This document shows positions 1 to 64,000 of a stretch of 64,000 nucleotides of DNA, piece by piece. The notes under the pieces are model-generated. The model made no database searches. It saw only the letters and a program-made list of their open reading frames with translations, and was not told the origin of the DNA. Both the position numbers and the translations under genes were made by a program. This stretch comes from a virus. Positions within the stretch are counted from its first letter, which is position 1, and each line of letters starts with the position of its first letter. The stretch spans positions 1 through 64,000 of the IMG/VR virus record IMGVR_UViG_3300005841_000035; one strand, written 5' to 3'.

Positions 1-1461
1 CTGCCACAGTTCGCTGTTGAAAGAGTCACGGCCCATAATCCAGTCCTGGCATTCGGCGTATCCGTTGAACAGGGCTCCGATAATATAGCGCGTGTTCAGA
101 GTTTTGCCACAACAAGGTGGCCCGATGAAGTAAGAAACCGGCCCCGGCTGCGGGTCGCGATTGTAGGCGCACCGATACGCATACGACGCGTAGGAAATGA
201 ACGAGTCCAACGCCTCGCCGCTGGTCAGCCAGCCATCATAAAACTTGGCGATGAAGGGGAAGTTGTCTCCCCACTTCTGGGTTCCTGGCGCCGGCGGCAG
301 AACGTCGATGGTGTGGACGTTCAGGAAGCGTTTACCTTGATACGGCATGAGTCCCTTGGGATAGAAGGCAAAGCTTCCGGCGGAAGCGATTTGCCCGTGG
401 TTGCGGATGTGAATGATTGCTTCGTCAAGGGGCGAGTAGTTCGCGCCCTTCGGTCGGCGGTCCGAGATGCTGCGCTCCACGCGCAGGTGACGGGAGAGGG
501 AGTCGGTGGTGTCGAACATCCACTCGCCCTTGAGATTTTTGTAGATGAACTGATGGTTGTCGAAGTAAATGCCGTCCACCGCGGCGCCCATTTGCTTCGT
601 CTGGAATTCCTTAACGAACGGGATACCGAAAAAGTCCGCCCAGGACATGAACGCGTGATGGTCCGCGTGCTGAGCGAAGGAGCGAATGCCCTTGGTGTTG
701 GCGATGGCGGACCTTGGGCTCGTGGACTCCGGTTCCCAGAACGTCGGCCCCATCGAGTCAACGACGAAGTCGCCGTCCCATTCCGCGAACCGCGGATATT
801 TTTCCTTGAGCAGGGGGGCGACAATTTCCAGCGGGATTTCGATTAGCTCCGGACCTTGAAACGAAAACTTCTTCGAGACCGCCATCTCCCAGCCGAGGAC
901 CAAGTCCGCCGGCACCGGCACCTCGTGAATTTTTTCCCAGCGGCAGCCGTTGGTGTAATACCGGGTCGCGGACCCCACGGCGCCCTCGTCGATGTTCGGC
1001 ACCTGCCGATACGGCAGCAGCTCGTGCAGCCGTTCGAGCAAATACTTCGCGTAGTCTGCCCGGTCCAAAAAATTGATGGGTCGCCCAAGTATCCACACCA
1101 GCCGGAAGTGACCGCTGAACGTGGTTTCGATGTAGTTCGGCTTGCGGTCGCCCATGCGCTCCAGCGCGCCGTCCAGCTCCGCGCGCGACAGCTTGCAGTC
1201 CACATCGATGGCGATGACCTGGGCATCGTGCGGCGGATTTTCCTTGCCGATGCGCAGGTTGGGATTCAGACCGCAGATGCCGGTATACATCTGGTGAACC
1301 GTGGCCGGCGTGTTCGCCCACTTGTCGCGCAGCTTTTTGTCCGCGAAACAGTCCGGCGGGACCTTGGCGAGATTTTCCGCGGGGAAGTCCCAGGGTAGGC
1401 ACTCGTTGATTTCGTGAGAGCTGAGGTTCCGCAGCGCGTAGCACTTTACTTCTCGTAGCAC
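1..1461 (-). CDS. Primase-helicase (archaeo-eukaryotic primase plus SF3/D5-like helicase), C-terminus beyond the left edge
   Basis: Predicted replicative primase fused to a helicase. The N-terminal part resembles archaeo-eukaryotic primase domains: an acidic metal-binding strand IDVD (D86, D88) and SGHFRLVW with H118. Near residue 447 a Walker A loop GPPCCGKT begins an SF3-type ATPase that leaves the window. 487 codons are visible. The start is GTG at 1461: an in-frame TGA lies six codons upstream and GGAGG sits four bases before it. The start overlaps the end of the polymerase C-half by 16 bases, so the two are probably translationally coupled. The family call is from motifs only; the missing C-terminus should hold Walker B and sensor motifs. 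Confidence 0.8.
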   Translation of the reverse strand, partial: MLREVKCYALRNLSSHEINECLPWDFPAENLAKVPPDCFADKKLRDKWANTPATVHQMYTGICGLNPNLRIGKENPPHDAQVIAIDVDCKLSRAELDGALERMGDRKPNYIETTFSGHFRLVWILGRPINFLDRADYAKYLLERLHELLPYRQVPNIDEGAVGSATRYYTNGCRWEKIHEVPVPADLVLGWEMAVSKKFSFQGPELIEIPLEIVAPLLKEKYPRFAEWDGDFVVDSMGPTFWEPESTSPRSAIANTKGIRSFAQHADHHAFMSWADFFGIPFVKEFQTKQMGAAVDGIYFDNHQFIYKNLKGEWMFDTTDSLSRHLRVERSISDRRPKGANYSPLDEAIIHIRNHGQIASAGSFAFYPKGLMPYQGKRFLNVHTIDVLPPAPGTQKWGDNFPFIAKFYDGWLTSGEALDSFISYASYAYRCAYNRDPQPGPVSYFIGPPCCGKTLNTRYIIGALFNGYAECQDWIMGRDSFNSELWQ

Positions 1462-2369
1462 GGGACCTCCTTGGCTTCAGCGGTAACTGGGCAGCCGTTC
1501 AGCCACGGAGGCGTGACCGACATGATATCCTGCACTTGCTGAGCGGTAATGTGAGACGCACACTCACATACAGCTTCATCGTGAACCGTGAAGAGAACCG
1601 TAATGCCAGGAGTGGAATTGAGAAGTAGAACATGGTAGCCAAAAACGTCACGGGCAGTTGCCTGCACCAGATTTTCCGTCAGCAGTCCGCCGTAAAAAGT
1701 GGACCGCATGCCGCCAACGTCGGCGGTGAAGCAAAGCTTGCGCTTGAAACCGAGCGGGACGTCCACCTCGCTGGGCCGGCGCAGGGGGTCCTCGTCCTCG
1801 GAGCGCGGCACGAGTTTCCATTCGGACTTCACGTTTTTGTAGACCATCGTCCGCCCCGAGGGCAGCTCGAGCGTAAAGTCGCCGCCGACGGCGCTCTTGA
1901 AAGCCTCGTCCAGGCTTTTCCACAAGCCGGTGACGCCTGGGTTACTGTCACGAAACTCTTTGACGATGCGGCGGGAGTTTTGTCCGTAGCCGGACACCAT
2001 TTTCTGAACGCCGTCCACGCCGATGATGGGGTCGCCGTCGCGATTAAAGGCCGGCTCCCATTCAGGGTCGCCCGTGGTGATATCCAGCCCGGCCATCGAC
2101 TTGGCCATCGTGATAAACTTGCGCCAGCCGGCGCCGTAGCCGAGCCCGAGCACACGGACCTTGGCCAGAGCATAGATGCCGGGGTCCTCCTTCTTCAGGT
2201 TGCCCTCAACCCATTTCGGGTTGCCGGGGTTCCATTCCATCGTTGACTTGGCGTGCGCGACGTAAGGCGTATCACCACGGGCCATCGCATCCAGGGCCAC
2301 CTTGTCCTTGACCAGCCACGACAAAACGCGCGGCTCGATTTGGCTCAGGTCCGAAACGATTAACTTCAT
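1446..2369 (-). CDS. DNA polymerase family A, C-terminal (palm/fingers) half
   Basis: 307 residues carrying the polymerase active site of a family A DNA polymerase. Motif A is DLSQIEPR at residues 7-14. A motif B-like helix (KVRVLGLGYG) lies near residue 70. Motif C VHDE is near residue 280 and provides the second catalytic aspartate. The protein begins immediately before motif A, so it lacks exonuclease and thumb, which are encoded separately upstream. Its ATG overlaps the stop of the small membrane ORF (ATGA). It should associate with the N-half to form a working enzyme; that is inference. The same split could also come from an assembly error, but two clean ATGA junctions argue against this. 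Confidence 0.9.
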   Translation of the reverse strand: MKLIVSDLSQIEPRVLSWLVKDKVALDAMARGDTPYVAHAKSTMEWNPGNPKWVEGNLKKEDPGIYALAKVRVLGLGYGAGWRKFITMAKSMAGLDITTGDPEWEPAFNRDGDPIIGVDGVQKMVSGYGQNSRRIVKEFRDSNPGVTGLWKSLDEAFKSAVGGDFTLELPSGRTMVYKNVKSEWKLVPRSEDEDPLRRPSEVDVPLGFKRKLCFTADVGGMRSTFYGGLLTENLVQATARDVFGYHVLLLNSTPGITVLFTVHDEAVCECASHITAQQVQDIMSVTPPWLNGCPVTAEAKEVPCYEK

Positions 2370-2536
2370 AAATTTTCAGTGAAAGCGTTGCCGATTCCCC
2401 AGCATATGACCCCTACGATTAGCAACAGAAACCACTTGGAAACCTCATACACCAAGTAGCAGTATCCCACGACGCTGCCGAGTATCACCGCACCGATTAA
2501 AAGTCGGAGCAAAAATTCCAGGATTGCGAGTTTCAT
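2366..2536 (-). CDS. 56-residue membrane protein inserted between the two polymerase halves
   Basis: A small ORF of 56 codons fills the gap between the polymerase halves exactly. Its ATG overlaps the stop of the N-half (ATGA) and its stop overlaps the ATG of the C-half (ATGA). The three ORFs use three different frames. The product has two hydrophobic stretches (about residues 8-31 and 35-48) with a short charged break, so it is probably a two-span inner-membrane protein. No family is recognised. Both junctions have the overlap style of the other genes in this operon, which supports it as real. Confidence 0.7.
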   Translation of the reverse strand: MKLAILEFLLRLLIGAVILGSVVGYCYLVYEVSKWFLLLIVGVICWGIGNAFTENL

Positions 2537-3606
2537 AATGCGTCAGGTCGGGGGATGATGAGCCGGCGCACGTCGAGCGCGTGAGCGGCCAGGGTTTTGT
2601 CCTCGGTCAGCTCGCCGGCGGCGGTTGAGTAGATGGGGACCTTTCGGAAGTTTTGGAAGTTGAGGCCGGCGTCGCCGGACCAGCGACCAGTGTGCGCGCC
2701 AAAATATTTCAGCGCGAAAGGCAGCGTGCCGTCATCCTTGAGGCGCGTCTTGATGGTCTTGAGCGTGCCGTGGAATTTGTTGAGCTGCCGATACGACAGC
2801 ACGCCCTGTATCCAGGGGAACTGAGGCGCGTATTTCGCCTCCCAGGCGTCGAACGCGTCCACGCCGTCCTTGGATTTGACGGGCGGGCACGGGATGCCGG
2901 CCTTGCGGCACGCCTCAGCCATCGCTTTGGGGCTCGTCGGCTTGGCGCCATCGGCCACCCAGGGGAGCGAGTGCAGGGCCACTATCATCATCGTGTCCGT
3001 GATGCGCAGATATTCGGTCAGTAGTTCGGTGTCGATTTGCACGCCGCGCATGCCCTGCTCAATGGTCAGGTTCGACAGTTGTCGTTCGTGCTCGGGCCAG
3101 AGGTGCCCGAACTTGTCCCAAAGTTGCCAGCAGTGAAAAGCATCGCTGCGCGCGTAAGCCAGCATGCGTTCCCACTCGGCGGGGTCCGCACGCAGTTGGT
3201 CCGACGTCTTGCCGTTCGCGTCGTCGCGGGTTGACTTGTCGAGCGTGATGTTCAGCAGGAACTGGCAGGCCTCATCGAGCGCCCTGCGGTTACACAGGTA
3301 GCTGCTGAGGTTCGCCGTGCAGTGCCACGCGGCCACCTTTTTAAGTGGTGCCCAGCCGCGGCGGACCATCTCGTTGTAGACGGTGCGGTCAAAATACGCG
3401 TTGTGGGATAGCAAGGTCTGGTCCTCGATGGCGTCCCAGTTGAAGTTTTTCGGGGAGCCGGCCCAGCTTGCCTTGCCGTCGCAGACGGACAGCAGGTAGG
3501 GGTCGAACCGGTCATCCCGGCAATAACGCTCCGCACCAAGTTCCCGGATGCCGTAATCCAGCTTGGTGGCGTAGAACGTTTCGAAGTCGAAGCCGATGTT
3601 TTTCAT
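2533..3606 (-). CDS. DNA polymerase family A, N-terminal half (3'-5' exonuclease and thumb)
   Basis: 357 residues. The N-terminus is a DEDDy exonuclease: Exo I is FDFETF (D7, E9), Exo II is in HNAYFDRTVYNE near residue 70, Exo III is in YARSDAFHCW. The C-terminal part carries the thumb and the HTGRWSG element that precedes motif A in family A polymerases. It then ends at LIIPRPDAL where intact enzymes run straight into motif A. No 5' nuclease domain is present, as in T7-like enzymes. A class A promoter (3611-3645) lies just upstream, so the polymerase, membrane ORF and primase are likely one transcript. Confidence 0.9.
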   Translation of the reverse strand: MKNIGFDFETFYATKLDYGIRELGAERYCRDDRFDPYLLSVCDGKASWAGSPKNFNWDAIEDQTLLSHNAYFDRTVYNEMVRRGWAPLKKVAAWHCTANLSSYLCNRRALDEACQFLLNITLDKSTRDDANGKTSDQLRADPAEWERMLAYARSDAFHCWQLWDKFGHLWPEHERQLSNLTIEQGMRGVQIDTELLTEYLRITDTMMIVALHSLPWVADGAKPTSPKAMAEACRKAGIPCPPVKSKDGVDAFDAWEAKYAPQFPWIQGVLSYRQLNKFHGTLKTIKTRLKDDGTLPFALKYFGAHTGRWSGDAGLNFQNFRKVPIYSTAAGELTEDKTLAAHALDVRRLIIPRPDAL

Positions 3607-3610
3607 TCTG

Positions 3611-3645
3611 CTTATACCAGTGTGGCTTTTTTGCAGAATGTTAAG
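3611..3645 (-). promoter_or_regulatory. Class A phage promoter before the polymerase operon
   Basis: On the minus strand: TTAACA, 15 bases, then ACACTGGTATAAG, with the ATG of the polymerase N-half nine bases after ACTGGT. The TAA of TTAACA is the stop codon of the upstream gene. It matches six other copies in the window. Confidence 0.7.
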
Positions 3646-3871
3646 CCTTGGCGCGGCAGGGATGGACGCAGAAGCGGTGTTCTGAGGCGAACTTCAGGAT
3701 GCCCCCGGCTGTGCAAATGTGCCCAAGCTCGTTCAACGGTATCCCACTGTAGCCCATTAAGTCACGCCCTTGTTCCGTCGGAAGAAACGAAAAAATTTCT
3801 TCGCGAAGGATGGAAAACGTGAAATAGGTTATCTCTCCGATGCGGAGTTGGTAATGAGTCAGCCGGTTCAC
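3641..3871 (-). CDS. Hypothetical protein, 76 aa
   Basis: Unrecognised small protein with a Cys/His-bearing C-terminus (HICTAGG, HRFCVHPC). The ATG overlaps the upstream stop by ATGA. Its TAA stop is embedded in the TTAACA box of the next promoter. The overlap at both ends supports the reading frame; the function is unknown. Confidence 0.55.
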   Translation of the reverse strand: MNRLTHYQLRIGEITYFTFSILREEIFSFLPTEQGRDLMGYSGIPLNELGHICTAGGILKFASEHRFCVHPCRAKA

Positions 3872-4242
3872 TTGGCACCCCGCTGTTCGGCCACCATCGT
3901 CTCGACGAGGTTCGTAACCGCGAGGGTAACCTTTGCCCTGAATTCCGGGTTCGAGCGCAGTTCGCCGACGCGGCTTTCCACCGTGCCCTCCATCTTCGAC
4001 ACTAAGATTCTCGCCAACTTGTGCTGCACCGCGGTCTGTAGCTGTTTCTTGAAGTCGCCCTTCAACGAACTGTCCAGACTCGTTTCGAGTATCTTCCGGA
4101 TTTCGTCGGTGCGAGATACGACCACAGAGTCGATGAGTTTGGTCAGCGGGTTGTCCCCGTAGCCATGTTGAAGCCGGGCTTGGATGGCCGCGGTCAGCCC
4201 TTCCGTCACGCAGTTGCTTACTTGTTGTTCCAGGTTAGTCAT
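3868..4242 (-). CDS. Hypothetical protein, 124 aa, helical
   Basis: A mostly helical, charged protein beginning MTNLEQQVSNC, chosen because its ATG overlaps the previous stop by four bases (ATGA). A longer in-frame extension to 4323 would overlap the neighbour heavily and is not needed. No family recognised. It sits in the run of small genes feeding the polymerase operon. Confidence 0.6.
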   Translation of the reverse strand: MTNLEQQVSNCVTEGLTAAIQARLQHGYGDNPLTKLIDSVVVSRTDEIRKILETSLDSSLKGDFKKQLQTAVQHKLARILVSKMEGTVESRVGELRSNPEFRAKVTLAVTNLVETMVAEQRGAK

Positions 4243-4550
4243 AGAGTTACTCCGATTGATGGGGTGTGTTGAACTTTGTTGGCCATGATTTTTCGGACCG
4301 CGGCCTCGAGCCGGTCGCGGCACTTCTCCAGCGCGTAGCCGGTGATGCAGCGCAACGCCTCGGGGCAGGGCGGCAAGGGATGCAGCGGCTCGGGCACCTT
4401 CGTTTCGATTTGCCGGATTACGCTATCCACGAGCGCGTTCACCTCTTCGATTGTTTCCTTGGAGACGCGGGTGAACTTGCCGGCGCGATTCGCCTTGGAG
4501 CACTTCAGCAGATACTCCCGGCAGTGGCTTTCGACGATGAGGTCACTCAT
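4239..4550 (-). CDS. Hypothetical protein, 103 aa
   Basis: Helical, with a conserved-looking N-terminal half (RVSKETIEEVNALVDSVI) and a Cys-containing second helix pair. The pattern of two amphipathic helices after a basic N-terminus loosely recalls small phage DNA-binding proteins, but nothing firm can be said. It starts inside the end of the 45-residue membrane ORF (8-base overlap). Confidence 0.6.
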   Translation of the reverse strand: MSDLIVESHCREYLLKCSKANRAGKFTRVSKETIEEVNALVDSVIRQIETKVPEPLHPLPPCPEALRCITGYALEKCRDRLEAAVRKIMANKVQHTPSIGVTL

Positions 4551-4680
4551 GGGCGCCTAAGTAAAACAGACCCCCCAGGGCGACGAACAACAGGGCCAAG
4601 CCGCCGTGCCCGAGGGTCCACGCGATTAGCGCGAACCCCCAGGACACGCCGGCGCCGATACGATGAAGCGCGGAGAGCAT
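4543..4680 (-). CDS. Small membrane protein, 45 aa
   Basis: An ORF of 45 codons whose ATG overlaps the upstream TAA by one base (TAATG) and whose stop overlaps the next start. Two hydrophobic segments (about residues 8-21 and 27-42) separated by a Gly/His turn suggest a two-span membrane protein. It is one of several tiny membrane ORFs threaded into this operon. Function unknown; a holin-like role is possible but unsupported. Confidence 0.5.
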   Translation of the reverse strand: MLSALHRIGAGVSWGFALIAWTLGHGGLALLFVALGGLFYLGAHE

Positions 4681-5363
4681 TAGCAGTCCCCTCCCCCGCA
4701 CGAGCTGCCACCGTCGCAGGACGATGAACCGCTGTCGCAGGACGATGAGCCGCTGTCGTAAGACGAACCGCTATCATAGCTGGACCCGCCTGGGCCGCTG
4801 TCGCAAGACGCCGGCGACGAGTCGCGCTCCAGGGGAATGTTGGTGTCGATGGGCGTCGGCGTCGGCGGGGCCTCTTTCCGGTTGTCGTCATCACTCAGCA
4901 GGCTCGTGACGGCGAGGGCAAACAGTGCACCGTGGACCGCCGAGTTGTCGTCGGACGGGGCCGGGCCAGGACCGAGGTTGGAATTATACGCGCCGGTTGG
5001 GCTGGGGCTCGCCGGTATCTCCGCGGGACCCGTAGGGCCGCGCAACGGTGAGACGGCCCGCAGATTTTCCTCGGTGTTGCAGCCGGACGAGCGGATGGCC
5101 CCGCGGACGTCGTGTTCGAAAAACACGCCGCCCGGCGTAGTGGCAAAGTCCACCGCGGGATACAGGTTAATGCAAACGCGGTCGCACCCGGTCTCGTGGC
5201 GAACGAATTCGAACGCCGCGTCCAGCGTCCTTACAAAGGCGATGGGGCGATAGAAAAACCGGAGGAACCGGCGGTGAAGAATGAAACCACAGCCGTCCTC
5301 GGACCGCGTAACGCGGTGGGAAGCCTTGTAGAATTGACGACGGATTGTTCTGATGATACTCAT
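4680..5363 (-). CDS. Hypothetical protein with Gly-X-Y patch and Ser/Cys/Asp/Gly-rich tail, 227 aa
   Basis: Residues 1-95 look like a compact globular domain. Residues 105-135 are Pro/Gly-rich and include RGPTGP, like the collagen triplets elsewhere in the window. A hydrophobic stretch (FALAVTSLL) follows. The last 45 residues are repeats of SSYDSG and SSCDSG ending SSCGGGDC. Such cysteine-rich tails could bind metal or cross-link. The ATG overlaps the stop of the gene before it (ATGA). No family assigned. Confidence 0.65.
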   Translation of the reverse strand: MSIIRTIRRQFYKASHRVTRSEDGCGFILHRRFLRFFYRPIAFVRTLDAAFEFVRHETGCDRVCINLYPAVDFATTPGGVFFEHDVRGAIRSSGCNTEENLRAVSPLRGPTGPAEIPASPSPTGAYNSNLGPGPAPSDDNSAVHGALFALAVTSLLSDDDNRKEAPPTPTPIDTNIPLERDSSPASCDSGPGGSSYDSGSSYDSGSSSCDSGSSSCDGGSSCGGGDC

Positions 5364-5575
5364 CGGGGACCTTGGTGTGAGGGGTTGACGTGATGTCCGA
5401 GTTTTTTCGCGATGGCCGGTCCGGACCGCCCAACCTTCGCAAACTTATACCGGCGGGCCTTGTGGCCCACGGAGTCAGCCAGCGCGGCGTCGTTCGCGCC
5501 GGCGCGTCCTTGTTTCACGCGACCGAATGCGTCGCGCGCAGCCTCTTTGCGTCTCTTACTATTTTTATTCGCCAT
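5360..5575 (-). CDS. Small basic protein, 71 aa
   Basis: Very rich in Lys and Arg, with MANKNSKRRKEAARDAFGRVKQGR at the N-terminus region read in short pieces, suggesting nucleic-acid binding. It starts within the end of the 42-residue gene and ends at an ATGA junction. Function unknown. Confidence 0.6.
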   Translation of the reverse strand: MANKNSKRRKEAARDAFGRVKQGRAGANDAALADSVGHKARRYKFAKVGRSGPAIAKKLGHHVNPSHQGPR

Positions 5576-5693
5576 AATTGTTCTTGTTGCTCTTGGCCCG
5601 GCTGTATAGCTTGGCCGACTGTTTGACTTTGGTGACAGGCTTTAGGGTGCCCCAAGTCCGTCTAATCTTAATCGATTTGGCTTTGTGCTTCAC
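5565..5693 (-). CDS. Small basic protein, 42 aa, leaderless GTG start
   Basis: GTG start placed because a sigma-70-like promoter (TTGACA, 17 bases, GATTTT) ends five bases upstream. The product is very basic and contains RRTWGTLKPVTKV, resembling the short RxWGxxPVTRV-type basic proteins frequent in tailed phages. Its role in those phages is unknown. It follows the strong terminator, so it begins a new transcript. Confidence 0.55.
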   Translation of the reverse strand: MKHKAKSIKIRRTWGTLKPVTKVKQSAKLYSRAKSNKNNYGE

Positions 5694-5698
5694 CAATC

Positions 5699-5727
5699 AA
5701 AATCGCACACGGCCGTTCTTTTGTCAA
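5699..5727 (-). promoter_or_regulatory. Class C (sigma-70-like) leaderless promoter
   Basis: Minus strand: TTGACA, exactly 17 bases, GATTTT, then five bases to a GTG start. Same geometry as six other left-arm promoters. Confidence 0.65.
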
Positions 5728-5729
5728 AC

Positions 5730-5773
5730 AACAGAAAAGCGGGTCGAGGTAAAAGAACGAAACCTCGACCCGC
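5730..5773 (-). terminator. Rho-independent terminator
   Basis: A perfect 12 bp stem (GCGGGTCGAGGT paired with its complement, 5739-5773) with an 11-base loop is followed on the minus strand by TTTTCTGTTGTTT. It lies just after the stop of the 273-residue gene. Confidence 0.8.
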
Positions 5774-5790
5774 CCGTGGCGACAGCGCAA

Positions 5791-6612
5791 TTAAGCGCCG
5801 ATGATTGACTTCAGGAACGTCTGGAAGATGTCACTATTCCGCGCCGAGGGCCGAAGCTTGGGCACGAAGTAGTAGTTGTCGTCCTTGCTCTCCTTCTTAG
5901 TGGTGAGCGTCCAGGCGTGCGCGAGATACGTCTTGCGCAGTGAACCGCAAGCCCGTTGGGTGCGGATGACTTTCGCTCCCTTGGTGTAAGAGCTGCCCTT
6001 CATGCCCCAGAGGGCGAGCGCGAAGAAGCGGGGAGGCGTGGCGTCGTCCGGCTGGAACTGATACGGGAAAACGTATTGGTCCGGGTCGGCGAAGTCCGCG
6101 GGTTTTTCCACCAGCACTAACGCGGTGGCAAGCGTTTGGAAGTAAGCGAGCGGCTTGCCGCTGGCCTTGGAGGCGTCCCACTCTTTCCAGTTGAGCGTGC
6201 CGTTGTTGCGAACAACTTCGGACTCGCTGTTGAAAAGACGGCCCTGCTTCCCGCCGGCCAGCTTCTCCGCAAATTGCAGCGGGCGGAAGCCGAGAACGGT
6301 GAGGGAGAGAGGCGCCGGTTGCTCCACGTCCTTGATGGGCGCGGGCAGGATTTCCTGCTCGCCGGCGAGCGTCACGCTGCCGGGAGTGAACCCGCCTTCG
6401 GCCATGAGCTTGCCGACGAACTGAACGATGTTCAGCCGGGGGAAAGCGATGTCCTCATAACGGATTGCGTCCTCATCGAAGTAGGACGATTGCGCGTTGC
6501 GCGTCGCCACTTCGTTGCCAGTCGGTTCAGCCGCCGACGGTGCGGGTTCCGGGGTTACCGGAGTCTCGGCGTCTTCAACGCCGTCACGAACGAACGATAC
6601 AGTATCACTCAT
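5791..6612 (-). CDS. Hypothetical early protein, 273 aa, possible ssDNA-binding protein by context
   Basis: Begins MSDTVSFVRDG at an ATG eight bases inside the DUF2800-like nuclease gene. The first 55 residues are acidic and Pro-rich; the rest looks globular with aromatic beta strands and a Lys-rich segment (TTKKESKDDNYY). In many phages a DUF2800 nuclease gene is paired with a single-strand DNA-binding protein, so that role is plausible here, but no motif proves it. The operon ends at the terminator after this gene. Confidence 0.7.
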   Translation of the reverse strand: MSDTVSFVRDGVEDAETPVTPEPAPSAAEPTGNEVATRNAQSSYFDEDAIRYEDIAFPRLNIVQFVGKLMAEGGFTPGSVTLAGEQEILPAPIKDVEQPAPLSLTVLGFRPLQFAEKLAGGKQGRLFNSESEVVRNNGTLNWKEWDASKASGKPLAYFQTLATALVLVEKPADFADPDQYVFPYQFQPDDATPPRFFALALWGMKGSSYTKGAKVIRTQRACGSLRKTYLAHAWTLTTKKESKDDNYYFVPKLRPSARNSDIFQTFLKSIIGA

Positions 6613-7819
6613 TGTTTTGTTTGGTTTTGGTTTTTGGTTTTCCAGTTGTGTCCATTCGCAGATAGGCGAAGGGTTCACCCTCTTCAACGGCGCCGGTCTC
6701 GAGAATTTGTTTCGAGAATTCTTCAACGGCGTCTTCTTTGCTACCGCGGGGTGCGGCAGCAGAGATTAGTTTTTCCAGCGGCGTGATTGGAATGTCAAAC
6801 AGCGCCTCGACCAGCGCGTGCTGGTCATCCGGGAGAAAAGTCTTTGCGATTTCGGCCATCTTCCGCGAATCGCGGACCGCGCGCCGCGCGACCGAGGGCA
6901 CGAGCTTGTAGCCAACAGGGACGAAGTTATCGTCCATGATGGCCTTGTTCGTGGCCTGCTGACGGTATGCCTCGGCCCAGGCTTTCAGCACCTGGGCGAC
7001 CTGCAACCCCATACCAACCATCTTCGGGTCCAGCATCAGCGACGGGGTCAGAGAGTCGGGGATGTCGATGGGGCGATACTTGCGGCCCACGCGCAGCGCA
7101 AGCTCAGCGACCTTCGGGCAGCGCCCCAGGCATCCGCAGAATGAGCACGCGGACACACTGGGGGAGGCTGCCGAAAAGTCCCCCACGCGGTTAGCAGCGA
7201 TAGCACGATGCACGACTGTTTTCACGCGCAGCAATAAAGCGTTTGCGTTAGTCAGGTCGAATGTGTGCTGGTCGGTTTCATCCCGGTGGGGAAGAATAAA
7301 AGTGACGGTGCAGTCCTGCAACGTTGGATAGCGTTTGAGCAGGCCGAGGGCGTAAGCTATGCCCTGAAGATTGTTGTCGGTGGCCTCGACGCCATGCTGG
7401 CCGAACTTGTAGTCAACGATTTCGCCGTGCAGACCGTCCGCGCTCACGAGGGCGAAGTCCGCAAAGCCGGCGGTCGTGCCGGGCCATCCCCGCAACACGG
7501 GCCGCTCTCCGTCCATACCCGGCTCGAGCGTCTTAATGACTTCGTCGTCCACCGGGAGGTATTCCTCGCGAAGGACGGTGCAGCCAGGGAACTTTTTCTC
7601 GATGTCATCACAGAAAAGCCGACACTGGGCGACCGCGGCTGCCTGCGCATCCGACAGTCGCGGGTCGTCCAGCCCGGCCTCTGCGGCGTCGTGCTGCCGG
7701 GTTCCCGCCTCAGACGCCTCGTTCGTTCCATCAGTGGGCGTCCAGCACGGGCAAGCTTCTCGCGCCTGAAGCGTCGAAGGGCTGTAAGGGTGATGTTTTC
7801 TTGTTTCCGCGTTGCTCAT
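6605..7819 (-). CDS. PD-(D/E)XK nuclease-like protein, DUF2800 family
   Basis: 404 residues. The N-terminus YSPSTLQAREACP is typical of RecB-type phage nucleases of the DUF2800 group. The nuclease core is GFADF...GEIVDYK around residues 115-137, giving D, E and K of the PD-(D/E)XK site. A later CSFCGCLGRCP cluster resembles the iron-sulfur or zinc cysteines of AddB-like nucleases. A class A promoter lies immediately upstream. Likely role is recombination or DNA processing during replication. Confidence 0.8.
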   Translation of the reverse strand: MSNAETRKHHPYSPSTLQAREACPCWTPTDGTNEASEAGTRQHDAAEAGLDDPRLSDAQAAAVAQCRLFCDDIEKKFPGCTVLREEYLPVDDEVIKTLEPGMDGERPVLRGWPGTTAGFADFALVSADGLHGEIVDYKFGQHGVEATDNNLQGIAYALGLLKRYPTLQDCTVTFILPHRDETDQHTFDLTNANALLLRVKTVVHRAIAANRVGDFSAASPSVSACSFCGCLGRCPKVAELALRVGRKYRPIDIPDSLTPSLMLDPKMVGMGLQVAQVLKAWAEAYRQQATNKAIMDDNFVPVGYKLVPSVARRAVRDSRKMAEIAKTFLPDDQHALVEALFDIPITPLEKLISAAAPRGSKEDAVEEFSKQILETGAVEEGEPFAYLRMDTTGKPKTKTKQNNE

Positions 7820-7830
7820 TTTCTTCCACT

Positions 7831-7862
7831 CTTACCAGTGTAGCCTTTTCCGGATTTGTTAA
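7831..7862 (-). promoter_or_regulatory. Class A phage promoter
   Basis: Minus strand: TTAACA, 15 bases, ACACTGGTAAG. The ATG of the nuclease gene follows 14 bases after ACTGGT. Confidence 0.7.
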
Positions 7863-7865
7863 GCA

Positions 7866-8024
7866 CTATTCTCCCATCACGCGTTTTCGCATCTCGTCGT
7901 GCGTCGCCGCATTGATGATGCGCTCCTGCGCCTTGGCGTTTTTCTTCGAAGTGCATTTAGACTTCGTGCCGTGCGGCGTGGTCACCTTGTAACAATGACC
8001 CTTCTTCTTGATTTTAACTGGCAT
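7866..8024 (-). CDS. Small basic protein, 52 aa
   Basis: 52-codon ORF beginning MPVKIKKKGHCYKV, with a Lys-rich body and a C-terminal helix. It resembles the short basic proteins phages often encode. It overlaps the upstream gene end by 11 bases and stops just before a class A promoter. Function unknown. Confidence 0.55.
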   Translation of the reverse strand: MPVKIKKKGHCYKVTTPHGTKSKCTSKKNAKAQERIINAATHDEMRKRVMGE

Positions 8025-8196
8025 GGTTCTCACCACCTTTCCGCGGAACGTAATTCCACATTCCGTATTTTCCCAACTCCCAATAATCCCCGCGCTCGCC
8101 TAGAACAACCCAGGCGGGGTTCAGTCGCGCGTGTGCGCGATAATTCATGCAAAGCCACATAATCAAAAGAGGATGGCGGTCTTTCCCGCCCGTCAC
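8014..8196 (-). CDS. Hypothetical protein, 60 aa
   Basis: Contains the conserved-looking core NYRAHARLNPAWVVLGERGDYW. The GTG at 8196 has AGGAG directly before it, unusually close, so an internal ATG at residue 13 is an alternative start. Function unknown. A 6 bp hairpin lies between it and the upstream secreted-protein gene. Confidence 0.45.
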   Translation of the reverse strand: MTGGKDRHPLLIMWLCMNYRAHARLNPAWVVLGERGDYWELGKYGMWNYVPRKGGENHAS

Positions 8197-8240
8197 TCCT
8201 AACCGGAGAAGGTCATGTTCGGGCTCTCACCGAACTTGTC

Positions 8241-8801
8241 TTAATACTCCAGCCGGAGGACTTCGACGCTTCCTTCATAGATGAAGGACGCAACCGGTGC
8301 GATTTTTCCCGTCGCGGGTTCGAAGAAGAAAACCTCCCCGTCGTTCCGGATAATAAAGTTGATGACATGCAGCCCGGTCACCCACGGCTCGCTGTCGTCG
8401 AAAAGCGAGTAAGGCCCGTCCAGCTTCACGTAAGCCTTGCCGACGAGCACTCCGGGCGACCTGCCACGCCAGTGACGCACGGACCAGCAGCTCGCGAGGT
8501 ATTTGAATTCGGTGGCCTTGTCGTCGCAATCGAAGACGTCCTCGAGCCACGGCCAAGTCTCCTTGCGCGCCGCCCAAAACTTTATCAGGTCGTTGATTTC
8601 CGACTGGGTCGGCGCCAGATAATACCCGTCCTCCGGCCCCAGGAGCCACGGGTTGACCGCCGGCGGACACCAGTTGACCGTTGCGGCCAGCCGAGTTTCC
8701 GCCTCGTCCCAGGTCATAAGCTGGGGAAGGTCTGGGAGTGGGGAGGGGTCGTCGGCTAGGAGAGTCCCCGCCGCCAGCAAGAGAGCCAGGAAGATTTTCA
8801 T
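8241..8801 (-). CDS. Secreted papain/transglutaminase-fold protein
   Basis: 186 residues with a signal peptide (MKIFLALLLAAGTLLA, cleavage near residue 16). C92 in VFDCDDKATEF and H145 in GLHVINF, followed by an acidic FFEP near residue 159, match the Cys-His-acid order of papain-like and transglutaminase-like phage proteins. Such a protein would act outside the cytoplasm, so a role in lysis, entry or envelope modification is possible. It is preceded by a class B (late-type) promoter although it lies in the early arm. Confidence 0.6.
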   Translation of the reverse strand: MKIFLALLLAAGTLLADDPSPLPDLPQLMTWDEAETRLAATVNWCPPAVNPWLLGPEDGYYLAPTQSEINDLIKFWAARKETWPWLEDVFDCDDKATEFKYLASCWSVRHWRGRSPGVLVGKAYVKLDGPYSLFDDSEPWVTGLHVINFIIRNDGEVFFFEPATGKIAPVASFIYEGSVEVLRLEY

Positions 8802-8810
8802 GTTCTTTCA

Positions 8811-8841
8811 TAAGAAGTGGCGGCAGGGCTCGATTTGTCAA
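8811..8841 (-). promoter_or_regulatory. Class B phage promoter on the early strand
   Basis: Minus strand: TTGACA, 15 bases, CCACTTCTTA, with the secreted-protein ATG 11 bases after ACTTCT. This is the only class B copy on the minus strand; the other five precede plus-strand genes. Confidence 0.65.
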
Positions 8842-8845
8842 GGGC

Positions 8846-9241
8846 CTAACACAGGGCGGCGAGGCGCTCGTAGATGCTCACACCGGCGGGCGAACAGGAA
8901 TCTTTGGGCGGAAGGGAGCTGGCCATCTGTTGCAGTAGGTGGGCGTGCGCGCGGAACCAGCCGATGCCATGCTGCTGGCTGTAGAGGTGCGCCAGCTCGT
9001 GCGCCATCGTGTCCACGATTTGATACACCTCGTCCCGCTCGGCCCACTTACCGTTCCTCACGTCGCGCAGCCGTAGGCGGATGTTGCCTCGCTTCGAGCA
9101 GCGACCGAAATACCACTCGCACTTCCGCTTCTCCAGGGGCCGAACGGAATGCAGTTTCAGGTCGTTCGCCTGCGCCAAGTCGAACATGATTTTGTGGACC
9201 GTCAGATACAGCTCTCGGTCCTTTTTGCAGAGGTTACTCAC
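8846..9241 (-). CDS. SprT-like zinc metallopeptidase
   Basis: 131 residues. HELAH at 81-85 with a further His at 91 (QQHGIGWFRAH) gives the HExxH...H zinc site typical of SprT-like proteases. The start is the GTG that overlaps the upstream stop; the longer in-frame ORF upstream is out of character. SprT-family proteins cleave DNA-bound proteins, so a function in clearing host or phage DNA-protein complexes is plausible. Confidence 0.65.
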   Translation of the reverse strand: MSNLCKKDRELYLTVHKIMFDLAQANDLKLHSVRPLEKRKCEWYFGRCSKRGNIRLRLRDVRNGKWAERDEVYQIVDTMAHELAHLYSQQHGIGWFRAHAHLLQQMASSLPPKDSCSPAGVSIYERLAALC

Positions 9242-9665
9242 GCCACGCTCCCGGAACGTGGATTTTCTTATGCACCACGCGACCGTCCGCGCAGTAAGTC
9301 GTGCCCGTGTCCGCGTCATAGTAGCCGGCCTTGGGCGCCACCAGCGCGTTGGCATCTTCGGGGTCCCACCGGGGCCACAACTTCTCCGAGAGCCACGCGC
9401 TGGGGAACAACAGCATCAGCAGTTCTTTAGGATTCGGCAAACCGACGGTCCGGTAAAAACTGCACAGGCGGCTCCATCGTCCCCCATAAACCGCGACGGC
9501 CTCACGAACGACCGCCACGCGCTGATACTTTTTACAGAACGCCTCGTTCAGTTCTTCGAGCGTGCCGCTGATGGGGTCCAGCCCGCGGTAGTAACCGCGC
9601 TCGCGGTCGCGCTGCACTCGCGACTTGAACTTGTTGGCCAGCCAGGATTTGATTCGCTTGAACAT
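9234..9665 (-). CDS. Hypothetical protein, 143 aa
   Basis: Starts at an ATG overlapping the upstream TAA by one base. The N-terminus is basic (MFKRIKSWLANKFKSR), the middle is hydrophobic with aromatic residues, and the C-terminus is DADTGTTYCADGRVVH. No family is recognised. Confidence 0.6.
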   Translation of the reverse strand: MFKRIKSWLANKFKSRVQRDRERGYYRGLDPISGTLEELNEAFCKKYQRVAVVREAVAVYGGRWSRLCSFYRTVGLPNPKELLMLLFPSAWLSEKLWPRWDPEDANALVAPKAGYYDADTGTTYCADGRVVHKKIHVPGAWRE

Positions 9666-10609
9666 TAGCTTTTCTCGGTGAGTTGTTTTAACACGGTGGC
9701 GACGTTGCCGCTCTTGTTGCGGTCGTCGATGAGCTTGCCGCATGCTTTGGCATCGAGCTTGATTGCCATGCAGGCCATGATGTGCGCCTCATGTGGCAGG
9801 CCGGATTCCTCGTCCAGGTCTTGCCCATCGAGCAGCGCAAAAATGTGACGCAGGGCCGCTTCGTCGTAGATGGTCGCGCGCACCGCGGCGTCACGCCAGT
9901 TCCAGGCTCCATATTTTTTTGCGCCGAGATTCATTACACGCGCCAAGTAAATGAGCGCGACGGTCGGAAGCAGCCGCAACGGTGGCTTCTTGGTGCCGGC
10001 GATGTCTTTGGGGTTGGACGAAGCGACAGCGGAGGGCCGCTTGTCGTTGTCCACCTGCACAAAACTCTTGCCGTCGCCTGCCAGCTCAAAACGCTTCGCG
10101 CAGCGCCAGTCGAATACGGACTTCTCCGCGGTCGCACCCTTGGACTTCTCATAGCCGGGCAGCGCGACGTAGCCGGCGCAGCCCATGATTGCCGTGAGGT
10201 CACGCCGCACGACCTGCTCCGCATTCATACCCTCGGGGTATTTCGTGAAGTCGTGGTCCTTAGCCAGTGACTCGATTCGAAACCCGTCCTCGCGGTCGAG
10301 CTGAGCCGGGTTCACCGGTTCGAAGCCCGCATCCCAGAGCTTTTCGGCCATCGCGTAAAAAGCGGGGAAGTTGTATTGGTCATGGCCTCTCATCGGGCCG
10401 AGGATGTAAATACGCGAGGGGTTCACTTGCGCTGGTAACTCCAGCGAGTCTCTTCCATTCGGCGAACCATTCGCTGTCATGCCACTCTGCCCAGGCGGCA
10501 CGCCGCCAAACGCCGGCGGCGTTGATATGAAGGCACTCGGGGTAGGCATGGGGGTCTCTTTCATGGTCTTGATTAGGTTGTGCAGGTCCTGAAAGTTGTT
10601 GATGTTCAT
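9665..10609 (-). CDS. Fusion of DUF4406-like (deoxyribosyltransferase-like) and dATP/dGTP pyrophosphohydrolase-like domains
   Basis: 314 residues. After a Pro-rich leader of about 65 residues, RIYILGPMRG...FPAFYAMAEKLWDAGFEPVNP marks a DUF4406 domain of the nucleoside 2-deoxyribosyltransferase-like fold (about 66-165). From about residue 190, LLPTVALIYLARVMNLGAKKYGAWNWRD...DLDEESGLPHEAHIMACM matches the DUF5664/MazZ-type dATP/dGTP pyrophosphohydrolase domain. Both point to deoxynucleotide-pool remodelling. ATG at 10609 is used; a GTG at 10615 overlapping the upstream TAG is the alternative. Confidence 0.75.
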   Translation of the reverse strand: MNINNFQDLHNLIKTMKETPMPTPSAFISTPPAFGGVPPGQSGMTANGSPNGRDSLELPAQVNPSRIYILGPMRGHDQYNFPAFYAMAEKLWDAGFEPVNPAQLDREDGFRIESLAKDHDFTKYPEGMNAEQVVRRDLTAIMGCAGYVALPGYEKSKGATAEKSVFDWRCAKRFELAGDGKSFVQVDNDKRPSAVASSNPKDIAGTKKPPLRLLPTVALIYLARVMNLGAKKYGAWNWRDAAVRATIYDEAALRHIFALLDGQDLDEESGLPHEAHIMACMAIKLDAKACGKLIDDRNKSGNVATVLKQLTEKS

Positions 10610-10614
10610 TTCCA

Positions 10615-10800
10615 CTAGCAGGTTGGTCCGGAGATTTCATTGTCCGAATTTGGTTGGGGCACACGGGGGCGTTCGTCGTCGCAACAGGTGACGATGAGGC
10701 GACCGTTCCATTTTTTCAACTCCCGTTGGATAATTTCGTCGTCGCGCTGCTGCGTCTTGAGCAAAATTTCCCGGAGGTCGCGATAAAAAAGTCCGTTCAT
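10615..10800 (-). CDS. Hypothetical protein, 61 aa
   Basis: Helical and charged, starting MNGLFYRDLREILLKTQQRDDEI seven bases after the upstream stop; an in-frame ATG at 10827 is an alternative that would overlap it by 20 bases. It contains a CC pair near residue 39. Function unknown. Confidence 0.5.
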   Translation of the reverse strand: MNGLFYRDLREILLKTQQRDDEIIQRELKKWNGRLIVTCCDDERPRVPQPNSDNEISGPTC

Positions 10801-10807
10801 AAATTTT

Positions 10808-11224
10808 TCAGCCCGAAATTTTTTCAATTTCCGCTTTGACTTTTTCCCGGCGCTGCACCTTCAGTGGCCGCGCGTCCCGCCGGGCGGGGGTTAGCGTCCG
10901 TTTCGCTATAACTCCCTCAACGATAACGAGTAAGCGTTTCCAGCGCGCGGCGTCCGCCGCTACCATGCGGCCCACGATGGATCCCTCGCCGCCGTGTTCT
11001 GCGGCCAGCCGCTCGGCGTTTCGCAGAAGGCCCTTCAGGCGGCGTTGAAAGCGGCCCAGGTAAATTATGCCGCGTCGTTCCAGCCGGGTCAAAAAACTTT
11101 CCTCGCTGTAGTGTGTCGGGAAAAGATTGCAGGGACGCCGCACGCGGGTTTCACGCTCCTGGCGTGCGAGCCTTTTCAAGTGCAGCGTGCGCGAGATTAG
11201 CGGGCAGGATGATTCATCGTGCAT
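10808..11224 (-). CDS. Hypothetical basic protein, 138 aa
   Basis: Strongly basic and helical (ARQERETRVRRP at the N-terminal side, KVQRREKVKAEIEKISG at the end), suggesting nucleic-acid binding. The ATG at 11224 gives an 11-base overlap with the upstream gene. No family recognised. Confidence 0.55.
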   Translation of the reverse strand: MHDESSCPLISRTLHLKRLARQERETRVRRPCNLFPTHYSEESFLTRLERRGIIYLGRFQRRLKGLLRNAERLAAEHGGEGSIVGRMVAADAARWKRLLVIVEGVIAKRTLTPARRDARPLKVQRREKVKAEIEKISG

Positions 11225-11441
11225 TGGTCGCCCCCTTCTTGGTGATGCCACCAAGCGCGTAGTTTCGACGGAGAGCGGCCACGGCCTGCTCAAAGGTCTT
11301 CCCGCACCCGGACAGGTCAAGGCGCGTCTCCTGCTCCGTCACGATGACGCAGCGGCCCTTCTCCACTTTGCAGCGGCCCAGGCCCTCCACCGTCACCGTG
11401 GTGTCGGTTTTCTTCTCGTTGCGGTTCTTTGTTGGTTTCAT
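11214..11441 (-). CDS. Hypothetical protein, 75 aa
   Basis: Contains beta-rich TTVTVEGLGRCKVEKGRCVIVTE and a C-terminal amphipathic helix. Its first 125 bases overlap the preceding ORF in another frame, which makes one of the two boundaries doubtful. The frame here looks more protein-like in the overlap. Confidence 0.5.
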   Translation of the reverse strand: MKPTKNRNEKKTDTTVTVEGLGRCKVEKGRCVIVTEQETRLDLSGCGKTFEQAVAALRRNYALGGITKKGATNAR

Positions 11442-11628
11442 TAGTCTCGTTGGACATGGCGACGGCATTCGCGCACACTTCACAAAAACTGAAGCGGCGC
11501 CCGGTGGCCCTGTCCACAATCGTATACTGCCTCACGTCGCACAGCTTGCCGGCAACGTCCCACGTGAGCCGGTTGTTGTCCCCGGCCTCCAGGTGAAAAG
11601 CACACAGGGGGTTGCAACAAAACTTCAC
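11317..11628 (-). CDS. Small Cys-rich (zinc-finger-like) protein, up to 103 aa
   Basis: GTG start overlaps the upstream TGA (GTGA). Residues 1-60 carry CCNPLCAFH and a later CEVC, a plausible zinc-binding set. After about residue 70 the sequence (HHGDGGGPGPLQSGEG) reads like a shadow of the overlapping gene, so the true protein may be shorter or frameshifted. Confidence 0.45.
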   Translation of the reverse strand: MKFCCNPLCAFHLEAGDNNRLTWDVAGKLCDVRQYTIVDRATGRRFSFCEVCANAVAMSNETNETNKEPQREENRHHGDGGGPGPLQSGEGPLRHRDGAGDAP

Positions 11629-12116
11629 TTGATGCGCAGCGTTAGGTCGCGCGCCGTGGAACCCAGCAGCGCCGTGATGGATTGCGCGAGGTTCGCCGCG
11701 ACGGAGCCGCCCAGGACGTAGCCGCCCGTGATATTGACCGGCGTCCCCCGCAGGCGGTCGCGCAGCGTAACGTGGCAACGGTCCTGCCCGCGGCTAAACC
11801 GCAGGATGATGTCGCATGAGGCGCCGTGAAAAAATACCTGCCCGACGTGCAGTGCCAAAGATTTTTCGTCGCCGTCGTTCGGGAACAACTGGCGGACGGT
11901 CTGACCTTCCGTCAAGCGGATGGGACCTTGTGCGCGCTTCTCGATTTTCGAGCCCACGCGCCGAACGCTCTTGGCGTCCGGGTAAAGTTCCCTCACCTTG
12001 GCCTCGAGGGCGGCGTATGTTTCGCGGGCACCCGCCCCAGGCGAGCCGCAGGGCACTTCGACAGTTACAGGTCCACCGTCCACCATGAACTGTCCCAACA
12101 TCACATTGTTATTCAT
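11625..12116 (-). CDS. Hypothetical early protein, 163 aa
   Basis: Begins MNNNVMLGQF at an ATG nine bases after the ACTGGT of a class A promoter, which overrides a longer in-frame ORF. The sequence is beta-rich with a conserved-looking ETYAALEAKVRELYPDAKSV segment and a Gly-rich hydrophobic end. Function unknown. Confidence 0.6.
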   Translation of the reverse strand: MNNNVMLGQFMVDGGPVTVEVPCGSPGAGARETYAALEAKVRELYPDAKSVRRVGSKIEKRAQGPIRLTEGQTVRQLFPNDGDEKSLALHVGQVFFHGASCDIILRFSRGQDRCHVTLRDRLRGTPVNITGGYVLGGSVAANLAQSITALLGSTARDLTLRIK

Positions 12117-12122
12117 TCTATC

Positions 12123-12155
12123 CTTACCAGTGTAGACTTTTTCGGATTTGTTAAG
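12123..12155 (-). promoter_or_regulatory. Class A phage promoter
   Basis: Minus strand: TTAACA, 15 bases, ACACTGGTAAGG, ATG nine bases after ACTGGT. The TAA of TTAACA is the stop codon of the SEC-C gene. Confidence 0.7.
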
Positions 12156-12381
12156 GGCCTTTGCAGCACCACTTGAACTTTTTCCCGCTGCCACAGGGGC
12201 ACGGGTCGTATGGCTTGGGTTCCTGCCGGCGAAAGGCCACGCGGCTGCCGTCGTGCAGGCGATAGACTCGCCCCTGCTCGGTGCCCCAGAACCCGCGCAC
12301 CACGGGATGCTTTCCGTTTGCGATTAGTCGAATGTGTTCGGCTAGTTCGGGGTCCGTCTGTTCTAGCGGCAGCGGGTTCAT
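12151..12381 (-). CDS. SEC-C motif zinc-binding protein, 76 aa
   Basis: The C-terminus DPCPCGSGKKFKWCC is a SEC-C motif, the small zinc-binding element also seen at the end of SecA and in many stand-alone proteins. The first 55 residues include VRGFWGTEQGRVYRLHDG. The start overlaps the membrane ORF upstream (ATGA). Role in the phage is unknown. Confidence 0.7.
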   Translation of the reverse strand: MNPLPLEQTDPELAEHIRLIANGKHPVVRGFWGTEQGRVYRLHDGSRVAFRRQEPKPYDPCPCGSGKKFKWCCKGP

Positions 12382-12551
12382 TCGAAGAATTGCACCTTGA
12401 CTGTCCACACCATTCCGACGAGGAACGCAACCATTCCCAGCGCGGAAAAGAAAAGGGGCCAACGATTACACGCCTCGCCCAGGGCCGCGAGTGCCGCCAT
12501 TATGGTGATGACAAGGGCAAACGCCTTGAGCCAGTTAAGTAAATTTTTCAT
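12378..12551 (-). CDS. Small membrane protein, 57 aa
   Basis: 57-codon ORF with ATGA overlaps at both ends. Two hydrophobic segments (about 9-24 and 33-51) suggest a two-span membrane protein. Function unknown. Confidence 0.55.
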   Translation of the reverse strand: MKNLLNWLKAFALVITIMAALAALGEACNRWPLFFSALGMVAFLVGMVWTVKVQFFE

Positions 12552-12745
12552 TCGGCCTTTACCGCGTAGATTTTGAGGTGGCCCGGCTGCCGGTAGTCAA
12601 CGACGAGCGTGTGCCCGTTGAAGAACAGCCCGAGCTGTCGCGCAATTTCGTTGCGGATGTCCTGGCTGATTGCGTTGTTCTTCGGGTCGGGAAAACCGAT
12701 TTCCGCGAACCGCTCATCGATTTCTTTTTCGAGCTTAGATTTCAT
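12548..12745 (-). CDS. Hypothetical protein, 65 aa
   Basis: Charged helical N-terminus (MKSKLEKEIDERFAEIGF) and a beta-rich end (GHTLVVDYRQPGHLKIYAV). Overlaps the helix-hairpin-helix gene by 11 bases. Function unknown. Confidence 0.6.
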   Translation of the reverse strand: MKSKLEKEIDERFAEIGFPDPKNNAISQDIRNEIARQLGLFFNGHTLVVDYRQPGHLKIYAVKAE

Positions 12746-12968
12746 ATGTCAGAGAGTCCAGGCCGCAAAAGTATTCACGCAGGATTTTCACAGAGCCCGG
12801 CCCCATGCCGTAAATACGTAGGATTTTTTCATCCGGGATTTGTCGAAGTTGTTCCGGCGTCAGGTCGGGTATCCCCAAGCAACATCCCACCTTGTCCAGG
12901 ATATGAAAGGGATTGCGGTCGCCCTTTCGGCGGGTGCGCAACCAGTCTTCAAAAGTTTTATCACTCAT
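12735..12968 (-). CDS. Helix-hairpin-helix protein, 77 aa
   Basis: LTPEQLRQIPDEKILRIYGM followed by GPGSVKILREYF forms a helix-hairpin-helix with the GxG turn used for non-specific DNA backbone contact, as in the RNA polymerase alpha C-terminal domain and DNA repair proteins. The ATG at 12968 overlaps the preceding membrane ORF (ATGA). Probably a DNA-binding accessory factor. Confidence 0.6.
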   Translation of the reverse strand: MSDKTFEDWLRTRRKGDRNPFHILDKVGCCLGIPDLTPEQLRQIPDEKILRIYGMGPGSVKILREYFCGLDSLTYEI

Positions 12969-13078
12969 TCTTTTACGTCCTTTACTAGATACCAGATTGC
13001 AAAACACGTTCCAAACGACAGCCCCGTGATTAGGACCGCCAGCAGAACCGTGCAGAGGCACATCAAAACTTTTTTCAT
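12965..13078 (-). CDS. Very small membrane protein, 37 aa
   Basis: 37-codon ORF linked by ATGA to the stop of the SNF2 helicase and by ATGA to the next start. One hydrophobic segment (about residues 4-31) after MKK, ending in a charged tail; a Cys-rich core (MCLCTV). Could be a single-span anchor. Confidence 0.5.
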   Translation of the reverse strand: MKKVLMCLCTVLLAVLITGLSFGTCFAIWYLVKDVKE

Positions 13079-15087
13079 GCGGCCCCCTTCGCCACCTCGG
13101 CTTTTAGCTCCGTGATAAAGTCAGAGCCCAATTGCCTATGGTATTTAAAGAGGATTCGCGCCCCCAGCGCGGCCTGCTTCTGCGTAATGCTCGCGCGGTG
13201 CGCGAGGGCGTGCCCGATGCGAACGTCCACCGCAGCGAAGCCGACATCGTCGAGCTTGCGCGCGCCGTCGCACACGCCCGCGAGCGTTTTCATTCCGAGG
13301 TGAACCAGCTCCAGGCAGCGGTCCGTCACCAGCTTGGCCTCGGCAGCGATTTTTTCAAATGTCAGCCGCACATTGGTGATGGGCTCGACTTCTTCCACTT
13401 CGGCCTCGGCCCAGTCGGTGACCTTGTCCAAGCACGCGTCAATGACGCTCAACTTTTCCACGATGGTGCGGGACATATGCGCGTCAAGCGAGCCCTCGAG
13501 CACGAGATACGAGCAGAGCACGCTGTCCTTCTGGCCGATGCGGTGCGCGCGGTCCTCCATCTGCGCATGCTTGCCCGGCACCCATTGCATCTCGACGAAG
13601 ATGACGTGCGCGCCGGCGGTCAGCGTGAGCCCTTCAGCCGCGGCAAGGTTGCCCACAAAAATATTGCACTCGCTGTCGTTCTGGAAGCGGTCCACCTGTT
13701 CCATCCGCTTCTGAGAGGGCGTCTCGCCCGTAATGACCGCCGCCTGGGGAAACTTCGCGACGATGCCGGCCACCACGTCCAGGTGATGCGCGAACACCAG
13801 CACCTTGCCGGACTCCATCGCGTCTTCGATGAACGCGAGACATTGGGGCAATTTGGCCAGCGCGACCTTGTGCCGGATTTCCGCCATGTCTTCGAACGCG
13901 GCGCCCTGCCCGCGGCGAAGCGCGTGGACGGCCTCAGCATACTCTTCGCGGGATTCGCCAGCGCGTGCCAGCTCGACACGCGCGCGCAATTCGACCAGCG
14001 CGGCCTCGCGTTCGGCCACCATTGATTCCTCGAGGGCTAGCAGCTCGCGGCTGCCGGCAGCGTCCAGCTCGATGACTTGGCGCTGCTTCGCGGGCAGCTC
14101 GGTCAGCACGTCCTTTTTCAAACGGCGCACCATAATGGTGGAGCGAAGCTTGTGCTGCAATTCGGCTTCGTTGCTGTGGCCAGAAAAGTCCCAGCCGAAC
14201 CCGTTTTGCTTGGCGGCGCAATAGCGGCGCGCGAATTGAAAAAAGTTTGTCTTCGGCCAGCTCACCGGGTCCAGGTCATTCAGCACGGGCCAGACTTCGA
14301 TGGGACGGTTTTCGATGGGCGTTCCGGTCAGCGACACCTTGCGGGCCGCGCGCGTGGACAACGTCGCCTTGGTGCGGCGCGCCTTGGGGTTCTTGATATA
14401 TTGCGATTCGTCGCACACGCGCAGGTCCCAGTTCCGGTTTTGAATGTCCGGCAAAAACTTGTGGATAGTATCGTAATTTACGATGACGATGTCCGCGCGC
14501 GAAAAAGACTTGTTGGAGTATTGCACCTCGACGGTCATCGGGCGGGTGAGCCACTTTTTCAGCTCCCGCGCCCAGTTTAGCTTGAGGGTGTTCGGGCAAA
14601 CGATTAAAACGGACTTGATGTCGGGCGTGATGTTAATGAGGCCGATTGCCTGGATGGTTTTGCCCAGGCCCATTTCGTCGCCGATGAGCGCGCCGCGGCC
14701 AGCGGCCCAGCAGCCTTGCGCGTAGGCCACGCCGGCACGCTGGTAAGGCAGGTAGTTCAGCCCGGCGGGGCGAGGGATGTCCAGAGACGCATCCTGGGCG
14801 CGCGACGCCTCCACGGCCACGCTCCGCTTGGCTTGGTCCGCCTTGGCCGCGACCGGGTCCAGGTGCGCCCACCAGTTGACTATCCAGGCGCCGTCATTCT
14901 GGCGTTTGGGGGCGATGCCGGCGGCGCGCAGGGTTTCCTTGTTCTGCTTCCATGCCTCCCAGAAGGAAGCGGGAACAGTAAAGGACGTGCGGAGGATTCG
15001 GTCGGTGCCGTCCTGCAAGCGCACCTTTTTCGGGGCGCCCCAGGGCAAGAGGGTTTCAATCTTAATTTCGGTGGATTCGTTGCTCAT
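13075..15087 (-). CDS. SNF2-family DNA helicase/translocase
   Basis: 670 residues, superfamily 2. Motif I GDEMGLGKT lies near residue 140 and motif II is DESQ near 235 (a variant of DEAH). SLTGTPIENR is motif III and HRIGQKDSV near the end of the helicase core is motif VI. About 100 residues follow the core and may hold a DNA-binding extension. The ATG at 15087 is chosen because a TTGACA/GACAAT promoter ends six bases upstream; the longer in-frame ORF is discarded. Phage SNF2-like proteins are thought to help replication or recombination by moving on double-stranded DNA. Confidence 0.88.
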   Translation of the reverse strand: MSNESTEIKIETLLPWGAPKKVRLQDGTDRILRTSFTVPASFWEAWKQNKETLRAAGIAPKRQNDGAWIVNWWAHLDPVAAKADQAKRSVAVEASRAQDASLDIPRPAGLNYLPYQRAGVAYAQGCWAAGRGALIGDEMGLGKTIQAIGLINITPDIKSVLIVCPNTLKLNWARELKKWLTRPMTVEVQYSNKSFSRADIVIVNYDTIHKFLPDIQNRNWDLRVCDESQYIKNPKARRTKATLSTRAARKVSLTGTPIENRPIEVWPVLNDLDPVSWPKTNFFQFARRYCAAKQNGFGWDFSGHSNEAELQHKLRSTIMVRRLKKDVLTELPAKQRQVIELDAAGSRELLALEESMVAEREAALVELRARVELARAGESREEYAEAVHALRRGQGAAFEDMAEIRHKVALAKLPQCLAFIEDAMESGKVLVFAHHLDVVAGIVAKFPQAAVITGETPSQKRMEQVDRFQNDSECNIFVGNLAAAEGLTLTAGAHVIFVEMQWVPGKHAQMEDRAHRIGQKDSVLCSYLVLEGSLDAHMSRTIVEKLSVIDACLDKVTDWAEAEVEEVEPITNVRLTFEKIAAEAKLVTDRCLELVHLGMKTLAGVCDGARKLDDVGFAAVDVRIGHALAHRASITQKQAALGARILFKYHRQLGSDFITELKAEVAKGAA

Positions 15088-15093
15088 GGCGTG

Positions 15094-15122
15094 ATTGTCG
15101 TTCAGGTCGCGGTCAGTGTCAA
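15094..15122 (-). promoter_or_regulatory. Class C leaderless promoter of the SNF2 gene
   Basis: Minus strand: TTGACA, 17 bases, GACAAT, then six bases to ATG. The TGA inside TTGACA is the stop codon of the upstream gene. Confidence 0.65.
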
Positions 15123-15361
15123 GCGGTTTTCGCCGTGTCATACGCCCAGCCAGAAAAAATGGCCGTGCTGCGGTGTGTGTTGTGCTGGTCCGCCAGATAG
15201 TGGCAGCCGTTGGCGTCCACCTCGACGTGCAGCGGGATGCCATACCCGCGGTCCTTGAGAACACCAATCAGGCGAAAGCCTTTGGTGTTCGGGACGTCGG
15301 ACATGGGATTGAGCAGGGCCAGGGCCAGCTTCGGGAGGGATATAATCGTTTGTGTTCTCAT
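15119..15361 (-). CDS. Hypothetical protein, 80 aa
   Basis: Starts five bases after a TAATTT box. Contains VLKDRGYGIPLHVEVDANGCHYLADQHN, beta-rich with His and Cys. No family recognised; its stop lies inside the SNF2 promoter. Confidence 0.55.
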   Translation of the reverse strand: MRTQTIISLPKLALALLNPMSDVPNTKGFRLIGVLKDRGYGIPLHVEVDANGCHYLADQHNTHRSTAIFSGWAYDTAKTA

Positions 15362-15366
15362 GGCGT

Positions 15367-15395
15367 AAATTAGTTCACTCCGCGCCCGGCGTCAA
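15367..15395 (-). promoter_or_regulatory. Class C leaderless promoter
   Basis: Minus strand: TTGACG, 17 bases, TAATTT, five bases (ACGCC), ATG. Confidence 0.6.
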
Positions 15396-15671
15396 GCCAG
15401 CCGCGACACTTTCCAGAAAGTTTTTTGCCGTCCACTTGGCGTAGGCGTTGCTGGCGTCCACGACCAGCCAAACCTTGAACACCTCGCCGAAACGGGTCGG
15501 AGCCTTGCCATCGCGCAGGATGTAGTCGTGACCGTTCCAAGTGAACGCGTGAGCGGTCCCATACCAGCCGCCGAACCCCCAGCCGTTGCAGGTGTTCACC
15601 CTCTCCGACTTGCCGCGGGTGAACTGGCCGGGCGTGCAGGCCAGCTTATAAAAAAATTGGACGGTGTTCAC
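15375..15671 (-). CDS. Hypothetical protein, 98 aa
   Basis: GTG start overlapping the upstream TGA (GTGA). Trp/Gly-rich core CNGWGFGGWYGTAHAFTW. Function unknown. Its stop lies within the next promoter's spacer. Confidence 0.6.
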   Translation of the reverse strand: MNTVQFFYKLACTPGQFTRGKSERVNTCNGWGFGGWYGTAHAFTWNGHDYILRDGKAPTRFGEVFKVWLVVDASNAYAKWTAKNFLESVAAGLTPGAE

Positions 15672-16060
15672 GAGATTTTCTCCAGGACGGACAGGGCCGC
15701 AGTCACCGGGCAATCGGCATCAAAAACTTGGACGGACGCGGACCGCACCAGCAGCCCCTTGTCGTTCACAAGCTGGACCGTCGCAAAGTCGATGCTGTCG
15801 GCGTGGTCCTCGAGCAGGTTGGACAGCGCACGCTTGAGCGCGCCGCGGAAAAAGTTCACGTTGACTTCGATGGTCAGCTTGCCACCGTATTGACGGGAGC
15901 GCGCATACCCGCGGTTCAACGCCGTTAGGCGAATGTCGCCCACCTTGTCCTCGGGGATGATATCAGTATTGGCTTCCAGCCAATCCTCGTGCGTGGAGCA
16001 ATCGAGGGGAGCGAATTTTCCGCTGGGTTTCACCCAGCCCGTTGATTTGGTCGTTTTCAC
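15668..16060 (-). CDS. Hypothetical protein, 130 aa
   Basis: Contains a beta-strand-rich middle (GGKLTIEVNVNFFRGALKRAL) and an acidic helical region. ATGA overlap upstream, GTGA overlap downstream. No family recognised. Confidence 0.6.
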   Translation of the reverse strand: MKTTKSTGWVKPSGKFAPLDCSTHEDWLEANTDIIPEDKVGDIRLTALNRGYARSRQYGGKLTIEVNVNFFRGALKRALSNLLEDHADSIDFATVQLVNDKGLLVRSASVQVFDADCPVTAALSVLEKIS

Positions 16061-16254
16061 GCAACCTCCTTGGCAACGATGGCCAGCCCGGTCCAGAGCA
16101 GCAGTCGTTCAAACCAGTTCAGGCGGCAGCCCAGGATGGCCAGGATTGAATTGCGGCGAACCTCGCTGTAGCCGGTCCAGTGAACTTTGCCGTCCACCTT
16201 GATGATGTAGCTTTCGCGAAGTCCGCCCGGCGGGTCGATTGTAATCTTTCTCAT
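16057..16254 (-). CDS. Hypothetical protein, 65 aa, C-terminal membrane segment
   Basis: Polar N-terminus, then a mildly hydrophobic helix (WFERLLLWTGLAIVA). Starts five bases after a GATATT box, implying a leaderless mRNA. Function unknown. Confidence 0.55.
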   Translation of the reverse strand: MRKITIDPPGGLRESYIIKVDGKVHWTGYSEVRRNSILAILGCRLNWFERLLLWTGLAIVAKEVA

Positions 16255-16259
16255 GGCAG

Positions 16260-16288
16260 AATATCGGTCAGGTTGGCGCGATTGTCAA
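16260..16288 (-). promoter_or_regulatory. Class C leaderless promoter
   Basis: Minus strand: TTGACA, 17 bases, GATATT, five bases (CTGCC), ATG. The TGA in TTGACA is the stop of the upstream gene. Confidence 0.65.
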
Positions 16289-16650
16289 GGGGCCTGCACG
16301 TATTTTGTTCGGTCCAGGCTCCTGTGGTTATCATTCGCGCGGTTGACCCAAACGGTCCGCACGACCATATCTGGCACGGCGATTGCTATGACGATGTGCA
16401 GCCTCGGGTTCACGGGCCTCGGGCGCCGCAGCAACAGCCCACGCACGCGCCCGGCGACCGTCTCCACCTTTACCAGCGTCCAGTCCGCCAGCGTCAGCGA
16501 GTGCGGCAGCTCGTGCGCCTGCACGCCGTCCTCGGCAGCAGCCACCAGGGCGTGCCGGCTGTAGTGAATCATTGAGAAGTCGATTGCGGCCACGGCGGCG
16601 ACCAGGGAGGGCGGCAGAAAAACGTCCTTGTGATACTCGCGCGGTTGCAT
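16285..16650 (-). CDS. Hypothetical protein, 121 aa
   Basis: Ends with LHIVIAIAVPDMVVRTVWVNRANDNHRSLDRTKY, a beta strand plus conserved-looking VRTVW...H...LDR motif that recalls small nuclease-toxin-like phage proteins. The likeness is too weak to name. It overlaps the next promoter. Confidence 0.6.
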   Translation of the reverse strand: MQPREYHKDVFLPPSLVAAVAAIDFSMIHYSRHALVAAAEDGVQAHELPHSLTLADWTLVKVETVAGRVRGLLLRRPRPVNPRLHIVIAIAVPDMVVRTVWVNRANDNHRSLDRTKYVQAP

Positions 16651-16651
16651 G

Positions 16652-16891
16652 CTAGTCCCCCAGCGAACGCCAGCCGTCCGCGATGGCCTTCTGCTCCAGG
16701 TGCCCCAGCAGCCCCGCGAGCAGGTGCGGGTCGATGGGTTCGTGACGATAAACGCGCATCACATACGCGTCCGGCTCGTGCCGGCGGAATTCGAGCAGCG
16801 CCGCTTCCAGGCTGTCGTGGTCGTGGTCGAATTCGTGGCGGAAAACCACCACGCCCTTCTCCCGAATTTTCCAAACAATCGAATATCTCAT
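16652..16891 (-). CDS. Hypothetical protein, 79 aa
   Basis: Short globular protein, MRYSIVWKIREKGVVVF then an acidic/His-rich turn (HEFDHDHDSLEAA). Leaderless start five bases after GACATT. Function unknown. Confidence 0.6.
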   Translation of the reverse strand: MRYSIVWKIREKGVVVFRHEFDHDHDSLEAALLEFRRHEPDAYVMRVYRHEPIDPHLLAGLLGHLEQKAIADGWRSLGD

Positions 16892-16896
16892 GGCGT

Positions 16897-16925
16897 AATG
16901 TCGCCCATCCGTGGGCGACAGTCAA
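16897..16925 (-). promoter_or_regulatory. Class C leaderless promoter
   Basis: Minus strand: TTGACT, 17 bases, GACATT, five bases (ACGCC), ATG. The spacer holds a short inverted repeat (GTCGCCCAC/GTGGGCGAC on the plus strand), a possible operator. Confidence 0.6.
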
Positions 16926-16934
16926 GGTCGCAAA

Positions 16935-17189
16935 CTACTTTTTGATTGACCGGGGAATCCCCAATGGCTTTAGGTTAAAAATGATGCGGAGGTCACTGGA
17001 CTTCAGCGGAACGCCCGTCAACCGCTCCGTCTCGCGCGCGGATGACCCGCGGCGCGCGTTGCACTTGGCCAGCTTTTCTTCAGTGGTCAGCGCGTCGTGC
17101 GCCGCCTGCCGCTGTTCGGCTTCTTGCCGCTTGCGGTCGCGTCGTGCGTCCGCCTTGATTTGACTGTAGCCTTCGGTTTTGATTCTCAT
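16935..17189 (-). CDS. Hypothetical basic protein, 84 aa
   Basis: Highly charged helical N-terminus (KADARRDRKRQEAEQRQ) and a shorter structured end. Probably a nucleic-acid-binding or coiled-coil protein; no family recognised. Confidence 0.55.
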   Translation of the reverse strand: MRIKTEGYSQIKADARRDRKRQEAEQRQAAHDALTTEEKLAKCNARRGSSARETERLTGVPLKSSDLRIIFNLKPLGIPRSIKK

Positions 17190-17191
17190 AG

Positions 17192-17365
17192 TTATCCCAT
17201 CTCGGCAAGGCGTGCCATGCCGTCATTGTATTCGCGTTCCTCGCGCGGGGTCAGATGCATCACCGTCTTTCCGCTGTCTGGACCGGCCAGACAGGTTGCG
17301 ATGACCACCTCGCGACTTGGTCCTGACTCGTCAGTGTGCGGCGTATCAAATTGTTTTTGTTTCAT
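17192..17365 (-). CDS. Hypothetical protein, 57 aa
   Basis: 57-codon ORF beginning MKQKQFDTPHTDESG. The middle (VVIATCLAGPDSGKTVMHLTPREEREY) superficially contains GPDSGKT, but the protein is far too small for a P-loop NTPase. It is separated from the next gene by only two bases. Confidence 0.45.
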   Translation of the reverse strand: MKQKQFDTPHTDESGPSREVVIATCLAGPDSGKTVMHLTPREEREYNDGMARLAEMG

Positions 17366-17384
17366 AGCGAGGGCTGGACTTCGG

Positions 17385-17591
17385 TCATGCGGGCCTCACT
17401 TCGTTTTGTGCCTCGCCCACAACGCGCGTATCCACGGACACATCAAAGGCTTTTTTGATGCTGTCCTGCATGATGCCGGCCTGCAATGCGGGCAGCCTTT
17501 CCTTGGTCGTGGCGCTGGTCTGTGCGCAGCGCGCGAACCAGGAAAACGCCTCGAAGTCGGTGAAGTGCAGCGTGACAGAGTAAACATTCAT
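17385..17591 (-). CDS. Hypothetical protein, 68 aa
   Basis: MNVYSVTLHFTDFEAFSWFARCAQ followed by a helical middle. Starts four bases after the upstream stop. Function unknown. Confidence 0.55.
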   Translation of the reverse strand: MNVYSVTLHFTDFEAFSWFARCAQTSATTKERLPALQAGIMQDSIKKAFDVSVDTRVVGEAQNEVRPA

Positions 17592-17595
17592 GGTG

Positions 17596-17844
17596 TTACA
17601 GGGTTTCGAGCGTGAGAAACTTGCTGTCCTTGGGGAACAGCGTGAGCCGATGCCAGTCGGCGCTGCGCAGCGCGACGTAAACCGGCGTGTTGCCGGCGGG
17701 GAAATAACCGACGCGAACCCATCGGTCACGAAACGGAACGCCGGCGGGGCAGACGTCCACAATGGTGGCGCTGTAGCTGCCGCCGTCAAATCCGGCGAAC
17801 ACAACAGCCGCCCCGATGTCTTTTTTGCTGAACGAATTTTTCAT
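17596..17844 (-). CDS. Hypothetical protein, 82 aa
   Basis: Beta-rich small protein (AAVVFAGFDGG, VPFRDRWVRVGYFPAG). Starts five bases after the GACCTT box of a class C promoter. Function unknown. Confidence 0.6.
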   Translation of the reverse strand: MKNSFSKKDIGAAVVFAGFDGGSYSATIVDVCPAGVPFRDRWVRVGYFPAGNTPVYVALRSADWHRLTLFPKDSKFLTLETL

Positions 17845-17849
17845 TGAGT

Positions 17850-17878
17850 AAGGTCGGCCCTCCGTGGCCGAATGTCAA
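17850..17878 (-). promoter_or_regulatory. Class C leaderless promoter
   Basis: Minus strand: TTGACA, 17 bases, GACCTT, five bases (ACTCA), ATG. The spacer contains an inverted repeat (CGGCCACGG/CCGTGGCCG), a possible operator. Confidence 0.6.
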
Positions 17879-17897
17879 GCGGTGAGGTGTGGAAAAA

Positions 17898-18092
17898 TTA
17901 AGCGATGCCGCACGCCTTGAGGAACCGCGCGCGGTCAAAATTCGGGTTAGCGTCAGCGGCCACGCGGCACACGCACTCGATGGCTTGCCGGGTGGCGTTT
18001 AGGGCGATGGTCACAGGGAGCGTGTCGCCCTTCAACAGTTCGACTTGGGCGCGGAATTCGGCGGCGAGGGCGATGAAGTGTTTTCGGCTCAT
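17898..18092 (-). CDS. Conserved small phage protein, 64 aa
   Basis: Begins MSRKHFIALAAEF and ends with ANPNFDRARFLKACG, a signature seen in many short phage proteins of unknown function. The roughly 100 bases upstream (18093-18194) hold no gene; a weak promoter-like TTGCGC-17 bases-ATGTTG is the only thing seen there. Confidence 0.65.
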   Translation of the reverse strand: MSRKHFIALAAEFRAQVELLKGDTLPVTIALNATRQAIECVCRVAADANPNFDRARFLKACGIA

Positions 18093-18194
18093 AAGTTGTT
18101 GCTAATCAGTTTGTTGTTATCTTACCGACGCCACAACATACCACCGCCAGGAGAATGCGCAAGCGGAAAGAATACTTGCCGAAAGATAGGGGAG

Positions 18195-18629
18195 TTACGG
18201 ACCCGTCGGCCCCGTAGGGCCGTTCAGGTTCCAAAAGCCCGCGGCGATGAGCGTGAACGGCGACACATCGCCGCAGCCGGTGATACAGTCAACTGTGCGG
18301 TCATCGAACCAAGCGCGGTCACGACGCACGAACAGACGCCGGATGGTGTCGAATTCGAAAACATTTGCCTCGCGGCCGGCGCGCTCGAAAAACGGAAGCA
18401 GCAAGTTGAAGTGAGCGCGCGATATGTGCGGCGCCAGTAAAAGTTTGAAGACGGCCACGCCGCAGAACGATGCAACGTCAGCGGAGCCGGGGTAGTGGTA
18501 TTTCGACTTGCCGCCGTAGAGCGTCCACAAGCGTTCTAGTTCCTCGTCTGGCGTCGCAACAAAAACGTCCGCGCGCTGCTCGCTTGGAATCGGCAGCGTC
18601 ACCATCTTCAATTCATCAGCGGCTTCCAT
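18195..18629 (-). CDS. Hypothetical protein with C-terminal collagen triplets, 144 aa
   Basis: A globular protein with a central hydrophobic region ending in NGPTGPTGP, the same Gly-Pro-Thr triplet that builds the fibre collagens in the right arm. The start overlaps a 23-residue membrane ORF by 14 bases. Function unknown. Confidence 0.6.
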   Translation of the reverse strand: MEAADELKMVTLPIPSEQRADVFVATPDEELERLWTLYGGKSKYHYPGSADVASFCGVAVFKLLLAPHISRAHFNLLLPFFERAGREANVFEFDTIRRLFVRRDRAWFDDRTVDCITGCGDVSPFTLIAAGFWNLNGPTGPTGP

Positions 18630-18687
18630 GATGAGAGACGAGCGCGCAGATTAGCGCGACGAAGGAGAGGATGACGAGCCACCACAT
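18616..18687 (-). CDS. Possible 23-residue membrane peptide
   Basis: 23-codon ORF, almost all hydrophobic (MWWLVILSFVALICALV), starting on the stop of the preceding small ORF (TGATG). The overlaps fit the operon style, but at this length chance cannot be excluded. Confidence 0.35.
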   Translation of the reverse strand: MWWLVILSFVALICALVSHHGSR

Positions 18688-18770
18688 CACCACATCAAGC
18701 GGATTAGTATGATGCAGAAGGCGACCACAAAAACAAACCGGCACCACTCATCGTTGCTCCAGTTTTTCAT
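18687..18770 (-). CDS. Possible 27-residue membrane peptide
   Basis: 27-codon ORF, MKNWSNDEWCRF then a hydrophobic segment to the end. It starts by ATGA overlap with the gene upstream and its stop overlaps the start of the 23-residue ORF. Confidence 0.4.
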   Translation of the reverse strand: MKNWSNDEWCRFVFVVAFCIILIRLMW

Positions 18771-19021
18771 ACCGTTGGCCATTCCTCGTTGCCCTCGCTT
18801 TGCTTCGCTACGGCGGTGCCGAAGGATTTGACGTAACGCCCGGCCTTGGTCCGTCTGAACGACGGGTCGTTACTCGGATGAACTCGTGGAAAGTTCACCT
18901 CGTCGAGGTTCTCAGCGTATGCGACCGCGTCAGTGGTTCTGTCCGAGTCGCCCTTACCAGCCCCCTCGAGACCAAAGCTGCGGTTGCTACCGCGCTGGCC
19001 TGATTTGATTTGTGGATTCAT
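18767..19021 (-). CDS. Hypothetical protein, 84 aa
   Basis: Starts MNPQIKSGQRG by ATGA overlap. Basic, Gly- and Ser-rich, probably largely disordered. Function unknown. Confidence 0.55.
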   Translation of the reverse strand: MNPQIKSGQRGSNRSFGLEGAGKGDSDRTTDAVAYAENLDEVNFPRVHPSNDPSFRRTKAGRYVKSFGTAVAKQSEGNEEWPTV

Positions 19022-19233
19022 ACGGATTTTGCTCGGCTGAGGATTCGCTCGCGGGCTACGACAGGATTTCCATCCTCGGCGATTTGTTCCGCGGCCCACA
19101 GCAACGCCTCGCGACGAACTTCAGAGATTAGCTTGGTCGTCACACGATTGGGCAGGTCCCAGTATTCGCCGTGGCCACAGCACACGCCGCGTTCAACGCC
19201 GTGGTCGTCGATGATTTGTTTCGTGGTTCTCAC
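19018..19233 (-). CDS. Hypothetical protein, 71 aa
   Basis: GTG start overlapping the stop of the membrane-protein gene (GTGA). Contains a Cys/His patch (GVCCGHGEYW) and a helical end (EVRREALLWAAEQIAED). Function unknown. Confidence 0.55.
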   Translation of the reverse strand: MRTTKQIIDDHGVERGVCCGHGEYWDLPNRVTTKLISEVRREALLWAAEQIAEDGNPVVARERILSRAKSV

Positions 19234-19484
19234 TTGCGTTTGAAGATGTGCTTGAAAAATTCCCAGATGAACACGCCAATGAATGCGATGATGGTCGCAG
19301 CCGCGGCGATTAAACAAGGGATAAGCACCACCAACAAAACAAAAGGGATGATTCCCCACAGAGGGCAGGTGACCCACCACCACGACCAGCCGATGACCCC
19401 CGTGAGTTTCAACACGAGGAACACCAGGAACAGCAAAAACGCTGGCGAGGTGCCGAAGTTTATGTTTCGTTTTGTATCAGACAT
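19230..19484 (-). CDS. Membrane protein, 84 aa
   Basis: Starts MSDTKRN; two long hydrophobic stretches (about 14-32 and 43-76) and a basic tail HIFKRK. The start lies 25 bases inside the end of the MazG-like gene. Function unknown. Confidence 0.65.
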   Translation of the reverse strand: MSDTKRNINFGTSPAFLLFLVFLVLKLTGVIGWSWWWVTCPLWGIIPFVLLVVLIPCLIAAAATIIAFIGVFIWEFFKHIFKRK

Positions 19485-19840
19485 AAATTCTGTTTGTGTT
19501 GGCGCGCTAACGCCAGTTGAACTTTCAAGGCCTCGCACCACGCCGTGGCAACCGCGGCCACCTGGACAAGTTCCTCGTAGAGTTTTGCGTCGCTGCCGGC
19601 TTCGCATCCGGGCTTGCAACAGCGTTCACACAGCACGCGCGCCACCTCTCCGAGTTCCTCAGTGAGAACACAGCACTTGACCTGCTCGGTGATGGTGTCG
19701 TCCGCGCACGTCGCAGGAAACTTCCCCGCGGCCTTGAGCGATTCCTGGCGCTCACGCTCGCGGCTGATGTCGGTCAGCACCTCGAAACGAAACCACGAGG
19801 GACCCACCGCGCCGTATCCATCGATATGCAGGGTGCTCAT
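19460..19840 (-). CDS. MazG-like nucleotide pyrophosphohydrolase family protein
   Basis: 126 residues. DISRERERQ near the start, LTEELGEVARVL (E61, E62, E65) and LYEELVQVAAVATAW (E89, E90) reproduce the paired acidic helices of phage MazG-like all-alpha pyrophosphohydrolases. These enzymes hydrolyse NTPs or related nucleotides and influence host stress signalling. It is read by ATGA overlap from the 282-residue gene. Confidence 0.7.
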   Translation of the reverse strand: MSTLHIDGYGAVGPSWFRFEVLTDISRERERQESLKAAGKFPATCADDTITEQVKCCVLTEELGEVARVLCERCCKPGCEAGSDAKLYEELVQVAAVATAWCEALKVQLALARQHKQNLCLIQNET

Positions 19841-20685
19841 ACGCTGGGCAGTTCCTCGGTCGGGTCGTTGTTGATGGGCTCGCCAGTGATGGCGTCCACT
19901 TCCTGCTCGCCAGTGGGCAGAGCGTCAAAAGCGTTCGCGTCACCCTGCGCAGCCTCGGCGGCGGCTTTGGCTGCGGCCTGCTCGGCCTGCTGCTGCAACA
20001 AAGCGTTGAAGTAAACGTTGATTGCCTGGGCGATGAGGTCCGCGCAAAACTTGTCACGCGTGATGGCGATTGGCTGGTCGTCGTGAGTCGCAACATATTT
20101 TTGCGTCCACGGCACATTCGCCGGATGATTTTTCGGGGCCGGCCTGTCCGCGATTTTGACAAAAGTCCCATCGGGCGCGGGATTAAAAACGAGTTTCGGC
20201 GGCTCGGGTGCAGGCGCCGGCGGGCGAGGGTCCGCAATGGGATGGCCCTGCGCGTTGACGGGTTGAATGAGGTTACTCATGGGCGGTGTCGGTTTCTTGA
20301 GTTGGTTTTGGAGTGCGGTTAGTTTCGATTGCAGGTCCGTTATTTGGTTCTGCAAAGATTGGTTGCCATTGGGCGCCGGGTTCGTCGCCACGTTTTTGAT
20401 AGGCGAGGGGACGGCGCCCTTTCTTGGCTGCTGTTGCTGCATCGTCTGCCGTGCGCGCTGCGGCGCTGGCGCCCGACGCAGGTGTTTCTTCTCGCTCCCC
20501 GGCAGTGGTTCCATCTGATTGAACGCGGCCGCTGATGATTTCACCAGCTCGCGTGCCTCGGGCGGCGTTACTTGTTCGGCGAGTCTTCGTAGGTTGCGCC
20601 TTTCACGTTCGAGCGTTGAAACAGGGTCATTAAAAATTGGCTGGATTGGTCCAGGTGGCGGCGGTCCGCGCAAGTCGTCACTCAT
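19837..20685 (-). CDS. Hypothetical Pro/Gln-rich protein with coiled coil, 282 aa
   Basis: Largely low-complexity: Pro-rich and Gln-rich stretches around a coiled coil (LQNQITDLQSKLTALQNQL, about residues 108-127) and an Ala-rich helix (AAKAAAEAA) near the end. Probably a structural or adaptor protein in the early module. It overlaps the mini-collagen gene by ATGA. Confidence 0.6.
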   Translation of the reverse strand: MSDDLRGPPPPGPIQPIFNDPVSTLERERRNLRRLAEQVTPPEARELVKSSAAAFNQMEPLPGSEKKHLRRAPAPQRARQTMQQQQPRKGAVPSPIKNVATNPAPNGNQSLQNQITDLQSKLTALQNQLKKPTPPMSNLIQPVNAQGHPIADPRPPAPAPEPPKLVFNPAPDGTFVKIADRPAPKNHPANVPWTQKYVATHDDQPIAITRDKFCADLIAQAINVYFNALLQQQAEQAAAKAAAEAAQGDANAFDALPTGEQEVDAITGEPINNDPTEELPSV

Positions 20686-20903
20686 ATGCGGGTAAAAAGT
20701 TCGAGGCGCTTAATGCGAAGCTCGAGCGCGTCCACCTTCGCGTTCAACACGGCTTGGCGTCGGCTGACGTTGTATAGGCCCAGCTCACCAGAGCGGCCCT
20801 CGGGTCCAGGTGGCCCAGGCGGACCAGGGATTCCCGCTGGCCCTTGACGGCAGAGCAAACATCCGGCGACAAACCCGAAGATGAAAAGGAAAAGCAGGCT
20901 CAT
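20682..20903 (-). CDS. Membrane-anchored mini-collagen, 73 aa
   Basis: The N-terminus is a hydrophobic segment ending in VAGC (lipobox-like, C15), then six Gly-X-Y triplets (GPAGIPGPPGPPGPEG), then a helical C-terminus with regular hydrophobic spacing (VLNAKVDALELRIKRLE), a trimerising coiled coil. This suggests a membrane-tethered collagen-like stalk. No positive charge precedes the hydrophobic part, so a simple anchor is as likely as a lipoprotein. Confidence 0.65.
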   Translation of the reverse strand: MSLLFLFIFGFVAGCLLCRQGPAGIPGPPGPPGPEGRSGELGLYNVSRRQAVLNAKVDALELRIKRLELFTRI

Positions 20904-21130
20904 AAGATTTTGCCAGACTCGAATGGACCAACCGCAGCCTTGACGTCCACCTTGGCCGGCGCCAGATACTGCAACATGACCGGAAGCGCCGCGTCATGTG
21001 CAGCCCCGGACGAATATATGAGGATAACTTGCAGAGCGACGCGCACCTTGGGCGGAATGTCGGAGCCCTTGAGGGTAGCCGAGACGTTGGCCAGGATGTC
21101 CTGGATGTTTTTGTAGTCGGCGTTAGTCAT
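20900..21130 (-). CDS. Hypothetical protein, 76 aa
   Basis: Starts MTNADYKNIQDILANVSATL by ATGA overlap. Helical, with a hydrophobic middle (VALQVILIYSSGA). Function unknown. Confidence 0.6.
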   Translation of the reverse strand: MTNADYKNIQDILANVSATLKGSDIPPKVRVALQVILIYSSGAAHDAALPVMLQYLAPAKVDVKAAVGPFESGKIL

Positions 21131-21360
21131 ACGTTCAGGTCCCTTCCTTCGGGCATTGTGAAACAGCCGCGGTGATACATCACGCTGGTTCCCTTCCCCT
21201 TGTTTACCTTGTGCTGCCACACCCAATACTTTCGCGGGACATGGACATCACGCCTCACCGGTCCGATGCCCAGCAGGCCGTTCACTGCGTTGATGGTGCT
21301 GACCATTCGGCGCTCTCCGTTGCGCATCTCAACAATAATTTGCGGCGGTTTCATTCTCAT
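21127..21360 (-). CDS. Hypothetical protein, 77 aa
   Basis: Starts four bases after ACTGGT-AAGG of a class A promoter (a second ATG lies six bases on). Beta-rich and basic. Function unknown. Confidence 0.6.
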   Translation of the reverse strand: MRMKPPQIIVEMRNGERRMVSTINAVNGLLGIGPVRRDVHVPRKYWVWQHKVNKGKGTSVMYHRGCFTMPEGRDLNV

Positions 21361-21361
21361 C

Positions 21362-21394
21362 CTTACCAGTGTGGCATTTTCCGAAAATGTTAAG
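21362..21394 (-). promoter_or_regulatory. Class A phage promoter
   Basis: Minus strand: TTAACA, 15 bases, ACACTGGTAAGG. The TAA in TTAACA is the stop of the upstream 264-residue gene. Confidence 0.7.
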
Positions 21395-22184
21395 TGATTT
21401 CGTCTTTGCGTCCCATCTTGCGCGTCGCGGCACGGGCAATTGCGTCCTCGGAATAGATGTCCCGAAGCTTCACCCAGGGCGAGCCGGTGTCATTTAGGAA
21501 AAGCTTGCGCTCAATGCGACGCATCCACTCAGCCAAATGCGCGTGCAGCGGGTTAAATTCATCAAGTGTGATGTCGGGCGGGTATGCCTTGGCCATGACC
21601 ACATCATTCCATTGGTCGGACCGCCAGCGGTGCAGCGTGAGCCAACGGTTGTGAACTAAAAACGCGCGCATGTAATCGAGCTGAGGCGCCAACGCATACA
21701 TACCCTCGGCATCGAGCGCGCCCAGGTGCGTGTTCTCATAGTCCCCGTGCTTGGTGCAAATGCGAATTGCCCAGCGACCCAGGCAGAGGTTCCACCTCAC
21801 GCCCACGAGCCGGCGAGTCTGGCCTTCATCGTCTGTCCAAACAGGCAGCCTGTTCTCGGCGCAGGTGTCGAAGGTCCGTGTGCTGCGTGAACGCTTTCGC
21901 TTTTTCGGTGGCCCGGCCTTGGCCTTCTCGATTTTGTCAAACCACTGCGCCTTGTCGTGGAACTTGGTCTCGGCCACCCTGGCTTTGACGGTGTCCTCAA
22001 AAGACAGCGCCCGCTCGCGCGCGTTGGCCGCAAGCGTGCAGTCGTCGCCACCGTCCCGCGCGTAGAGGTTGAACGTGCCCCAATACTCGGCCAGTTGCCG
22101 GATGTATTTGTTCAACTGGGCGCGGCGCTCGCTATTGACGCTGGCCTTTCGTCGGTTCCGCTTTCGTTCAACTTCACTCAGCAT
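21390..22184 (-). CDS. Hypothetical early protein, 264 aa
   Basis: First gene of the leftward module. Strongly basic N-terminus (VERKRNRRKASVN), a KKRKRSRSTRTF basic patch near residue 95, and a Trp/Arg-rich second half. DNA binding is plausible. Preceded by a class A element and, farther up, by a canonical sigma-70 promoter. Confidence 0.65.
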   Translation of the reverse strand: MLSEVERKRNRRKASVNSERRAQLNKYIRQLAEYWGTFNLYARDGGDDCTLAANARERALSFEDTVKARVAETKFHDKAQWFDKIEKAKAGPPKKRKRSRSTRTFDTCAENRLPVWTDDEGQTRRLVGVRWNLCLGRWAIRICTKHGDYENTHLGALDAEGMYALAPQLDYMRAFLVHNRWLTLHRWRSDQWNDVVMAKAYPPDITLDEFNPLHAHLAEWMRRIERKLFLNDTGSPWVKLRDIYSEDAIARAATRKMGRKDEIT

Positions 22185-22190
22185 TCTACT

Positions 22191-22222
22191 GTTACCAGTG
22201 CGCCGCTTTTGCGAAAAGTTAA
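22191..22222 (-). promoter_or_regulatory. Class A phage promoter (weaker -35)
   Basis: Minus strand: TTAACT, 15 bases, GCACTGGTAACAG, ATG nine bases after ACTGGT. Confidence 0.6.
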
Positions 22223-22234
22223 GCTGGAAAAATG

Positions 22235-22356
22235 TTAGACGGGTAGCACCTTCCAGTGTTTACCTGATGGATTTGTTAAGGTCCTATTATATAAAATTTC
22301 TCCAAATGTAGTTCAAACCATGAGTAGGTAGACACTGGAAGGTGCTACCCGTCTAA
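22235..22356. repeat. 25 bp perfect inverted repeat with AT-rich loop
   Basis: Arms 22235-22259 and 22332-22356 are exact reverse complements over 25 bases, and pairing continues imperfectly inward. The 72-base loop is AT-rich and carries promoter boxes. This is in a 335-base stretch without a gene (22185-22519). A replication origin, a protein-binding site or a transcription boundary are the obvious readings; the sequence does not decide. Confidence 0.75.
22286..22316 (-). promoter_or_regulatory. Canonical sigma-70 promoter for the leftward module
   Basis: Minus strand: TTGAAC, 17 bases, TATATA (with TATAAT shifted by two bases). It lies in the loop of the inverted repeat, about 100 bases before the first leftward gene, and would suit immediate-early expression by host RNA polymerase. 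Confidence 0.55.
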
Positions 22357-22473
22357 GAATTCGAAATCCAAGGGCTCGAGGTCCTCGGTCCCAGGTCCCC
22401 GTGATGTGGTATGCTCCTGTCTGCATGGCCCTTTTCGTCTTTTGGCGCGTGGCATTTTGCAATGAGTCGAGTA

Positions 22474-22494
22474 TCCTAAGTGAGTTACTTAGGA
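22474..22494. repeat. Hairpin or operator, 8 bp stem
   Basis: TCCTAAGT, five bases, ACTTAGGA, extended by one further pair. No T-run follows on either strand, so an operator is likelier than a terminator. Confidence 0.45.
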
Positions 22495-22519
22495 TTGCAA
22501 ACTGCACGATTTGGGTCGG

Positions 22520-22942
22520 CTAGACCGCGGTGTAGATATCGGTGACGATGCAGTTTTTCAGGCTGTCGAAGGTGACGTTGTCGTGAATGATGCCGTCCAC
22601 GACCGCGAAGACGTGGCCAGTAATCCGGAAGACATAGCGCCCGGGAAACTTGTGGTCTCGCAATAGCGTTTTGACGCGCTTCCGATTGCCTTTGGCAAAC
22701 TGCTGGCGTGTGAACAGGTCCGGCCTCTTTTCGGCCACGATGCGAAACTTGAATCCTCGGCCCAGTCTGCGGCCCAGCTCGTGCAAAGCCTTGTGCGCCT
22801 CGATGTAAGGCACGTTGCGCGCCACGGCGAAGGCGCGAACCGTGCAGTCCTTTTGCTCGCCGCGCAGCCCGGCAGCATTGCGGCCAGCGTCGGTGATGCG
22901 CAGCGGTATGGTGGAATCGACTGCGAGAATGGTGTCATTCAT
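22520..22942 (-). CDS. Papain-like-fold small protein, 140 aa
   Basis: Starts MNDTILAVDSTIPLRI, chosen because a promoter (TTGCAA, 17 bases, GATATT) ends seven bases upstream and the longer in-frame extension is poor sequence. KDCTVRAFAV (C33), ITGHVFAVVDG (H110, D116) give the Cys-His-Asp order of a papain-like fold; the DCTVRA signature is common in phage proteins of this size. Enzyme activity is not established. Confidence 0.6.
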   Translation of the reverse strand: MNDTILAVDSTIPLRITDAGRNAAGLRGEQKDCTVRAFAVARNVPYIEAHKALHELGRRLGRGFKFRIVAEKRPDLFTRQQFAKGNRKRVKTLLRDHKFPGRYVFRITGHVFAVVDGIIHDNVTFDSLKNCIVTDIYTAV

Positions 22943-22949
22943 GCGCCCG

Positions 22950-22978
22950 AATATCGCACAGGCGCCTTTACATTGCAA
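22950..22978 (-). promoter_or_regulatory. Class C-type promoter, leftward half of a divergent pair
   Basis: Minus strand: TTGCAA, 17 bases, GATATT, seven bases, ATG. It overlaps the rightward class B promoter by 12 bases, so the two may compete. Confidence 0.55.
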
Positions 22979-22998
22979 GCGAATCGCACACTTCTTTT
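22967..22998 (+). promoter_or_regulatory. Class B phage promoter starting the rightward module
   Basis: TTTACA, 15 bases, ACACTTCTTTT, with ATG five bases after ACTTCT. Confidence 0.65.
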
Positions 22999-23000
22999 GC

Positions 23001-23174
23001 ATGGATGACCCGAAAAACATCGAGCGTCGGCTGTTCCAATGCGCGCCGCAGGCGGCTAAGGACCTGAACGACAAGGCCAAGAAGTTGATACGCCAGCAGA
23101 AGCGCGCAGACTGGTGGAAGCAACACGCGGACCAACGCTCACGCAAACCACTATCAGGCAATGGGCAGGCTTAA
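23001..23174 (+). CDS. Small basic protein, 57 aa
   Basis: Starts MDDPKNIERRLF right after the class B promoter; a longer in-frame ORF begins upstream of the promoter and is rejected. Basic and helical (DKAKKLIRQQKRADWW). It overlaps the TerS-like gene by 14 bases, so it may be a packaging accessory. Confidence 0.6.
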   Translation: MDDPKNIERRLFQCAPQAAKDLNDKAKKLIRQQKRADWWKQHADQRSRKPLSGNGQA

Positions 23175-23910
23175 CAAAAATCGATTGGACGTGAGCCAGA
23201 TTCTGCTGGTCTACGTTGCGATGGTCGGTGACGTCAACCGCACGGCTGCCGCTTTGGACATGGACCCCGCAGTGGTCCGACAGCTTGCGACGCAAGAGGG
23301 CTGGGAGAATAAGATTCAACGTGTTACGATGCTGTCGAAGTCCAACCGCCCAGGCGATTGGGAGAAGGCACAGAACCGCGCGTTGTGCTTTGTGCAAGGC
23401 CATCGTATCCGGAACCTTGTGGACCGTGTCATTCTGCACTTCGAGGACATGACAGAGGAAGAGGTTTGCGCCGAGATTACCGCGACGGGCAAGAACGGCG
23501 TCCGTCATGTGTCCGCCCGCTTTTTCACTGACCTTGCCGCAGCCGCAGAGAAGGCGCATTCAATGTGTTACGCTGCACTCGATGACACCATCACAGCCCG
23601 TAACGAACGCGGCGAGGAACCGGACCAGATGAATGCGAGTGCGCTTCATGCCGCGGTGATGGCGTCCCTCAACTCTGGCGCTGCCGCCGGCAAGCCTGCC
23701 GATGTGATTGTCAGGGAGTTGGCTGAGGAAACACAACCTGTAGTGGTGCGCCAAATTGACACCACAACTGAGCGAACCGAGGTCGAGCTGCCGAATCATA
23801 AGTGTTCTGCTTATGATTCGGACTGTCCAACTGTCCAACCTGAGCCCGTTACCGTTAAAGCCGAGCCCTCGGACCCCGTTCCGCAGGTCCCAGGACCCCA
23901 GTCCGAGTGA
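23161..23910 (+). CDS. Terminase small subunit-like DNA-binding protein
   Basis: 249 residues. VAMVGDVNRTAAALDMDPAVVRQLATQEGW (about residues 18-47, read in pieces) is a helix-turn-helix like that of phage small terminases, which recognise the packaging site. The middle is helical and the C-terminus is Pro/Val-rich and probably disordered. It heads the rightward module, 4.6 kb before the large terminase. The C-terminal coding sequence contains a 12 bp perfect hairpin. The small-terminase name is by position and HTH only. Confidence 0.55.
   Translation: MGRLNKNRLDVSQILLVYVAMVGDVNRTAAALDMDPAVVRQLATQEGWENKIQRVTMLSKSNRPGDWEKAQNRALCFVQGHRIRNLVDRVILHFEDMTEEEVCAEITATGKNGVRHVSARFFTDLAAAAEKAHSMCYAALDDTITARNERGEEPDQMNASALHAAVMASLNSGAAAGKPADVIVRELAEETQPVVVRQIDTTTERTEVELPNHKCSAYDSDCPTVQPEPVTVKAEPSDPVPQVPGPQSE
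23791..23821 (+). repeat. 12 bp perfect hairpin inside the TerS-like gene
   Basis: CCGAATCATAAG, a 7-base loop, then its exact complement. Directly after it the 8-mer CTGTCCAA is repeated in tandem. The reading frame stays open through it. Confidence 0.6.
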
Positions 23911-24217
23911 CAACGTTGCGTATCAAGGTGTTGCGTGTGTCCAGTGTGGCAATGTTGGGGAACACCTGGGCCTCGGCAGCCCTTGCCTAGCGATGCTGAC
24001 CTTGTGTCTAGTTACTGGGCATGTGCGCAAGGGACTGAGTGACAAGGACCTCGGTGTCTGTGACGTTAATGTAGCAGGAAGCGTGCCAATCCTCGGTGTT
24101 TTGACCGGGGGGAGCGGGGCCAGGGGGTCGCGCTCAGACACTCGAGCGCGATTTGAAAAAAAGTCCTCGCGCGGGAAATTTTGGCCCAACTGTGCAGTTC
24201 TGACATACCCGTGACCT
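23911..24217. other. 307-base stretch without a convincing gene
   Basis: Both strands carry only low-quality ORFs. It contains G-runs (24105-24127), a GCGCGA/TCGCGC inverted repeat near 24147-24173 and two copies of CCTCGGTGT. Since it follows a TerS-like gene it could contain the packaging site, but no cos or pac signature can be identified by eye. Confidence 0.4.
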
Positions 24218-24409
24218 ATGAGCCTCAAACACCGGTTGTCTGACCCCGAGATTGCCCAGCTTCAGCAGGTCATGCTGCACGAGGGGATTAAGCCGTCCGA
24301 GGTCTACTTCCCTGGCGCGCTGACGGACCTTTTGGGCAAGGGCCTCATCCGAATCGAATACGGGCGTTACTGGCCGAACTGGGACGCCATCAGCCGTTCG
24401 GGTCAATGA
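24218..24409 (+). CDS. Hypothetical protein, 63 aa
   Basis: Compact sequence beginning MSLKHRLSDPEIAQLQQVML, with a helical N-terminus and aromatic C-terminus. No promoter or ribosome site is obvious. Function unknown. Confidence 0.5.
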   Translation: MSLKHRLSDPEIAQLQQVMLHEGIKPSEVYFPGALTDLLGKGLIRIEYGRYWPNWDAISRSGQ

Positions 24410-24435
24410 CGGCTAAAACGAAGGCGGTGCGGCCC

Positions 24436-24467
24436 TTGACATTCCCAAAAACAGTGGCACTGGTAAG
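24436..24467 (+). promoter_or_regulatory. Class A phage promoter on the plus strand
   Basis: TTGACA, 15 bases, GCACTGGTAAG; ATG 11 bases after ACTGGT. It begins a run of nine small genes ending at the recombinase. Confidence 0.7.
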
Positions 24468-24475
24468 GGTAGCAT

Positions 24476-24742
24476 ATGAAAACGAAAACATCGCTAATCC
24501 AAAATCACGACCCGCGCGAGCTGCCCCCGTTTCCTTTTCTCGCGGAGTCCACCCACGAAGACCCCCGGCACTCCTTTACGGTTCTCTTTGTGAACGAGCA
24601 CAGCGGCACCGTGGTCCATCGGGCGTCCGAGTTTGCCGCCTGGAGGGTCGGAACCTTTTACGAGGGCTTCACGAACGTCTGCCGCTCCAACCACTGGCGG
24701 GTTCTTTCACCCTCGGAAATCCTCACGCTCCAAAACGACTAA
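24476..24742 (+). CDS. Hypothetical protein, 88 aa
   Basis: Begins MKTKTSLIQNHDPREL; beta-rich with HSFTVLFVNEHSGTVVH. First gene of the class A transcript. Overlaps the next start by one base (TAATG). Function unknown. Confidence 0.6.
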   Translation: MKTKTSLIQNHDPRELPPFPFLAESTHEDPRHSFTVLFVNEHSGTVVHRASEFAAWRVGTFYEGFTNVCRSNHWRVLSPSEILTLQND

Positions 24743-25083
24743 TGAAAACTTACGAAGAGATGCGCGCCCGGTATATCGCTCAGCGTGACGCGCGCGAGGC
24801 GGCGACCGCTGCCGCCCAGGATATCGTGGTTAAGGCGTGGAAGCTGGCCATCGAAGAAAAAATGGAGCAGGCATTCCAGGGCGCTCAGCCGCGCTATTCG
24901 GTGTCCGTTTATTCCAACAGCATCTCTTGGGAGCTGGCTCGGAATGAATACATGGATGAGGCTGTCGCGCGTGCGTCTCAGCAGCTCGTCGAGTTTTTCG
25001 TTGAGGCCGGCTTCCAGGCGCGAAAAATAGTTTGCGCTTCCGGCATCGGTGTGGAAGTGTCCTGGGACCCTGACGACAACTAA
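24742..25083 (+). CDS. Hypothetical protein, 113 aa
   Basis: Begins MKTYEEMRARYIAQRDAREA; a long helical N-terminal half and a beta-rich end. A longer in-frame reading from 24406 would run through the promoter and antiframe of the previous gene and is rejected. Function unknown. Confidence 0.6.
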   Translation: MKTYEEMRARYIAQRDAREAATAAAQDIVVKAWKLAIEEKMEQAFQGAQPRYSVSVYSNSISWELARNEYMDEAVARASQQLVEFFVEAGFQARKIVCASGIGVEVSWDPDDN

Positions 25084-25087
25084 ACTT

Positions 25088-25237
25088 ATGTTTTCACTCG
25101 CAACAATCCAACGAATGAATGCGGCAGTCGAACGCCGTAAACTCCAACGTCGCGCTCGCGCCATGAACGCCAAGACAAAAAAGAAAGCCGAGGCCGATGC
25201 CGCGACCAACCGCTTCCTACAGGACAACGACCAATGA
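25088..25237 (+). CDS. Small basic helical protein, 49 aa
   Basis: MFSLATIQRMNAAVERRKLQ followed by Lys/Arg/Ala-rich helix. Begins four bases after the upstream stop and overlaps the next gene by four. Function unknown. Confidence 0.5.
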   Translation: MFSLATIQRMNAAVERRKLQRRARAMNAKTKKKAEADAATNRFLQDNDQ

Positions 25238-25485
25238 ACGTCATCGACATGGTAAATAAGCCCTCCAAGGTTCTCGTCGGCGACGTGCCGTTGGGCGAGC
25301 CCTTCCTCAGCAATGCCGGATGTCTTTACGTCCGCTGTTCGCTCAATGCGGTCGTGCCCCAGGTGTTCATCAAAGCAGACGCCTGTTTTGCATTCCATGT
25401 GCAGACTGGGCAGGTGGTCTCTTTTCATCCGCGCGAAGAAGCGACGCGGGTCGAGGCCGAAACAATTATCAGAGCCACACTATGA
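25234..25485 (+). CDS. Hypothetical protein, 83 aa
   Basis: Beta-rich throughout (MNVIDMVNKPSKVLVGDVPL), ATGA overlaps at both ends. The look is that of a small barrel; no family recognised. Confidence 0.6.
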   Translation: MNVIDMVNKPSKVLVGDVPLGEPFLSNAGCLYVRCSLNAVVPQVFIKADACFAFHVQTGQVVSFHPREEATRVEAETIIRATL

Positions 25486-25883
25486 AAAAACCCGCAAAGA
25501 AACTCACCAAGAAGACGAAACGAATTCTGCGCAAGGCCGGCAAGGTTGCCGTGGACTTCGAGTCCGGCGTGAAGGAGTCCGGAGTTGGCGGAACACTGAC
25601 CGCGGCCGAGCTGGAGAACCCCCATCTCTTTTTCTGGAAGACCCGCGACGGGCGTATCCTCCGGATAGCGGACATGCAGCTCGACCACTTGCTCAATGCC
25701 CGCACGCTTTTGCGCCGTCGCATCGCCAAGCAGTCCGAGGTCGAGGAAGTCATGTCAAACGAAGTCCTCCGGCGCACGGGGTCGCGCCTGGATGGCGTCG
25801 CCCTGGACTCATGTGACCCGCTGGGGAAATACGCGGATGCCTGGGAAGATGCGGACCCTTACGACAACCACGGGCAACACTGA
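25482..25883 (+). CDS. Hypothetical protein, 133 aa
   Basis: Very basic N-terminus (MKKPAKKLTKKTKRILRKAG), then a region with HLFFWKTRDGRILRIADMQ that looks like a small beta-alpha unit, common in phage proteins of unknown role. ATGA overlap upstream. Confidence 0.6.
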   Translation: MKKPAKKLTKKTKRILRKAGKVAVDFESGVKESGVGGTLTAAELENPHLFFWKTRDGRILRIADMQLDHLLNARTLLRRRIAKQSEVEEVMSNEVLRRTGSRLDGVALDSCDPLGKYADAWEDADPYDNHGQH

Positions 25884-25884
25884 T

Positions 25885-26226
25885 ATGGGATACTACACAA
25901 AATTCACCCTGGAATGGGCAGTTGGCGGCGCCGGCGCGGACCAAGAAGCCGTGAGGCAGGACGTCGCCAAATGGATACGCGGAAACGAAGAGGCGCATTA
26001 CGCGCTTAACGACGACGGCACTTTCTTTGAGTCGGCGAAGTGGTATGACTGGCAGACGGACCTGCGCGAACTGTCCGTCCTGATGCCCAACGTGTGGTTT
26101 GTCCTTCACGGATACGGCGAAGAGTCGGGGGACATATGGCGCGGATACGCCAAGGCCGGCAAGGTGGAAAAAGTGAAAGCCGAGCTGAAGTTCAAAGTCC
26201 CCGGCTTTTTCAAACTCAAACACTGA
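25885..26226 (+). CDS. Hypothetical protein, 113 aa
   Basis: MGYYTKFTLEW start with aromatic-rich beta strands, then a helix-rich end. It resembles the small phage/bacterial proteins beginning MGYYTxF but no function is known. Starts one base after the upstream stop. Confidence 0.6.
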   Translation: MGYYTKFTLEWAVGGAGADQEAVRQDVAKWIRGNEEAHYALNDDGTFFESAKWYDWQTDLRELSVLMPNVWFVLHGYGEESGDIWRGYAKAGKVEKVKAELKFKVPGFFKLKH

Positions 26227-26227
26227 T

Positions 26228-26542
26228 ATGAGCATGGTTGATGATGCCTGCCCCCGATGCGGGGCGCCGGTCTGCGCTTGCCAGTGCAAGCGGGACCCGC
26301 GGGTTTATGAGACCCCCTGGAACGGTGAGCCGATGCGCTTCGAACTGTCGGAGCACGTCAGGGCCTTCACCGAAAAAATGATGGGCCACCTTCGTCGCGA
26401 GTGGGCGTATCGCCGGCTCGCGGGGGACCTGCTGCACCAACTGAAATCGCTGGAGAACTTCGTGGACCCATCTACGCGCAACCTGCTCAAGGACGCGCGT
26501 GAGGTGTGGGAGAAGCAATTCGAAGACATCGCAAAGTTATGA
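26228..26542 (+). CDS. Small zinc-ribbon-like protein, 104 aa
   Basis: The N-terminus CPRCGAPVCACQC contains two CxxC-like pairs, so a zinc ribbon is likely; the rest is helical. Function unknown. The next gene starts by ATGA overlap. Confidence 0.6.
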   Translation: MSMVDDACPRCGAPVCACQCKRDPRVYETPWNGEPMRFELSEHVRAFTEKMMGHLRREWAYRRLAGDLLHQLKSLENFVDPSTRNLLKDAREVWEKQFEDIAKL

Positions 26543-26763
26543 TAGCCATCATCGCAATCGCCGCTTACTTTGTTTCGGTCATCACGTTGCTGTGCTACGT
26601 GAAATACCTGGACAGCCGCGTAACCAAGTTACAGTTCGAACTTTTCGAATACGCCCGGCAAGAATACGTCTCGCACAGGTTCACCAGCGTGTGGTCGCAA
26701 ATTGTCCGCACACAGGACGACGTGAAAAAACTTCAAGCGAAGCGGGGAGGCAAAAAGAAGTGA
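26539..26763 (+). CDS. Membrane protein with cytoplasmic helix, 74 aa
   Basis: One transmembrane segment (about residues 2-21), then a helix with coiled-coil character and a basic tail. Topology resembles a spanin-like or anchor protein, but no partner is seen. ATGA overlap upstream, GTGA overlap with the recombinase downstream. Confidence 0.55.
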   Translation: MIAIIAIAAYFVSVITLLCYVKYLDSRVTKLQFELFEYARQEYVSHRFTSVWSQIVRTQDDVKKLQAKRGGKKK

Positions 26764-27452
26764 ACGTCGTCGCCTACTACCGCGTCAGCACTCGCGAGCA
26801 GGAAGATAAGACCGGGCTCGAGCGTCAGCAGGACACCGTCGAGAAGTTCGCCGCCTCCAAAGGCATGACCATCGTCCGCTCGTTTTCTGAAGTCCAGTCC
26901 GGCGGCGCGGATATCGAGGACCGCACCATGCTGCTTTCCTTGCTCGACGAGGACGGCGTCAGCGGCATCGTGGTCGAGCGCATGGACCGTCTCGCGCGCG
27001 ACCTCATGGCACAGGAAATTTTTCTTCGGAGCGCGACCACTAAATGTATCCAGGTGTTCACCGCCGACTCCGGCCAGGAGATGACCAACGCGGATGACCC
27101 AACGCGCGTGATGTTGCGCCAAGTCATGGGCGCGCTGGCCCAGTGGGAAAAAGCCGTCATCGTAAAAAAACTTCAGGACGGTCGCCGGCGGACCGCTGAA
27201 CGGACGGGCAAGCCATGCGGGGGTCCGCCACGGTTCGGCTTCCATCCAGACATTCGGACGCGTGGGCATCAGCGGGACATCATCCACTGCGTTAAGAAGA
27301 TGGTGGACGAGGGGTATTCCTACGCGCGCATCGCCCGCCACTTGCAGGCGAACGGCATCTCCCCGCCAACCGGCAAAATCTGGCATCGCTCAACGGTTTA
27401 CAAAATTTCCAAAGTCAATCTTGACAATCCGCCGGCAGGGCACACTTCTTAG
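26760..27452 (+). CDS. Serine recombinase (resolvase/invertase type)
   Basis: 230 residues. YYRVST carries the nucleophile S10; EDRTMLLSLLD and VVERMDRLARD match the conserved serine-recombinase core. After a long helix a short C-terminal domain (YSYARIARHLQANGI, helix-turn-helix-like) binds DNA. The size fits resolvases and invertases rather than large serine integrases. The GTG at 26760 overlaps the upstream TGA and has GGGAGG before it. It lies directly before a fibre-domain gene, so DNA inversion or fibre exchange is an attractive role. Confidence 0.85.
   Translation: MNVVAYYRVSTREQEDKTGLERQQDTVEKFAASKGMTIVRSFSEVQSGGADIEDRTMLLSLLDEDGVSGIVVERMDRLARDLMAQEIFLRSATTKCIQVFTADSGQEMTNADDPTRVMLRQVMGALAQWEKAVIVKKLQDGRRRTAERTGKPCGGPPRFGFHPDIRTRGHQRDIIHCVKKMVDEGYSYARIARHLQANGISPPTGKIWHRSTVYKISKVNLDNPPAGHTS
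27421..27452 (+). promoter_or_regulatory. Class B phage promoter within the end of the recombinase gene
   Basis: TTGACA, 15 bases, ACACTTCTTAGG; ATG eight bases after ACTTCT. The recombinase stop TAG lies in the downstream half. Confidence 0.7.
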
Positions 27453-27457
27453 GTGAT

Positions 27458-28174
27458 ATGAGCGGAACTCTCGTTTATCAAGATGCGGTCGGCGTGGACA
27501 ACTTAATCCTCAGCCTCGCGGGCGGTGACTATGTCGCCAGCCTGGGCAACTTGTCGTGGCAGAAGCTGCGCGTCGGTATTCGCGCGACCATCTCGGCGGA
27601 AGCGGACATCTCTGGCAGCCCGGCACCGACGCTTGCCGTCGGACTGTGCAGCGGCACGACTTACCCGTTCATCTCCGGCGGATGCACGCACTTCGTCGGC
27701 GCGAAAACCAACGTCAGTGTTTTTGACTACATCCCGTTCGGCACCGGAACCCCGACGTGGATACGCGCCGGCACTAGCAACAACTCTTTTCAGGCGTGCA
27801 AGAAAATCGGCGGGACGGTGACGGCGGTTAGTTCGTCTTCGGTCGGCCCTGGCTTCGCCGAAGAACATTCGCAGCCTAAGAGCGTCATCCTGGTAGACAT
27901 CACCAAGGGGTCTCCGAACTGGACCATCGACTTCTTCATCTTCAACTCGGTCGCGCCCGACAGTTCGTGGCCCGACGTTTCTGAGGCCACATTCAATTCG
28001 TTGATGGTCGCGGACACTCCGTCGTTGACCTATCACAGCCTTTACACCGGATATTCCGTTGCGGTGAATGAGGCAACCAACGGAACCATCAACGCAGTGA
28101 ACGTCTCGTGGAACCGCGACGCGAATCTGGTTAAAGTCGAGGACCTCGCGGTTGCGAAGTTCCTGCTAGACTGA
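27458..28174 (+). CDS. Fibre/decoration protein with LCSGTT domain, no collagen part
   Basis: 238 residues made of a beta-rich domain with WQKLRVGIRA and VGLCSGTT, matching the C-terminal domains of the two collagen-like proteins at 45435 and 46540 (LRIALLLR...VGLCSGTT and IRVGLLLR...FGVCSGIT). It ends with NVSWN...VKVEDLAVAKF, like SLNIRWD...[10 protein letters not shown]. It lacks Gly-X-Y repeats, has its own late promoter, and stands 18 kb away from its relatives next to a recombinase. Confidence 0.7.
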   Translation: MSGTLVYQDAVGVDNLILSLAGGDYVASLGNLSWQKLRVGIRATISAEADISGSPAPTLAVGLCSGTTYPFISGGCTHFVGAKTNVSVFDYIPFGTGTPTWIRAGTSNNSFQACKKIGGTVTAVSSSSVGPGFAEEHSQPKSVILVDITKGSPNWTIDFFIFNSVAPDSSWPDVSEATFNSLMVADTPSLTYHSLYTGYSVAVNEATNGTINAVNVSWNRDANLVKVEDLAVAKFLLD

Positions 28175-28175
28175 T

Positions 28176-28488
28176 ATGAAAATTTCTTGGCCTCCCAGAA
28201 AACGGAGCGTGCATAACGTTAAAAGCCAGGATGCCCCGCCTCCGGGTCGGGCAACAAGTCCAACCGTCGCGACGGTTGGCCGGGTGGACATCCGGTTAGC
28301 TACCGACCACCCGAAAAATTTTGACAGGACGGAACGTTTTGGCCGAGCACCTTCGGGTCCGGCAAGCGGCGTTTTAGATTCCGGTCTGTCAGCGGGGAAA
28401 TGGCGACACATGGGCACAGCCCTGAAGGGAAACCCCGTCGCCCGCAGAGTCAGCGAAATAGGCTATCATAAACACGCCGCTTACTTTC
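28176..28488 (+). other. Structured, probably non-coding region upstream of the large terminase
   Basis: An ORF (28176-28607) crosses this region but reads unlike a protein and overlaps the terminase by 119 bases. The DNA holds a perfect 20 bp palindrome (28260-28279), a nested hairpin CGGGTGG/CCACCCG (28281-28314) followed by AAAAATTTT that could terminate transcription, and GGCGAC/GTCGCC pairing near 28403-28442. No promoter of the phage classes was found, so terminase may be read from upstream. Confidence 0.5.
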
Positions 28489-30420
28489 ATGGCACTTGCA
28501 GAAACGCACCCCGTAAAGGGGTTGCTGCGGGAGTCCGCGCGATTGATTCACAGCGGCGACATCTTTGCTGCCGCGAAGTTGGTTCGCGCCTGGGCGGCGC
28601 AGAATAACCCCGAGATTGCCAAGCAGTCGGTTGAGACCAAGCGCAAGGCGTTTGAGATGCTCACCCTTCTGCTGCATTGGGCGTTGAACAACGGTGCGAC
28701 CGAAGAGGCCGCACAACTTCTCTGGACCCCCAACCAATTCGACCCTCGACCGCACAACACGCAGCGCGTATGGTCCGCCTTCGACGAGCGGGACTTCATT
28801 TTGTTGATGGGCGCCGGCAAGCAGTCAAAATCATTCTCGATGGCCATCCGGCTTTTTCTGGAGTGGGTCCGTGACCCGGAGTATACGTCGATTCGCGTGC
28901 TGGGTCCGAGCGAAGACCATCTGGAGCAGAACCTTTTTTCGCACCTCGTCACACTCCATCGGGAGTCAGCCATACCACTGCCGGGTGAGATTGGAAAATT
29001 ATTCATCGGCCTCGACGCGCGGTCCAAGCGCGGCTCGATTACCGGCGTGGTGATTCCCCAGGGGAAAAAAGCCGCGGGCCGATTGCAAGGTGTCGCGCGT
29101 TTTCGGCGGAAGGTAACTCATCCGGTGTTCGGTGAGACGTCGCGGCTGTTCGTGTTCGTGGACGAAATTTCGAATCTCCCCAAGGGCTTGTGGCACGACA
29201 TCGACAACTTGCTGTCCAACACCTCAAAGCACGGCGGGCTGAAGGTGGCCGGCGCGTTCAACCCGTCGGACCAGAACGGCGACGTCGGTGTCCGCGTGGA
29301 GCCGCCCTTCGGCTGGGCGGATTTTGACCCGGACCTGCACTTCGAATGGATGTCAACGCGTGGCTGGTGGGTCGTCCGCCTGGACGCGATGCAGTCTGAA
29401 AACATCAAGCAGAAGCGCGAGGTCTATCCCGGCATGCAGACCTACGAGGGCATGCAGCAAATCATCGCGAACGCCGGCGGGCTCGATTCGCCCGGTTACT
29501 GGACGATGGTGCGCGGATGCTTCCCGCCGTTGGGAATGGTTCTCGCGGTCATCCCTTCGGGGCTGACCACAACGTGGAAGGCCGAACCGATTTGGTATGA
29601 CACGCCCGCGCCCTGCGGTGGCGTTGACTTGGCGCTGGAGGGCGGCGACACCTGCGAATTCGCGCACGGGCTTTTTGGCCGCGCGAGCGGAGTGAAGATG
29701 CCCCCGAGCTTGGAATTCCCTGGCGGGCAGACCGTGTGGTTCTACGACCGCAACGGGCACAAGGCACCGCGGCATGTATTGCTGGCGCAGAAAATTTTTC
29801 ACATCCCGAAGGGGGACACGACCGCCGTCGGTGACGCGGTGATTCGGCTCGCGCGCGAGCTGCACGTCAAACCGGAATACCTCGCGGTGGACCGCACCGG
29901 TAACGGACAGGGCGTGTTCGACTACATGAAGACCAAGGGTTGGCGCTGTCACGGCGTCAACTTTTACGAGGGCGCCAGCGAGACGCGCATCATGGCCGAA
30001 GACGAAGACACGGCCAAGGAACTTTATGACCGCGTGAACAGCGAGCTTTGGTTCGCCGTCAAGCGGTGGCTGGAGTTTCGGTTCCTTTACGTGGCGCTGG
30101 GCATGGAGACCGCGGACCTGACGAGCGAGCTGACGGACCGCTTCTTCCGGATGCTGGGCAAGAAGTCGCACGTTGAGTCAAAGCGCGATTGGAAGTCCCG
30201 GCACGCCGGAAAGTCGCCGAACCTCGCGGACGCCTTTACCCTGCTGGTCCACGCCGCACGCAAGGGCAGCGGGTTCATCCCGAGCATGGCCGGCGAGGAT
30301 TCGATTGACCCGGTGAGCCACGAGTCAACCGAATGGGACCCGCACGCGAAAGACATCGGGTGCGACCGGACGAACCGATTCGAAGACCTGGACACGGCCT
30401 TGGACGACCACGAATTGTGA
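28489..30420 (+). CDS. terL: Terminase large subunit
   Basis: 643 residues: the packaging ATPase and headful or end-cutting nuclease. The Walker A-like loop is GAGKQSKS at 108-115, Walker B is LFVFVDE with D225-E226. The C-terminal nuclease has GGVDLAL near residue 380 and LAVDRTGNGQG near 465-475, RNase H-like acidic residues. An N-terminal helical extension of about 90 residues precedes the ATPase. It is followed by two small phage-typical genes and the portal. Confidence 0.9.
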   Translation: MALAETHPVKGLLRESARLIHSGDIFAAAKLVRAWAAQNNPEIAKQSVETKRKAFEMLTLLLHWALNNGATEEAAQLLWTPNQFDPRPHNTQRVWSAFDERDFILLMGAGKQSKSFSMAIRLFLEWVRDPEYTSIRVLGPSEDHLEQNLFSHLVTLHRESAIPLPGEIGKLFIGLDARSKRGSITGVVIPQGKKAAGRLQGVARFRRKVTHPVFGETSRLFVFVDEISNLPKGLWHDIDNLLSNTSKHGGLKVAGAFNPSDQNGDVGVRVEPPFGWADFDPDLHFEWMSTRGWWVVRLDAMQSENIKQKREVYPGMQTYEGMQQIIANAGGLDSPGYWTMVRGCFPPLGMVLAVIPSGLTTTWKAEPIWYDTPAPCGGVDLALEGGDTCEFAHGLFGRASGVKMPPSLEFPGGQTVWFYDRNGHKAPRHVLLAQKIFHIPKGDTTAVGDAVIRLARELHVKPEYLAVDRTGNGQGVFDYMKTKGWRCHGVNFYEGASETRIMAEDEDTAKELYDRVNSELWFAVKRWLEFRFLYVALGMETADLTSELTDRFFRMLGKKSHVESKRDWKSRHAGKSPNLADAFTLLVHAARKGSGFIPSMAGEDSIDPVSHESTEWDPHAKDIGCDRTNRFEDLDTALDDHEL

Positions 30421-30426
30421 ATTTTT

Positions 30427-30726
30427 ATGAGCCTCCGTTTTAACAAAGGTCTCTTTCCCCCAGGTGGTTGGGAGTTTATAGACGATACTGGCGTGAAGCA
30501 CATCGGGAAGTCCTTTGCTCAGCTCGTCTCGCGCGTGGTTAACTACCGGCTCATCAACAGGTTCGCCATTGGCGACCCCGCGCGGGAGATTGACGCCCAA
30601 CTTTGCAAGAATTTTCCTGGATACTGCAAAGGTCCTTCTCCTTCAAGCCCTCCCAAACGCGCAACCCCCCAACCAAGCCCCGGCTGTTCGTCGTGCAAAA
30701 AATCAAGGCGGTCAAGACGGCCCTAA
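30427..30726 (+). CDS. Conserved phage small protein, 99 aa
   Basis: FPPGGWEFIDDTGVKHIGKSFAQLVSRV and LCKNFPGYC match a short protein that phages often encode beside terminase or portal; function unknown. Its C-terminus is Pro/Ser/Lys-rich and overlaps the next gene. Confidence 0.6.
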   Translation: MSLRFNKGLFPPGGWEFIDDTGVKHIGKSFAQLVSRVVNYRLINRFAIGDPAREIDAQLCKNFPGYCKGPSPSSPPKRATPQPSPGCSSCKKSRRSRRP

Positions 30727-30941
30727 AAGCCGTTCGTCGGGTCGTGGTGGCCGCGGCCACCGGCTCGAAGGTGTTCGTAGGCCCTGAGATAGCCGGCAAA
30801 CGGTTGGACGCCTGCCACCGGTGCCCGAATTTTAAGCCCAAGACTCGGCAGTGCGGCCTGTGTTTCTGTTTTGTGGACGCAAAATCCAAGCTCGCCACAG
30901 AGTCTTGTCCCGACCACAGATGGCCCTTGACAAACGTGTAA
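30693..30941 (+). CDS. Small zinc-binding phage protein, 82 aa
   Basis: EIAGKRLDACHRCPNFKPKTRQCGLCFCF followed by ATESCPDHRW is a rubredoxin-like Cys arrangement found in many phages (RLxxCxxCP...CGxCxC...CPxxxW). Role unknown. GTG at 30693 is used; an in-frame ATG at 30603 would overlap the previous gene by 124 bases. Its end contains the portal promoter. Confidence 0.6.
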   Translation: MQKIKAVKTALKAVRRVVVAAATGSKVFVGPEIAGKRLDACHRCPNFKPKTRQCGLCFCFVDAKSKLATESCPDHRWPLTNV

Positions 30942-30957
30942 ATTCCAACACTTCTAG
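30927..30957 (+). promoter_or_regulatory. Class B phage promoter of the portal operon
   Basis: TTGACA, 15 bases, ACACTTCT then AGGTAAG and ATG seven bases after ACTTCT. Confidence 0.7.
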
Positions 30958-30962
30958 GTAAG

Positions 30963-33122
30963 ATGCCACTTGCACAGTCATTGCCCGAGCCCTCCTACGC
31001 GAGCGAGCCCCAGGGAGATTTCAAGGGAGCGGTCTCCCCGCCGGACCTTTCGAAGAACCTGAAGCCGGGCAACCGGGCCATCCGCGACGCCGTCCAGGCG
31101 CGAAACATCGTGATGGTGTTGCTTGCCGCGAGCCGGGAGCGTAACATCAAGAACGCGCGCATCCAGGCGAAGGTGAATTCCGAAAAACCGCACCGAACCG
31201 ACGCGCTGGAGAGCGAAGGATTGGCGTGGAAGGCGAACTTCTCGACCAAAGTCCTCGCGATGCTCGTCGAAAAGGTCGCACCGCGGTTCGTGCAGGCCAT
31301 CGAGGGCGTAAAATTTCTCACCAACTCCAAACTTCCCGACGATATCGAAGGTGCCGCGGTCAAAACCGAGGCCTTCCGTCGAGAAATCACGTCACTGTGT
31401 CGCAACCGCGCCGGCTGGCGTGACTTTTTGGGTGACCTCGCGCAGGAGAATGCACTTTTTGGCTGGGCCGTCCTCGCGTGGCTCGATGAATTCAGTTGGA
31501 TGCCGAAATTTTTCCGCCAAGACTTTGCCGCGGTGCCCACCGGGACGAAACCGACTCCCGGAAAAGCGCAGGTCGTGTGTCTCAAGGAAGTTTTTTTGCT
31601 CCACGAGCTGTTCGAACTCATCAAAGACAAGGACGCGGCAAAAACTCGCGGTTGGAACATCGAAAACACGGTCCAGATTATCAACTCGGCGATGCCGCAG
31701 GACCGACGCTCGCAGTATTCCGCCTGGGAACGCGTTTACGAGGACCTGATTCGCGAATCGAACCTCGGATTGTCGCACGAGAGCGGCGCGCGCGTGGTCG
31801 TCGTGTGGCATTTGCTCGCGACGGAGATTGACGGGCAGGTATCGCACTACATTTTCGAAGAAAAGACGTTCACCGAGCTATTCACGAGCGAGGACCAATA
31901 CAAAACGATGGCGGACGCCGCCGCGTTCTTCACTTTTCAGCAAGGCAACGGAACAATTCACGGCTCCAAAGGAATCGGACGCGAACTTTACTCCATTGCC
32001 GGCATCATCGACCGTTCGCGCAACGAAGTTGTGGACCGGCTGAACCTTTCGGGCAAAGTTATCATTCAGGCGGACGAAAAAGTCCTCAAACGCTTCCGAA
32101 TGTCGGTTGTCGGCAACGCGATTCTCATCGCGCAAGGATATAGCGTGCTCGAACGCAAGCTGGACGCCGCGGTTGAACCGTTCGTTCAGCTTGACCAGTT
32201 TTTGACGGGTCTTCTCGACCAGATGGCCGGCGCTACCACGCCGCGCGCGCTCGAGGGCGAGCGCGTGACCAAGGCCGCGGTGGATTTTCTCGCCTCGCGC
32301 GAAGAAGAGACCAAGGACAACGTCATCTCGAGGTTCCTGACGCAGTTTTCTGCGGCGGTGACTACGATTCAGCGGCGCGCGTGCGACCCGAACACTTCCG
32401 AGGACGATGCGAAGGCGATGCAAGAGCGTCTTCTCAAAATAATGTCCAAAGAAGAGTTGAAGATGCTAGCGGAGATGCCTTCGACTGAGACGGTCAAAGA
32501 CTACACCGAGATTAAGCGCCAGCAGGTCGTCATCATCGCGCAAGAAGCCCGCGGCAACCCACTTTACAACGCCAAGGAAATGGAACGGCGCAAACTAATC
32601 GCGCTCGTGGATGAAGAATTCGCGAACTCGGTGTTGCTGCCGGACAACGACCCGACGGAACAGGCCGAGCAGACCCGCGCGCAGATGGTGGAGCTGTCGT
32701 CTCTGATTATTCCGCAAGGGACCGAGGTTCCGGTATCGCCGCGCGACAGTCATCTCATTCACTTGCAGGTTTTGATGCCGGCGCTGGAGTCCACCGCGCA
32801 GCAAGCGGTCCAAGACCCGCACGCCATCCCGACGCTCGTCGCGATTTTGAAACACGCAGCCGCGCACGAACAAATCGGTCTACAGACCGGCGTGGACAAG
32901 GCGGCGATGAAACCTTTCTCGGACATCATCGGAAAACTTACGGCGCAGATGCCGAAACTTATCGAGATGGCCAAGCAAACTGAAATGGCTCAGCAACGTC
33001 AAGCCGAACTGGAAGCAGGGGCGCCTCCTGGACCGACTGACGAAGCTGGCAACCCGATTCCGGGAGCTACTCCGCAAGAAGTGCCGCCCGAACCTGCACC
33101 CGCCCCAGCCCAGACCCTTTAG
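30963..33122 (+). CDS. Portal protein
   Basis: 719 residues, the expected size for a podovirus-type portal. It lies right after the terminase and before the scaffold. The N-terminal two-thirds are mixed alpha/beta with a long helical wing; the C-terminus is Glu/Gln-rich, then a Pro/Ala-rich tail (PPEPAPAPAQTL). The portal forms the DNA entrance ring of the head. The call rests on position, length and overall composition, not on a unique motif. Confidence 0.7.
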   Translation: MPLAQSLPEPSYASEPQGDFKGAVSPPDLSKNLKPGNRAIRDAVQARNIVMVLLAASRERNIKNARIQAKVNSEKPHRTDALESEGLAWKANFSTKVLAMLVEKVAPRFVQAIEGVKFLTNSKLPDDIEGAAVKTEAFRREITSLCRNRAGWRDFLGDLAQENALFGWAVLAWLDEFSWMPKFFRQDFAAVPTGTKPTPGKAQVVCLKEVFLLHELFELIKDKDAAKTRGWNIENTVQIINSAMPQDRRSQYSAWERVYEDLIRESNLGLSHESGARVVVVWHLLATEIDGQVSHYIFEEKTFTELFTSEDQYKTMADAAAFFTFQQGNGTIHGSKGIGRELYSIAGIIDRSRNEVVDRLNLSGKVIIQADEKVLKRFRMSVVGNAILIAQGYSVLERKLDAAVEPFVQLDQFLTGLLDQMAGATTPRALEGERVTKAAVDFLASREEETKDNVISRFLTQFSAAVTTIQRRACDPNTSEDDAKAMQERLLKIMSKEELKMLAEMPSTETVKDYTEIKRQQVVIIAQEARGNPLYNAKEMERRKLIALVDEEFANSVLLPDNDPTEQAEQTRAQMVELSSLIIPQGTEVPVSPRDSHLIHLQVLMPALESTAQQAVQDPHAIPTLVAILKHAAAHEQIGLQTGVDKAAMKPFSDIIGKLTAQMPKLIEMAKQTEMAQQRQAELEAGAPPGPTDEAGNPIPGATPQEVPPEPAPAPAQTL

Positions 33123-33146
33123 CACCCGGTCTAACCCTACAGACCC

Positions 33147-33458
33147 ATGATTACTATCGAGCCCAATAAATGGGACAGCGACGACGCGAAGATTCTCAAG
33201 GATTTTTTCGCCTCCACTACCGGAGCCCTCGCCTTGCAGCATACGCTTTACGCGATGCCGGCATTTTCTGACGCAAGTCCGCACGCGACCCTAGTGTCGT
33301 CATGCCTGCGTGAAGGATTTCAGCGCGCCGTCCAGGCGTTGCTGGATTTACAGACCATCAGACCTCCCCAAGCCGAACCGGAATCAAACTATCCGGACCT
33401 GGAAGACGACAGCAAATGGAACGACGGCGTTCAACCAGCCGCCGACGAAACCTTATAA
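33147..33458 (+). CDS. Hypothetical protein, 103 aa
   Basis: Sits between portal and scaffold; mostly helical N-terminus and acidic C-terminus. Probably a virion assembly accessory. The leader of 24 bases has no Shine-Dalgarno sequence. Confidence 0.55.
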   Translation: MITIEPNKWDSDDAKILKDFFASTTGALALQHTLYAMPAFSDASPHATLVSSCLREGFQRAVQALLDLQTIRPPQAEPESNYPDLEDDSKWNDGVQPAADETL

Positions 33459-33461
33459 CTT

Positions 33462-34766
33462 ATGCCCGCCATCAATAATCCAAACGCTCCCGGCGCAGAC
33501 CAGAGCGCAAACCTTCCGTCAATCTCGGCTGAAACATCGAGCGCGCTCGACGCGCTGTTGAAACAGCAGGAAGACGAAAGCCCCAAGGGTCCAACCGGTC
33601 CAGTCGGTGCCACCGGCAACGTCGGTGACCCCGGCGCTCCTGGGCCGTCCGATAAGCGCGACCCCGCAACCGGAAAGTTTCTTCCGAAGGAGAAGACTGC
33701 ATCAACCGGTCCGTCCGGTGATGAGACCCCGGTGTCCGGTGCAACGCCACCCGCGTCCGGCGCGGCGACCGATGCTTTTGCGGACGTGCAGGCCCCGCAG
33801 TTGAAGGGCAAGTCCGCTGAGGCATTCGAAAACATCAAGCGGCTCGCGAACGAGAAGGTGACCGCCCTCCAATCGGAGCGCGACGCGTTTGAGAAGCAAA
33901 TCAAAGAGCTGAACGAGAAGGCTGGACGGCTCGACCCCAAGGTTGAGGCCGAGTTGAAGGAACTCCGTGAATTTCGTCGCAAGCTCGACGTCGAGGCGGA
34001 CCCCGAATTCAAAAAGTTCGATGAGGAATCGACGACCCAGGCCGAGTCCATTTACGGCAAGCTTTTGTCCGTCGGCGTGCCCGAGCACACCATCGAAAAA
34101 ATCAAATCGATGGGCGGCGTGTTCAAAGTTCAGTGGGACCCGATTTTGGAGAAGCTACCGTCCGCGGCCAAGCGGTTTATCGAAGTGAAGCTGACGCAGC
34201 TCGAGGACCTGAAGGAAAAGAAATCTACGGCCATCGCTACGGCGAAGAAAAACTCGGAAGAGTTTTTGACGCAGCGCGCGCAAGCCGGCGAGACCGCGAA
34301 GAAAGAGTTTCGCGAGAAGGCCGCGACCACGCTCGACGCGATGCTGCCGAAACTGGACTGGTTCGTGGAGAAGAAACCCACCGACAAGTCCACTGACGCG
34401 GAGAAGGCGGCTATCGTGGAGCACAACAAGCTTTTGACGGAAACTAAGCTCGCCATCAAGGACGCTATCGACGACGACAGCGCCGAAATGCGGGCCTTCC
34501 TGGCGGTCGGTCTGGCTCAGTTGTTGAAATTGCGCGCGGACTACTCTTCGGCGACCTCGGCTCACAAATCTGAAGTTGCGAAGTTGAAGGCCGAACTGGA
34601 CGCAGCCAACACGCTGCTGGAAAAAGTGAAGAAGGGTTCGACGAACCGTCTTCGCGACACGACCGCGGTGGCTTCTGTTCCCGCCGCCGGCGCCGGAAGC
34701 ATCAACGAGAAACCTGCGGACGCACTCGACCGGGCGCGCGCTGAGGTAGAAGCCCGACGCGGCTAA
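33462..34766 (+). CDS. Scaffold-like protein with an internal collagen-like insert
   Basis: 434 residues. Residues 43-64 are Gly-X-Y triplets (GPTGPVGATGNVGDPGAPGP), then a disordered stretch, then from about 118 to the end a highly charged helical protein with heptads, typical of scaffolding proteins. Position between portal and the glycan cassette before the major capsid gene supports the role. A collagen-like patch in a scaffold is unusual. Confidence 0.65.
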   Translation: MPAINNPNAPGADQSANLPSISAETSSALDALLKQQEDESPKGPTGPVGATGNVGDPGAPGPSDKRDPATGKFLPKEKTASTGPSGDETPVSGATPPASGAATDAFADVQAPQLKGKSAEAFENIKRLANEKVTALQSERDAFEKQIKELNEKAGRLDPKVEAELKELREFRRKLDVEADPEFKKFDEESTTQAESIYGKLLSVGVPEHTIEKIKSMGGVFKVQWDPILEKLPSAAKRFIEVKLTQLEDLKEKKSTAIATAKKNSEEFLTQRAQAGETAKKEFREKAATTLDAMLPKLDWFVEKKPTDKSTDAEKAAIVEHNKLLTETKLAIKDAIDDDSAEMRAFLAVGLAQLLKLRADYSSATSAHKSEVAKLKAELDAANTLLEKVKKGSTNRLRDTTAVASVPAAGAGSINEKPADALDRARAEVEARRG

Positions 34767-35560
34767 TGAGTCAGGTCTGCATTTGTCTGCCTTCGTATAA
34801 GACGATGGAGCCACGGATGGCTTTCAGCGTCATGGGGCTGATTCATAACGGCAAGGGCCGGACCGCGGAGATGCTGGATTTTGGGGACGCCTTCGTGGTG
34901 CATTCCCGGAACAAGCTCGCCGCGGGCTTTTTGCAGACCAAAATGGAGTGGATGCTGACAATCGACGACGACATGGTCGTGCCCTGGGGGAATGCAAAAC
35001 TTTTTAATTCGTTTACTCGTTTCAATCTCGCTGAGCGTTTTGCCGGACGCAATACCCTCGACCGGCTTCTGTCTCATGGCAAAACTTTGGTGGGAGGTCT
35101 TTATTTCGGGCGCTGGCGACATGGCAAAGCGATGTATGGCGAGGGTTCGGACCCGGACGAATTGCGTTACGCCAAGCGCGGACCATATGACCTCATCAAA
35201 CCCACCCGATGGGTCGGGACCGGATGCATGTTGATTCACCGGTCCGTGCTGCTCGACATCGAGAAAGAATTCCCGCACCTCGCGCGCGGCAAAGACGGCA
35301 AGGGTGGTCAGTGGTTCACATCCAGTGAGCACGACCTCCGTCACGCTTTTGAAGTAGTCAAGGATTGGCCGGATGCGGCCGAGGCGATGAAGTATCTTCG
35401 TGCTGCCGCGTCGAAGTCGAAACGACACTCGAGCCTGGGCATGGGCGAAGACGTTCAATTTTGTATCCGCGCCACGCAGGCCGGACATCAGCCGTATGTG
35501 GACATGGGTCTGCTCTGCGGCCACATCGGAACCTACTGTTATGGCGAACCAACCAAATAA
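34766..35560 (+). CDS. Glycosyltransferase-like protein (GT-A fold)
   Basis: 264 residues. TIDDDM (D67-D69) is the metal-binding DxD region after a VCICLPSYKTMEP start typical of family 2-like enzymes. VGGLYFG, TRWVGTGCMLIHRS and GMGEDVQFC match later elements. It starts on the last base of the scaffold gene. Likely transfers a sugar from a nucleotide sugar to a phage or host acceptor. Confidence 0.7.
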   Translation: MSQVCICLPSYKTMEPRMAFSVMGLIHNGKGRTAEMLDFGDAFVVHSRNKLAAGFLQTKMEWMLTIDDDMVVPWGNAKLFNSFTRFNLAERFAGRNTLDRLLSHGKTLVGGLYFGRWRHGKAMYGEGSDPDELRYAKRGPYDLIKPTRWVGTGCMLIHRSVLLDIEKEFPHLARGKDGKGGQWFTSSEHDLRHAFEVVKDWPDAAEAMKYLRAAASKSKRHSSLGMGEDVQFCIRATQAGHQPYVDMGLLCGHIGTYCYGEPTK

Positions 35561-36290
35561 GCTTCTCATCGCCTTCGTCTACTGGGAGCAGGACCGCGCG
35601 CAATCGAGCAAGCTTGCACGGTTGGTGGCGGACCTGGAACCGCGGCTGTCGGAAAACGCGGACGTGCTTTTCTCTGCGCGGTTTGACTGCACGCACGACA
35701 CTTCAACCATTGAATATGTTGCCCGAAAATTCAACGTTCACACGAACATTTGCCGGGGACGCCGCGGCCGTGGTTGGCCCGCCGGCTGCAACGACCTAGC
35801 TTTCGGCACACTCGACTACGTATACAGTCACGCTGCGATTCGGCGGATTTCGCCTTACAAGGCTGTGGCACTTCTTGAAGCGGACAGCGCGCCGCTGCGG
35901 CCTGGGTGGATAGAGGAAATCTCGAACGCCTGGGATGAGGCGAACAAGGTGAAGCCAATTCGCGTGTTCGGCCCGTTGCTCCCGAGCGGAGTCAAGGAAG
36001 CGGGGAACCAGCACATCAACGGAAACTGTTTGGTCTCGGGCGACATGCCTTTTCTGCATTGGTTCACTCGCAAGGTCGGCGGCTGCAATCCGCACGCGGG
36101 CTGGGACTGGTGCATGGCGCCGCAGTTCAAGCGTATGGGCTGGGCCGACTGCAAGCAGATGAAATCTTGGTGGCGCTGCCCACAGGTGTCGCAGGAGCAG
36201 TATGAATCGCTGTTGGCCGACGGCACGGTTTATCTGCACGGCTGCAAGACCGATGACGTATTCAACCTCGTTCGAAAGAGGTGGCTATGA
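35541..36290 (+). CDS. Glycosyltransferase-like protein
   Basis: 249 residues. KLLIAFVYWEQDRAQ start and VALLEADSAPLRPGW (an acidic DxD-like region) suggest a second GT-A-like enzyme. RCPQVSQEQYESLLADGTVYLHGCKTDD forms the end. The ATG lies 20 bases inside the previous gene. Substrate unknown; assignment is weaker than for its neighbours. Confidence 0.5.
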   Translation: MANQPNKLLIAFVYWEQDRAQSSKLARLVADLEPRLSENADVLFSARFDCTHDTSTIEYVARKFNVHTNICRGRRGRGWPAGCNDLAFGTLDYVYSHAAIRRISPYKAVALLEADSAPLRPGWIEEISNAWDEANKVKPIRVFGPLLPSGVKEAGNQHINGNCLVSGDMPFLHWFTRKVGGCNPHAGWDWCMAPQFKRMGWADCKQMKSWWRCPQVSQEQYESLLADGTVYLHGCKTDDVFNLVRKRWL

Positions 36291-36838
36291 GCAAAGAATT
36301 TCCTCGCACGTTAATCCCGACGGAGTGCATAAGCTTCCCCCGCTGTGGTCATCACGCGCTAACTAACGTGCTGGGGCATTATTTTGCGGAGAACTTTCAT
36401 TACGGCGAGCTGTATCGGGACGGAACTCCCATCGGGCCGGATTCTCCGACTAATTGGCAGAAGAACCACGATTTCAATCTGGACACGCCGATTCTGCCGG
36501 ACCGAAACTATATCGTGCAGATTCGCAACCCGCTCGAGGCGATTGAATCGTGGGAAGTCCTGGACAAGCGCGTGGCCGGGCGTGTGGTGGATACGTGCGA
36601 GAACCGCATCGAGTTTTATTCGAAGTTCGTTAAGAAGTGGATTTATGGACTTGTCCCGTGGCGGCTTGTGGTGTGGTATGAGGACCTGATGGCGCGACCG
36701 TTGCCGACGGTCACGAGCGTGATTCAATTTGTGACGCGGACACAGAACGTGGACGTGGCACGGCTTCAGGAATCGCTTACGGCGTTCCCCCTGGAGCGGA
36801 GGACCCAAACATGCCCGACGAAATACAACAAAGCGTGA
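36287..36838 (+). CDS. Sulfotransferase-like protein
   Basis: 183 residues. SFPRCGHHALTNVL (16-29) matches the 5'-phosphosulfate-binding loop of sulfotransferases (SFPRSGxHW-type), and YIVQIRNPLEAIESWE carries the 3'-phosphate RNP motif. It is shorter than classical enzymes. Such an enzyme would transfer sulfate from PAPS to a sugar or protein. ATGA overlap with the upstream gene, and a 28-base overlap with the next. Confidence 0.7.
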   Translation: MSKEFPRTLIPTECISFPRCGHHALTNVLGHYFAENFHYGELYRDGTPIGPDSPTNWQKNHDFNLDTPILPDRNYIVQIRNPLEAIESWEVLDKRVAGRVVDTCENRIEFYSKFVKKWIYGLVPWRLVVWYEDLMARPLPTVTSVIQFVTRTQNVDVARLQESLTAFPLERRTQTCPTKYNKA

Positions 36839-37530
36839 ACAAGTTGGTGGTGACCATTCATGGTTACGCTGGCGACGCCCATCAAATCAACGACCTTCGA
36901 CCGGTATACGAGCACCACAAGGCGCCAATCGTGGTGATGACGCCGGACGACTCCCGCATTGAATCGTTCGGTCCGCACATCTGCCGTTTCGGCGGCAAGC
37001 GGCAATACATCGGCGAGGACAGCCTTAAGCGGCAGGTCCGTCACTGGGAAATGATGCTCGATTTCAACGCGACCCATTTTCTGTCAAACGACTCCGATAG
37101 CTTTTGTCTGGCCCCGGAGCTTCCCGAGTATCTCTACAAGGAAGACGTGCTGTGGAGCAACGAGGTGTCCGACATGATGCACCTTCGCAAGCCGGAATAC
37201 AAGTGGCCGCGCCTCGCGTTCCAGCCGCCATACTTTTGGTCGCGGGGAATTGTTGAGCGGTTGGTAAAGGCCGCGCCGCTGGTGAAGATTGACATGCAGA
37301 CGCCCTTCATCGACTGGTTCGTGATGGCGGTCGCCGTCGCCGGCGGCATCCCGCACAAGTCATTTCCGGACGGGTTCAGTTGTGGGACAGCCAATCCGCA
37401 CGGCCTGAAGGTGATGACGGACCAAGTCTGGAGGCACGGGAAAATTTTTGTCCACGCGGTCAAGAATGCATCAATTCGCCGTCAGCTCGAATATGCGCGC
37501 GGGCAGTTTCTGAAGAGGAAAAGAAAATGA
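36811..37530 (+). CDS. Glycosyltransferase-like protein
   Basis: 239 residues. LSNDSDSF (D94, D96) is a DxD-type region after a beta-alpha start. The end is basic (RGQFLKRKRK). It is probably a third nucleotide-sugar transferase of the cassette. Substrate unknown. Confidence 0.5.
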   Translation: MPDEIQQSVNKLVVTIHGYAGDAHQINDLRPVYEHHKAPIVVMTPDDSRIESFGPHICRFGGKRQYIGEDSLKRQVRHWEMMLDFNATHFLSNDSDSFCLAPELPEYLYKEDVLWSNEVSDMMHLRKPEYKWPRLAFQPPYFWSRGIVERLVKAAPLVKIDMQTPFIDWFVMAVAVAGGIPHKSFPDGFSCGTANPHGLKVMTDQVWRHGKIFVHAVKNASIRRQLEYARGQFLKRKRK

Positions 37531-38465
37531 ACAAGGACTCTGTAATTTATGTGGCCGGGCATCGTGGTCTTGTGGGTGACGCAATTACGCGCCTGCTTCG
37601 CTCGCGCGGTCACACGCGCATCGTTACGGCTACGCGGGAGCAGGGCGACCTCACGGACCCGGTCTTCGTGAAGTGGTTCTTCTCCGTCTACAAGCCGGAG
37701 TATGTTTTTGTGGCGGCGGCGCACGTCGGGGGCATCCTGGCGAATGACCAGAACAAGGTGGACTTTATCACGAAGAACCTCGCCATCCAAAACAACATCA
37801 TCCTCAACGCCGCGGAGTATGGGACGAAAAAACTCCTGTTCCTCGGCAGCTCGTGCATCTACCCGCGTGACGCGGAGCAGCCCATCAAGCCCCAGGCGCT
37901 TTTGACCGGGCCATTCGAACCGACGACCGAGGCGTATGGAATTGCCAAGGTGGCCGGCATTCGGCTGTGCCAGTATCTGCGCGACGAGAAGGGTCTCAAC
38001 TTCATCTGCGCGATGCCGTGCAATCTCTATGGCCCAGGCGACCGGTTCGACAGCGTTCGCTCGCACGTCGTCCCTGGTCTCATCACGCGCATGCTCCACG
38101 CGAAAAAAATGGGGATGCCCGAGTTTGCGGTGTGGGGAGATGGCTCGGCCCAGCGCGAGCTTTTGTATGCGGACGACCTCGCCCGCGCGTGCTCGCTTTT
38201 GATGGACGAATACAACGGGCGCGAGGTGGTGAACACCGGCAGCAGTGACGAGTGGACCATCAAGGCCATCGCGGACGAGGTGCGCAAGGTGGTAGGATAC
38301 ACGGGCTACCTGCATTTCGATTCGGACAAGCCGACGGGCGTCCCCAGGAAGGTCCTGGACAACACCGTCATTCGGTCGCTCGGGTGGTCGCCGCAGATGC
38401 CGTTTCCCGAGGGGCTTCAGAAGACCGTTACGGCGTATCGCCAACGGCTGTCGATTCTTCGTTGA
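37527..38465 (+). CDS. fcl: GDP-L-fucose synthase-like epimerase/reductase
   Basis: 312 residues, short-chain dehydrogenase fold. GHRGLVG (11-17) binds NADP, GSSCIYPR carries catalytic serines 108-109, and YGIAK (Y137, K141) is the YxxxK pair. AAHVGGILAN is typical of GDP-fucose synthase, which turns GDP-4-keto-6-deoxymannose into GDP-L-fucose. The precursor enzyme (GDP-mannose dehydratase) is not in the window, so the host or another part of the genome must supply it. ATGA overlap with the upstream transferase. Confidence 0.85.
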   Translation: MNKDSVIYVAGHRGLVGDAITRLLRSRGHTRIVTATREQGDLTDPVFVKWFFSVYKPEYVFVAAAHVGGILANDQNKVDFITKNLAIQNNIILNAAEYGTKKLLFLGSSCIYPRDAEQPIKPQALLTGPFEPTTEAYGIAKVAGIRLCQYLRDEKGLNFICAMPCNLYGPGDRFDSVRSHVVPGLITRMLHAKKMGMPEFAVWGDGSAQRELLYADDLARACSLLMDEYNGREVVNTGSSDEWTIKAIADEVRKVVGYTGYLHFDSDKPTGVPRKVLDNTVIRSLGWSPQMPFPEGLQKTVTAYRQRLSILR

Positions 38466-38493
38466 CATTTTCGATTTGGGGCGCACTGGTAAG
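38462..38493 (+). promoter_or_regulatory. Class A phage promoter of the HNH gene
   Basis: TTGACA, 15 bases, GCACTGGTAAG, GTG six bases after ACTGGT. The TGA in TTGACA is the stop of the fucose-synthase gene. Confidence 0.7.
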
Positions 38494-38496
38494 AAT

Positions 38497-38949
38497 GTGA
38501 ACGAGAAATATGACCACTGTTCTCGCTGCCACGCGCGACGGAAATATCCGGGGCGAGACTGTTGCAAGGAATGCTTGGTGCGGCATGCCCGAAGAAATTG
38601 TCTTCGTCGAGCCCGCCGAAAGGAACGTTACGCAACAGACCCCGCCTTCAGAATTCGGACAGCTCTGTCCACTCGAATAAACAGCGCGCTGCGGGGCACC
38701 CTTAAAAAGGTGGCGAACACAGAAAAATTGTTGGGTTGCTCTTTCGCGCACTTCCGAGAATACATGGAAGGCCTGTTCAAACCGGGGATGACCTGGGAAA
38801 ACTACGGGGAGTGGCAGGTGGACCACAAAATTCCGTGTGTGAATTTTGACTTGGCGAAAGAATCCGAGCAATACCGATGTTTCCATTACAGCAATTTGCA
38901 ACCCCTTTGGGCAGAGGATAATCTGCGAAAGGGATGGAAAAGTAGTTGA
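38497..38949 (+). CDS. HNH homing endonuclease
   Basis: 150 residues. An N-terminal zinc-ribbon-like CSRC...CCKEC, then QVDHKIPCVNF (D109, H110), FHYSNLQPLW (H130, N133) and EDNLRKG (N142) form a phage HNH nuclease. The GTG start at 38497 is favoured by the class A promoter just upstream. It stands alone between the glycan cassette and the major capsid gene, as a free-standing mobile intergenic endonuclease would. Confidence 0.8.
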   Translation: MNEKYDHCSRCHARRKYPGRDCCKECLVRHARRNCLRRARRKERYATDPAFRIRTALSTRINSALRGTLKKVANTEKLLGCSFAHFREYMEGLFKPGMTWENYGEWQVDHKIPCVNFDLAKESEQYRCFHYSNLQPLWAEDNLRKGWKSS

Positions 38950-38977
38950 CAATTTTGATTTTCCATGCACTTCTTCT
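38946..38977 (+). promoter_or_regulatory. Class B phage promoter of the major capsid gene
   Basis: TTGACA, 15 bases, GCACTTCTTCTG. The TGA in TTGACA is the HNH stop. The downstream half lies within a CCATGCAC/GTGCATGG hairpin (38963-38985). Confidence 0.65.
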
Positions 38978-39128
38978 GTGCATGGACCTTAATCGGCTTC
39001 TCTGGTCCGGAAGCAATCGGCCTAATCTGTCTGCGGCTGGCCGGCGCTGACAGGGTAACTTCGCAGCCCCATTGCGAGGAAAAAAACCGTAAGTGGTTTA
39101 TACCACTTAAATTAGAAAGGCTCTCAAA
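38978..39128 (+). promoter_or_regulatory. Structured 5' leader of the major capsid gene
   Basis: About 150 bases without a gene. Just before the start is a perfect AAGTGGT-TTAT-ACCACTT hairpin (39091-39108), then GAAAGG, which can pair with 16S rRNA, ten bases before ATG. This is the only long leader seen among the class B genes. Confidence 0.5.
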
Positions 39129-40409
39129 ATGAGTGCTGATTGCAATGCGCCCGACGTAATCTCGGAAATCGCCCAAAAGGACGTTTCTCGATTGGTCGGC
39201 ACGGTCGCGAAGACTCTCGCGGCCAACAGCGTATTCATTAACGTCATCGGCGGCGGGGTGTTCCCGTCCGGCGTGTCGGATGAAATTCGCTTCCCCGTTC
39301 AAATGCAAGCCGCCCCTGGCGACTCGCTGGCCCTCCCCACATTCCAGTGTGATACGGAGGTCTGCGGAACCAACGGAATCCAGGACCTTACTGACGCGAT
39401 TGACTTTACCGCTCGCTTGGAAACCAAGCGTGGCCGCGGTCCCCGCGTCTGTGTAAAGAAGGGCTACGCGGCTTTTAAAAGCTCGTATCTCTCTGCGGAA
39501 GACTCACTTAGGAAGCTCGTCACGCAGTATGTCAACGCTGACATCCGCGCCCAGCTCTACCTGCGCAGCGCCTCGAAGTTCAACGCCGTCGCCGGCTACG
39601 ATTTCGATTCTCTGTTCACCGGTGGTGTTGAGACGGACCTAGGCGTCCAGTTCGCCCCACTGTTGCCCACGGGTCCGCTGAGTTTCAAAGCTCTGCACTA
39701 TCTGACTCGCTTCGTCAAGGAAGCGTTGTTCGCGTCGATGTTCGACAGCGAAGGCAAAGGGATGCCCCACGCTCGCTTCATCGGCAGCTCCGACATCATC
39801 GAGAGCTTCCGCAATGAAATCGGCGTGAAGGAAATCCTCATCGGTTTGACGACCGGTGGATACAAGCTGGGCGAGCAGTCCGTTTCTGCTTACCAGTTCG
39901 AAGAGGCGCCCGCTTACCGCGGTATCGCTTTCGGTGTGGACCAACGTCCGCTCCGTGCCACGGGTTTTGACGGCGACGGCAACCTCATCCTGGTTGACCC
40001 CGTCGTGAACGTCCCGAACCTCACCAAGAACACGGCGTATGCCAAGGTCAATCCCGCGTGGTTGGCTGCGGACTACGAAGTCGGGTTCTTGATGTTCGAC
40101 AACACTTTCAACCGGCTGGTTCCGGAGAAGTATGTCGGCGAAGGCACCTTCAAGTTCGCGCCCCAGTTGCACATGGGCGAACTCGAATGGCATTACATCG
40201 TGGACAACGACTGTAATCAGTTCGGCGACTTCGGTTGGCACAAGTATCAGATTACTCGTGCGTATCAGCCGATTCGTCCTCAGCACGTTGTGCCCATCCT
40301 GTATCGGCGCTGCCAAGCGGACCTCGGTCTGCCCGACTGCACCGTGACGGATAGCTCGAGCTTCTCCGGAAGCGACGCGTTTGCCACCTTGGGAGTCTGC
40401 GACTCCTAA
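39129..40409 (+). CDS. Major capsid protein
   Basis: 426 residues, with its own late promoter, a clear ribosome-binding site, and a strong terminator after it, as expected for the most abundant virion protein. The sequence is beta-rich with a long helix-bearing middle and a Cys/Ser-rich end; it has HK97-like length. No defining motif was read, so the call rests on position, expression signals and size. Confidence 0.7.
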   Translation: MSADCNAPDVISEIAQKDVSRLVGTVAKTLAANSVFINVIGGGVFPSGVSDEIRFPVQMQAAPGDSLALPTFQCDTEVCGTNGIQDLTDAIDFTARLETKRGRGPRVCVKKGYAAFKSSYLSAEDSLRKLVTQYVNADIRAQLYLRSASKFNAVAGYDFDSLFTGGVETDLGVQFAPLLPTGPLSFKALHYLTRFVKEALFASMFDSEGKGMPHARFIGSSDIIESFRNEIGVKEILIGLTTGGYKLGEQSVSAYQFEEAPAYRGIAFGVDQRPLRATGFDGDGNLILVDPVVNVPNLTKNTAYAKVNPAWLAADYEVGFLMFDNTFNRLVPEKYVGEGTFKFAPQLHMGELEWHYIVDNDCNQFGDFGWHKYQITRAYQPIRPQHVVPILYRRCQADLGLPDCTVTDSSSFSGSDAFATLGVCDS

Positions 40410-40425
40410 GCTGGGTCTGTAGGGT

Positions 40426-40461
40426 CTGCCGGCGAGGCCAACACCTCGCCGGCAGTTTAAC
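40426..40461 (+). terminator. Terminator after the major capsid gene
   Basis: Perfect 12 bp GC-rich stem (40426-40437 with 40444-40455), 6-base loop, followed by TTTAAC. The T-tract is short, so partial read-through is likely. Confidence 0.7.
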
Positions 40462-40483
40462 ACTCAACCTCACCAAAAAAAAT

Positions 40484-40684
40484 ATGACTTACGTTGAAGC
40501 TCAAGCTGCGCTGCTCGCACTCGGTCAGGACCTCAGCCTCACCGGGCTCCAGGGCCGTTCCGTGTCGGGTCTGTTGCAGGAAATCCTCATCGCCGGCGGG
40601 TCCGCTATCACGGACAAAGGCGCCGGTTCTGATTGGGATAACGCGCTCGTCACTGCCCTCGGCATTGACACGCCGTTGACCTAA
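40484..40684 (+). CDS. Hypothetical protein, 66 aa
   Basis: MTYVEAQAALLALGQDLSLT, then Gly/Ala-rich. Between two terminator-like elements. Function unknown; possibly a small virion or head protein. Confidence 0.5.
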   Translation: MTYVEAQAALLALGQDLSLTGLQGRSVSGLLQEILIAGGSAITDKGAGSDWDNALVTALGIDTPLT

Positions 40685-40699
40685 TCATCAATCTGGGTT

Positions 40700-40727
40700 T
40701 GAGGGGTATTATATATAATACCCCTCA
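40700..40727. repeat. Perfect 28 bp palindrome
   Basis: TGAGGGGTATTATA followed by its exact complement, with no loop. It contains TATAAT on both strands and GC-rich arms. A terminator acting in both directions or a protein-binding site are possible. Confidence 0.65.
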
Positions 40728-40744
40728 CTCCCAACCCTTTTCTG

Positions 40745-40945
40745 ATGTTCGACAACATCAAAGTTTCTGGCGCGGCCCTCCTGGGATTTGGCGCCCCAAT
40801 CGCAAACATTTTTATCGACACGGCGACGTCCTGGTTGGGCGTGCTCGTGTTGGTCGGACAAATCTCAGTGGCCGCGGTGACCACTTGGTATATTTTCCGC
40901 AAGGCTCAGGCACTTCATCGCGACAACAAAAAGGACAAGAAGTAA
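40745..40945 (+). CDS. Putative holin-like membrane protein, 66 aa
   Basis: Two hydrophobic segments (about residues 7-24 and 28-52) and a basic Lys-rich tail (HRDNKKDKK) match small class II holins, which permeabilise the inner membrane for lysis. No lysin stands next to it, so the role is uncertain. The following gene starts on its stop (TAATG). Confidence 0.4.
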   Translation: MFDNIKVSGAALLGFGAPIANIFIDTATSWLGVLVLVGQISVAAVTTWYIFRKAQALHRDNKKDKK

Positions 40946-41148
40946 TGAACGCTTACAATGACCCCAAAGACATCACTGGGGCAATCCTGGCGGCGGCTGT
41001 TGGCATCACCTACAGCACCTCCGACGATTATGTGAACTTGGCCCGCAAGACGGCCATCGCGCTTGGCGTGCCGGCTCACAAGGTCAACTACGCTGAACTT
41101 GGGACCATCCTGAACCTGATTCGGGAAGCCTCTCCCATCGTCTCGTAA
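40945..41148 (+). CDS. Hypothetical protein, 67 aa
   Basis: MNAYNDPKDITGAILAAAVG start; helical. TAATG overlaps at both ends place it in the tail-fibre operon. Function unknown. Confidence 0.55.
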   Translation: MNAYNDPKDITGAILAAAVGITYSTSDDYVNLARKTAIALGVPAHKVNYAELGTILNLIREASPIVS

Positions 41149-41300
41149 TGTTCTGGCCGGACACATCCCCGAAGTGGGGGGACTCTGAAAACACACTTCT
41201 CGCGAAGTGGTTGGAGACCCTCGGCGGCGAGGCCAAGCCCGGCGACTCGGACCATCAGCTTTTGTATAAAATCGCGCTGCTCCTGAGTAACGCAATGTAA
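41148..41300 (+). CDS. Small protein, 50 aa
   Basis: 50-codon ORF starting MFWPDTSPKWGDSENTLLAKW. The DxENTLLxK pattern recurs at the start of the next protein (DPDNTLLKKI), suggesting a shared binding motif among tail proteins. Confidence 0.5.
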   Translation: MFWPDTSPKWGDSENTLLAKWLETLGGEAKPGDSDHQLLYKIALLLSNAM

Positions 41301-41303
41301 CCT

Positions 41304-42179
41304 ATGGACACGACCCCTCGACTGAACGACCCGGACAACACGCTGCTGAAGAAGATTTGCCTCTTGCTTCAGGGCGGCGTCTCATCCGGCGTTCTGACTT
41401 TTAACGCACGGACTGGTGCGGTCACGCTTCTCTCGGCGGACGTGACCGGCGCCCTGGGCTACACGCCCGTGAACAAGGCCGGCGACACGATGTCTGGCAC
41501 GCTCACGGTCCCGACGCTCACCTCCACGACGGCGATTAACGGTGTGGACGAGACGCTGACCGGGACGCTGAATATCACCGGCTCCCAGGTTGACCACGAG
41601 GTTTTGACTCGCATCGCGGCTGATACGCAAGGCCCGACTATCCGAATGCGCAAGCGAGGGACGGGCGGCAATGCGAATGCTCCGGTTGCGAGCAATGAAG
41701 GAATTTTTCAGATTCGCGGTCTCGCCTGGGACGGGACGGACTACCAAGCGGCTGGCCGATTTCAAATTAACGCCCAGGGCACCCAGAGCGGAACGAACCA
41801 CTCTTCGTTTATTCGGTGGCAGGCATGCCCGCCGAACACGACCACGGAAGAGGAACTCTTTCGCATCACTTCGTCCGCGACCGCGCAATCCATCATCGCT
41901 CTCGGTGGCGTAGCGGCCACGAACCCGGCCCTAAAACGTAGCGGCACGGACATTCAAATCCGTCTCGGGAACGACTCCGGGTATGCGGCTATTGACGTGT
42001 CCGCTGTTAAGGCGGCGGGGACCCAGGTGGTCTCCACTCGTCAGCCCGGCTGGACCGCGGCCTCCGGCACCGCAACTCGCACGACTTTTGCCACCAGCAC
42101 GGTGACGCTCGAAGTCCTCGCTCAACACGTCAAGGCTCTGATTGACGACCTCATCACTCACGGCTTAATTGGAACATAA
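41304..42179 (+). CDS. Tail fibre-like protein
   Basis: 291 residues. FNARTGAVTLLSADVTGALGYTP then NKAGDTMSGTLTVP is the repeated motif of phage long tail fibres. The C-terminal region is beta-rich with a long end helix (HVKALIDDLITHGLIGT). Likely a receptor-contacting fibre or its distal part. Confidence 0.75.
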   Translation: MDTTPRLNDPDNTLLKKICLLLQGGVSSGVLTFNARTGAVTLLSADVTGALGYTPVNKAGDTMSGTLTVPTLTSTTAINGVDETLTGTLNITGSQVDHEVLTRIAADTQGPTIRMRKRGTGGNANAPVASNEGIFQIRGLAWDGTDYQAAGRFQINAQGTQSGTNHSSFIRWQACPPNTTTEEELFRITSSATAQSIIALGGVAATNPALKRSGTDIQIRLGNDSGYAAIDVSAVKAAGTQVVSTRQPGWTAASGTATRTTFATSTVTLEVLAQHVKALIDDLITHGLIGT

Positions 42180-42180
42180 C

Positions 42181-43335
42181 ATGCCCGACTCCGATTCAAA
42201 TACATTCGAATCCCTGGGCCGAATTCTGGCCTCAGTGTTTGGGATTGCCACGCGACCGTATGATACGAAGGTCCAGCTATGGGCCAAGGTGGCGAGGTCC
42301 CTGGGAATTCGCGTGTCTCCTTATGACTCGTTGGAATCCATTCTAGCACGAATCGCCGCGACGAACCCAACGGGCGGAAGCTCGCCCTCTTCGGATGAAC
42401 TTATTCCGAACCTTGTCGGGGGGCCGGATACCTACATTGACATTGAAGGTGTCGGGCTGAACGCGCTAGTGTCTTTCGGGGTGACGCAGTTGTTTTTCTT
42501 CTTTATGGTCGATATCACGGGAATGAAGACCCTGGTCTTCCCCAACTTGACTACCGTCAATAATTCCACGGGGGGAATCGAGTTGGCGTCGTGCGCGGAG
42601 CTGGAAACGATTTCCCTCCCCGTTCTTGCTGGGGTGCTCCCGCACGTTAACTTCGAGGACATGCCCGCGCTCACAAGTTTTTCAGCTCCCGGAGCCGGCC
42701 CGGGGGTCGCGTCGCCCACGGTGGTTTTGATTGATTGTCCGAACCTAGCCGTTTTCGACGCCCCCAATCTTCTCACCGGAGCAACCGGGTTTGGTTTTTT
42801 AATTATTACGAACATTGGTCCGGTATCACTAGACATCGGGTTAACCGAGCTTGTTGAATGCGGCATCCTGGACCTCGAAAACTGTCCGGGATTTTCCGGG
42901 AACAAAAACTTTTCGACTCTGAACCTTCTGTTTAATCGGTTGACTGTTTCGGGCACCTCGGCGACGGGACTTCAATTTCCGTTGCTCCCCTCTATAGGGG
43001 CGAATTTGGCAGTGGAGAACAATCCACTACTCACTAACTTGTCTCTTCCGCTAGTGGTCACAGTGGCAGGAAATGTGACAATCAAAAACAACGCCACCCT
43101 CGTTAGTTTGGACGTGTCCTCGATGGTGCCCTTCAGTGCTTCGACTGATGACTACAGTGGCAATGCTTTGAATCAAGCCTCTGTGGATGGCGTTCTTGCA
43201 CGCTATGCGGCGAATGCTGGATATTTGGCGGGGACGATTGACTTGTCAGGGGGAACCAACTCTGCTCCGTCCCCGACGGGTGCGGCGGACAAGGCCACTT
43301 TGATTGGACGCGGCGTGACGGTAATCACCAATTAA
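42181..43335 (+). CDS. Leucine-rich-repeat-like receptor-binding protein
   Basis: 384 residues. An N-terminal helical part, then from about residue 75 repeated 22-25-residue units such as MKTLVFPNLTTVNN, CAELETISLPVLAG and NPLLTNLSLPLVVTVAGN, typical of LRR solenoids. The end DLSGGTNSAPSPTGAADKATLIGRG resembles the terminus of other phage LRR proteins. Likely binds host surface. Confidence 0.65.
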   Translation: MPDSDSNTFESLGRILASVFGIATRPYDTKVQLWAKVARSLGIRVSPYDSLESILARIAATNPTGGSSPSSDELIPNLVGGPDTYIDIEGVGLNALVSFGVTQLFFFFMVDITGMKTLVFPNLTTVNNSTGGIELASCAELETISLPVLAGVLPHVNFEDMPALTSFSAPGAGPGVASPTVVLIDCPNLAVFDAPNLLTGATGFGFLIITNIGPVSLDIGLTELVECGILDLENCPGFSGNKNFSTLNLLFNRLTVSGTSATGLQFPLLPSIGANLAVENNPLLTNLSLPLVVTVAGNVTIKNNATLVSLDVSSMVPFSASTDDYSGNALNQASVDGVLARYAANAGYLAGTIDLSGGTNSAPSPTGAADKATLIGRGVTVITN

Positions 43336-43338
43336 CTT

Positions 43339-44073
43339 ATGGACGACCTCAAAGTTTCAGAAAAAGTGAAGCCGGTGGAAGTGAGTAAGTTCGACCGCAC
43401 GGTGGAACTGCACAATTCTATTCGTGTCGCAGAAGGGAAGTCGGCCCTCTCGCAAGAAGAATTTGCTTCCGCGATTCTGGCCGGGCTACAAAAACGTCCG
43501 CATTGGGTCAGGATTCTGCTCAGGAACGTTGCACTTTTGATGGCCGTCTTGTTTTTGGCCGGCTGTTCGATTCTGCCGCTCAAGCCCGGCAGCGCCTCGA
43601 TTGAATCGGACTCCGACGGGCGCAAGGTGATTCAGGTTCATCAGTCTCAGAACCCGAAGAATGACACCGTCCAGGATTACAAGCGCGTCGTGGACTCCAA
43701 CGGGGTGACGACCGAGGAAGTCCACACTAAAATCGGAGCGGCCCAGAAAGACTTAGCGCGCGAGATGACCGCGAAGCTCGGTTCGCTGCGCCCCGTGATG
43801 TGGGTCGGCATTTTCGTTTTGCTTTTCGGCATCGGGAGTTTCCATCCGTATCTGCGCGCCATTGTAGGCAGCGTGACGACCAGCGTCATCATCGTCGTCG
43901 CGGGCTTGGGGATGATTGTTTTGCCGTCTCTTATCGTGGGAAATGAAATCTTGATTCTTGGTGTCGGCGTTGGCGCGGTTGTCCTTTACTGGTTCAGTCA
44001 CCGACACGGAAAACTTCAAGGGCTGGTCGATGCGAACAAAAACGGAGTAGACGACCGAGAGGAAAAATTATAA
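43339..44073 (+). CDS. Membrane protein with lipobox-like site and EF-hand-like end, 244 aa
   Basis: A hydrophobic segment at 58-75 ends in LFLAGC (C76), lipobox-like but far from the N-terminus. Three more transmembrane segments follow (about 152-167, 174-200, 203-219). The last 14 residues, DANKNGVDDREEKL, fit an EF-hand calcium loop (DxNxNGxxDxxE). It may be a lysis or membrane-stage protein; the position among fibre genes gives no clear role. Confidence 0.5.
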   Translation: MDDLKVSEKVKPVEVSKFDRTVELHNSIRVAEGKSALSQEEFASAILAGLQKRPHWVRILLRNVALLMAVLFLAGCSILPLKPGSASIESDSDGRKVIQVHQSQNPKNDTVQDYKRVVDSNGVTTEEVHTKIGAAQKDLAREMTAKLGSLRPVMWVGIFVLLFGIGSFHPYLRAIVGSVTTSVIIVVAGLGMIVLPSLIVGNEILILGVGVGAVVLYWFSHRHGKLQGLVDANKNGVDDREEKL

Positions 44074-44074
44074 T

Positions 44075-45229
44075 ATGCCTTGCGATTGTGGTAGCCAAGG
44101 GTGCAGCGGGGGATGCGGGGATTGCAATCAGACCTTCCCGGCTGATTGTGGTTCGACGCAGTGTAACCCGTGCCGGTCGTGCCCTACCTCGACTGCGGAC
44201 TGCGAAACGCTTCCCAGCGCGCTGCAAAACTTTGTCGATGCGTTTTTCGGTTCAGTAACCAAGACGGAAATCAACGGGGAGGTCCGATGGATTTTGCCGT
44301 GTAACCTGGACATTGGTTTGCCCGGCAACCCGCGCGGCGACGGCGAGGGTCTCGCGTGTTATTTCCTCCGGCTGTTTCGCGACGGAATCAACGGGCTCGA
44401 AGGTCCCACCGGCGCCCCAGGCGCTGCGGGCGAGGCCGGCCCGACTCCCTGGACGATTTTACTTACGGCGTTCGTGCAGCCTTCCTCCGGCGGCACGGTG
44501 AACTTCAACATTGTGGCGTCGCCCAGTGTGACCGTCGGCCAGACGGTTTTCATCCCCGGCTCCGGTTACTACATTGTGACGAGCCGAGTGTCGAACTCGG
44601 TCTTCGCGCAACTCATAGAGGCGGTCCCCTCACCGAACGTGGTGACGGTCCCCGGCACGATTGTTCTGCCGTGCGGACCTCGGGGTCTCACGATTACCGG
44701 ACCGCCGGGAACGCCGGGAACCCAGGGGCCGACTGGCGCCCAGGGTATCCAAGGTCCAACCGGCCCGAGCGGCGCGACGGGTCCCACAGGGCCGACGGGC
44801 GCCGTCACGACGAACGACAACGGACAGGTCGTCATCACAGGCGCGACGGACTTCACCGTCACGAACGCGGACCAAAAAATTACTTTCGGCATCGACGACC
44901 CGGAGGTCAACCTCCCGGTCGCGGGGACCTATTGGGTCATCGCGCGATTCCGTTGCTTCAACGACGTTGGAAGCGGAGACAATTTGGAGTGGGATTTTTA
45001 CATGAACAACCAGACGACGGCTACGCCGGTGCCTGGGGGTGAACATCCTGACACCATCATCTGGAATACTGGCGGCTCGACGCACTGCACTTACGTTCAT
45101 ATCTGGGCGCTGGTGACCACGTCTGCGGACAATCAAATCATCGACTTCCACGTTCAATCGTTTAGCGGCGCGGCCCCGCAGACAATTTTCCAAGACGGCT
45201 CTGTCGTGGCATACATTCGACTGCAATGA
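44075..45229 (+). CDS. Collagen-like fibre protein with C1q/TNF-like head
   Basis: 384 residues. Cys-rich N-terminus (14 Cys within 47 residues), first Gly-X-Y block near 110-123, second near 209-240 (GPPGTPGTQGPTGAQG), then a beta-sandwich-like head from about 245. Such proteins trimerise into fibres. The N-terminal Cys cluster may lock or anchor the trimer. Confidence 0.7.
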   Translation: MPCDCGSQGCSGGCGDCNQTFPADCGSTQCNPCRSCPTSTADCETLPSALQNFVDAFFGSVTKTEINGEVRWILPCNLDIGLPGNPRGDGEGLACYFLRLFRDGINGLEGPTGAPGAAGEAGPTPWTILLTAFVQPSSGGTVNFNIVASPSVTVGQTVFIPGSGYYIVTSRVSNSVFAQLIEAVPSPNVVTVPGTIVLPCGPRGLTITGPPGTPGTQGPTGAQGIQGPTGPSGATGPTGPTGAVTTNDNGQVVITGATDFTVTNADQKITFGIDDPEVNLPVAGTYWVIARFRCFNDVGSGDNLEWDFYMNNQTTATPVPGGEHPDTIIWNTGGSTHCTYVHIWALVTTSADNQIIDFHVQSFSGAAPQTIFQDGSVVAYIRLQ

Positions 45230-45438
45230 GTGACTGCACACATCCAGTTCTGCGTGACCCGGAACATGATTTATCTCATCCGTGTTTCCCGCGGCCTTCG
45301 ACGAAAATTTTGCCGGGGCGCACGCTGCCCCCACGCATCATCGTCAACGAATCGATTGACGTGCTCCAGGACGAAGATGGTTTTCCGATTTTGGATGAAG
45401 TCACCGGCTCAACCATCATCGACGATTTGCGAGAATGA
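45226..45438 (+). CDS. Small fibre-associated protein, 70 aa
   Basis: Pro-rich with MSDCTHPVLRDPEHD start; ATGA overlaps at both ends tie it tightly between two collagen-like genes. An attachment or chaperone role is possible but not shown. Confidence 0.5.
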   Translation: MSDCTHPVLRDPEHDLSHPCFPRPSTKILPGRTLPPRIIVNESIDVLQDEDGFPILDEVTGSTIIDDLRE

Positions 45439-46538
45439 AAGTTTCTGATTACGTAAATGGGGCCGAGGCCAATCCCGAGGGATGGTTGTTCATCGCTGAA
45501 CGCCAGCCGCCGGGAGCCCCGAAGCCCTACATCACGAAGAAAATTGCGCCCGACAAACTGGGCGCCACCGGTCCGGCAGGCCCACAAGGTCTGCCGGGCG
45601 TCGGTGCCGAAGGGCCTACTGGCCCGACGGGCGCGGCGGGCAGCGTTGGGCCGACGGGTCCGACGGGCGCCAACGGGGCGGACAGCTCGGATGAGTGGGT
45701 TCATCCCGACGGCTTGTCCCTGGACCTTTTTGAGGAATACGACCCAGGCGCGATTGTCGCTCCGAGCGGTGGATTTGGTTGGGACACCGCCGGCGTTGTC
45801 TCGGGCGGAACCATCGTGCAGCGAAACATCGCGAACGGTCGCACCGAGCGTCGCCTGAGTTTATCCTCCGGCGAATTCGCACGAAAACTTTATGTCGGCA
45901 GCGACTGGCATCGGCTACGAATCGCACTGTTGCTGCGAGTCAACGGTGCATCAACTTTCACCGCGAATGGGTTTGTCGGTCTGTGCTCGGGCACCACGAA
46001 TCCATTCGGCGGGACGACCGACAACGCCATCGGAATTTATTTCGACCCTACGAACGTGAACTCCTGGGTGTTTACGAACGGCACGACCAAGGACTTTTTC
46101 GCGCAGAGTGTCAGCACGCGCTTCGTAACGAAACGCGGCGCTGGCGCCCCAGTAGACCAAGGGGGAGGAAGCGGGTCGGATGGTCGGCGATTCGCATCCA
46201 CGGAGGCTCTGCGCACGATTTTATTTTTGGAAGTCTCGCGGCCCGTGTTCGCCAGCTCCGTTTCGTCTGTTTCATACTCCTGGGGCATGCGCTCGACGAA
46301 TGTGACCCAGGCGGAATTCTCGCTGAGCAAACGCTCGCTGCTCCATTCGATTATGGACAGCGCGAACAACAGCTCTCTCGCGCAGGATGACACGATTGTG
46401 ACGCTCACGGGCGCCAGCACGGTTACCAACGCCTTCGCAGATGACGAGAGCACCGGCGCGTTCGACTCGCTGAATATCCGATGGGACGGCACGCACCCGC
46501 TGGAAATCTGCGGCATGGCCGTTCACAAGATTTACTAA
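45435..46538 (+). CDS. Collagen-like fibre protein with LCSGTT head, 367 aa
   Basis: N-terminal 40 residues, then Gly-X-Y repeats (about 43-75, [20 protein letters not shown]), then a head starting near 80 that contains LRIALLLR...FVGLCSGTT and ends SLNIRWD...[10 protein letters not shown]. Same head as 46540 and as the gene beside the recombinase. Confidence 0.75.
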
Positions 46539-46539
46539 C

Positions 46540-47835
46540 ATGAATTACGCCCTCGAAGAGTTTTACGAGAACGCGCCAATTACCACGGCGGACGACGGTC
46601 ACATCCTGATTGGAAAACTCAACGCGGGTGGAGTGATTCAGCTTTTTCGGCTGCACGTCAATGACCTGAACCATATTGCAGGGCCAACAGGTCCGACAGG
46701 GCCAACGGGTCCGACGGGGGCCGCTGGCACCAACGGAACCAACGGAACAAATGGCGCGACCGGGCCAACCGGTCCGACGGGTCCGACAGGTCCCGTAGGT
46801 CCGACGGGCGCGAATGGTCCAACTGGGCCGACTGGACCCACGGGACCCGCGGGTTCGGCCGGCGCGAGTGGCCCGACAGGTCCGACAGGTCCCACGGGGC
46901 CGACGGGGGCCACGGGCGCGAGCGGGGCCACGGGCGCGAGTGGTCCGACTGGGCCGACAGGTCCAACGGGGCCGACGGGCGCCGGCGGGACGAATGGCTC
47001 GTCCTTCGTTACTGATTCTTTCGCGCTTGAGAATTTTGATGACTACGCGACTGGAGCAATCTCCAACTTTACGAGCGGCTCGGGGTGGAGCGGCTCGGGG
47101 GCGGCGTCTGGAGCGACCATTGTTTCGGTGACGATGCCAGATGGACGAAGCGACAAGCGATTGTCGCTGGCCGGCCCAGGAGAATTCAAGCGCAAAATGA
47201 TTTGGGGAGAAAAGTGGAAGCGCATCCGCGTCGGTCTTTTGCTACGCATCAGCGGGGCGGCGACCATCACTGGGGATTTTCAATTTGGGGTGTGCTCGGG
47301 AATCACCAACGGGGTGGGCAGCACGACCTGCACAAATTACATCGGGTGTGGAACTCGGCCCCTTAACACGAACCAATACACGCACGCGGCTGGAAGCGAT
47401 GTCAACGTGTATACCGCAACTTTTGCGGGCGCGTCATCCAAACGGGTGAACACCTTCACGGACTACGGCGGTTCCTCTTCAATGAAGGGCTACCCTGCCG
47501 CGGGCTCGACGGCTCTTTGCTTGAACGTTTTTGACATCAAGCGCGCACGGCTTTCGGCCAGCGCAACCTACGGCATGTTTGTTCAGGGTCCGTCGCCGAC
47601 AGGAACTACTGGCGGCAGCACGGAACAATTTTTGGATTGGGGTGACCTGCTCGCGGTAATCCAGAACCCGGACACGGCGACCTACAACACCGGATGGTGG
47701 TATGACGGCAATGCGTCCACCCAGTCGGCGACCTTCGACGAATCGGCGGGCGCCCTGGACAGTATCAACATCTGGTGGAGCCATGCCACCACGCCCATCG
47801 AAATTGCCGGTATCGCGGTATGGAAGATGGCTTGA
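46540..47835 (+). CDS. Collagen-like fibre protein with LCSGTT-type head, 431 aa
   Basis: Residues 47-150 are an uninterrupted run of about 35 Gly-X-Y triplets, mainly GPTGPT, the longest collagen block in the window. The head has IRVGLLLR...FQFGVCSG and ends INIWWS...[10 protein letters not shown]. Repeats of this kind at DNA level are prone to slippage. Confidence 0.75.
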
Positions 47836-47860
47836 CAAACGGCTGGAAATCAACACTTCT
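47832..47860 (+). promoter_or_regulatory. Class B phage promoter
   Basis: TTGACA, 15 bases, ACACTTCT; ATG three bases after (second ATG six). The TGA in TTGACA is the fibre stop codon. Confidence 0.7.
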
Positions 47861-47863
47861 TAC

Positions 47864-48184
47864 ATGATGAAAATGCCAATGGACCTAGGATACAAGATGG
47901 ACATGGGGCCAAGCTCCGTGTCGATGGACAAAAAGATGTATCCAACCCTGCACCTGGAATGGCCTACGGATTACAACCTTCCGGAGGCTGGGGAGCTGAC
48001 AATCAAGTTCGTCAAAAAGGGCGAGAGCAAGTCCAAACGGGGCTCCAAGCCGCTCTATACGGTGGACCTGGAAATCAAGTCCATTGAGTCTGTCGAGGAA
48101 GGCGAGGTTGAAGAGGACGAGACGGAAGAGTCCGGCTCCGAGGCCTTGGACCGGCACGCCAAAGAAGTTTCGGAAAACTACTGA
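47864..48184 (+). CDS. Small structural-type protein, 106 aa
   Basis: MMKMPMDLGYKMDM start; a Met-rich N-terminus, beta-strand middle and a very acidic end (EEGEVEEDETEESGSEAL). First gene of its own late operon, so it is likely needed in quantity; function unknown. Confidence 0.6.
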   Translation: MMKMPMDLGYKMDMGPSSVSMDKKMYPTLHLEWPTDYNLPEAGELTIKFVKKGESKSKRGSKPLYTVDLEIKSIESVEEGEVEEDETEESGSEALDRHAKEVSENY

Positions 48185-48188
48185 TTTT

Positions 48189-48479
48189 ATGCCATACGGA
48201 GGCGCAGGAAAAACGGTTGGGGTAGACTACGAGTCGGAAATCCGGAACCTCGACAAACAGAAGGGGGACCTCGAGACGCGAGGCCGCGAGCTGTTGGAGG
48301 CCGGCAAGGGCGACTCGGACGAGTTTAATGACGTGGTGGACCAGCATCGCAACGTTCACGGACGCCGCCGGCTCATCGACGGCATGGTAAAAGGCTCGGG
48401 CGACGCGGAGAGCGGCGCCGAATCTCTGGACCGCATCAAAGCGGAGATGGGCAAAGGCAAGCCGGGGTCCGGCACATAA
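48189..48479 (+). CDS. Hypothetical protein, 96 aa
   Basis: MPYGGAGKTVGVDY start, charged helical body with a Gly-rich tail. Sits between the acidic protein and the neck protein. Function unknown. Confidence 0.55.
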   Translation: MPYGGAGKTVGVDYESEIRNLDKQKGDLETRGRELLEAGKGDSDEFNDVVDQHRNVHGRRRLIDGMVKGSGDAESGAESLDRIKAEMGKGKPGSGT

Positions 48480-48480
48480 T

Positions 48481-49428
48481 ATGTTCCAAGCTCAAGATGT
48501 TCTCGACGACGCCAGGGACATTTTCGGAATCTGCAAGGAAGAAAAGCTATTCCGATATATCACTGACGCGATTCGATTGCTGGCCAATAAGGGCGACATC
48601 GACCCTCTCGTTGGCGCGCTTGACGTTTGCGTTCAGAACAACTGCGTCACGCTCCCGAACGAAGTCGAAACCGTTTTTGGGGTGAACCTTGCTGGGCGCC
48701 CCGCGCTCGGCCACAACGAACTATTCTCCTGGCACCTGAACGGCCCAGGCGACCGCAAGACCCGCTGCGATTATTCTTGGTTCGACGAGCTTCCCGCGGT
48801 CACCTACAAGGACCTGATTTGCCCTGGCCGGCTGGTCGCTTTCGTGGACAAGCCGTCCGATTCCAACCGGGAACTGCGCGTGTTCGGTTTTGACAACCAG
48901 AACAAGCCGCTCCAGACGCTGGAAAACGGTGTGTGGACCGACGGTCTGTTGGTGCCCACGATTTTTGGCTACGCGGTGCCCGCCTCTACGGACCCGATTG
49001 TCGGCCGAATCACGAACATCGTCAAGGAACGCTCCGACGGAATCATTCGTCTCTCGACGTTCGACAACTCGTCTAGCAGCGGCACGCTCATCGGAATTTA
49101 CGACCCGGAAGAAGTTGTTCCGCGGTATCGTCGCATCAAAATCTCCCGCGGCTGCCCCTGGGTCCGGATTTTGTATCGCAAGAAATCGTTCACGGTGACT
49201 AGCCCGAATACGCGCATCCTGCTTCACAGTCGGTTCGCGCTCGTGCTCGCGATGAAGGCCGTGAAGTTTTACATCGACTCGGACGTTGCCAACGGCATGC
49301 AGTTCGAGGCGCACGCCACACGAATTTTGACCGAACAAGAGGGCGCTCTGACCAGTCCAAACGCGCTCCCGATGCAGGTGGAAGACCGCAACAGCATCGC
49401 ACAAAAAGACGACTGGAACGTAGACTAA
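48481..49428 (+). CDS. Virion protein, possible head-tail connector/adaptor
   Basis: 315 residues, MFQAQDVLDDARDIFG start, long beta-rich middle, then a helical end. Position between the late promoter genes and the nozzle-like tail protein suggests a neck or tail adaptor, as in other short-tailed phages. No motif confirms it. Confidence 0.5.
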   Translation: MFQAQDVLDDARDIFGICKEEKLFRYITDAIRLLANKGDIDPLVGALDVCVQNNCVTLPNEVETVFGVNLAGRPALGHNELFSWHLNGPGDRKTRCDYSWFDELPAVTYKDLICPGRLVAFVDKPSDSNRELRVFGFDNQNKPLQTLENGVWTDGLLVPTIFGYAVPASTDPIVGRITNIVKERSDGIIRLSTFDNSSSSGTLIGIYDPEEVVPRYRRIKISRGCPWVRILYRKKSFTVTSPNTRILLHSRFALVLAMKAVKFYIDSDVANGMQFEAHATRILTEQEGALTSPNALPMQVEDRNSIAQKDDWNVD

Positions 49429-49429
49429 C

Positions 49430-49627
49430 ATGAAGAACGTGAAACAAGACATGGGCAAGGCGCCGTCGAGCGGTTCCGTGGAGAACGCGAAGACGAACGC
49501 AAACGTCCCCGCGCCCCAGGAGATTTTTCAATACTCCGACGGCAAGTGCGAGGAACGCGACCTGATTGACCGTCTGAAAAACGGCCATGACAAGGGCAAC
49601 TACAGCGAATACGTCGGGAGTTTGTAA
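49430..49627 (+). CDS. Hypothetical protein, 65 aa
   Basis: Basic, mostly disordered N-terminus and a DLIDRLKNGHDKG end. Between two structural genes. Function unknown. Confidence 0.5.
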   Translation: MKNVKQDMGKAPSSGSVENAKTNANVPAPQEIFQYSDGKCEERDLIDRLKNGHDKGNYSEYVGSL

Positions 49628-49630
49628 TCA

Positions 49631-51598
49631 GTGACGCCACGAACCGAGGATGGGGAGCTGACGTTTCTAGGCGGCATGGATTCCATGTCCGACTCGAATC
49701 AGTTGAGCCCAGGCTTTTACGCCCGCAGCATGAACACCGTCAACCGCGGTGGAGTGGTGCAGTGTCGTCCAGGCTATCGGTGCAAGTTCGTGATGCCGCC
49801 GGGCAACCTCCAAGGCGGCTTCGTCTTCCGGCCCAAGGTCGGCATCGAGTCGATTCTGTTCGCCGTGGACGGGAACGTGTATCTGTCCGAGTATCCGTAT
49901 CGCACGTATCGGCAGCTCGCGATTCAATTCTCCGCGACCGCTCGCCAGCTTTTCTTCGTCCAGGCGGAACAGGCCGTGACGCGCAACGACGACAACTCGC
50001 TCCGGCTGGTGCCCCCGGTCAATCTGGTAATCATCCAGGATGGCGGGCTGACGGCGCCGGCGGTGTTCGACGGCTTCAACGCGGAGCACGACGCGAACAT
50101 CAAGCTCGGTGGACCGATGGCGTGGAGCGGCGACCGACTGTGGGTTGCGCAGGGAGCAAAACTTTTCGCGTCTGACATTTATGACCCGCGGCACTTCCTC
50201 GAGCCCCAATATTTCGCGACCATCGAGGCTTTCACGCTTCCTGGAGAAATTACGGCGCTGGCGGAACCGACGGCGAACGCGGAACTGGCTTCACTGTTTG
50301 TTTTCACCCAAGATTCCACGACGCTAATCCAGTCCGGAATTCGGGACCGCACTCTCTGGGCGACCACGCCCAACTTTCAGTTCATTCAGTTTCCTGAGGT
50401 CGGCTGCGTCTCGCCGCGTTCGATTGCGCTTCTCCACGGCCTGCTGTGGTGGTATTCTGCGCAGGGCTTGACGAACGTCAACGCGGCCATGCTCACTCGC
50501 CAAACGTCTGTCACTCCTTACGAGGACAACGAAATGGCGGAAAGCAAATCCCGCCTGGGCGAGGACCTTAACGGCGTGGCCAGTGGGTTCTTCGAGAACT
50601 ACCTTCTGGTGTCGGTTCCATACTGCGACCGCTACAACACCCATACGTGGTGCCTGGACGGCGCGACCTTCCAGCGCAAGGAGCAAAAATCTCCATTCGC
50701 ATGGAACTCTTTTTGGACTGGCACTCGGCCCGTGGAATGGTTCTACGGTCTGTTCGCCGGCTCGAACCGGATTTTTTACGCGAGCGTGGATTACGACGGG
50801 CAGAACCGGTTGTGGGAAGCGTTCTCTCCGGACCGGCTGGACGACGGGTGCCCGATTACTTGGTATGTCGAGACGCGCGCGTATAGCGCGGACATCCCGC
50901 TCAAGGACAAGAAAGTTTTGTATGCGGACATCTACCTGTCCGAGCTGGCCGGGACGGTGGACCTCGGGGTCTTCTGGGCTGGGCCGCACCGGGGACGATA
51001 CAAACGGATACTGACGAAACGAATCGAAGCGCCCCGCGGTTCATTTCGCATTGGCCACGACATTACGAGTGACCAAAAAATCTTTGCTTTCAAAAAGCAA
51101 GTGCGCGCGCTCCGGACCCAGGACGGACGGCTGCTCGCCTCGTCAGAGGACTTGTCCTCGTGCGATGTTGAAAGCATAATGCTGGACTTCCTGGATGAAT
51201 CTTTTCAACTTCTCATTGTTGGCTCTGGTCCTGGTGCTGTGCGTGGAATTCGTTTATACCTGGAGCCCGCGCCGGGGACGCCGGGTTCAGTCAGCCCGAA
51301 CAAAGAACTTTCGGGCCGCTGCGAAGAAGACGAAGGACCTGAGCAAAATTTTGTGCGATTCGACGGAGCCGCTTCAGACTCGGTCGAGGCACTGAACGAG
51401 AACATTCCGCTGTTCACGAGCAACCGAACGGTGACGCTGACCGAGCAGGGGATTACGGAAGTGGGCACCGGCTACGGCGAGTCTGTGATTAGCCAGGACG
51501 ACGCGGACAAAATCGCGACCACGACCGCTCGGCGAAAAGCTGCGCGAAAACTGGAAGAGGCTTTGCCGATTTTAATTTCGACGGGACTCGGGCTATGA
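49631..51598 (+). CDS. Tail nozzle-like protein (beta-propeller-type)
   Basis: 655 residues starting at GTG. Long beta-rich sequence with recurring blade-like W/Y/F patterns (GFVFRPKVGIESILFAVDG, VWLVSGAQG-type turns) and an end with charged helices. Size and place fit the tail nozzle (T7 gp12-like) of short-tailed phages. The likeness is structural impression only. Confidence 0.5.
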   Translation: MTPRTEDGELTFLGGMDSMSDSNQLSPGFYARSMNTVNRGGVVQCRPGYRCKFVMPPGNLQGGFVFRPKVGIESILFAVDGNVYLSEYPYRTYRQLAIQFSATARQLFFVQAEQAVTRNDDNSLRLVPPVNLVIIQDGGLTAPAVFDGFNAEHDANIKLGGPMAWSGDRLWVAQGAKLFASDIYDPRHFLEPQYFATIEAFTLPGEITALAEPTANAELASLFVFTQDSTTLIQSGIRDRTLWATTPNFQFIQFPEVGCVSPRSIALLHGLLWWYSAQGLTNVNAAMLTRQTSVTPYEDNEMAESKSRLGEDLNGVASGFFENYLLVSVPYCDRYNTHTWCLDGATFQRKEQKSPFAWNSFWTGTRPVEWFYGLFAGSNRIFYASVDYDGQNRLWEAFSPDRLDDGCPITWYVETRAYSADIPLKDKKVLYADIYLSELAGTVDLGVFWAGPHRGRYKRILTKRIEAPRGSFRIGHDITSDQKIFAFKKQVRALRTQDGRLLASSEDLSSCDVESIMLDFLDESFQLLIVGSGPGAVRGIRLYLEPAPGTPGSVSPNKELSGRCEEDEGPEQNFVRFDGAASDSVEALNENIPLFTSNRTVTLTEQGITEVGTGYGESVISQDDADKIATTTARRKAARKLEEALPILISTGLGL

Positions 51599-52014
51599 TG
51601 CAGTATGATGCATTGCGTGCAATTACGCGCCGGCAGTTGCGAATCAACTACCGGTCGCCGCTCATCTGCCAACTCGGCCCCGAGGAAAGCGGTAGCGGGT
51701 CCGGGAGCGACGTGTCCGGGTTTATCCCGGTCAACGCGCCGGCGGGTCCGACGAATTTGCAATCGAGTGTGAGTGATTGTCCGAGAGTGGTGACGCTGAC
51801 CTGGGATGCCGTAACGGGCGCTCTGGGTTACAACGTCCTGCGCGCGGACGACCCGGTTGGTCCGTTTGTCTACCGTCAGTCGGTGGACGGCCTTTCGTTC
51901 GCGGAGGACGTGGAGGACGGCGTGACCTTTTACTATCAAGTCGTGGCGTTCGGCGAGTTTGGACAGTCGAACCCCTCGGAAACTTTGGCGGTCGTAGTGC
52001 CGACGTGCGAATAA
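51595..52014 (+). CDS. Fibronectin type III-domain tail protein, 139 aa
   Basis: Residues 48-135 form one FN3 domain: APAGPTNLQSSVSD, VVTLTWDAVTGALGYNVLRAD, FYYQVVAFGEFGQSNPSE. Phages often carry FN3 domains in tail proteins to hold carbohydrate. ATG at 51595 or 51598 are equivalent. Confidence 0.7.
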   Translation: MMQYDALRAITRRQLRINYRSPLICQLGPEESGSGSGSDVSGFIPVNAPAGPTNLQSSVSDCPRVVTLTWDAVTGALGYNVLRADDPVGPFVYRQSVDGLSFAEDVEDGVTFYYQVVAFGEFGQSNPSETLAVVVPTCE

Positions 52015-52015
52015 T

Positions 52016-52348
52016 ATGGCGAACCCGAATAACAACGGAAACGGAAACGGCAATGGCGGAAACGGTGGTGGGGCTCCCCCTCCGAACCCGCACCGGAAAC
52101 CCACGCCGCTCGAAACCCAACAGGGTCTCGAAAAGATGACCGACGCGTTCAAGAGCGATTTTCACAAGGCCGATGGCTCGTTGTATACCATCGCCACTGA
52201 CGAGTCGCTCAAGACCTTCGGGGAATTGGTTGATAACGGGCGAGCCGATGAGTTGGCTCTGTATCTGGAGAACCCGACACAGCTTTTGCTGTCGATGATT
52301 TTCGCGTTGCAGGACCGCGTCGCCGCGCTGGAACGCCGAGGACCCTAA
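52016..52348 (+). CDS. Hypothetical protein with Asn/Gly-rich start, 110 aa
   Basis: The first 22 residues are Asn/Gly repeats (NNNGNGNGNGG), then a Pro-rich linker and a helical end. Possibly a tail accessory. Confidence 0.5.
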   Translation: MANPNNNGNGNGNGGNGGGAPPPNPHRKPTPLETQQGLEKMTDAFKSDFHKADGSLYTIATDESLKTFGELVDNGRADELALYLENPTQLLLSMIFALQDRVAALERRGP

Positions 52349-52351
52349 TTT

Positions 52352-53431
52352 ATGCCGCTCCAGAAAACTAATTTAGTCATCGTCGCGACACAGTTGCCGC
52401 CCGACTTCGAAGGGACGCCGCAGGAATACTTCGCGGCCATCCTCGAGCGGATGGACATCCAGTCCCCGGTCGGCACCAACTTTTTCGTCATCGGCGACGT
52501 GGAACCGGCCAGCAACTCCGGCCCGTGGTTCAAAAACGGAACGAAGTTGTATGTGTTCGACATCGACACGGGGCACTACGTCCCGCTGGACATCTCGGAC
52601 TCTCTGTCGCAGTTTGCGTTCATCGGGCCGAACGACCCAGGCACCCCCGCCGCGGCGGACCCGCTCATCTGGTTCCGCACCGTCGGCAACCGGCCACTGG
52701 GCTGGTATGGCTGGGACGGGAATTCCTGGGACGCCGCCCCCGGCGTGCCGAACAGCGGCAACACGGCGAACCGCCCGACGAACCCGGCGGACCTCGAGCA
52801 ATATTTTGACACGGACATTAACGTCCTGATTCACTGGGAACGCTCCGCTTGGCGCACGGTCTCCGGAACCCCCGGCGACGTGAAAGCGGTGACGGCGGAC
52901 AACCTGACGCTGGCCCTGAACGCGAACCCTGGATGGTCGGTCCTCTTCGGCAACGACGAGAGCAAGCGCGGTCGCACCCTCGCCCAGGCTGCAAAAGACG
53001 CGGGCAGCTCCCCGGTCAACACGGTCTCCACGCCCGCCGGCGTCACGCAGCGCGCGGCAAATGAAACGTTCGGTGAAGAACTACACGTTCTCGGGTCGCT
53101 GGAAGTCCAGCAGCACTCGCACCTGATTGGTCACGCGACCCTGCTCAACAGTGTGAACGCGAACGTGGTGTTGTTCCGCGTCGAGGATGCCGACACTGAG
53201 ATTTTGAACGCGGGCATCCCGAGCCCAACGCCGCCGAATTCGCAGACGATTCGCGCGACGCACTCGAACCCGAACGGAAGTCAGACTGGCGTAAGCCTGG
53301 GCTCGACTGGAACGCAGTTGGTGACGAGCAAGCAGTTCACCATCGAAGACGCGCCCAGCTACACAACTGCGGCGACGGGTCACAATACGGTTCAACCGAC
53401 GGTTTGGTTATGGCACTTAGTCAAAGACTAG
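52352..53431 (+). CDS. Tail collar/fibre-type protein, 359 aa
   Basis: Beta-rich throughout, with QQHSHLIGHATLL and a final TVQPTVWLWHLVKD that resembles the ends of phage collar-domain proteins. Probably part of the adsorption apparatus. Its end overlaps the acetyltransferase gene by 22 bases. Confidence 0.55.
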   Translation: MPLQKTNLVIVATQLPPDFEGTPQEYFAAILERMDIQSPVGTNFFVIGDVEPASNSGPWFKNGTKLYVFDIDTGHYVPLDISDSLSQFAFIGPNDPGTPAAADPLIWFRTVGNRPLGWYGWDGNSWDAAPGVPNSGNTANRPTNPADLEQYFDTDINVLIHWERSAWRTVSGTPGDVKAVTADNLTLALNANPGWSVLFGNDESKRGRTLAQAAKDAGSSPVNTVSTPAGVTQRAANETFGEELHVLGSLEVQQHSHLIGHATLLNSVNANVVLFRVEDADTEILNAGIPSPTPPNSQTIRATHSNPNGSQTGVSLGSTGTQLVTSKQFTIEDAPSYTTAATGHNTVQPTVWLWHLVKD

Positions 53432-53874
53432 ATTTGGTGGAAGCCCGGTCACACGGGCTGAAACACCTGCGCGCTCTGTTCGCGAGATACTTCGACGACG
53501 TGAAGTATCCCGGAACGTTCGACATGGCGGCGCTGGAGAGCGTATGGGCGCCGCTGCTTGACCGCGGTGTCGCGACAATCCGCGTGCTGATGGTTGGCGG
53601 ATATACGGTCGGAGTTTATGGCGTGACCTACATGCAGGACACGTTCAACGGCGAGATGACTGGGACGATGGTTTTCCTTTGGGTGGACCCACAGGTCCGC
53701 GGGCAGGGTTTTGGAAAAGCTATGTTGAAGCAGGCCGAGCGGGATTCCCGCGCGCACGGATGCACCAACCTCGTGCATGGTCATATGTTTTCCGTCGATA
53801 AGGACGGTGGACGCGGGATGTTTGAGAAGCAAGGCTACGAAGTAGTCGAGCTTGGTTTCAGGAAACGACTATAA
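53410..53874 (+). CDS. GNAT-family acetyltransferase
   Basis: 154 residues. MVFLWVDPQVRGQGFGKAML is motif A of GNAT enzymes, binding acetyl-CoA. HMFSVDKDGGRGMFEKQGYEVVELGF supplies motif B. ATG at 53410 is used rather than the upstream TTG. Embedded between tail and ejection proteins, it may acetylate a virion or host protein. Confidence 0.75.
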   Translation: MALSQRLDLVEARSHGLKHLRALFARYFDDVKYPGTFDMAALESVWAPLLDRGVATIRVLMVGGYTVGVYGVTYMQDTFNGEMTGTMVFLWVDPQVRGQGFGKAMLKQAERDSRAHGCTNLVHGHMFSVDKDGGRGMFEKQGYEVVELGFRKRL

Positions 53875-53877
53875 TTT

Positions 53878-55119
53878 ATGGGTGCAATCATTGGAACAGC
53901 GGCGTCCATCGCCGAACGCTTCACTGACGAGAAGGCGATGAAAGAGGCGTATGCCGCCCAACGTAACGGCATCGTCGCCCAGCGCAAAGCCTTGACCGAG
54001 GACTACGACCTGTCGCGCATCACCTTGTTGACACAACAATACGACAAGGGTTACCTCGACCGCCGTGTCGCGCTTCAGAAAGAATACGAGCCCGAGATGT
54101 ATGCCGCCGGCCAGCAGGCCCGCCGGGATATCCTGGCCCAGTCGCAGACCCCCGTCTCCGGACTCGAATCGACTCGCGTGGCCGGTCAGCTTTTTAAGGA
54201 AAACATCGACAAGAATCCCGAGCTGGACCGGCTCCAGAAGAATGTCATCGCGCGAGCGAACGACGTGCTCTCGATGGGCGGCTCGCTGCCTGCGGAGTAT
54301 CAGGCCGAGCTGGTGCGCGCTGGCGTTGGCCAAGCGGCCCAGGCGGGAATCAAGCCCACCGAGCGGTCGGTTGGCGGCGTGATGTCCAAGGTCCTCGGTA
54401 GCGAGGGCGAAAAACTTCGGCAGTCCCGCTCACTCGAAGCGGCCAAGCTCTCGGACACCGCGCAGAGTTTGCAGGAGTCCCGCGCGAAGATTCTGTCCTC
54501 GATTTTTCCGACGATTCAGTCGTCCGAGCGCGAAGGTCTGGCTCGTTCGGCCGCGATTTTCAATCTGGCCAACACGACCGAAGCGGGCACGGGCACCGGG
54601 CTCACGGGCCGCGAAGTTTTGAACCTGGACCTCGGCGCGCGACAAGCGCAACGGGAACTCGGTCAACAGAAGGCGAACTTGGACGCGTGGCGCGCGCTGG
54701 AGTTTGCGCGCATCCGCGACACCGCCCTTAATCAATCCGCCGGCAATTGGGGCGGGCAAGCGCAGGGCGCCTACGGTGGCGGCGGCGGACAAAGCGGTGG
54801 CGGGTCGTCCATGTCAATGGGCGCGATGTCCATGTTGTCCGACAAGAACGCCAAGGAAAACATCGAGCCCGTGGACGAGAAGAAAATTTTGGAGAAGGTC
54901 GAGAAGCTCAACGTCTCGAACTGGGACTACAAGGAAGGCGTCAAGGACGTCCCCAAGGGCCGGCATACCGGTCCGATGGCCCAGGATTGGGACAAGCTTT
55001 TCGGTTCAGGCGAGGGTGATGCCACGACCATCCCCGTCGTTGACGCAATCGGTGTGGCTCTGGCCAGTGTCAAAGCTCTGGTCCAGGAAATCAAACAACT
55101 GAAGCACGCGAGGGCGTAA
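53878..55119 (+). CDS. Virion/internal protein with C-terminal peptidase S74 chaperone domain
   Basis: 413 residues. Residues 1-280 are helical, Ala/Gln-rich, typical of an ejected protein. A Gly/Ser/Met-rich linker follows. From about 321, LSDKNAKENIEPVDE...EKLNVSNWDYKEG...HTGPMAQDW is a peptidase S74 intramolecular chaperone, which helps fold trimeric fibres and cuts itself off; S322 is the likely nucleophile. Here it sits behind a non-fibre body. Confidence 0.75.
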   Translation: MGAIIGTAASIAERFTDEKAMKEAYAAQRNGIVAQRKALTEDYDLSRITLLTQQYDKGYLDRRVALQKEYEPEMYAAGQQARRDILAQSQTPVSGLESTRVAGQLFKENIDKNPELDRLQKNVIARANDVLSMGGSLPAEYQAELVRAGVGQAAQAGIKPTERSVGGVMSKVLGSEGEKLRQSRSLEAAKLSDTAQSLQESRAKILSSIFPTIQSSEREGLARSAAIFNLANTTEAGTGTGLTGREVLNLDLGARQAQRELGQQKANLDAWRALEFARIRDTALNQSAGNWGGQAQGAYGGGGGQSGGGSSMSMGAMSMLSDKNAKENIEPVDEKKILEKVEKLNVSNWDYKEGVKDVPKGRHTGPMAQDWDKLFGSGEGDATTIPVVDAIGVALASVKALVQEIKQLKHARA

Positions 55120-55120
55120 T

Positions 55121-55495
55121 ATGCCGTTGGACATTCCATTGGTTCCAGTAAACACCGACGTAAAAGTCGCTGCGATGAGTGCGTTGGTGCAATCCATCGG
55201 AGACCTGCAAAAGTTTCAATCGGCCCCGGCTGCGAATGCCGGAGCCGCCAAGACGCAGACGGACGCGGACAAAAAAGAGGACGAGCTGGCGAAGAAGGCC
55301 GCGGCCCGTTCTATTTTGGATGAGAAGCTTCCGGGTCAACCTGACGCCGCGCCCGGTGCCACGCCCCAGGCGACGACCACGCCCACGTCGAGCGGAATGT
55401 CCGGCTTGCAATTTCAGGAGTCCGGCGGAAGTCCTGGCACGGGCGGAAGCTCGCTAGGGTTTGGTTCTGACATCCCGGTCTTTGGTCTACAATAA
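55121..55495 (+). CDS. Hypothetical ejection-module protein, 124 aa
   Basis: Short hydrophobic start, acidic coil (TDADKKEDELAKKAAARSIL), Pro/Thr/Gly-rich tail. Between two ejected proteins; likely a virion component of unknown role. Confidence 0.5.
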   Translation: MPLDIPLVPVNTDVKVAAMSALVQSIGDLQKFQSAPAANAGAAKTQTDADKKEDELAKKAAARSILDEKLPGQPDAAPGATPQATTTPTSSGMSGLQFQESGGSPGTGGSSLGFGSDIPVFGLQ

Positions 55496-55501
55496 TTTTT
55501 T

Positions 55502-56698
55502 ATGCCTACCGAACGTTTCAAGGCGCTCAAAGCAAAATACGAAGCGGAGTTTCGCAAGAAGCCCACGCGCGATGTTTTGAACGAGCTGGACTCCGAGGAC
55601 CTGATTCATTATTTGCAGTCGCGGAAAATGCTGCGCGACGAGGCGACCAGCACTGCGCTCGCCCCGCTCATGCACGAGACCGCAGCCCGCAAGGCGCGCC
55701 AGGAGTTGGAGAATGTGAAACAGGGCGGCTCGCCCGAGGCCATCGCCAAGCTGCACGCTGAGACGGCCGGCCACGAGGGCTTCGAGCTGCCTATGCGCCT
55801 GGACGGAACGCTGGATGTCCCGAGCGCGCTCAAGAATATTCAGGCTGCCGTTCAGGAAAAGGAGAAGCGAGACCTGGACCGACAGCTTTTAGTTGGCGCA
55901 ACGGAGCAGACGACCACGACGGTGAACCCGCAGGGCCAAAAGACGGTGACTGGTCAGATGGTCACGAAGACCGGGCAACCGGTCAGCGGGCAACGCACGG
56001 TGAGCACCGAGGCTCCCCAAACGGAACCCCTGCGCAAAGAGTATACCGCGCAGCCTCCAGTCCACGAATTCAATAAGGTGCATTCCGGCTACAACAAGCT
56101 TTTGCGCGCGCTCAACACGACGAAGAACTCTTCGCCATTCCGTGACCAAGCCGCGATTTTTTCCTGGATGAAAATTTTGGACCCTGGCTCCACTGTGCGA
56201 GAAGGCGAGTATGCGACCGTCGAGAACGCGCGAAGCGTGCCGGAGAAAATCAAGGGCCTGTATAACAAGGTCCTGTCCGGAACGATTTTGACTCCGGAAC
56301 AACGAACCGAACTGTTGGCCGCGTCGGAAGACGTGGTGGATGGACAGCTCATCAACGTTGCGCCAATCATCAAGCAGTTCACCGCCCAGGAGAAGACGGG
56401 CGGGCATGCCACGGGTTCTGTGGTGCCAGTCGAGCATCAGGAAATGATTCGAGAGTTTGAAGAACGTGAGGCTGCCAGGGCGAAAGCCCAGCCTCCAGCG
56501 GCTGCCGGCGCCGCGCCGTCCGCACCAGCACCGCAAGTCGGTCCTTCAAGTGCGGGCGCGGCGACCGGAGCCGGCGAGAAGCTCGTGCAGCAGATTCCCA
56601 CGGTAAACTCGCCCGACGAGGCACCCGAGACCGCGCAGTTCTATTTTTCTCCCGACGGGCGAAAGTTCGTCAACAAGAAATACAAGCCCGCTCAATAA
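55502..56698 (+). CDS. Putative internal virion/ejection protein, 398 aa
   Basis: Helical with a central conserved-looking KVHSGYNKLLRALNTTKNSSPFRDQAAIFSWMKILDPGS...EKIKGLYNKVLSGTILTPEQR and an Ala/Pro-rich end. Similar sequences occur in ejection proteins of short-tailed phages. The name is by position and composition. Confidence 0.55.
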   Translation: MPTERFKALKAKYEAEFRKKPTRDVLNELDSEDLIHYLQSRKMLRDEATSTALAPLMHETAARKARQELENVKQGGSPEAIAKLHAETAGHEGFELPMRLDGTLDVPSALKNIQAAVQEKEKRDLDRQLLVGATEQTTTTVNPQGQKTVTGQMVTKTGQPVSGQRTVSTEAPQTEPLRKEYTAQPPVHEFNKVHSGYNKLLRALNTTKNSSPFRDQAAIFSWMKILDPGSTVREGEYATVENARSVPEKIKGLYNKVLSGTILTPEQRTELLAASEDVVDGQLINVAPIIKQFTAQEKTGGHATGSVVPVEHQEMIREFEEREAARAKAQPPAAAGAAPSAPAPQVGPSSAGAATGAGEKLVQQIPTVNSPDEAPETAQFYFSPDGRKFVNKKYKPAQ

Positions 56699-56701
56699 TC
56701 T

Positions 56702-59700
56702 ATGCCCGTTCTGGAGGATATCGCCAAAGGCGAACAGTTCACGGATATCCCTGTCAACCCCGCGCCGGTGGCGGTTCCAGGTGGGACGATGGTTCCGTCT
56801 ACGGACCCCCGAAAGCTGACCCCGGAAGCGTTGCAGGCCGCGCGCGACGAGATGCGAAAAGCATTTTCTGCGAAGGGAATTCCTGGCCCGCCGTTGGCGC
56901 CCGGTGAAAAGCCGCCGGCTCCGGCGGACCCGTTTGCTGCCGAGCAGCAGGCCGATAAGTTTTCTGGCGAGCAGGAGGTTGCAGACCCCTTCAAGGGCCA
57001 ACGGCAGGCTGACGCGCTCGACGAACGCACGCCGCAGGATTTGGCGCGCGACCCGAATTTTAAGATTCACGATTTCATTCACGCGAACAAGGACAACATC
57101 TTCAGCGACCCGAAGCGGTATCAGAAGGCGCTGGATACTTATCGCGAGGCACAGGCTGAGGGGGTCACGCTTAAAAAGACCGTGGCGTCTGTCAAGAAGG
57201 ACACCTTGCCGCTTCTGAAGGACATCGTTAAGTCGATTCCAAAACGGTTGGAGAACATTAGCGACATCGCGGTGGCCCCTCTGGTGGACGCTGTCACGGA
57301 GAAATTCCGAGGCGAGCGGTTGGACCCTGAGAAGCACGCTCAATGGGAGAACATGACCGAGGATGCCAAGGAAGCGGCAATCGCTGAAGCAATCGCGGGC
57401 ACGCAGACCGCCGTTGGGTCGCTCCAGGACATGGTGCGACAAGGGACCCGAAAGCTGGTCGGTCCCGCCTTTGAATTCGGAGGCAAAAAAGACTGGCGAA
57501 AAATTTCTGACGATGAACTCAAGAACGAGCTGTTCAAAGATATCGGCTGGCGCGAAACCGTCGAAGGTCTCGCGACCGGCGAAGGCGTCAAAGACCTCGT
57601 TGACAAAGGTGTCGAACTCAACCCGGAAAACATCAAGCTACTGAGTCTCACGGACCCCATCACGCTCGTCGCCACTGGCGTAGGCTTGAAGGGCGTGACG
57701 CTGGGCGGTCGCGTGATTTTTACCGCGGTCAACGATGCCGGCGCCCAGGCGGCTCTGGGTTACCTCGGCCGCGCGGCTGGACAAGCTGCGGCCAAGGGCG
57801 CGGCGGTCGCTGGACGTGGTGCCGAGGTCGCCGGACAAGTTGCCGGGCGCGCGGTGAGCGTTCCTTACTTGACCGCGGCTGGTCTTGCTTCCGGAAACTT
57901 TTTCAAGGCGCTGGCGGCTGCCGGCGTTGGAAAGGCTGCGGCCAAAGTTATCGAGAAAGGCGGGCAACTCTTGCGTGAGGTGGGTGAAGCCGGTATGGCT
58001 GGTGGACAGTCCGAAGGAAAGCAGTTGCTGCTCGGTCTGGAAAACACGACTGGCGCGAAAGTTCTTAATGCGGCCAAGACCGTCGGAAGCGTTGTTAAAC
58101 CGCCCGTGGTAGGCGCACTTGAAGGTGCAGCGGCGACCGCTCCACTTGCCTTCGCCACCGATGAACCGCAAGGTGGCATCCTTGGTGTCGGCGCAGTGGG
58201 CGGCGCCGTTCATGGAACCGTGCGCGGGGTAAAAGGCGCGGTGGCCGAGGCCGGCGCCAAGCGGTATTTTGACCCTGGCCAAATTACCTGGGAGAAAACC
58301 GAGTCCCCCGGTTACGACAACTTTTCGTCGATGAACGCGGTCCACGAGCAGGCATCCGCCAACGCTCCGGAAAACGCGCGTAACATGGTGAACAGTTTGA
58401 GGGAAACGCTGCGGCCGTTCGGTCGCAAGCTTTTCTTGGTGGACGACGCCGCGTATCAAAAGGCCATCGAGAACGACACGGTGCGCGCGAATGGCGGTCA
58501 GCCGCTGACGCCTGAGCAGGCGGCTGCGGTAGCCGAGGAAGCCAAGACTCGCGGCATCTCGAAAATTTACATGGCCGATGACGCCGGCGGCGGTGAGATG
58601 GTCACGCTGGTTAAAGCAGCCGAAGACGCGCCGCATGAGGTCTCCCATGTTTTGGAGTCCGTCATGGCGCCCGACGCGCGAAAATCTTTGCACGACGCAG
58701 TGCGCGAGGCTTACTCTGGCGACGAGCTGCAACAGCTCAAGGAACACTACGAGTCCCAGCTCAACCGGAAGATGACGCCGGACGAAGTCGAAAGCGAATT
58801 CATCGCGGACAACTGGGCGAACCTTTTGTATAACACCTCGCTCGAGTCGTTGGGGCTTCCTGCCCCGCGCCGAGGGTTCAAGCAGGTGTTACTCGATGCG
58901 TCTCTGGCCTTGGGCAACGCGCTGGGCGTTGACATGACCGCCGGGCGTAAAACTCCTGGCCTGGACATCAAGCCCTCCTACTCTCTGCGCAAGCGGCTCG
59001 TCGAGGCATCCGGGGATATTTTAAGTGAGCGGGAAAATCTCGCTGCGCAGCAGGCCACCGCTCCCGAGGTGAAGCCGGCGGTCCCGGAAGCCAAGGCTGA
59101 GGGTCCCGTCGAGGTGAAGCCCGCCGAGCCGCCGTCGGAGACCAAGGTGCAGGTTCCCGTCGAATCGGCACAACCAGAATTTAATTTCGAACCGCCGGCC
59201 ACACCTGAAGCGGCCCCGGCTGCGCCCCCTCCCGCGCCGGCACCCGTGGAAGGTCAGCCGGCGGTTCGTTCAGATAAGTCGGCCAAGCGCGCTGAGGTGA
59301 CCAACACCGGCGTGGCGATGAAGTGGGCCGAGGACAAAGGTAATCGTGCCGTGGTGGACACGGTCAACCAAGCGATGGACGAAAAGGTCGGCCTGCGTGT
59401 CGAACACTCTGGCGCACCTACCGAGACTTTTAAACCGACGGAGCCTGAGCGCGAAGCTGAAATTGAAGCTGGCCGAGGGCTGCCGCCGGAAATGCGCGAG
59501 CAACACTCGAAAGAGATGCGTCCAACGCGTTGGGAGACGATGAAGTCCGGCGAGCCTCAGCTCATCGCGCGCAGCACCGACAAAGTTTTGGCCAACGTGG
59601 ACCGCGCCGTGCAGTGGGCGAAAAAAGCCGGCGAGGAAGTTCCCTGGGAGACCGATGCCTCTGGGGCACTGACCCAGGCGGGCGCAGACCAGCTTTTGGC

Positions 59701-62700
59701 GGACCTTAACACCTATTGGGATAACCAGGACCGCGGCTTCCGTGGCGGCGGCGAGAAGCTCGTGCGGCCTGCCGAAGAACTGGGAGCGTCGATTCCAGCC
59801 GAGCAGGGCGAAGGCGTTTCGCTGGGCACTGCAAAAGAGCAGTGGCTCAATCTTCTCCAAGGCAAGGAGACCGGGCCACCGGTCACCGCGCGCGCTGGAA
59901 AGGGTCTGCCGGCCAACATCAAGGCGCAGGAGATTCGCGCGGCCCAGGGGCTGGAAAGCGAACGCATCGCCGGCGGCGTGAACATTCCCGTTTACCCGGA
60001 GAAGGTCACCAAGGGCCGCGGCGCTGTCGAGGTCAAGGAAACCAATCCTCTGCGTAATCGATTACGCGCTGCCGGCATGCCGGTGGGAGACCTGCACACT
60101 GTTGTCGAGCGGCTCAACGCCACTGACTTGATTGGCGCCGAACGCCGGCCTGAACTCACGGGCCGCGGTGGCTCGACCGACATCACCCGCGCCGGGTTCC
60201 TCACGGAGAAGCCCGTGAACGAAACCATCAGCGACGTGGTCAAAGCGTCCCCCGAAGAATGGCAACAATTTTTCGGCCCCAAGGGAACGCTTACCGGAAC
60301 GGCTTTTGAGCTGGGTCTCGGGTTGAAAAATCCTGCGGACCTTCGCGCGCTCATGGATGCCCAGGAGGCCGCGGCCAAGACCGCCCAGGCGTCGATGGCC
60401 GAAGTGCGTGCTGGAAACTTCGACGCTCTGGACCGTGCGTCCGCCGACGCCACCAAGGCACAATTTTTCCGCGAAGCGGTCGAGGCCGCTACGGATACGG
60501 GCTCCGCTGCCGGCCCCGCCGGTTGGCGCCGCATGCGTCCGGAAAGCAAACCGCCCTTTGCCACGCCTGAGTCTCGCAAGGGATTCCTGACGGAAGAAAA
60601 ACCGAGCGAAGGACCGGACCCAATCGTTACGGCGTCCATCCGCACGAAGGGCGGGCAGGTGTTCACCGGCTCGTGGCACGGGGACGCGCTCGACCACTTT
60701 TACGAAGCGGCGCGCAAGGGCGAGGTCAAAGACTTGCCCGAAGGCGTGAACCTGACGGACCCAGACCCCTCAGGTTTGTATTCGTCCGGGTATCTGACCG
60801 ACGGATTCAATACAAAATCCAAGAAGTTTTTAGACCGCGCCCAGGCGCTGGAGCACTCCGTCAAAATCGGCCAGTTTGAACCTGCGGAGCGCGGCAACGT
60901 CGCGCGCACGGGTGAACTCGAGGCGAATGAGTTTGAAGGACGCCGGGGATTCCTGTCCCAGGAGAAAATGAAGGACGCTCTCGAAGCCGTCAAGAGCGGC
61001 GAGAAGTTTGGCGAGACTTTTGAGCCAGACGGGTCGGTCGCGGACATTGCCGGCAAGCCGCTGCACATCGTCACGCTCGCCAGCAAGAACATTCCGCGTG
61101 ACCAACTGTCCGCGGAGCGGGTCGCTGCGGTGGTGAAATACTATCAGGGCGTTTTGGAAGGCGTGCCGGAAGCCAAAATCGGCGTGTTCAATCTGGAGAC
61201 CAAAGGTCCGAATGGCGAGCCGATGACCTCGATTGACCTGAACGTGGCCGTGGACAAAAAGCACAGCAAGAACACGCTCGCGTTCGCCGAAAAAAATAAC
61301 CAGGAAGCCGTTTGGGATGCCGAGGCCGGCGAAGTTGTGGACACGGGTGGCTCCGGACACACGCCCTTGCGAAGCCCTCAGGACACCCTGAAGGCCGCAC
61401 GCAAACTTGTCGAAGGAAAGATGCCGGACTTCGTCAAGGAGAAGGGTCCGAGTCTTTTGCAGCGGGTGATGCAGCGCGAGCCAGAACGAATGGAAGTGCG
61501 CGAGGCCGCGCGTGAAGAGGTCCGGCGCAATGAGCAAGAGCGCGAGGATTGGAACCGCAGCGAACAGCAGTCCTTGTCTGAGCAACGCGGCGGTTACCTG
61601 ACCAAGGAAGAAGCCAAGGTCGCTAACGTCACGCAGAAAAAGAAACCCGGCACTCCGGAATACAACGACTACGTCACGAACAAAATCGAGAAGTCCAAAG
61701 CTTTTCCTGAGGCACACCAGTTGGAATTCCAGAAGGACGAGAAGGGGAACTACATGGCCCAGTGGGACGGTGAGCCCCTTCCTGTCAATCGGCCCTACGA
61801 CCTGTTCAACTCGGACCTCGCAAAGAGAGCCGGCTCGAAAGAGGCGTATCGCAAGGCGCTGGCCGACAAAATCGACGCCGCGTATGAAGAGGCGAAGAAG
61901 AACCCCGACGTGCATGCTGGGGAGACTTGGTATTCTGAGTATCGCCAGAAGGCCCAGAAACTTTTGGGCGATGACATGCAGCTTTTTGCTGAGTTATTGG
62001 GCGCCACCTCACCGCAACAGTTGGTCGGTCCGAACTTCAAGGACGCGCTCGCCGCCTACAACGAATTCAAGAAGGGTTCTTATGACGCGATGCTGCGGAA
62101 ATATCAGGAAGGCAAGCAGAAGTTTGCCGCCGGCGACATTTCCGATTACATGGAGACCAAGCTGCGCGAGAAACAAGAACGCCTAGTCGCGAAGCGGGAC
62201 GCGGGCAAGCTCACCGAGGCCGAATTCGCTGCGCAAGAGGCCAAGAACAAAAAGAAGGGCATCGCCGAGCCCAGCCTCCGGGAATATTTGGGTTGGTGGC
62301 AGGAGTCCAACAACCTTATCCCGACGAAGTCCACCGGGAAAAAGTTCGGCATGAACTCGCGCGCAGTTTTGCGCGTGCTGGACCGCTCGTGGTTGCAAAG
62401 CGTCGAGGGACCCAAGACGCCGAACTTCACCGGCAACCTTTCGGGTGCGTCTTTTAAGGCGACCATCGACGTGTGGGCGATGCGGTTGCTGCATCGCCTG
62501 TCCAACGAACAATCCGGCAAGCCGTGGCGCATTCAGTCCGCCAACGAGACCGGTATCGCGGACCCGGAGTTTTTCTTTGGCCAGGACGCCATGCAGGACG
62601 TCGCCGACAAGCACGGCATCCAGGCGGACGCGTTGCAGGCCATCCTGTGGTTCGCTGAAAAAGACCATTACGAGAAGCAGGGCTGGATTAAGTCCGCCGG

Positions 62701-62836
62701 CAAGGAGAAGTCCGACTACAATTCGCTCATCGCGAAAACGACCAAGACCCCCGAGGGCCACCTCTCGCTCAAAGAGGTTGAAAAAAAGCCAAAGGGTGGT
62801 AGAGTCAAGCAATTAGTATTACCAGAAATGCCATGA
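56702..62836 (+). CDS. Giant ejected polyvalent protein with zincin domain, 2044 aa
   Basis: The largest gene. About residues 320-450 are Ala/Gly-rich amphipathic helix. At 645 HEVSHVLE is an HExxH zinc-protease site with an acidic downstream EFIADNW. Residues about 770-860 are Pro/Glu-rich. From 1164 to 1627 four copies of GFLTEEK-like motifs separate segments. The last 400 residues (NRPYDLFNSDLAKR, TPNFTGNLSGASFKATIDVWAMRLL) resemble large polyvalent proteins injected with phage DNA. Role: host takeover, transport or protection of entering DNA. Confidence 0.65.
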   Translation: MPVLEDIAKGEQFTDIPVNPAPVAVPGGTMVPSTDPRKLTPEALQAARDEMRKAFSAKGIPGPPLAPGEKPPAPADPFAAEQQADKFSGEQEVADPFKGQRQADALDERTPQDLARDPNFKIHDFIHANKDNIFSDPKRYQKALDTYREAQAEGVTLKKTVASVKKDTLPLLKDIVKSIPKRLENISDIAVAPLVDAVTEKFRGERLDPEKHAQWENMTEDAKEAAIAEAIAGTQTAVGSLQDMVRQGTRKLVGPAFEFGGKKDWRKISDDELKNELFKDIGWRETVEGLATGEGVKDLVDKGVELNPENIKLLSLTDPITLVATGVGLKGVTLGGRVIFTAVNDAGAQAALGYLGRAAGQAAAKGAAVAGRGAEVAGQVAGRAVSVPYLTAAGLASGNFFKALAAAGVGKAAAKVIEKGGQLLREVGEAGMAGGQSEGKQLLLGLENTTGAKVLNAAKTVGSVVKPPVVGALEGAAATAPLAFATDEPQGGILGVGAVGGAVHGTVRGVKGAVAEAGAKRYFDPGQITWEKTESPGYDNFSSMNAVHEQASANAPENARNMVNSLRETLRPFGRKLFLVDDAAYQKAIENDTVRANGGQPLTPEQAAAVAEEAKTRGISKIYMADDAGGGEMVTLVKAAEDAPHEVSHVLESVMAPDARKSLHDAVREAYSGDELQQLKEHYESQLNRKMTPDEVESEFIADNWANLLYNTSLESLGLPAPRRGFKQVLLDASLALGNALGVDMTAGRKTPGLDIKPSYSLRKRLVEASGDILSERENLAAQQATAPEVKPAVPEAKAEGPVEVKPAEPPSETKVQVPVESAQPEFNFEPPATPEAAPAAPPPAPAPVEGQPAVRSDKSAKRAEVTNTGVAMKWAEDKGNRAVVDTVNQAMDEKVGLRVEHSGAPTETFKPTEPEREAEIEAGRGLPPEMREQHSKEMRPTRWETMKSGEPQLIARSTDKVLANVDRAVQWAKKAGEEVPWETDASGALTQAGADQLLADLNTYWDNQDRGFRGGGEKLVRPAEELGASIPAEQGEGVSLGTAKEQWLNLLQGKETGPPVTARAGKGLPANIKAQEIRAAQGLESERIAGGVNIPVYPEKVTKGRGAVEVKETNPLRNRLRAAGMPVGDLHTVVERLNATDLIGAERRPELTGRGGSTDITRAGFLTEKPVNETISDVVKASPEEWQQFFGPKGTLTGTAFELGLGLKNPADLRALMDAQEAAAKTAQASMAEVRAGNFDALDRASADATKAQFFREAVEAATDTGSAAGPAGWRRMRPESKPPFATPESRKGFLTEEKPSEGPDPIVTASIRTKGGQVFTGSWHGDALDHFYEAARKGEVKDLPEGVNLTDPDPSGLYSSGYLTDGFNTKSKKFLDRAQALEHSVKIGQFEPAERGNVARTGELEANEFEGRRGFLSQEKMKDALEAVKSGEKFGETFEPDGSVADIAGKPLHIVTLASKNIPRDQLSAERVAAVVKYYQGVLEGVPEAKIGVFNLETKGPNGEPMTSIDLNVAVDKKHSKNTLAFAEKNNQEAVWDAEAGEVVDTGGSGHTPLRSPQDTLKAARKLVEGKMPDFVKEKGPSLLQRVMQREPERMEVREAAREEVRRNEQEREDWNRSEQQSLSEQRGGYLTKEEAKVANVTQKKKPGTPEYNDYVTNKIEKSKAFPEAHQLEFQKDEKGNYMAQWDGEPLPVNRPYDLFNSDLAKRAGSKEAYRKALADKIDAAYEEAKKNPDVHAGETWYSEYRQKAQKLLGDDMQLFAELLGATSPQQLVGPNFKDALAAYNEFKKGSYDAMLRKYQEGKQKFAAGDISDYMETKLREKQERLVAKRDAGKLTEAEFAAQEAKNKKKGIAEPSLREYLGWWQESNNLIPTKSTGKKFGMNSRAVLRVLDRSWLQSVEGPKTPNFTGNLSGASFKATIDVWAMRLLHRLSNEQSGKPWRIQSANETGIADPEFFFGQDAMQDVADKHGIQADALQAILWFAEKDHYEKQGWIKSAGKEKSDYNSLIAKTTKTPEGHLSLKEVEKKPKGGRVKQLVLPEMP

Positions 62837-62997
62837 AAGAATTGACCTTGGAAGACTTCAACCTCACCCCCGAGGAACTCTCCCGCCTTGTGGCGGGGGC
62901 GCAGCGCCACTTCCCCGTCCTTGACGAAGACAACGCCGAGCCGGAACCCGACGACGAAAACACCGTTAACAATTCCGATATTCGGCCCACCTCTTGA
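62833..62997 (+). CDS. Small acidic protein, 54 aa
   Basis: 54-codon ORF beginning MKELTLEDFNLTPEELSRLV, ATGA overlap with the giant gene. Acidic C-terminus. Function unknown. Confidence 0.5.
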   Translation: MKELTLEDFNLTPEELSRLVAGAQRHFPVLDEDNAEPEPDDENTVNNSDIRPTS

Positions 62998-63001
62998 ATA
63001 T

Positions 63002-63634
63002 ATGCCCGTGATGCCCAGTGACGTTCAACCGGTGGCCGATGCCGCCCCGGTTGCCCCGATTGACCCCCAGGCCGCGCCCGAGCCCGAAGAACTGCCAGCC
63101 GAGGCCGCGCTGCCCGAGGAAGTGCTCAAAATCCCCGCGATGGGCGCCCTTTTGCAGGGTTCCCCGCCGGCCACCTACGGGCCGCTCAAGTCGAAGATGC
63201 CTGAGATTCAGACGCTTTCCAAACACGCCCAGGACCTGAAGAACGCGGGCTTCGCGGCCTTCGAATCGGAGTCCATGCCGGGCAACTTTGTGCTTTTTAA
63301 CGGGTTAATCGTTAAGCCGGATGAGGTTATGCAAGCCGATAAGGCCGGCCAGCTCGATTCTGTGGCCGTTCCTTTTGAAAGTTTGGTCAAGTCGTTCGAC
63401 GGGGCCAAAAAGGGCGCCGAGGAAACCCCCGCGGAAGGGGCGCCGCCTTCTGAGGTTGCCCCAGGCGGGGCGATTGCACCTTCGGCGGCGTCTTCAGTGC
63501 CGGCGCTCCCTGCGAGCGCCCAGCGTCGAACCATGAGCGCGCGGGTTGCCAATTTGGTGCCGGGGAGTCCTACCAGCGGGCCAGCCCCAGGACGGGGCCG
63601 GGTTCTCAACGCTATTTCGAAGCCGGTGGTCTGA
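63002..63634 (+). CDS. Hypothetical Pro/Ala-rich protein, 210 aa
   Basis: Pro/Ala-rich and acidic N-terminus, a folded centre (FAAFESESMPGNFVLFNGLIVKPDEV) and a disordered end. Last rightward gene before a convergent transferase; likely a virion component. No ribosome site is seen. Confidence 0.55.
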   Translation: MPVMPSDVQPVADAAPVAPIDPQAAPEPEELPAEAALPEEVLKIPAMGALLQGSPPATYGPLKSKMPEIQTLSKHAQDLKNAGFAAFESESMPGNFVLFNGLIVKPDEVMQADKAGQLDSVAVPFESLVKSFDGAKKGAEETPAEGAPPSEVAPGGAIAPSAASSVPALPASAQRRTMSARVANLVPGSPTSGPAPGRGRVLNAISKPVV

Positions 63635-64000
63635 GGGTTTCCCAACCCTTAGCCCACAGGGTGTCCAGCCGCCTCAGGTAGGTCTCGTAGCGGGGCCGGA
63701 TGGCGTCCATCGAATACTTCTCGATTGCCCGGCAGCGGATGTTCCACCGGTCCAGGTTCTCCACCGCTTTGATGCCGTCCACGAAGTCCTGCAACATCCG
63801 GCACCGGTAACCCGTCACCCCGTGCTGGACCGTCTCCGTAAAGCCGCCCCAGTCGGTTGAGATGACCGGCGTCCCGCAAAGCTGAGCCTCGACCGCGACG
63901 CAATTAAACGGCTCGAGGTAGAGCGTCGGACAGAGCACAGCCTTGGCCTTGGACATGACCTCGTTCCGGGTTCTCCAGTCCACCGCTCCGAGGAACTCGT
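63612..64000 (-). CDS. Glycosyltransferase family 4, C-terminal part, start beyond the right edge
   Basis: About 129 residues visible, reading leftward into the window. EFLGAVDWRTRNEVMSKAKA, then CPTLYLEPFNCVAVEAQLCGTPVI and TDWGGFTETVQHGVTGYR are the GT4 nucleotide-sugar-binding signatures, including the E-x7-E type motif. The N-terminal half lies outside. Its stop overlaps the end of the rightward gene by 23 bases, so transcription converges here. Confidence 0.85.
   Translation of the reverse strand, partial: EFLGAVDWRTRNEVMSKAKAVLCPTLYLEPFNCVAVEAQLCGTPVISTDWGGFTETVQHGVTGYRCRMLQDFVDGIKAVENLDRWNIRCRAIEKYSMDAIRPRYETYLRRLDTLWAKGWETLRPPASK

What the first reader, a model, noticed from the sequence alone, without database searches (positions are those of the whole stretch)
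1446..3606. Family A DNA polymerase split before motif A by a coding insert for a membrane protein
The exonuclease/thumb half ends exactly where an intact enzyme reaches motif A, and the palm half begins with it. The gap is not an intron: it is a 56-codon ORF with two membrane spans, joined at both ends by ATGA overlaps, and the three ORFs lie in three frames. A split replicative polymerase with a membrane peptide made between its halves suggests membrane-tethered replication, or a ratio control through reinitiation.
Basis: partly seen in the sequence, partly recalled or inferred. Interest (0 to 1): 0.85.

Follow-up and report, generated by a model that had tools for sequence, protein, structure and literature searches.

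The report
Phage DNA polymerase in two pieces
A phage of uncultured bacteria makes its DNA-copying enzyme as two separate proteins; relatives show that the enzyme was cut in two first and that a small membrane-protein gene later slipped into the gap, an arrangement already reported in one unrelated group of phages.

Summary
Three ORFs on the minus strand, each overlapping the next by ATGA, encode the exonuclease/thumb half of a family A DNA polymerase, a 56-residue protein with two hydrophobic spans, and the palm/fingers half, which starts just before motif A. The reading that the insert split the enzyme is wrong. Nine related viral contigs have the same break: four with no insert (bare ATGA), two with a 28-residue extension and TGATG, three with a different 79-residue ORF. 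About 120 more distant loci are uninterrupted at this point. On a tree the split enzymes form one clade (100/100) inside uninterrupted ones: one fission, then separate additions at the junction. Both halves keep their catalytic residues and evolve under purifying selection (dN/dS 0.06-0.33). No intron or homing endonuclease lies in the gap. Best reading: a two-subunit polymerase made by coupled translation, the membrane ORF a late passenger seen only here. The same arrangement, small ORF included, is published for MEP401-type phages (PMC10580990), and I found it in Alcaligenes phage QDWS535, two spring-water phages and, cut slightly earlier, vibriophage ICP2. Membrane tethering is unsupported. 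New variant of a known kind.

The parts
2533..3606 (-). N-half of the family A DNA polymerase: 3'-5' exonuclease, thumb and the HTGRWS..NFQN part of the palm; ends RRLIIPRPDAL*
   Evidence: exonuclease motifs D7/E9, H68-N69, Y151/D155 (D7, E9, H68, N69, Y151, D155 invariant in nine sequences)
2533..2536 (-). ATGA stop/start overlap, N-half to small ORF
2366..2536 (-). 56-codon inserted ORF, two hydrophobic spans, 46% G+C against 59-62% in the halves; no relatives found
2366..2369 (-). ATGA stop/start overlap, small ORF to C-half
1446..2369 (-). C-half of the polymerase: palm core and fingers; motif A D7, motif B K70, motif C H263-D264-E265
   Evidence: model pLDDT 92
1..1461 (-). Next gene of the operon, runs off the window's edge; GTG start with an AAGGAGG ribosome-binding site inside the C-half; unidentified, looks like a primase/helicase by eye
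   Evidence: no Pfam or PHROG match

Best explanation
The phage makes its replicative family A polymerase as two polypeptides. In the ancestor of this clade, a frame change in the loop before motif A broke one gene into two that overlap by ATGA. The ribosome finishing the N-half (exonuclease, thumb, part of the palm) restarts at once on the next gene, so both halves are made side by side and, it is inferred, assemble into one enzyme; the C-half carries the polymerase's metal-binding carboxylates. Because this boundary became an ordinary gene boundary inside an operon, it accepts new small genes: in this phage a 56-codon membrane-protein gene settled there, with ATGA at both ends so that coupling to the C-half is kept. 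Shown: the split, its single origin on the tree, later insertion, purifying selection on both halves. Inferred: coupled translation, assembly, activity, and that the membrane peptide has no part in the enzyme.
For: Same split in nine other contigs with three other junction forms: bare ATGA (L001, L003, L004, L005), TGATG plus a 28-aa tail (L006, L007), a different 79-aa ORF (L008-L010). Tree: the seven distinct split sequences are one clade, 100/100, nested in uninterrupted enzymes; window and L001 are sisters, so absence of the insert is the older state. Every other locus is open through motif A. dN/dS 0.06-0.33 for N and 0.11-0.23 for C. Catalytic residues invariant. AlphaFold of the uninterrupted relative L012 (pLDDT 87.7) puts the cut in loop 380-383 between a short strand and the strand 384-391 with Asp390, and its fold matches Klenow and phage G20c polymerase I. 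The window's C-half folds alone with confidence (pLDDT 92). No ribosome-binding site precedes the small ORF or the C-half, but one precedes the next gene. Overlapping gene pairs are translationally coupled and enriched for subunits of complexes (PMC6728339, PMC10666635). Cultured phages carry the same kind of split.
Against: No protein or activity data; no complex of the halves could be predicted here. The insert is seen in one assembly only. Synonymous sites are near saturation for most pairs, so dN/dS is rough. A split enzyme could in principle have lost one activity. The insert might still act with the polymerase.
Confidence: 0.8

Rival explanations
1. Membrane-tethered or regulated replication: the 56-aa membrane protein binds the split polymerase and anchors it at the membrane, or sets the ratio of the halves.
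For: Two hydrophobic spans, ATGA coupling on both sides. The same operon carries another tiny membrane ORF at 4543-4680 that is conserved in L001 and L008-L010.
Against: Closest relatives with the same split lack it; L008-L010 have an unrelated, non-hydrophobic ORF in its place; no relatives of the peptide were found.
Confidence: 0.06
2. One continuous polymerase is still made, by ribosomal frameshifting or RNA splicing across the junction.
For: Bare-ATGA relatives differ by one frame step only; PMC10580990 raised an intron as possible for MEP401.
Against: In the window and in L008-L010 a complete ORF of 56 or 79 codons, bounded by stops, lies between the halves; in L006 the junction is TGATG after a 28-aa tail; no Rfam intron match. 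One frameshift cannot join the halves in the window.
Confidence: 0.05
3. A mobile element (homing endonuclease or intron) split the gene and was lost, leaving the junction.
For: L001 has HNH endonuclease genes directly before the N-half and after the C-half; endonucleases split phage genes elsewhere (PMC2988022).
Against: No endonuclease or remnant lies between the halves in any of the ten split contigs; the simplest junctions are bare ATGA.
Confidence: 0.15
4. Sequencing or assembly error, or a decayed polymerase gene.
For: The insert is seen in one assembly only.
Against: Same split in nine other contigs, clean overlaps, purifying selection, intact catalytic residues.
Confidence: 0.02

Closest known systems
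Split family A polymerase of Methylophilales phages MEP401/MEP402 (Zobellviridae; PMC10580990)
   Same: N-half with exonuclease, then a small ORF of unknown function, then a C-half that starts at the motif A strand (MILNADAKALEW...); no endonuclease in the gap
   Different: A far-off branch of the family, a different small ORF (77 aa, not a membrane protein by eye), junctions without ATGA overlap; the authors raised an intron as possible
Alcaligenes phage vB_Af_QDWS535, Manatee Spring phages ct2os315 and ctOsX528, vibriophage ICP2
   Same: Family A polymerase in two ORFs cut before motif A; gaps of -1 nt (TAATG), 3.6 kb with eight genes, one 68-aa ORF, and 9 nt
   Different: Related to MEP401, not to this clade; ICP2 is cut some 15-20 residues earlier and its C-half is annotated 'hypothetical protein'
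T4-like gene 43A/43B (family B) of Aeromonas phages 44RR and 25, and nrdA split by mobE in Aeh1 (PMC2988022)
   Same: Replication enzyme encoded in two ORFs that must assemble; the split NrdA of Aeh1 is reported functional
   Different: Family B polymerase or reductase; endonuclease or untranslated spacer in the gap, not a small membrane ORF
Uninterrupted family A polymerases of related viral contigs (L011, L012, L017-L020, L137) and Verrucomicrobiota/Kiritimatiellota proviruses (L140-L152)
   Same: Same enzyme and motifs, nearest uninterrupted relatives
   Different: One continuous ORF

Membership tests
DNA polymerase family A | Motifs A (D), B (K) and C (HDE) of the polymerase domain | tested here: met
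   D7, K70, H263-D264-E265 in the C-half, invariant in alignment A1; the usual motif B arginine is tyrosine (Y66) in the whole group, also in uninterrupted relatives
DNA polymerase family A | 3'-5' exonuclease motifs I-III | tested here: met
   D7/E9, H68-N69 with D73, Y151/D155 in the N-half; PF01612 is below its cut-off (18.8 of 23.6 bits), PHROG 17 E 1.8e-24
DNA polymerase family A | Pol I fold | tested here: met
   Model of uninterrupted relative L012 matches Klenow (1kfs, E 5e-17) and phage G20c Pol I
MEP401-type split polymerase | Two ORFs cut directly before motif A | tested here: met
MEP401-type split polymerase | Small ORF of unknown function between the halves | tested here: met
   Present in the window, but absent in its nearest relatives
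MEP401-type split polymerase | Common descent of the split | tested here: not met
   Separate clades; this split is nested in uninterrupted enzymes
Gene split by homing endonuclease or group I intron | Endonuclease ORF or intron RNA in the gap | tested here: not met
   No Pfam/PHROG endonuclease in the gap, no Rfam match
Translationally coupled gene pair (termination-reinitiation) | -4 or -1 nt overlap of stop and start | tested here: met
   All split junctions of the clade overlap by ATGA or TGATG
Translationally coupled gene pair (termination-reinitiation) | Downstream translation depends on upstream translation | not testable with these tools
   Needs a reporter assay

The most novel reading that the evidence does not exclude
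The small membrane protein made between the halves binds the two-subunit polymerase and anchors the replisome to the host membrane, so that insertion at this boundary created a new regulated form of the enzyme.
Probability: 0.05. Interest if true: 0.8.

Novelty: new variant of a known kind. Interest (0 to 1): 0.42.

Why it matters
It shows that a replicative polymerase can be cut at the strand that carries its catalytic aspartate, persist as two parts under purifying selection over considerable divergence, and that this happened at least twice in phages at nearly the same spot. The clade catches the order of events: fission first, gene insertion afterwards, with stop/start coupling kept each time. 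That offers a natural series of junctions for testing how a split polymerase assembles, and for engineering, and speaks against the idea, also raised for MEP401, that the small ORF or an intron is what split the gene.

Tried and rejected
Close DNA matches in the phage collection: none. Relatives of the 56-aa ORF in IMG/VR, phage records, all fetched loci and the rest of the own record: none; its PHROG hit (31084, E 0.005, 38-column model) looks like a match of a hydrophobic segment and was discarded. Pfam alone finds the halves only weakly (below cut-offs); PHROG 17 is decisive. PDB sequence search gave nothing. Introns: no Rfam match. I considered PHROG 10285, 2573 and 12241 as further half-polymerase families from their lengths and matched stretches but did not obtain members. 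The 7-bp TTATGAA at both ends of the insert could be a trace of its insertion, but it is mostly the stop/start overlap itself and was not used as evidence. Literature on split family A polymerases yielded only the MEP401 paper; only open-licence papers were searchable.

Full report
What is there. The window is part of a 71,486-base virus record. On the minus strand, three ORFs follow each other: 3606-2533 (357 aa), 2536-2366 (56 aa) and 2369-1446 (307 aa), each overlapping the next by ATGA. The first and third match PHROG 17 (DNA polymerase) at adjoining model positions, up to 1005 and from 1007.

The split is shared, the insert is not. Scans of IMG/VR found nine contigs with close relatives. 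All are cut at the same place: the N-half ends within a few residues of (R/K)LI(I/V)(P/A)R and the C-half begins MK(M/L)IVSDL. The junctions differ: L001 (85% and 79% identical to the two halves), L003 and L004/L005 have a bare ATGA; L006/L007 have a 28-aa tail on the N-half and a TGATG junction; L008-L010 have an ORF of 79 aa, unrelated to the window's and not hydrophobic, with ATGA at both ends. All loci from wider scans (about 120 further contigs, including proviruses of Verrucomicrobiota and Kiritimatiellota) are open through motif A.

Order of events. A maximum-likelihood tree of joined halves and uninterrupted enzymes puts the seven distinct split sequences in one clade with 100/100 support, nested inside uninterrupted enzymes; the window and L001 are sisters. 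One fission, then independent additions in the window, in L008-L010 and in L006/L007, is the simplest history. So the membrane ORF did not split the polymerase; it entered a boundary that already existed. The window and L001 match up to GACGC and again from ATGAAG, the empty site being the bare ATGA of L001.

Both halves look live. Nei-Gojobori dN/dS is 0.06-0.33 for the N-half and 0.11-0.23 for the C-half across pairs (synonymous sites are near saturation for most pairs, so the values are rough). Catalytic residues are invariant. The AlphaFold model of the uninterrupted relative L012 (mean pLDDT 87.7) places the cut in a four-residue loop (380-383) leading into the strand (384-391) that bears the catalytic aspartate 390; its best PDB matches are Pol I structures, including Klenow and phage G20c. 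The window's C-half is predicted to fold by itself with high confidence (pLDDT 92). A complex of the halves could not be modelled here.

The insert. It has 46% G+C against 59-62% in the halves, two hydrophobic spans (highest 19-residue mean 2.31), and no relative in any collection searched. Random inserts of the same first-order composition are open with as many spans in 0.11% of trials, so it is probably a real gene. Overlaps of 4, 1 and 8 bases recur along this operon, so the coupling is ordinary gene packing here. No ribosome-binding site precedes the small ORF or the C-half, whereas AAGGAGG precedes the next gene; the C-half thus probably depends on restart after the upstream stop. Published work shows that such overlaps couple translation, that a spacing of 20 nt nearly abolishes it, and that overlapping pairs are enriched for subunits of complexes (PMC6728339, PMC10666635). 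This fits a two-subunit polymerase, but it is not a test of it.

Precedents. PMC10580990 reports that MEP401 and MEP402 (Zobellviridae) encode their polymerase in ORF13 and ORF15 with a small unknown ORF14 between. I checked the sequence: the cut is directly before motif A, as here. Related records show the same: QDWS535 (TAATG junction), ct2os315 (eight genes, 3.6 kb, between the halves), ctOsX528 (a 68-aa ORF between), and ICP2, whose C-half is annotated as a hypothetical protein and begins some 15-20 residues earlier. Those tested form their own clade far from the window's, so the split arose at least twice. ICP2, QDWS535 and MEP401 are isolated phages, which argues that such enzymes work, though no biochemistry was found.

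Verdict. A real, conserved, split family A polymerase, most likely a two-subunit enzyme, with a late small gene at the boundary. New variant of a known kind; the membrane-tethering idea has no support beyond the hydrophobic spans. Interest 0.42.

Noticed in passing
L001:4590-4934 and L001:6924-7385: HNH endonuclease genes sit directly before the polymerase N-half and directly after the C-half (the latter with an AP2 domain), each joined to it by a short overlap.
   Followed up: partly
window 4543-4680 (-): A 45-aa membrane ORF in the same operon, with relatives at the same place in L001 and L008-L010 (E down to 5e-4); a better candidate for a conserved membrane function than the insert.
   Followed up: partly
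L049, L055, L061, L065, L080 upstream of the polymerase ORF: In a different branch the polymerase ORF begins inside the exonuclease domain, with the first exonuclease part in a separate ORF upstream in some: apparently another fission or insertion site.
   Followed up: partly
L160:3162-4046 (Vibrio phage ICP2, ICP22013AHaiti_51): The ICP2 'hypothetical protein' after the annotated polymerase is the palm half of a split family A polymerase (CDFSQLE, TVHDS).
   Followed up: yes
L157:742-6211 (MW202796): Polymerase halves 3.6 kb apart with eight genes between, including a cytosine methyltransferase.
   Followed up: partly
window 9668-10615 (-): One ORF joins a DUF4406 domain (nucleoside deoxyribosyltransferase-like) to a dATP/dGTP diphosphohydrolase N-terminal domain (PF18909, E 2.5e-28).
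   Followed up: no
window 26499-27449 (+): Serine recombinase with resolvase and recombinase domains, so the phage may be temperate.
   Followed up: no
window C-half residue 66 (motif B; about 2172-2174): The motif B arginine typical of family A is tyrosine in this whole polymerase group, split or not.
   Followed up: no

Follow-up and report, generated by a model that had tools for sequence, protein, structure and literature searches.

A candidate phage sigma-factor regulon with one −35 element and three −10 boxes in an uncultured phage group

Introduction

The stretch of viral DNA analyzed here, positions 1 to 64,000 of IMG/VR record IMGVR_UViG_3300005841_000035 (hereafter the window; the record totals 71,486 bases), carries in front of a series of its genes an element in which TTNACA is followed, after 15 nucleotides, by RCACTNNT, and this raises the question of which factor would read such an element and why it comes in more than one form. 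A sequence-only reading had distinguished two flavours, termed GG (CACTGG) and TC (CACTTC) here, and had suggested that these are early and late promoters read by different factors. Our analysis points to a phage sigma-factor regulon in which three promoter classes would be served by host RNA polymerase, a reading to which we assign a probability of about 0.6.

Results

All 13 copies read by eye in the window are present, seven on the plus and six on the minus strand, and the exact spacing of 15 claimed for them holds for every one. The window contains 11 exact matches to TTNACA-N15-RCACTNNT where dinucleotide shuffles predict 0.03, none of 100 such shuffles having yielded 11, and two of the 13 copies carry a single mismatch (CCACT in place of RCACT at 8813, and TTAACT at 22194). 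A twelfth exact copy is found beyond the window at record positions 69422-69450, and a weaker site at 62966 combines TTAACA with CCACCTCT as second box. The spacing test comprised four genomes (G000, G001, G002 and G004), in which a spacing of 15 gives 51 motif sites and spacings of 13, 14, 16 and 17 give 0 to 3 each, with one site returned by the reversed control and none by the scrambled −10 control. An open reading frame of at least 50 amino acids begins 0–20 nt downstream of 47 of these 51 sites, compared to 23% of random positions, so that the refuting outcome named beforehand, a motif as frequent within genes as ahead of them, did not arise.

Numbering the first T of TTGACA as −35 places the second box at −13 to −7 and the expected transcription start 35 nt on, all start positions being computed from the sequence. 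Both classes then fit TTGACA-N17-hexamer, with a sigma-70-type −35 element and a 17-bp spacer, and share C−13 A−12 C−11 T−10 and the exact geometry. The GG consensus, which includes an A-tract at −22 to −19, is TT[G/A]ACA-WTTYC.GAAAA-N4-RCACTGG[T/G]A, and the TC consensus is TTGACAA-N14-CACTT[C/A][T/A]TA, without an A-tract. The flavours had been held to differ in two bases, which understates the difference, as only GG sites have T(−1) and an A-tract in the spacer, and the downstream flank differs too. TTCT, the form first given for the TC flavour, does mark a real class, the form of which is wider, CACTT[C/A][T/A]. Sigma-70 requires A−11 and T−7. All tabulated GG and TC sites have C−11, in agreement with the earlier view that the downstream box is not the standard sigma-70 −10 element, and many GG sites have G at −7. 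TAAG or TATAAG downstream of CACTGG was considered as the true −10 element and ruled out, since a 22-bp spacer would be needed. Among 30 distinct GG sites, 28 have T at −1 and all 30 a purine at +1, and the start codon is mostly found 0–5 nt past the inferred start, so that the mRNAs are expected to be nearly leaderless; Shine-Dalgarno sequences are, by inspection, scarce in the genome.

On the minus strand, predicted GG promoters precede a DNA polymerase exonuclease-domain gene (promoter 3616..3644, gene 2533-3606), which is the first in an operon with sigma, a DUF2800/exonuclease gene (7834..7862, gene 6605-7819), a conserved 163-aa gene (12126..12154, gene 11625-12116), a 77-aa gene (21365..21393, gene 21127-21360), a 264-aa gene (22194..22222, the TTAACT site, gene 21390-22184) and, outside the window, a 186-aa gene (record 69422-69450). 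Those on the plus strand precede an 88-aa gene from 24476 (24436..24464, of the plus-strand type with G−33) and an endonuclease VII-like gene with a GTG start at 38497 (38462..38490). GG control would extend to polymerase, exonuclease and endonuclease VII-like genes and to minus-strand genes without assigned function. Predicted TC promoters serve one minus-strand gene, encoding a 186-aa Agglutinin_C-domain protein with a signal-peptide-like N-terminus (8813..8841, gene 8241-8801), and a plus-strand late cluster with tail-fibre and virion-protein matches. Here they precede the first plus-strand gene at 23001 (22967..22995, with TTTACA), a 238-aa gene (27421..27449, gene 27458-28174), a conserved 719-aa gene (30927..30955, gene 30963-33122), a conserved leader of about 150 nt followed by a 426-aa gene (38946..38974, gene 39129-40409) and a conserved 106-aa gene (47832..47860, gene 47867-48184). 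The weaker site, of TC type (62966..62994, plus strand), lies before a 210-aa gene at 63002 and is kept in six relatives. Judged by position and weak matches only, the product of the gene at 30963 is portal-like and the gene at 28489 a putative terminase; position, conservation and weak matches make the gene at 39129 the probable capsid candidate, the predicted structure of its product being unusable (pLDDT 32). The conserved leader upstream of 39129 has no Rfam family above the gathering score and folds slightly better than shuffles (z = −2.0). Annotated phages yielded no DNA similarity to the record, and none for the putative terminase either.

Seven related viral contigs were found via the sigma gene described below, and searches with three further proteins led to many more contigs; overall nucleotide identity of the relatives to G000 is ~70–78%. 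Equivalent sites stand before orthologous genes in the seven relatives and in many further contigs with the flavour kept, GG before the DNA polymerase, DUF2800 exonuclease and 163-aa genes and TC before the 719-aa, 106-aa and 210-aa late-cluster genes. The 186-aa gene (site 69450) has a GG site in G000 and G001 and a hybrid, with a GG-type spacer and CACCTTA, in G002 and G003, from which we conclude that class can switch. In the more distant relatives L052 and L070 the motif is absent.

The earlier division into two classes captured a GG/TC split that follows gene content and missed a third class, whose −35 element is that of the other two. This class, TTGACA-N17-[GT]ANNNT with a start codon 3–9 nt on, occurs eight times in G000 against one to four times at offset controls, and lies ahead of the helicase gene, of small genes on the minus strand and of a 42-aa gene. 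Its members on the minus strand include 15094..15122 (TTGACA-N17-GACAAT, before the SNF2-like helicase gene), 16897..16925 (TTGACT-N17-GACATT), 17850..17878 (TTGACA-N17-GACCTT) and 5699..5727 (TTGACA-N17-GATTTT), the last before the conserved 42-aa gene upstream of the polymerase-sigma operon. The third class retains A−11 and T−7 and is alone in having a −10 element of the sigma-70 type (A−11, T−7, TATAAT), which GG and TC sites lack, and it looks host-sigma-read. As the better candidate for early reading by host sigma, it displaces GG, previously taken as early, to a probably middle position, which makes the order host-sigma (early), GG (middle), TC (late) plausible.

Some mycobacteriophages have start-associated sequences, and the fixed location of the present sites, 0–20 nt before start codons, would suit translation-start-associated or operator elements. 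Set against this are the consensus −35 element, the 17-bp spacing and T(−1)/R(+1) where transcription should begin, the matching geometry of the parallel [GT]ANNNT class, and the one TC site that lies ~150 nt from its gene. We consider start-associated elements a very improbable explanation, and the sites, judged by their sequence, very likely promoters.

Following the earlier proposal that a phage sigma gene be sought outside the window, we found one, on the minus strand at record 69936-70709, encoding a sigma-70-family factor of 257 aa in which Pfam detects Sigma70 region 2 (E = 1.4e-9) and region 4 (E = 1e-14), each above its gathering cutoff. TIGR02937 (sigma-70 superfamily) scores 79.4 bits against a cutoff of 42.9; among the sigma models listed this general superfamily cutoff is reached and no full-length family cutoff is. 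The 257-aa length is backed by conservation of the reading frame upstream and by an ATGA at which the gene overlaps the one before it. The structure model, built on an N-terminally truncated 205 of 257 aa, is of moderate confidence (pLDDT 67, pTM 0.40), and its Foldseek matches to sigma subunits serve as supporting evidence only. HMM searching detected no second sigma-like protein or paralogue. A phage RNA polymerase of the T7 or N4 kind was dropped as reader of the sites, since the scanned proteins, a 2044-aa one included, have no match to such a family.

Region 4.2 of the phage sigma reads TRERIRQI or TRERVRQI, and is thus RpoD-like, in six phage sigmas and TRARVHQI in two (G000 and G001), and from this likeness TTGACA is predicted as the −35 target. 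Alignment of region 2.3/2.4 sets phage FAAYAKPYIRSEIA against RpoD FSTYATWWIRQAIT, the equivalents of W433, W434, Q437 and T440 being P, Y, S and A/K, at variance with RpoD, and the P, Y and S being invariant in eight phage sigmas. Q437 and T440 read −12 in sigma-70 (PMC2613000). As the changes fall on residues by which RpoD reads and opens TATAAT, a non-TATAAT −10 element is predicted. The region 3 segment is short. In the sigma operon the order is polymerase exonuclease (GG promoter 3644), polymerase, primase-helicase, sigma and RuvC-like resolvase; the record ends join inside the 743-aa gene preceding sigma, the probable primase-helicase gene, whose product carries a Walker-A-like motif. 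Because a GG site heads this operon, sigma would control its own expression, and because the nearest promoter upstream of sigma is of the GG class, the first sigma needs read-through from an upstream host-type promoter, which the conserved one further upstream (5727 in G000) could supply.

The sequences show covariation of sigma with promoter base −33. In E. coli sigma-70, E585Q and R588H relax −33 specificity (PMC2613000), and in the G000 and G001 sigmas the equivalents of E585 and R588 are A and H. Within the clade of these two genomes (clade I), 18 of 20 A-tract GG sites carry A or T instead of G at −33, compared with none of 26 elsewhere (p = 7e-11, the sites not being phylogenetically independent), the two that keep G−33 being plus-strand sites. 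The A/H change is known from two sequences and is maybe one event, while the promoter change is seen in about eight genes. Third-class sites, an internal control, have G−33 in 19 of 19 cases in clade I and 29 of 29 in clade II.

Could a host alternative or unusual primary sigma read the CACT boxes, with the phage sigma serving something else? The −35 element and spacing are host-like, and searches of bacterial genomes with the sigma and the portal-like protein gave no match and identified no host. The GG −33 change, however, coincides with phage-sigma changes at two −33-governing residues (PMC2613000), and the host-like promoters of the same genomes are unchanged at −33. A host reader for the CACT boxes is therefore improbable in our view, and the GG promoters are likely read by the phage sigma.

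The TC class is less clear-cut, as 15 of 19 clade-I TC sites keep G−33. Since these and the plus-strand GG sites retain it, a single sigma with relaxed −33 specificity is insufficient for all classes, and because clade-I TC sites mostly keep G−33, unlike GG, a co-factor for TC is proposed. An arrangement with two factors goes further, reserving the phage sigma for GG and assigning TC to host sigma with a phage co-activator or to an unrecognised late sigma. Next to the −33 contrast, it would account for the confinement of the A-tract and T(−1) to GG and for a flavour fixed gene by gene. It is at odds with the C−13 A−12 C−11 T−10 and exact geometry common to GG and TC, with the single sigma-like protein from the HMM search, with a slight excess of non-G−33 TC sites in clade I (4 of 19 versus 1 of 32 elsewhere, p = 0.06) and with the precedent of phiEco32, in which one sigma (gp36) reads middle as well as late promoters (PMC4281155). 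Two such factors appear rather unlikely, and one phage sigma for both GG and TC is favoured, its role at TC being probable, if less so than at GG. The original proposal that the flavours are read by different factors is unsupported as it was stated, with one sigma-like protein detectable and CACT common to both, and with the clade-I −33 contrast leaving room for a second TC factor.

The fuller reading is that the sigma keeps the host −35 code, that its −10 element is recoded to CACT with two gene-class flavours, and that the E585/R588 equivalents and −33 (about eight promoters) changed jointly, within a genome in which all three promoter classes are near-leaderless. We rate this reading, which includes the joint change as a natural counterpart of classical sigma-suppressor genetics, as marginally better than an even bet.

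Discussion

In the model with one phage sigma, all steps would employ host RNA polymerase and a single geometry, with TTGACA, a 17-bp spacer and a start mostly 0–5 nt before the start codon. Host sigma would first read the TTGACA-N17-[GT]ANNNT promoters of the helicase and of small early genes. The 257-aa phage sigma would then displace host sigma, its region 4.2 reading TTGACA and its altered region 2.3/2.4 reading CACT at −13 to −10, and would fire the GG promoters (CACTGG, spacer A-tract) of replication genes and, in positive feedback, that of its own operon. Finally the same sigma, probably aided by a further phage factor or acting by lower affinity, would fire the TC promoters (CACTT[C/A]), which serve late genes, those for the virion included.

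In SPO1, gp28 is a phage sigma that redirects host polymerase to middle genes (PMC3594737), as is proposed here; the present phage differs from the SPO1 cascade in the one sigma detected and the unchanged −35 element. Likeness to phiEco32 and 7-11 (Kuravirus-like; PMC4331800, PMC4281155, PMC3594737) extends to a similar genome size, to structural genes on one strand with replication genes on the other and, as proposed here, to early promoters for host sigma-70 and to a single phage sigma that serves slightly differing motif versions at middle and late promoters. A small phiEco32 protein modulates some promoters (PMC4281155, PMC4331800). The phiEco32 motif, tAATGTATA, is unrelated to the present one and is placed 6–8 nt ahead of the start, the cited passages describing no −35 element for it, whereas the present phage keeps TTGACA and has a fixed 17-bp spacer, a CACT −10 element with two flavours and nearly leaderless transcripts (predicted). 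A tblastn search with the phage sigma matched 25 records; the 20 listed share less than 40% identity with it, and phiEco32-like phages are not among them. RpoD, RpoH and FliA can be aligned with the phage sigma over regions 2 and 4, region 4.2 being near-identical to RpoD in six relatives, and the phage sigma differs from all three in its short region 3 and its −10-reading residues.

If the model is true, the genes are sorted into host-read, middle and late classes by three −10 codes that share a single −35 element, in a compact natural system with a specific sigma candidate. The regulon would then predict gene timing for an uncultured phage group common to many metagenome contigs, and the −33 covariation makes the evolution of sigma specificity testable on short promoter fragments. 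A second coordinated change affects position −7, where clade I, G002 and G003 have T and almost every A-tract GG site of G004–G007 and the L062/L083 group has G.

As can be seen from the alignment with relatives (A7), the TC promoter, the class mostly found at late genes, and the 426-aa gene at 39129-40409, probably the capsid gene by position, are separated by a conserved leader of about 150 nt (window 38975-39128), for which no Rfam family reached the gathering score, and in the related contigs L039/L040 the same place holds unrelated sequence. The promoter motif is absent from the distant relatives L052 and L070, which share 45% identity in a capsid- or portal-like protein. In the related contigs G004-G007 and the L062/L083-group, base -7 (counted from the predicted start) changes from T to G in a coordinated manner across the A-tract GG sites; the plus-strand-type GG sites of these contigs mostly lack this change. 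HNH endonuclease-like genes with their own GG promoters lie within the late region of L040, L041 and L044, where these promoters carry the clade's version of the box, and of the window (promoter at 38462), this likeness being checked for the window 38497 gene and judged by look for the others.

A third promoter class, TTGACA-N17-[GT]ANNNT, was recognized as a sequence motif on the minus strand at window 5727, 15122, 15395, 16288, 16925 and 17878 and at record position 67799, and goes with predicted leaderless starts. Several of its spacers contain GC-rich inverted repeats whose arms differ. A serine recombinase/resolvase gene (230 aa, window 26760-27452) lies directly ahead of the late cluster. 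Finally, the contig ends meet within a single 743-aa primase-helicase-like gene (window 1-1449 joined to record 70706-71486), and the record is therefore probably circularly permuted or complete.
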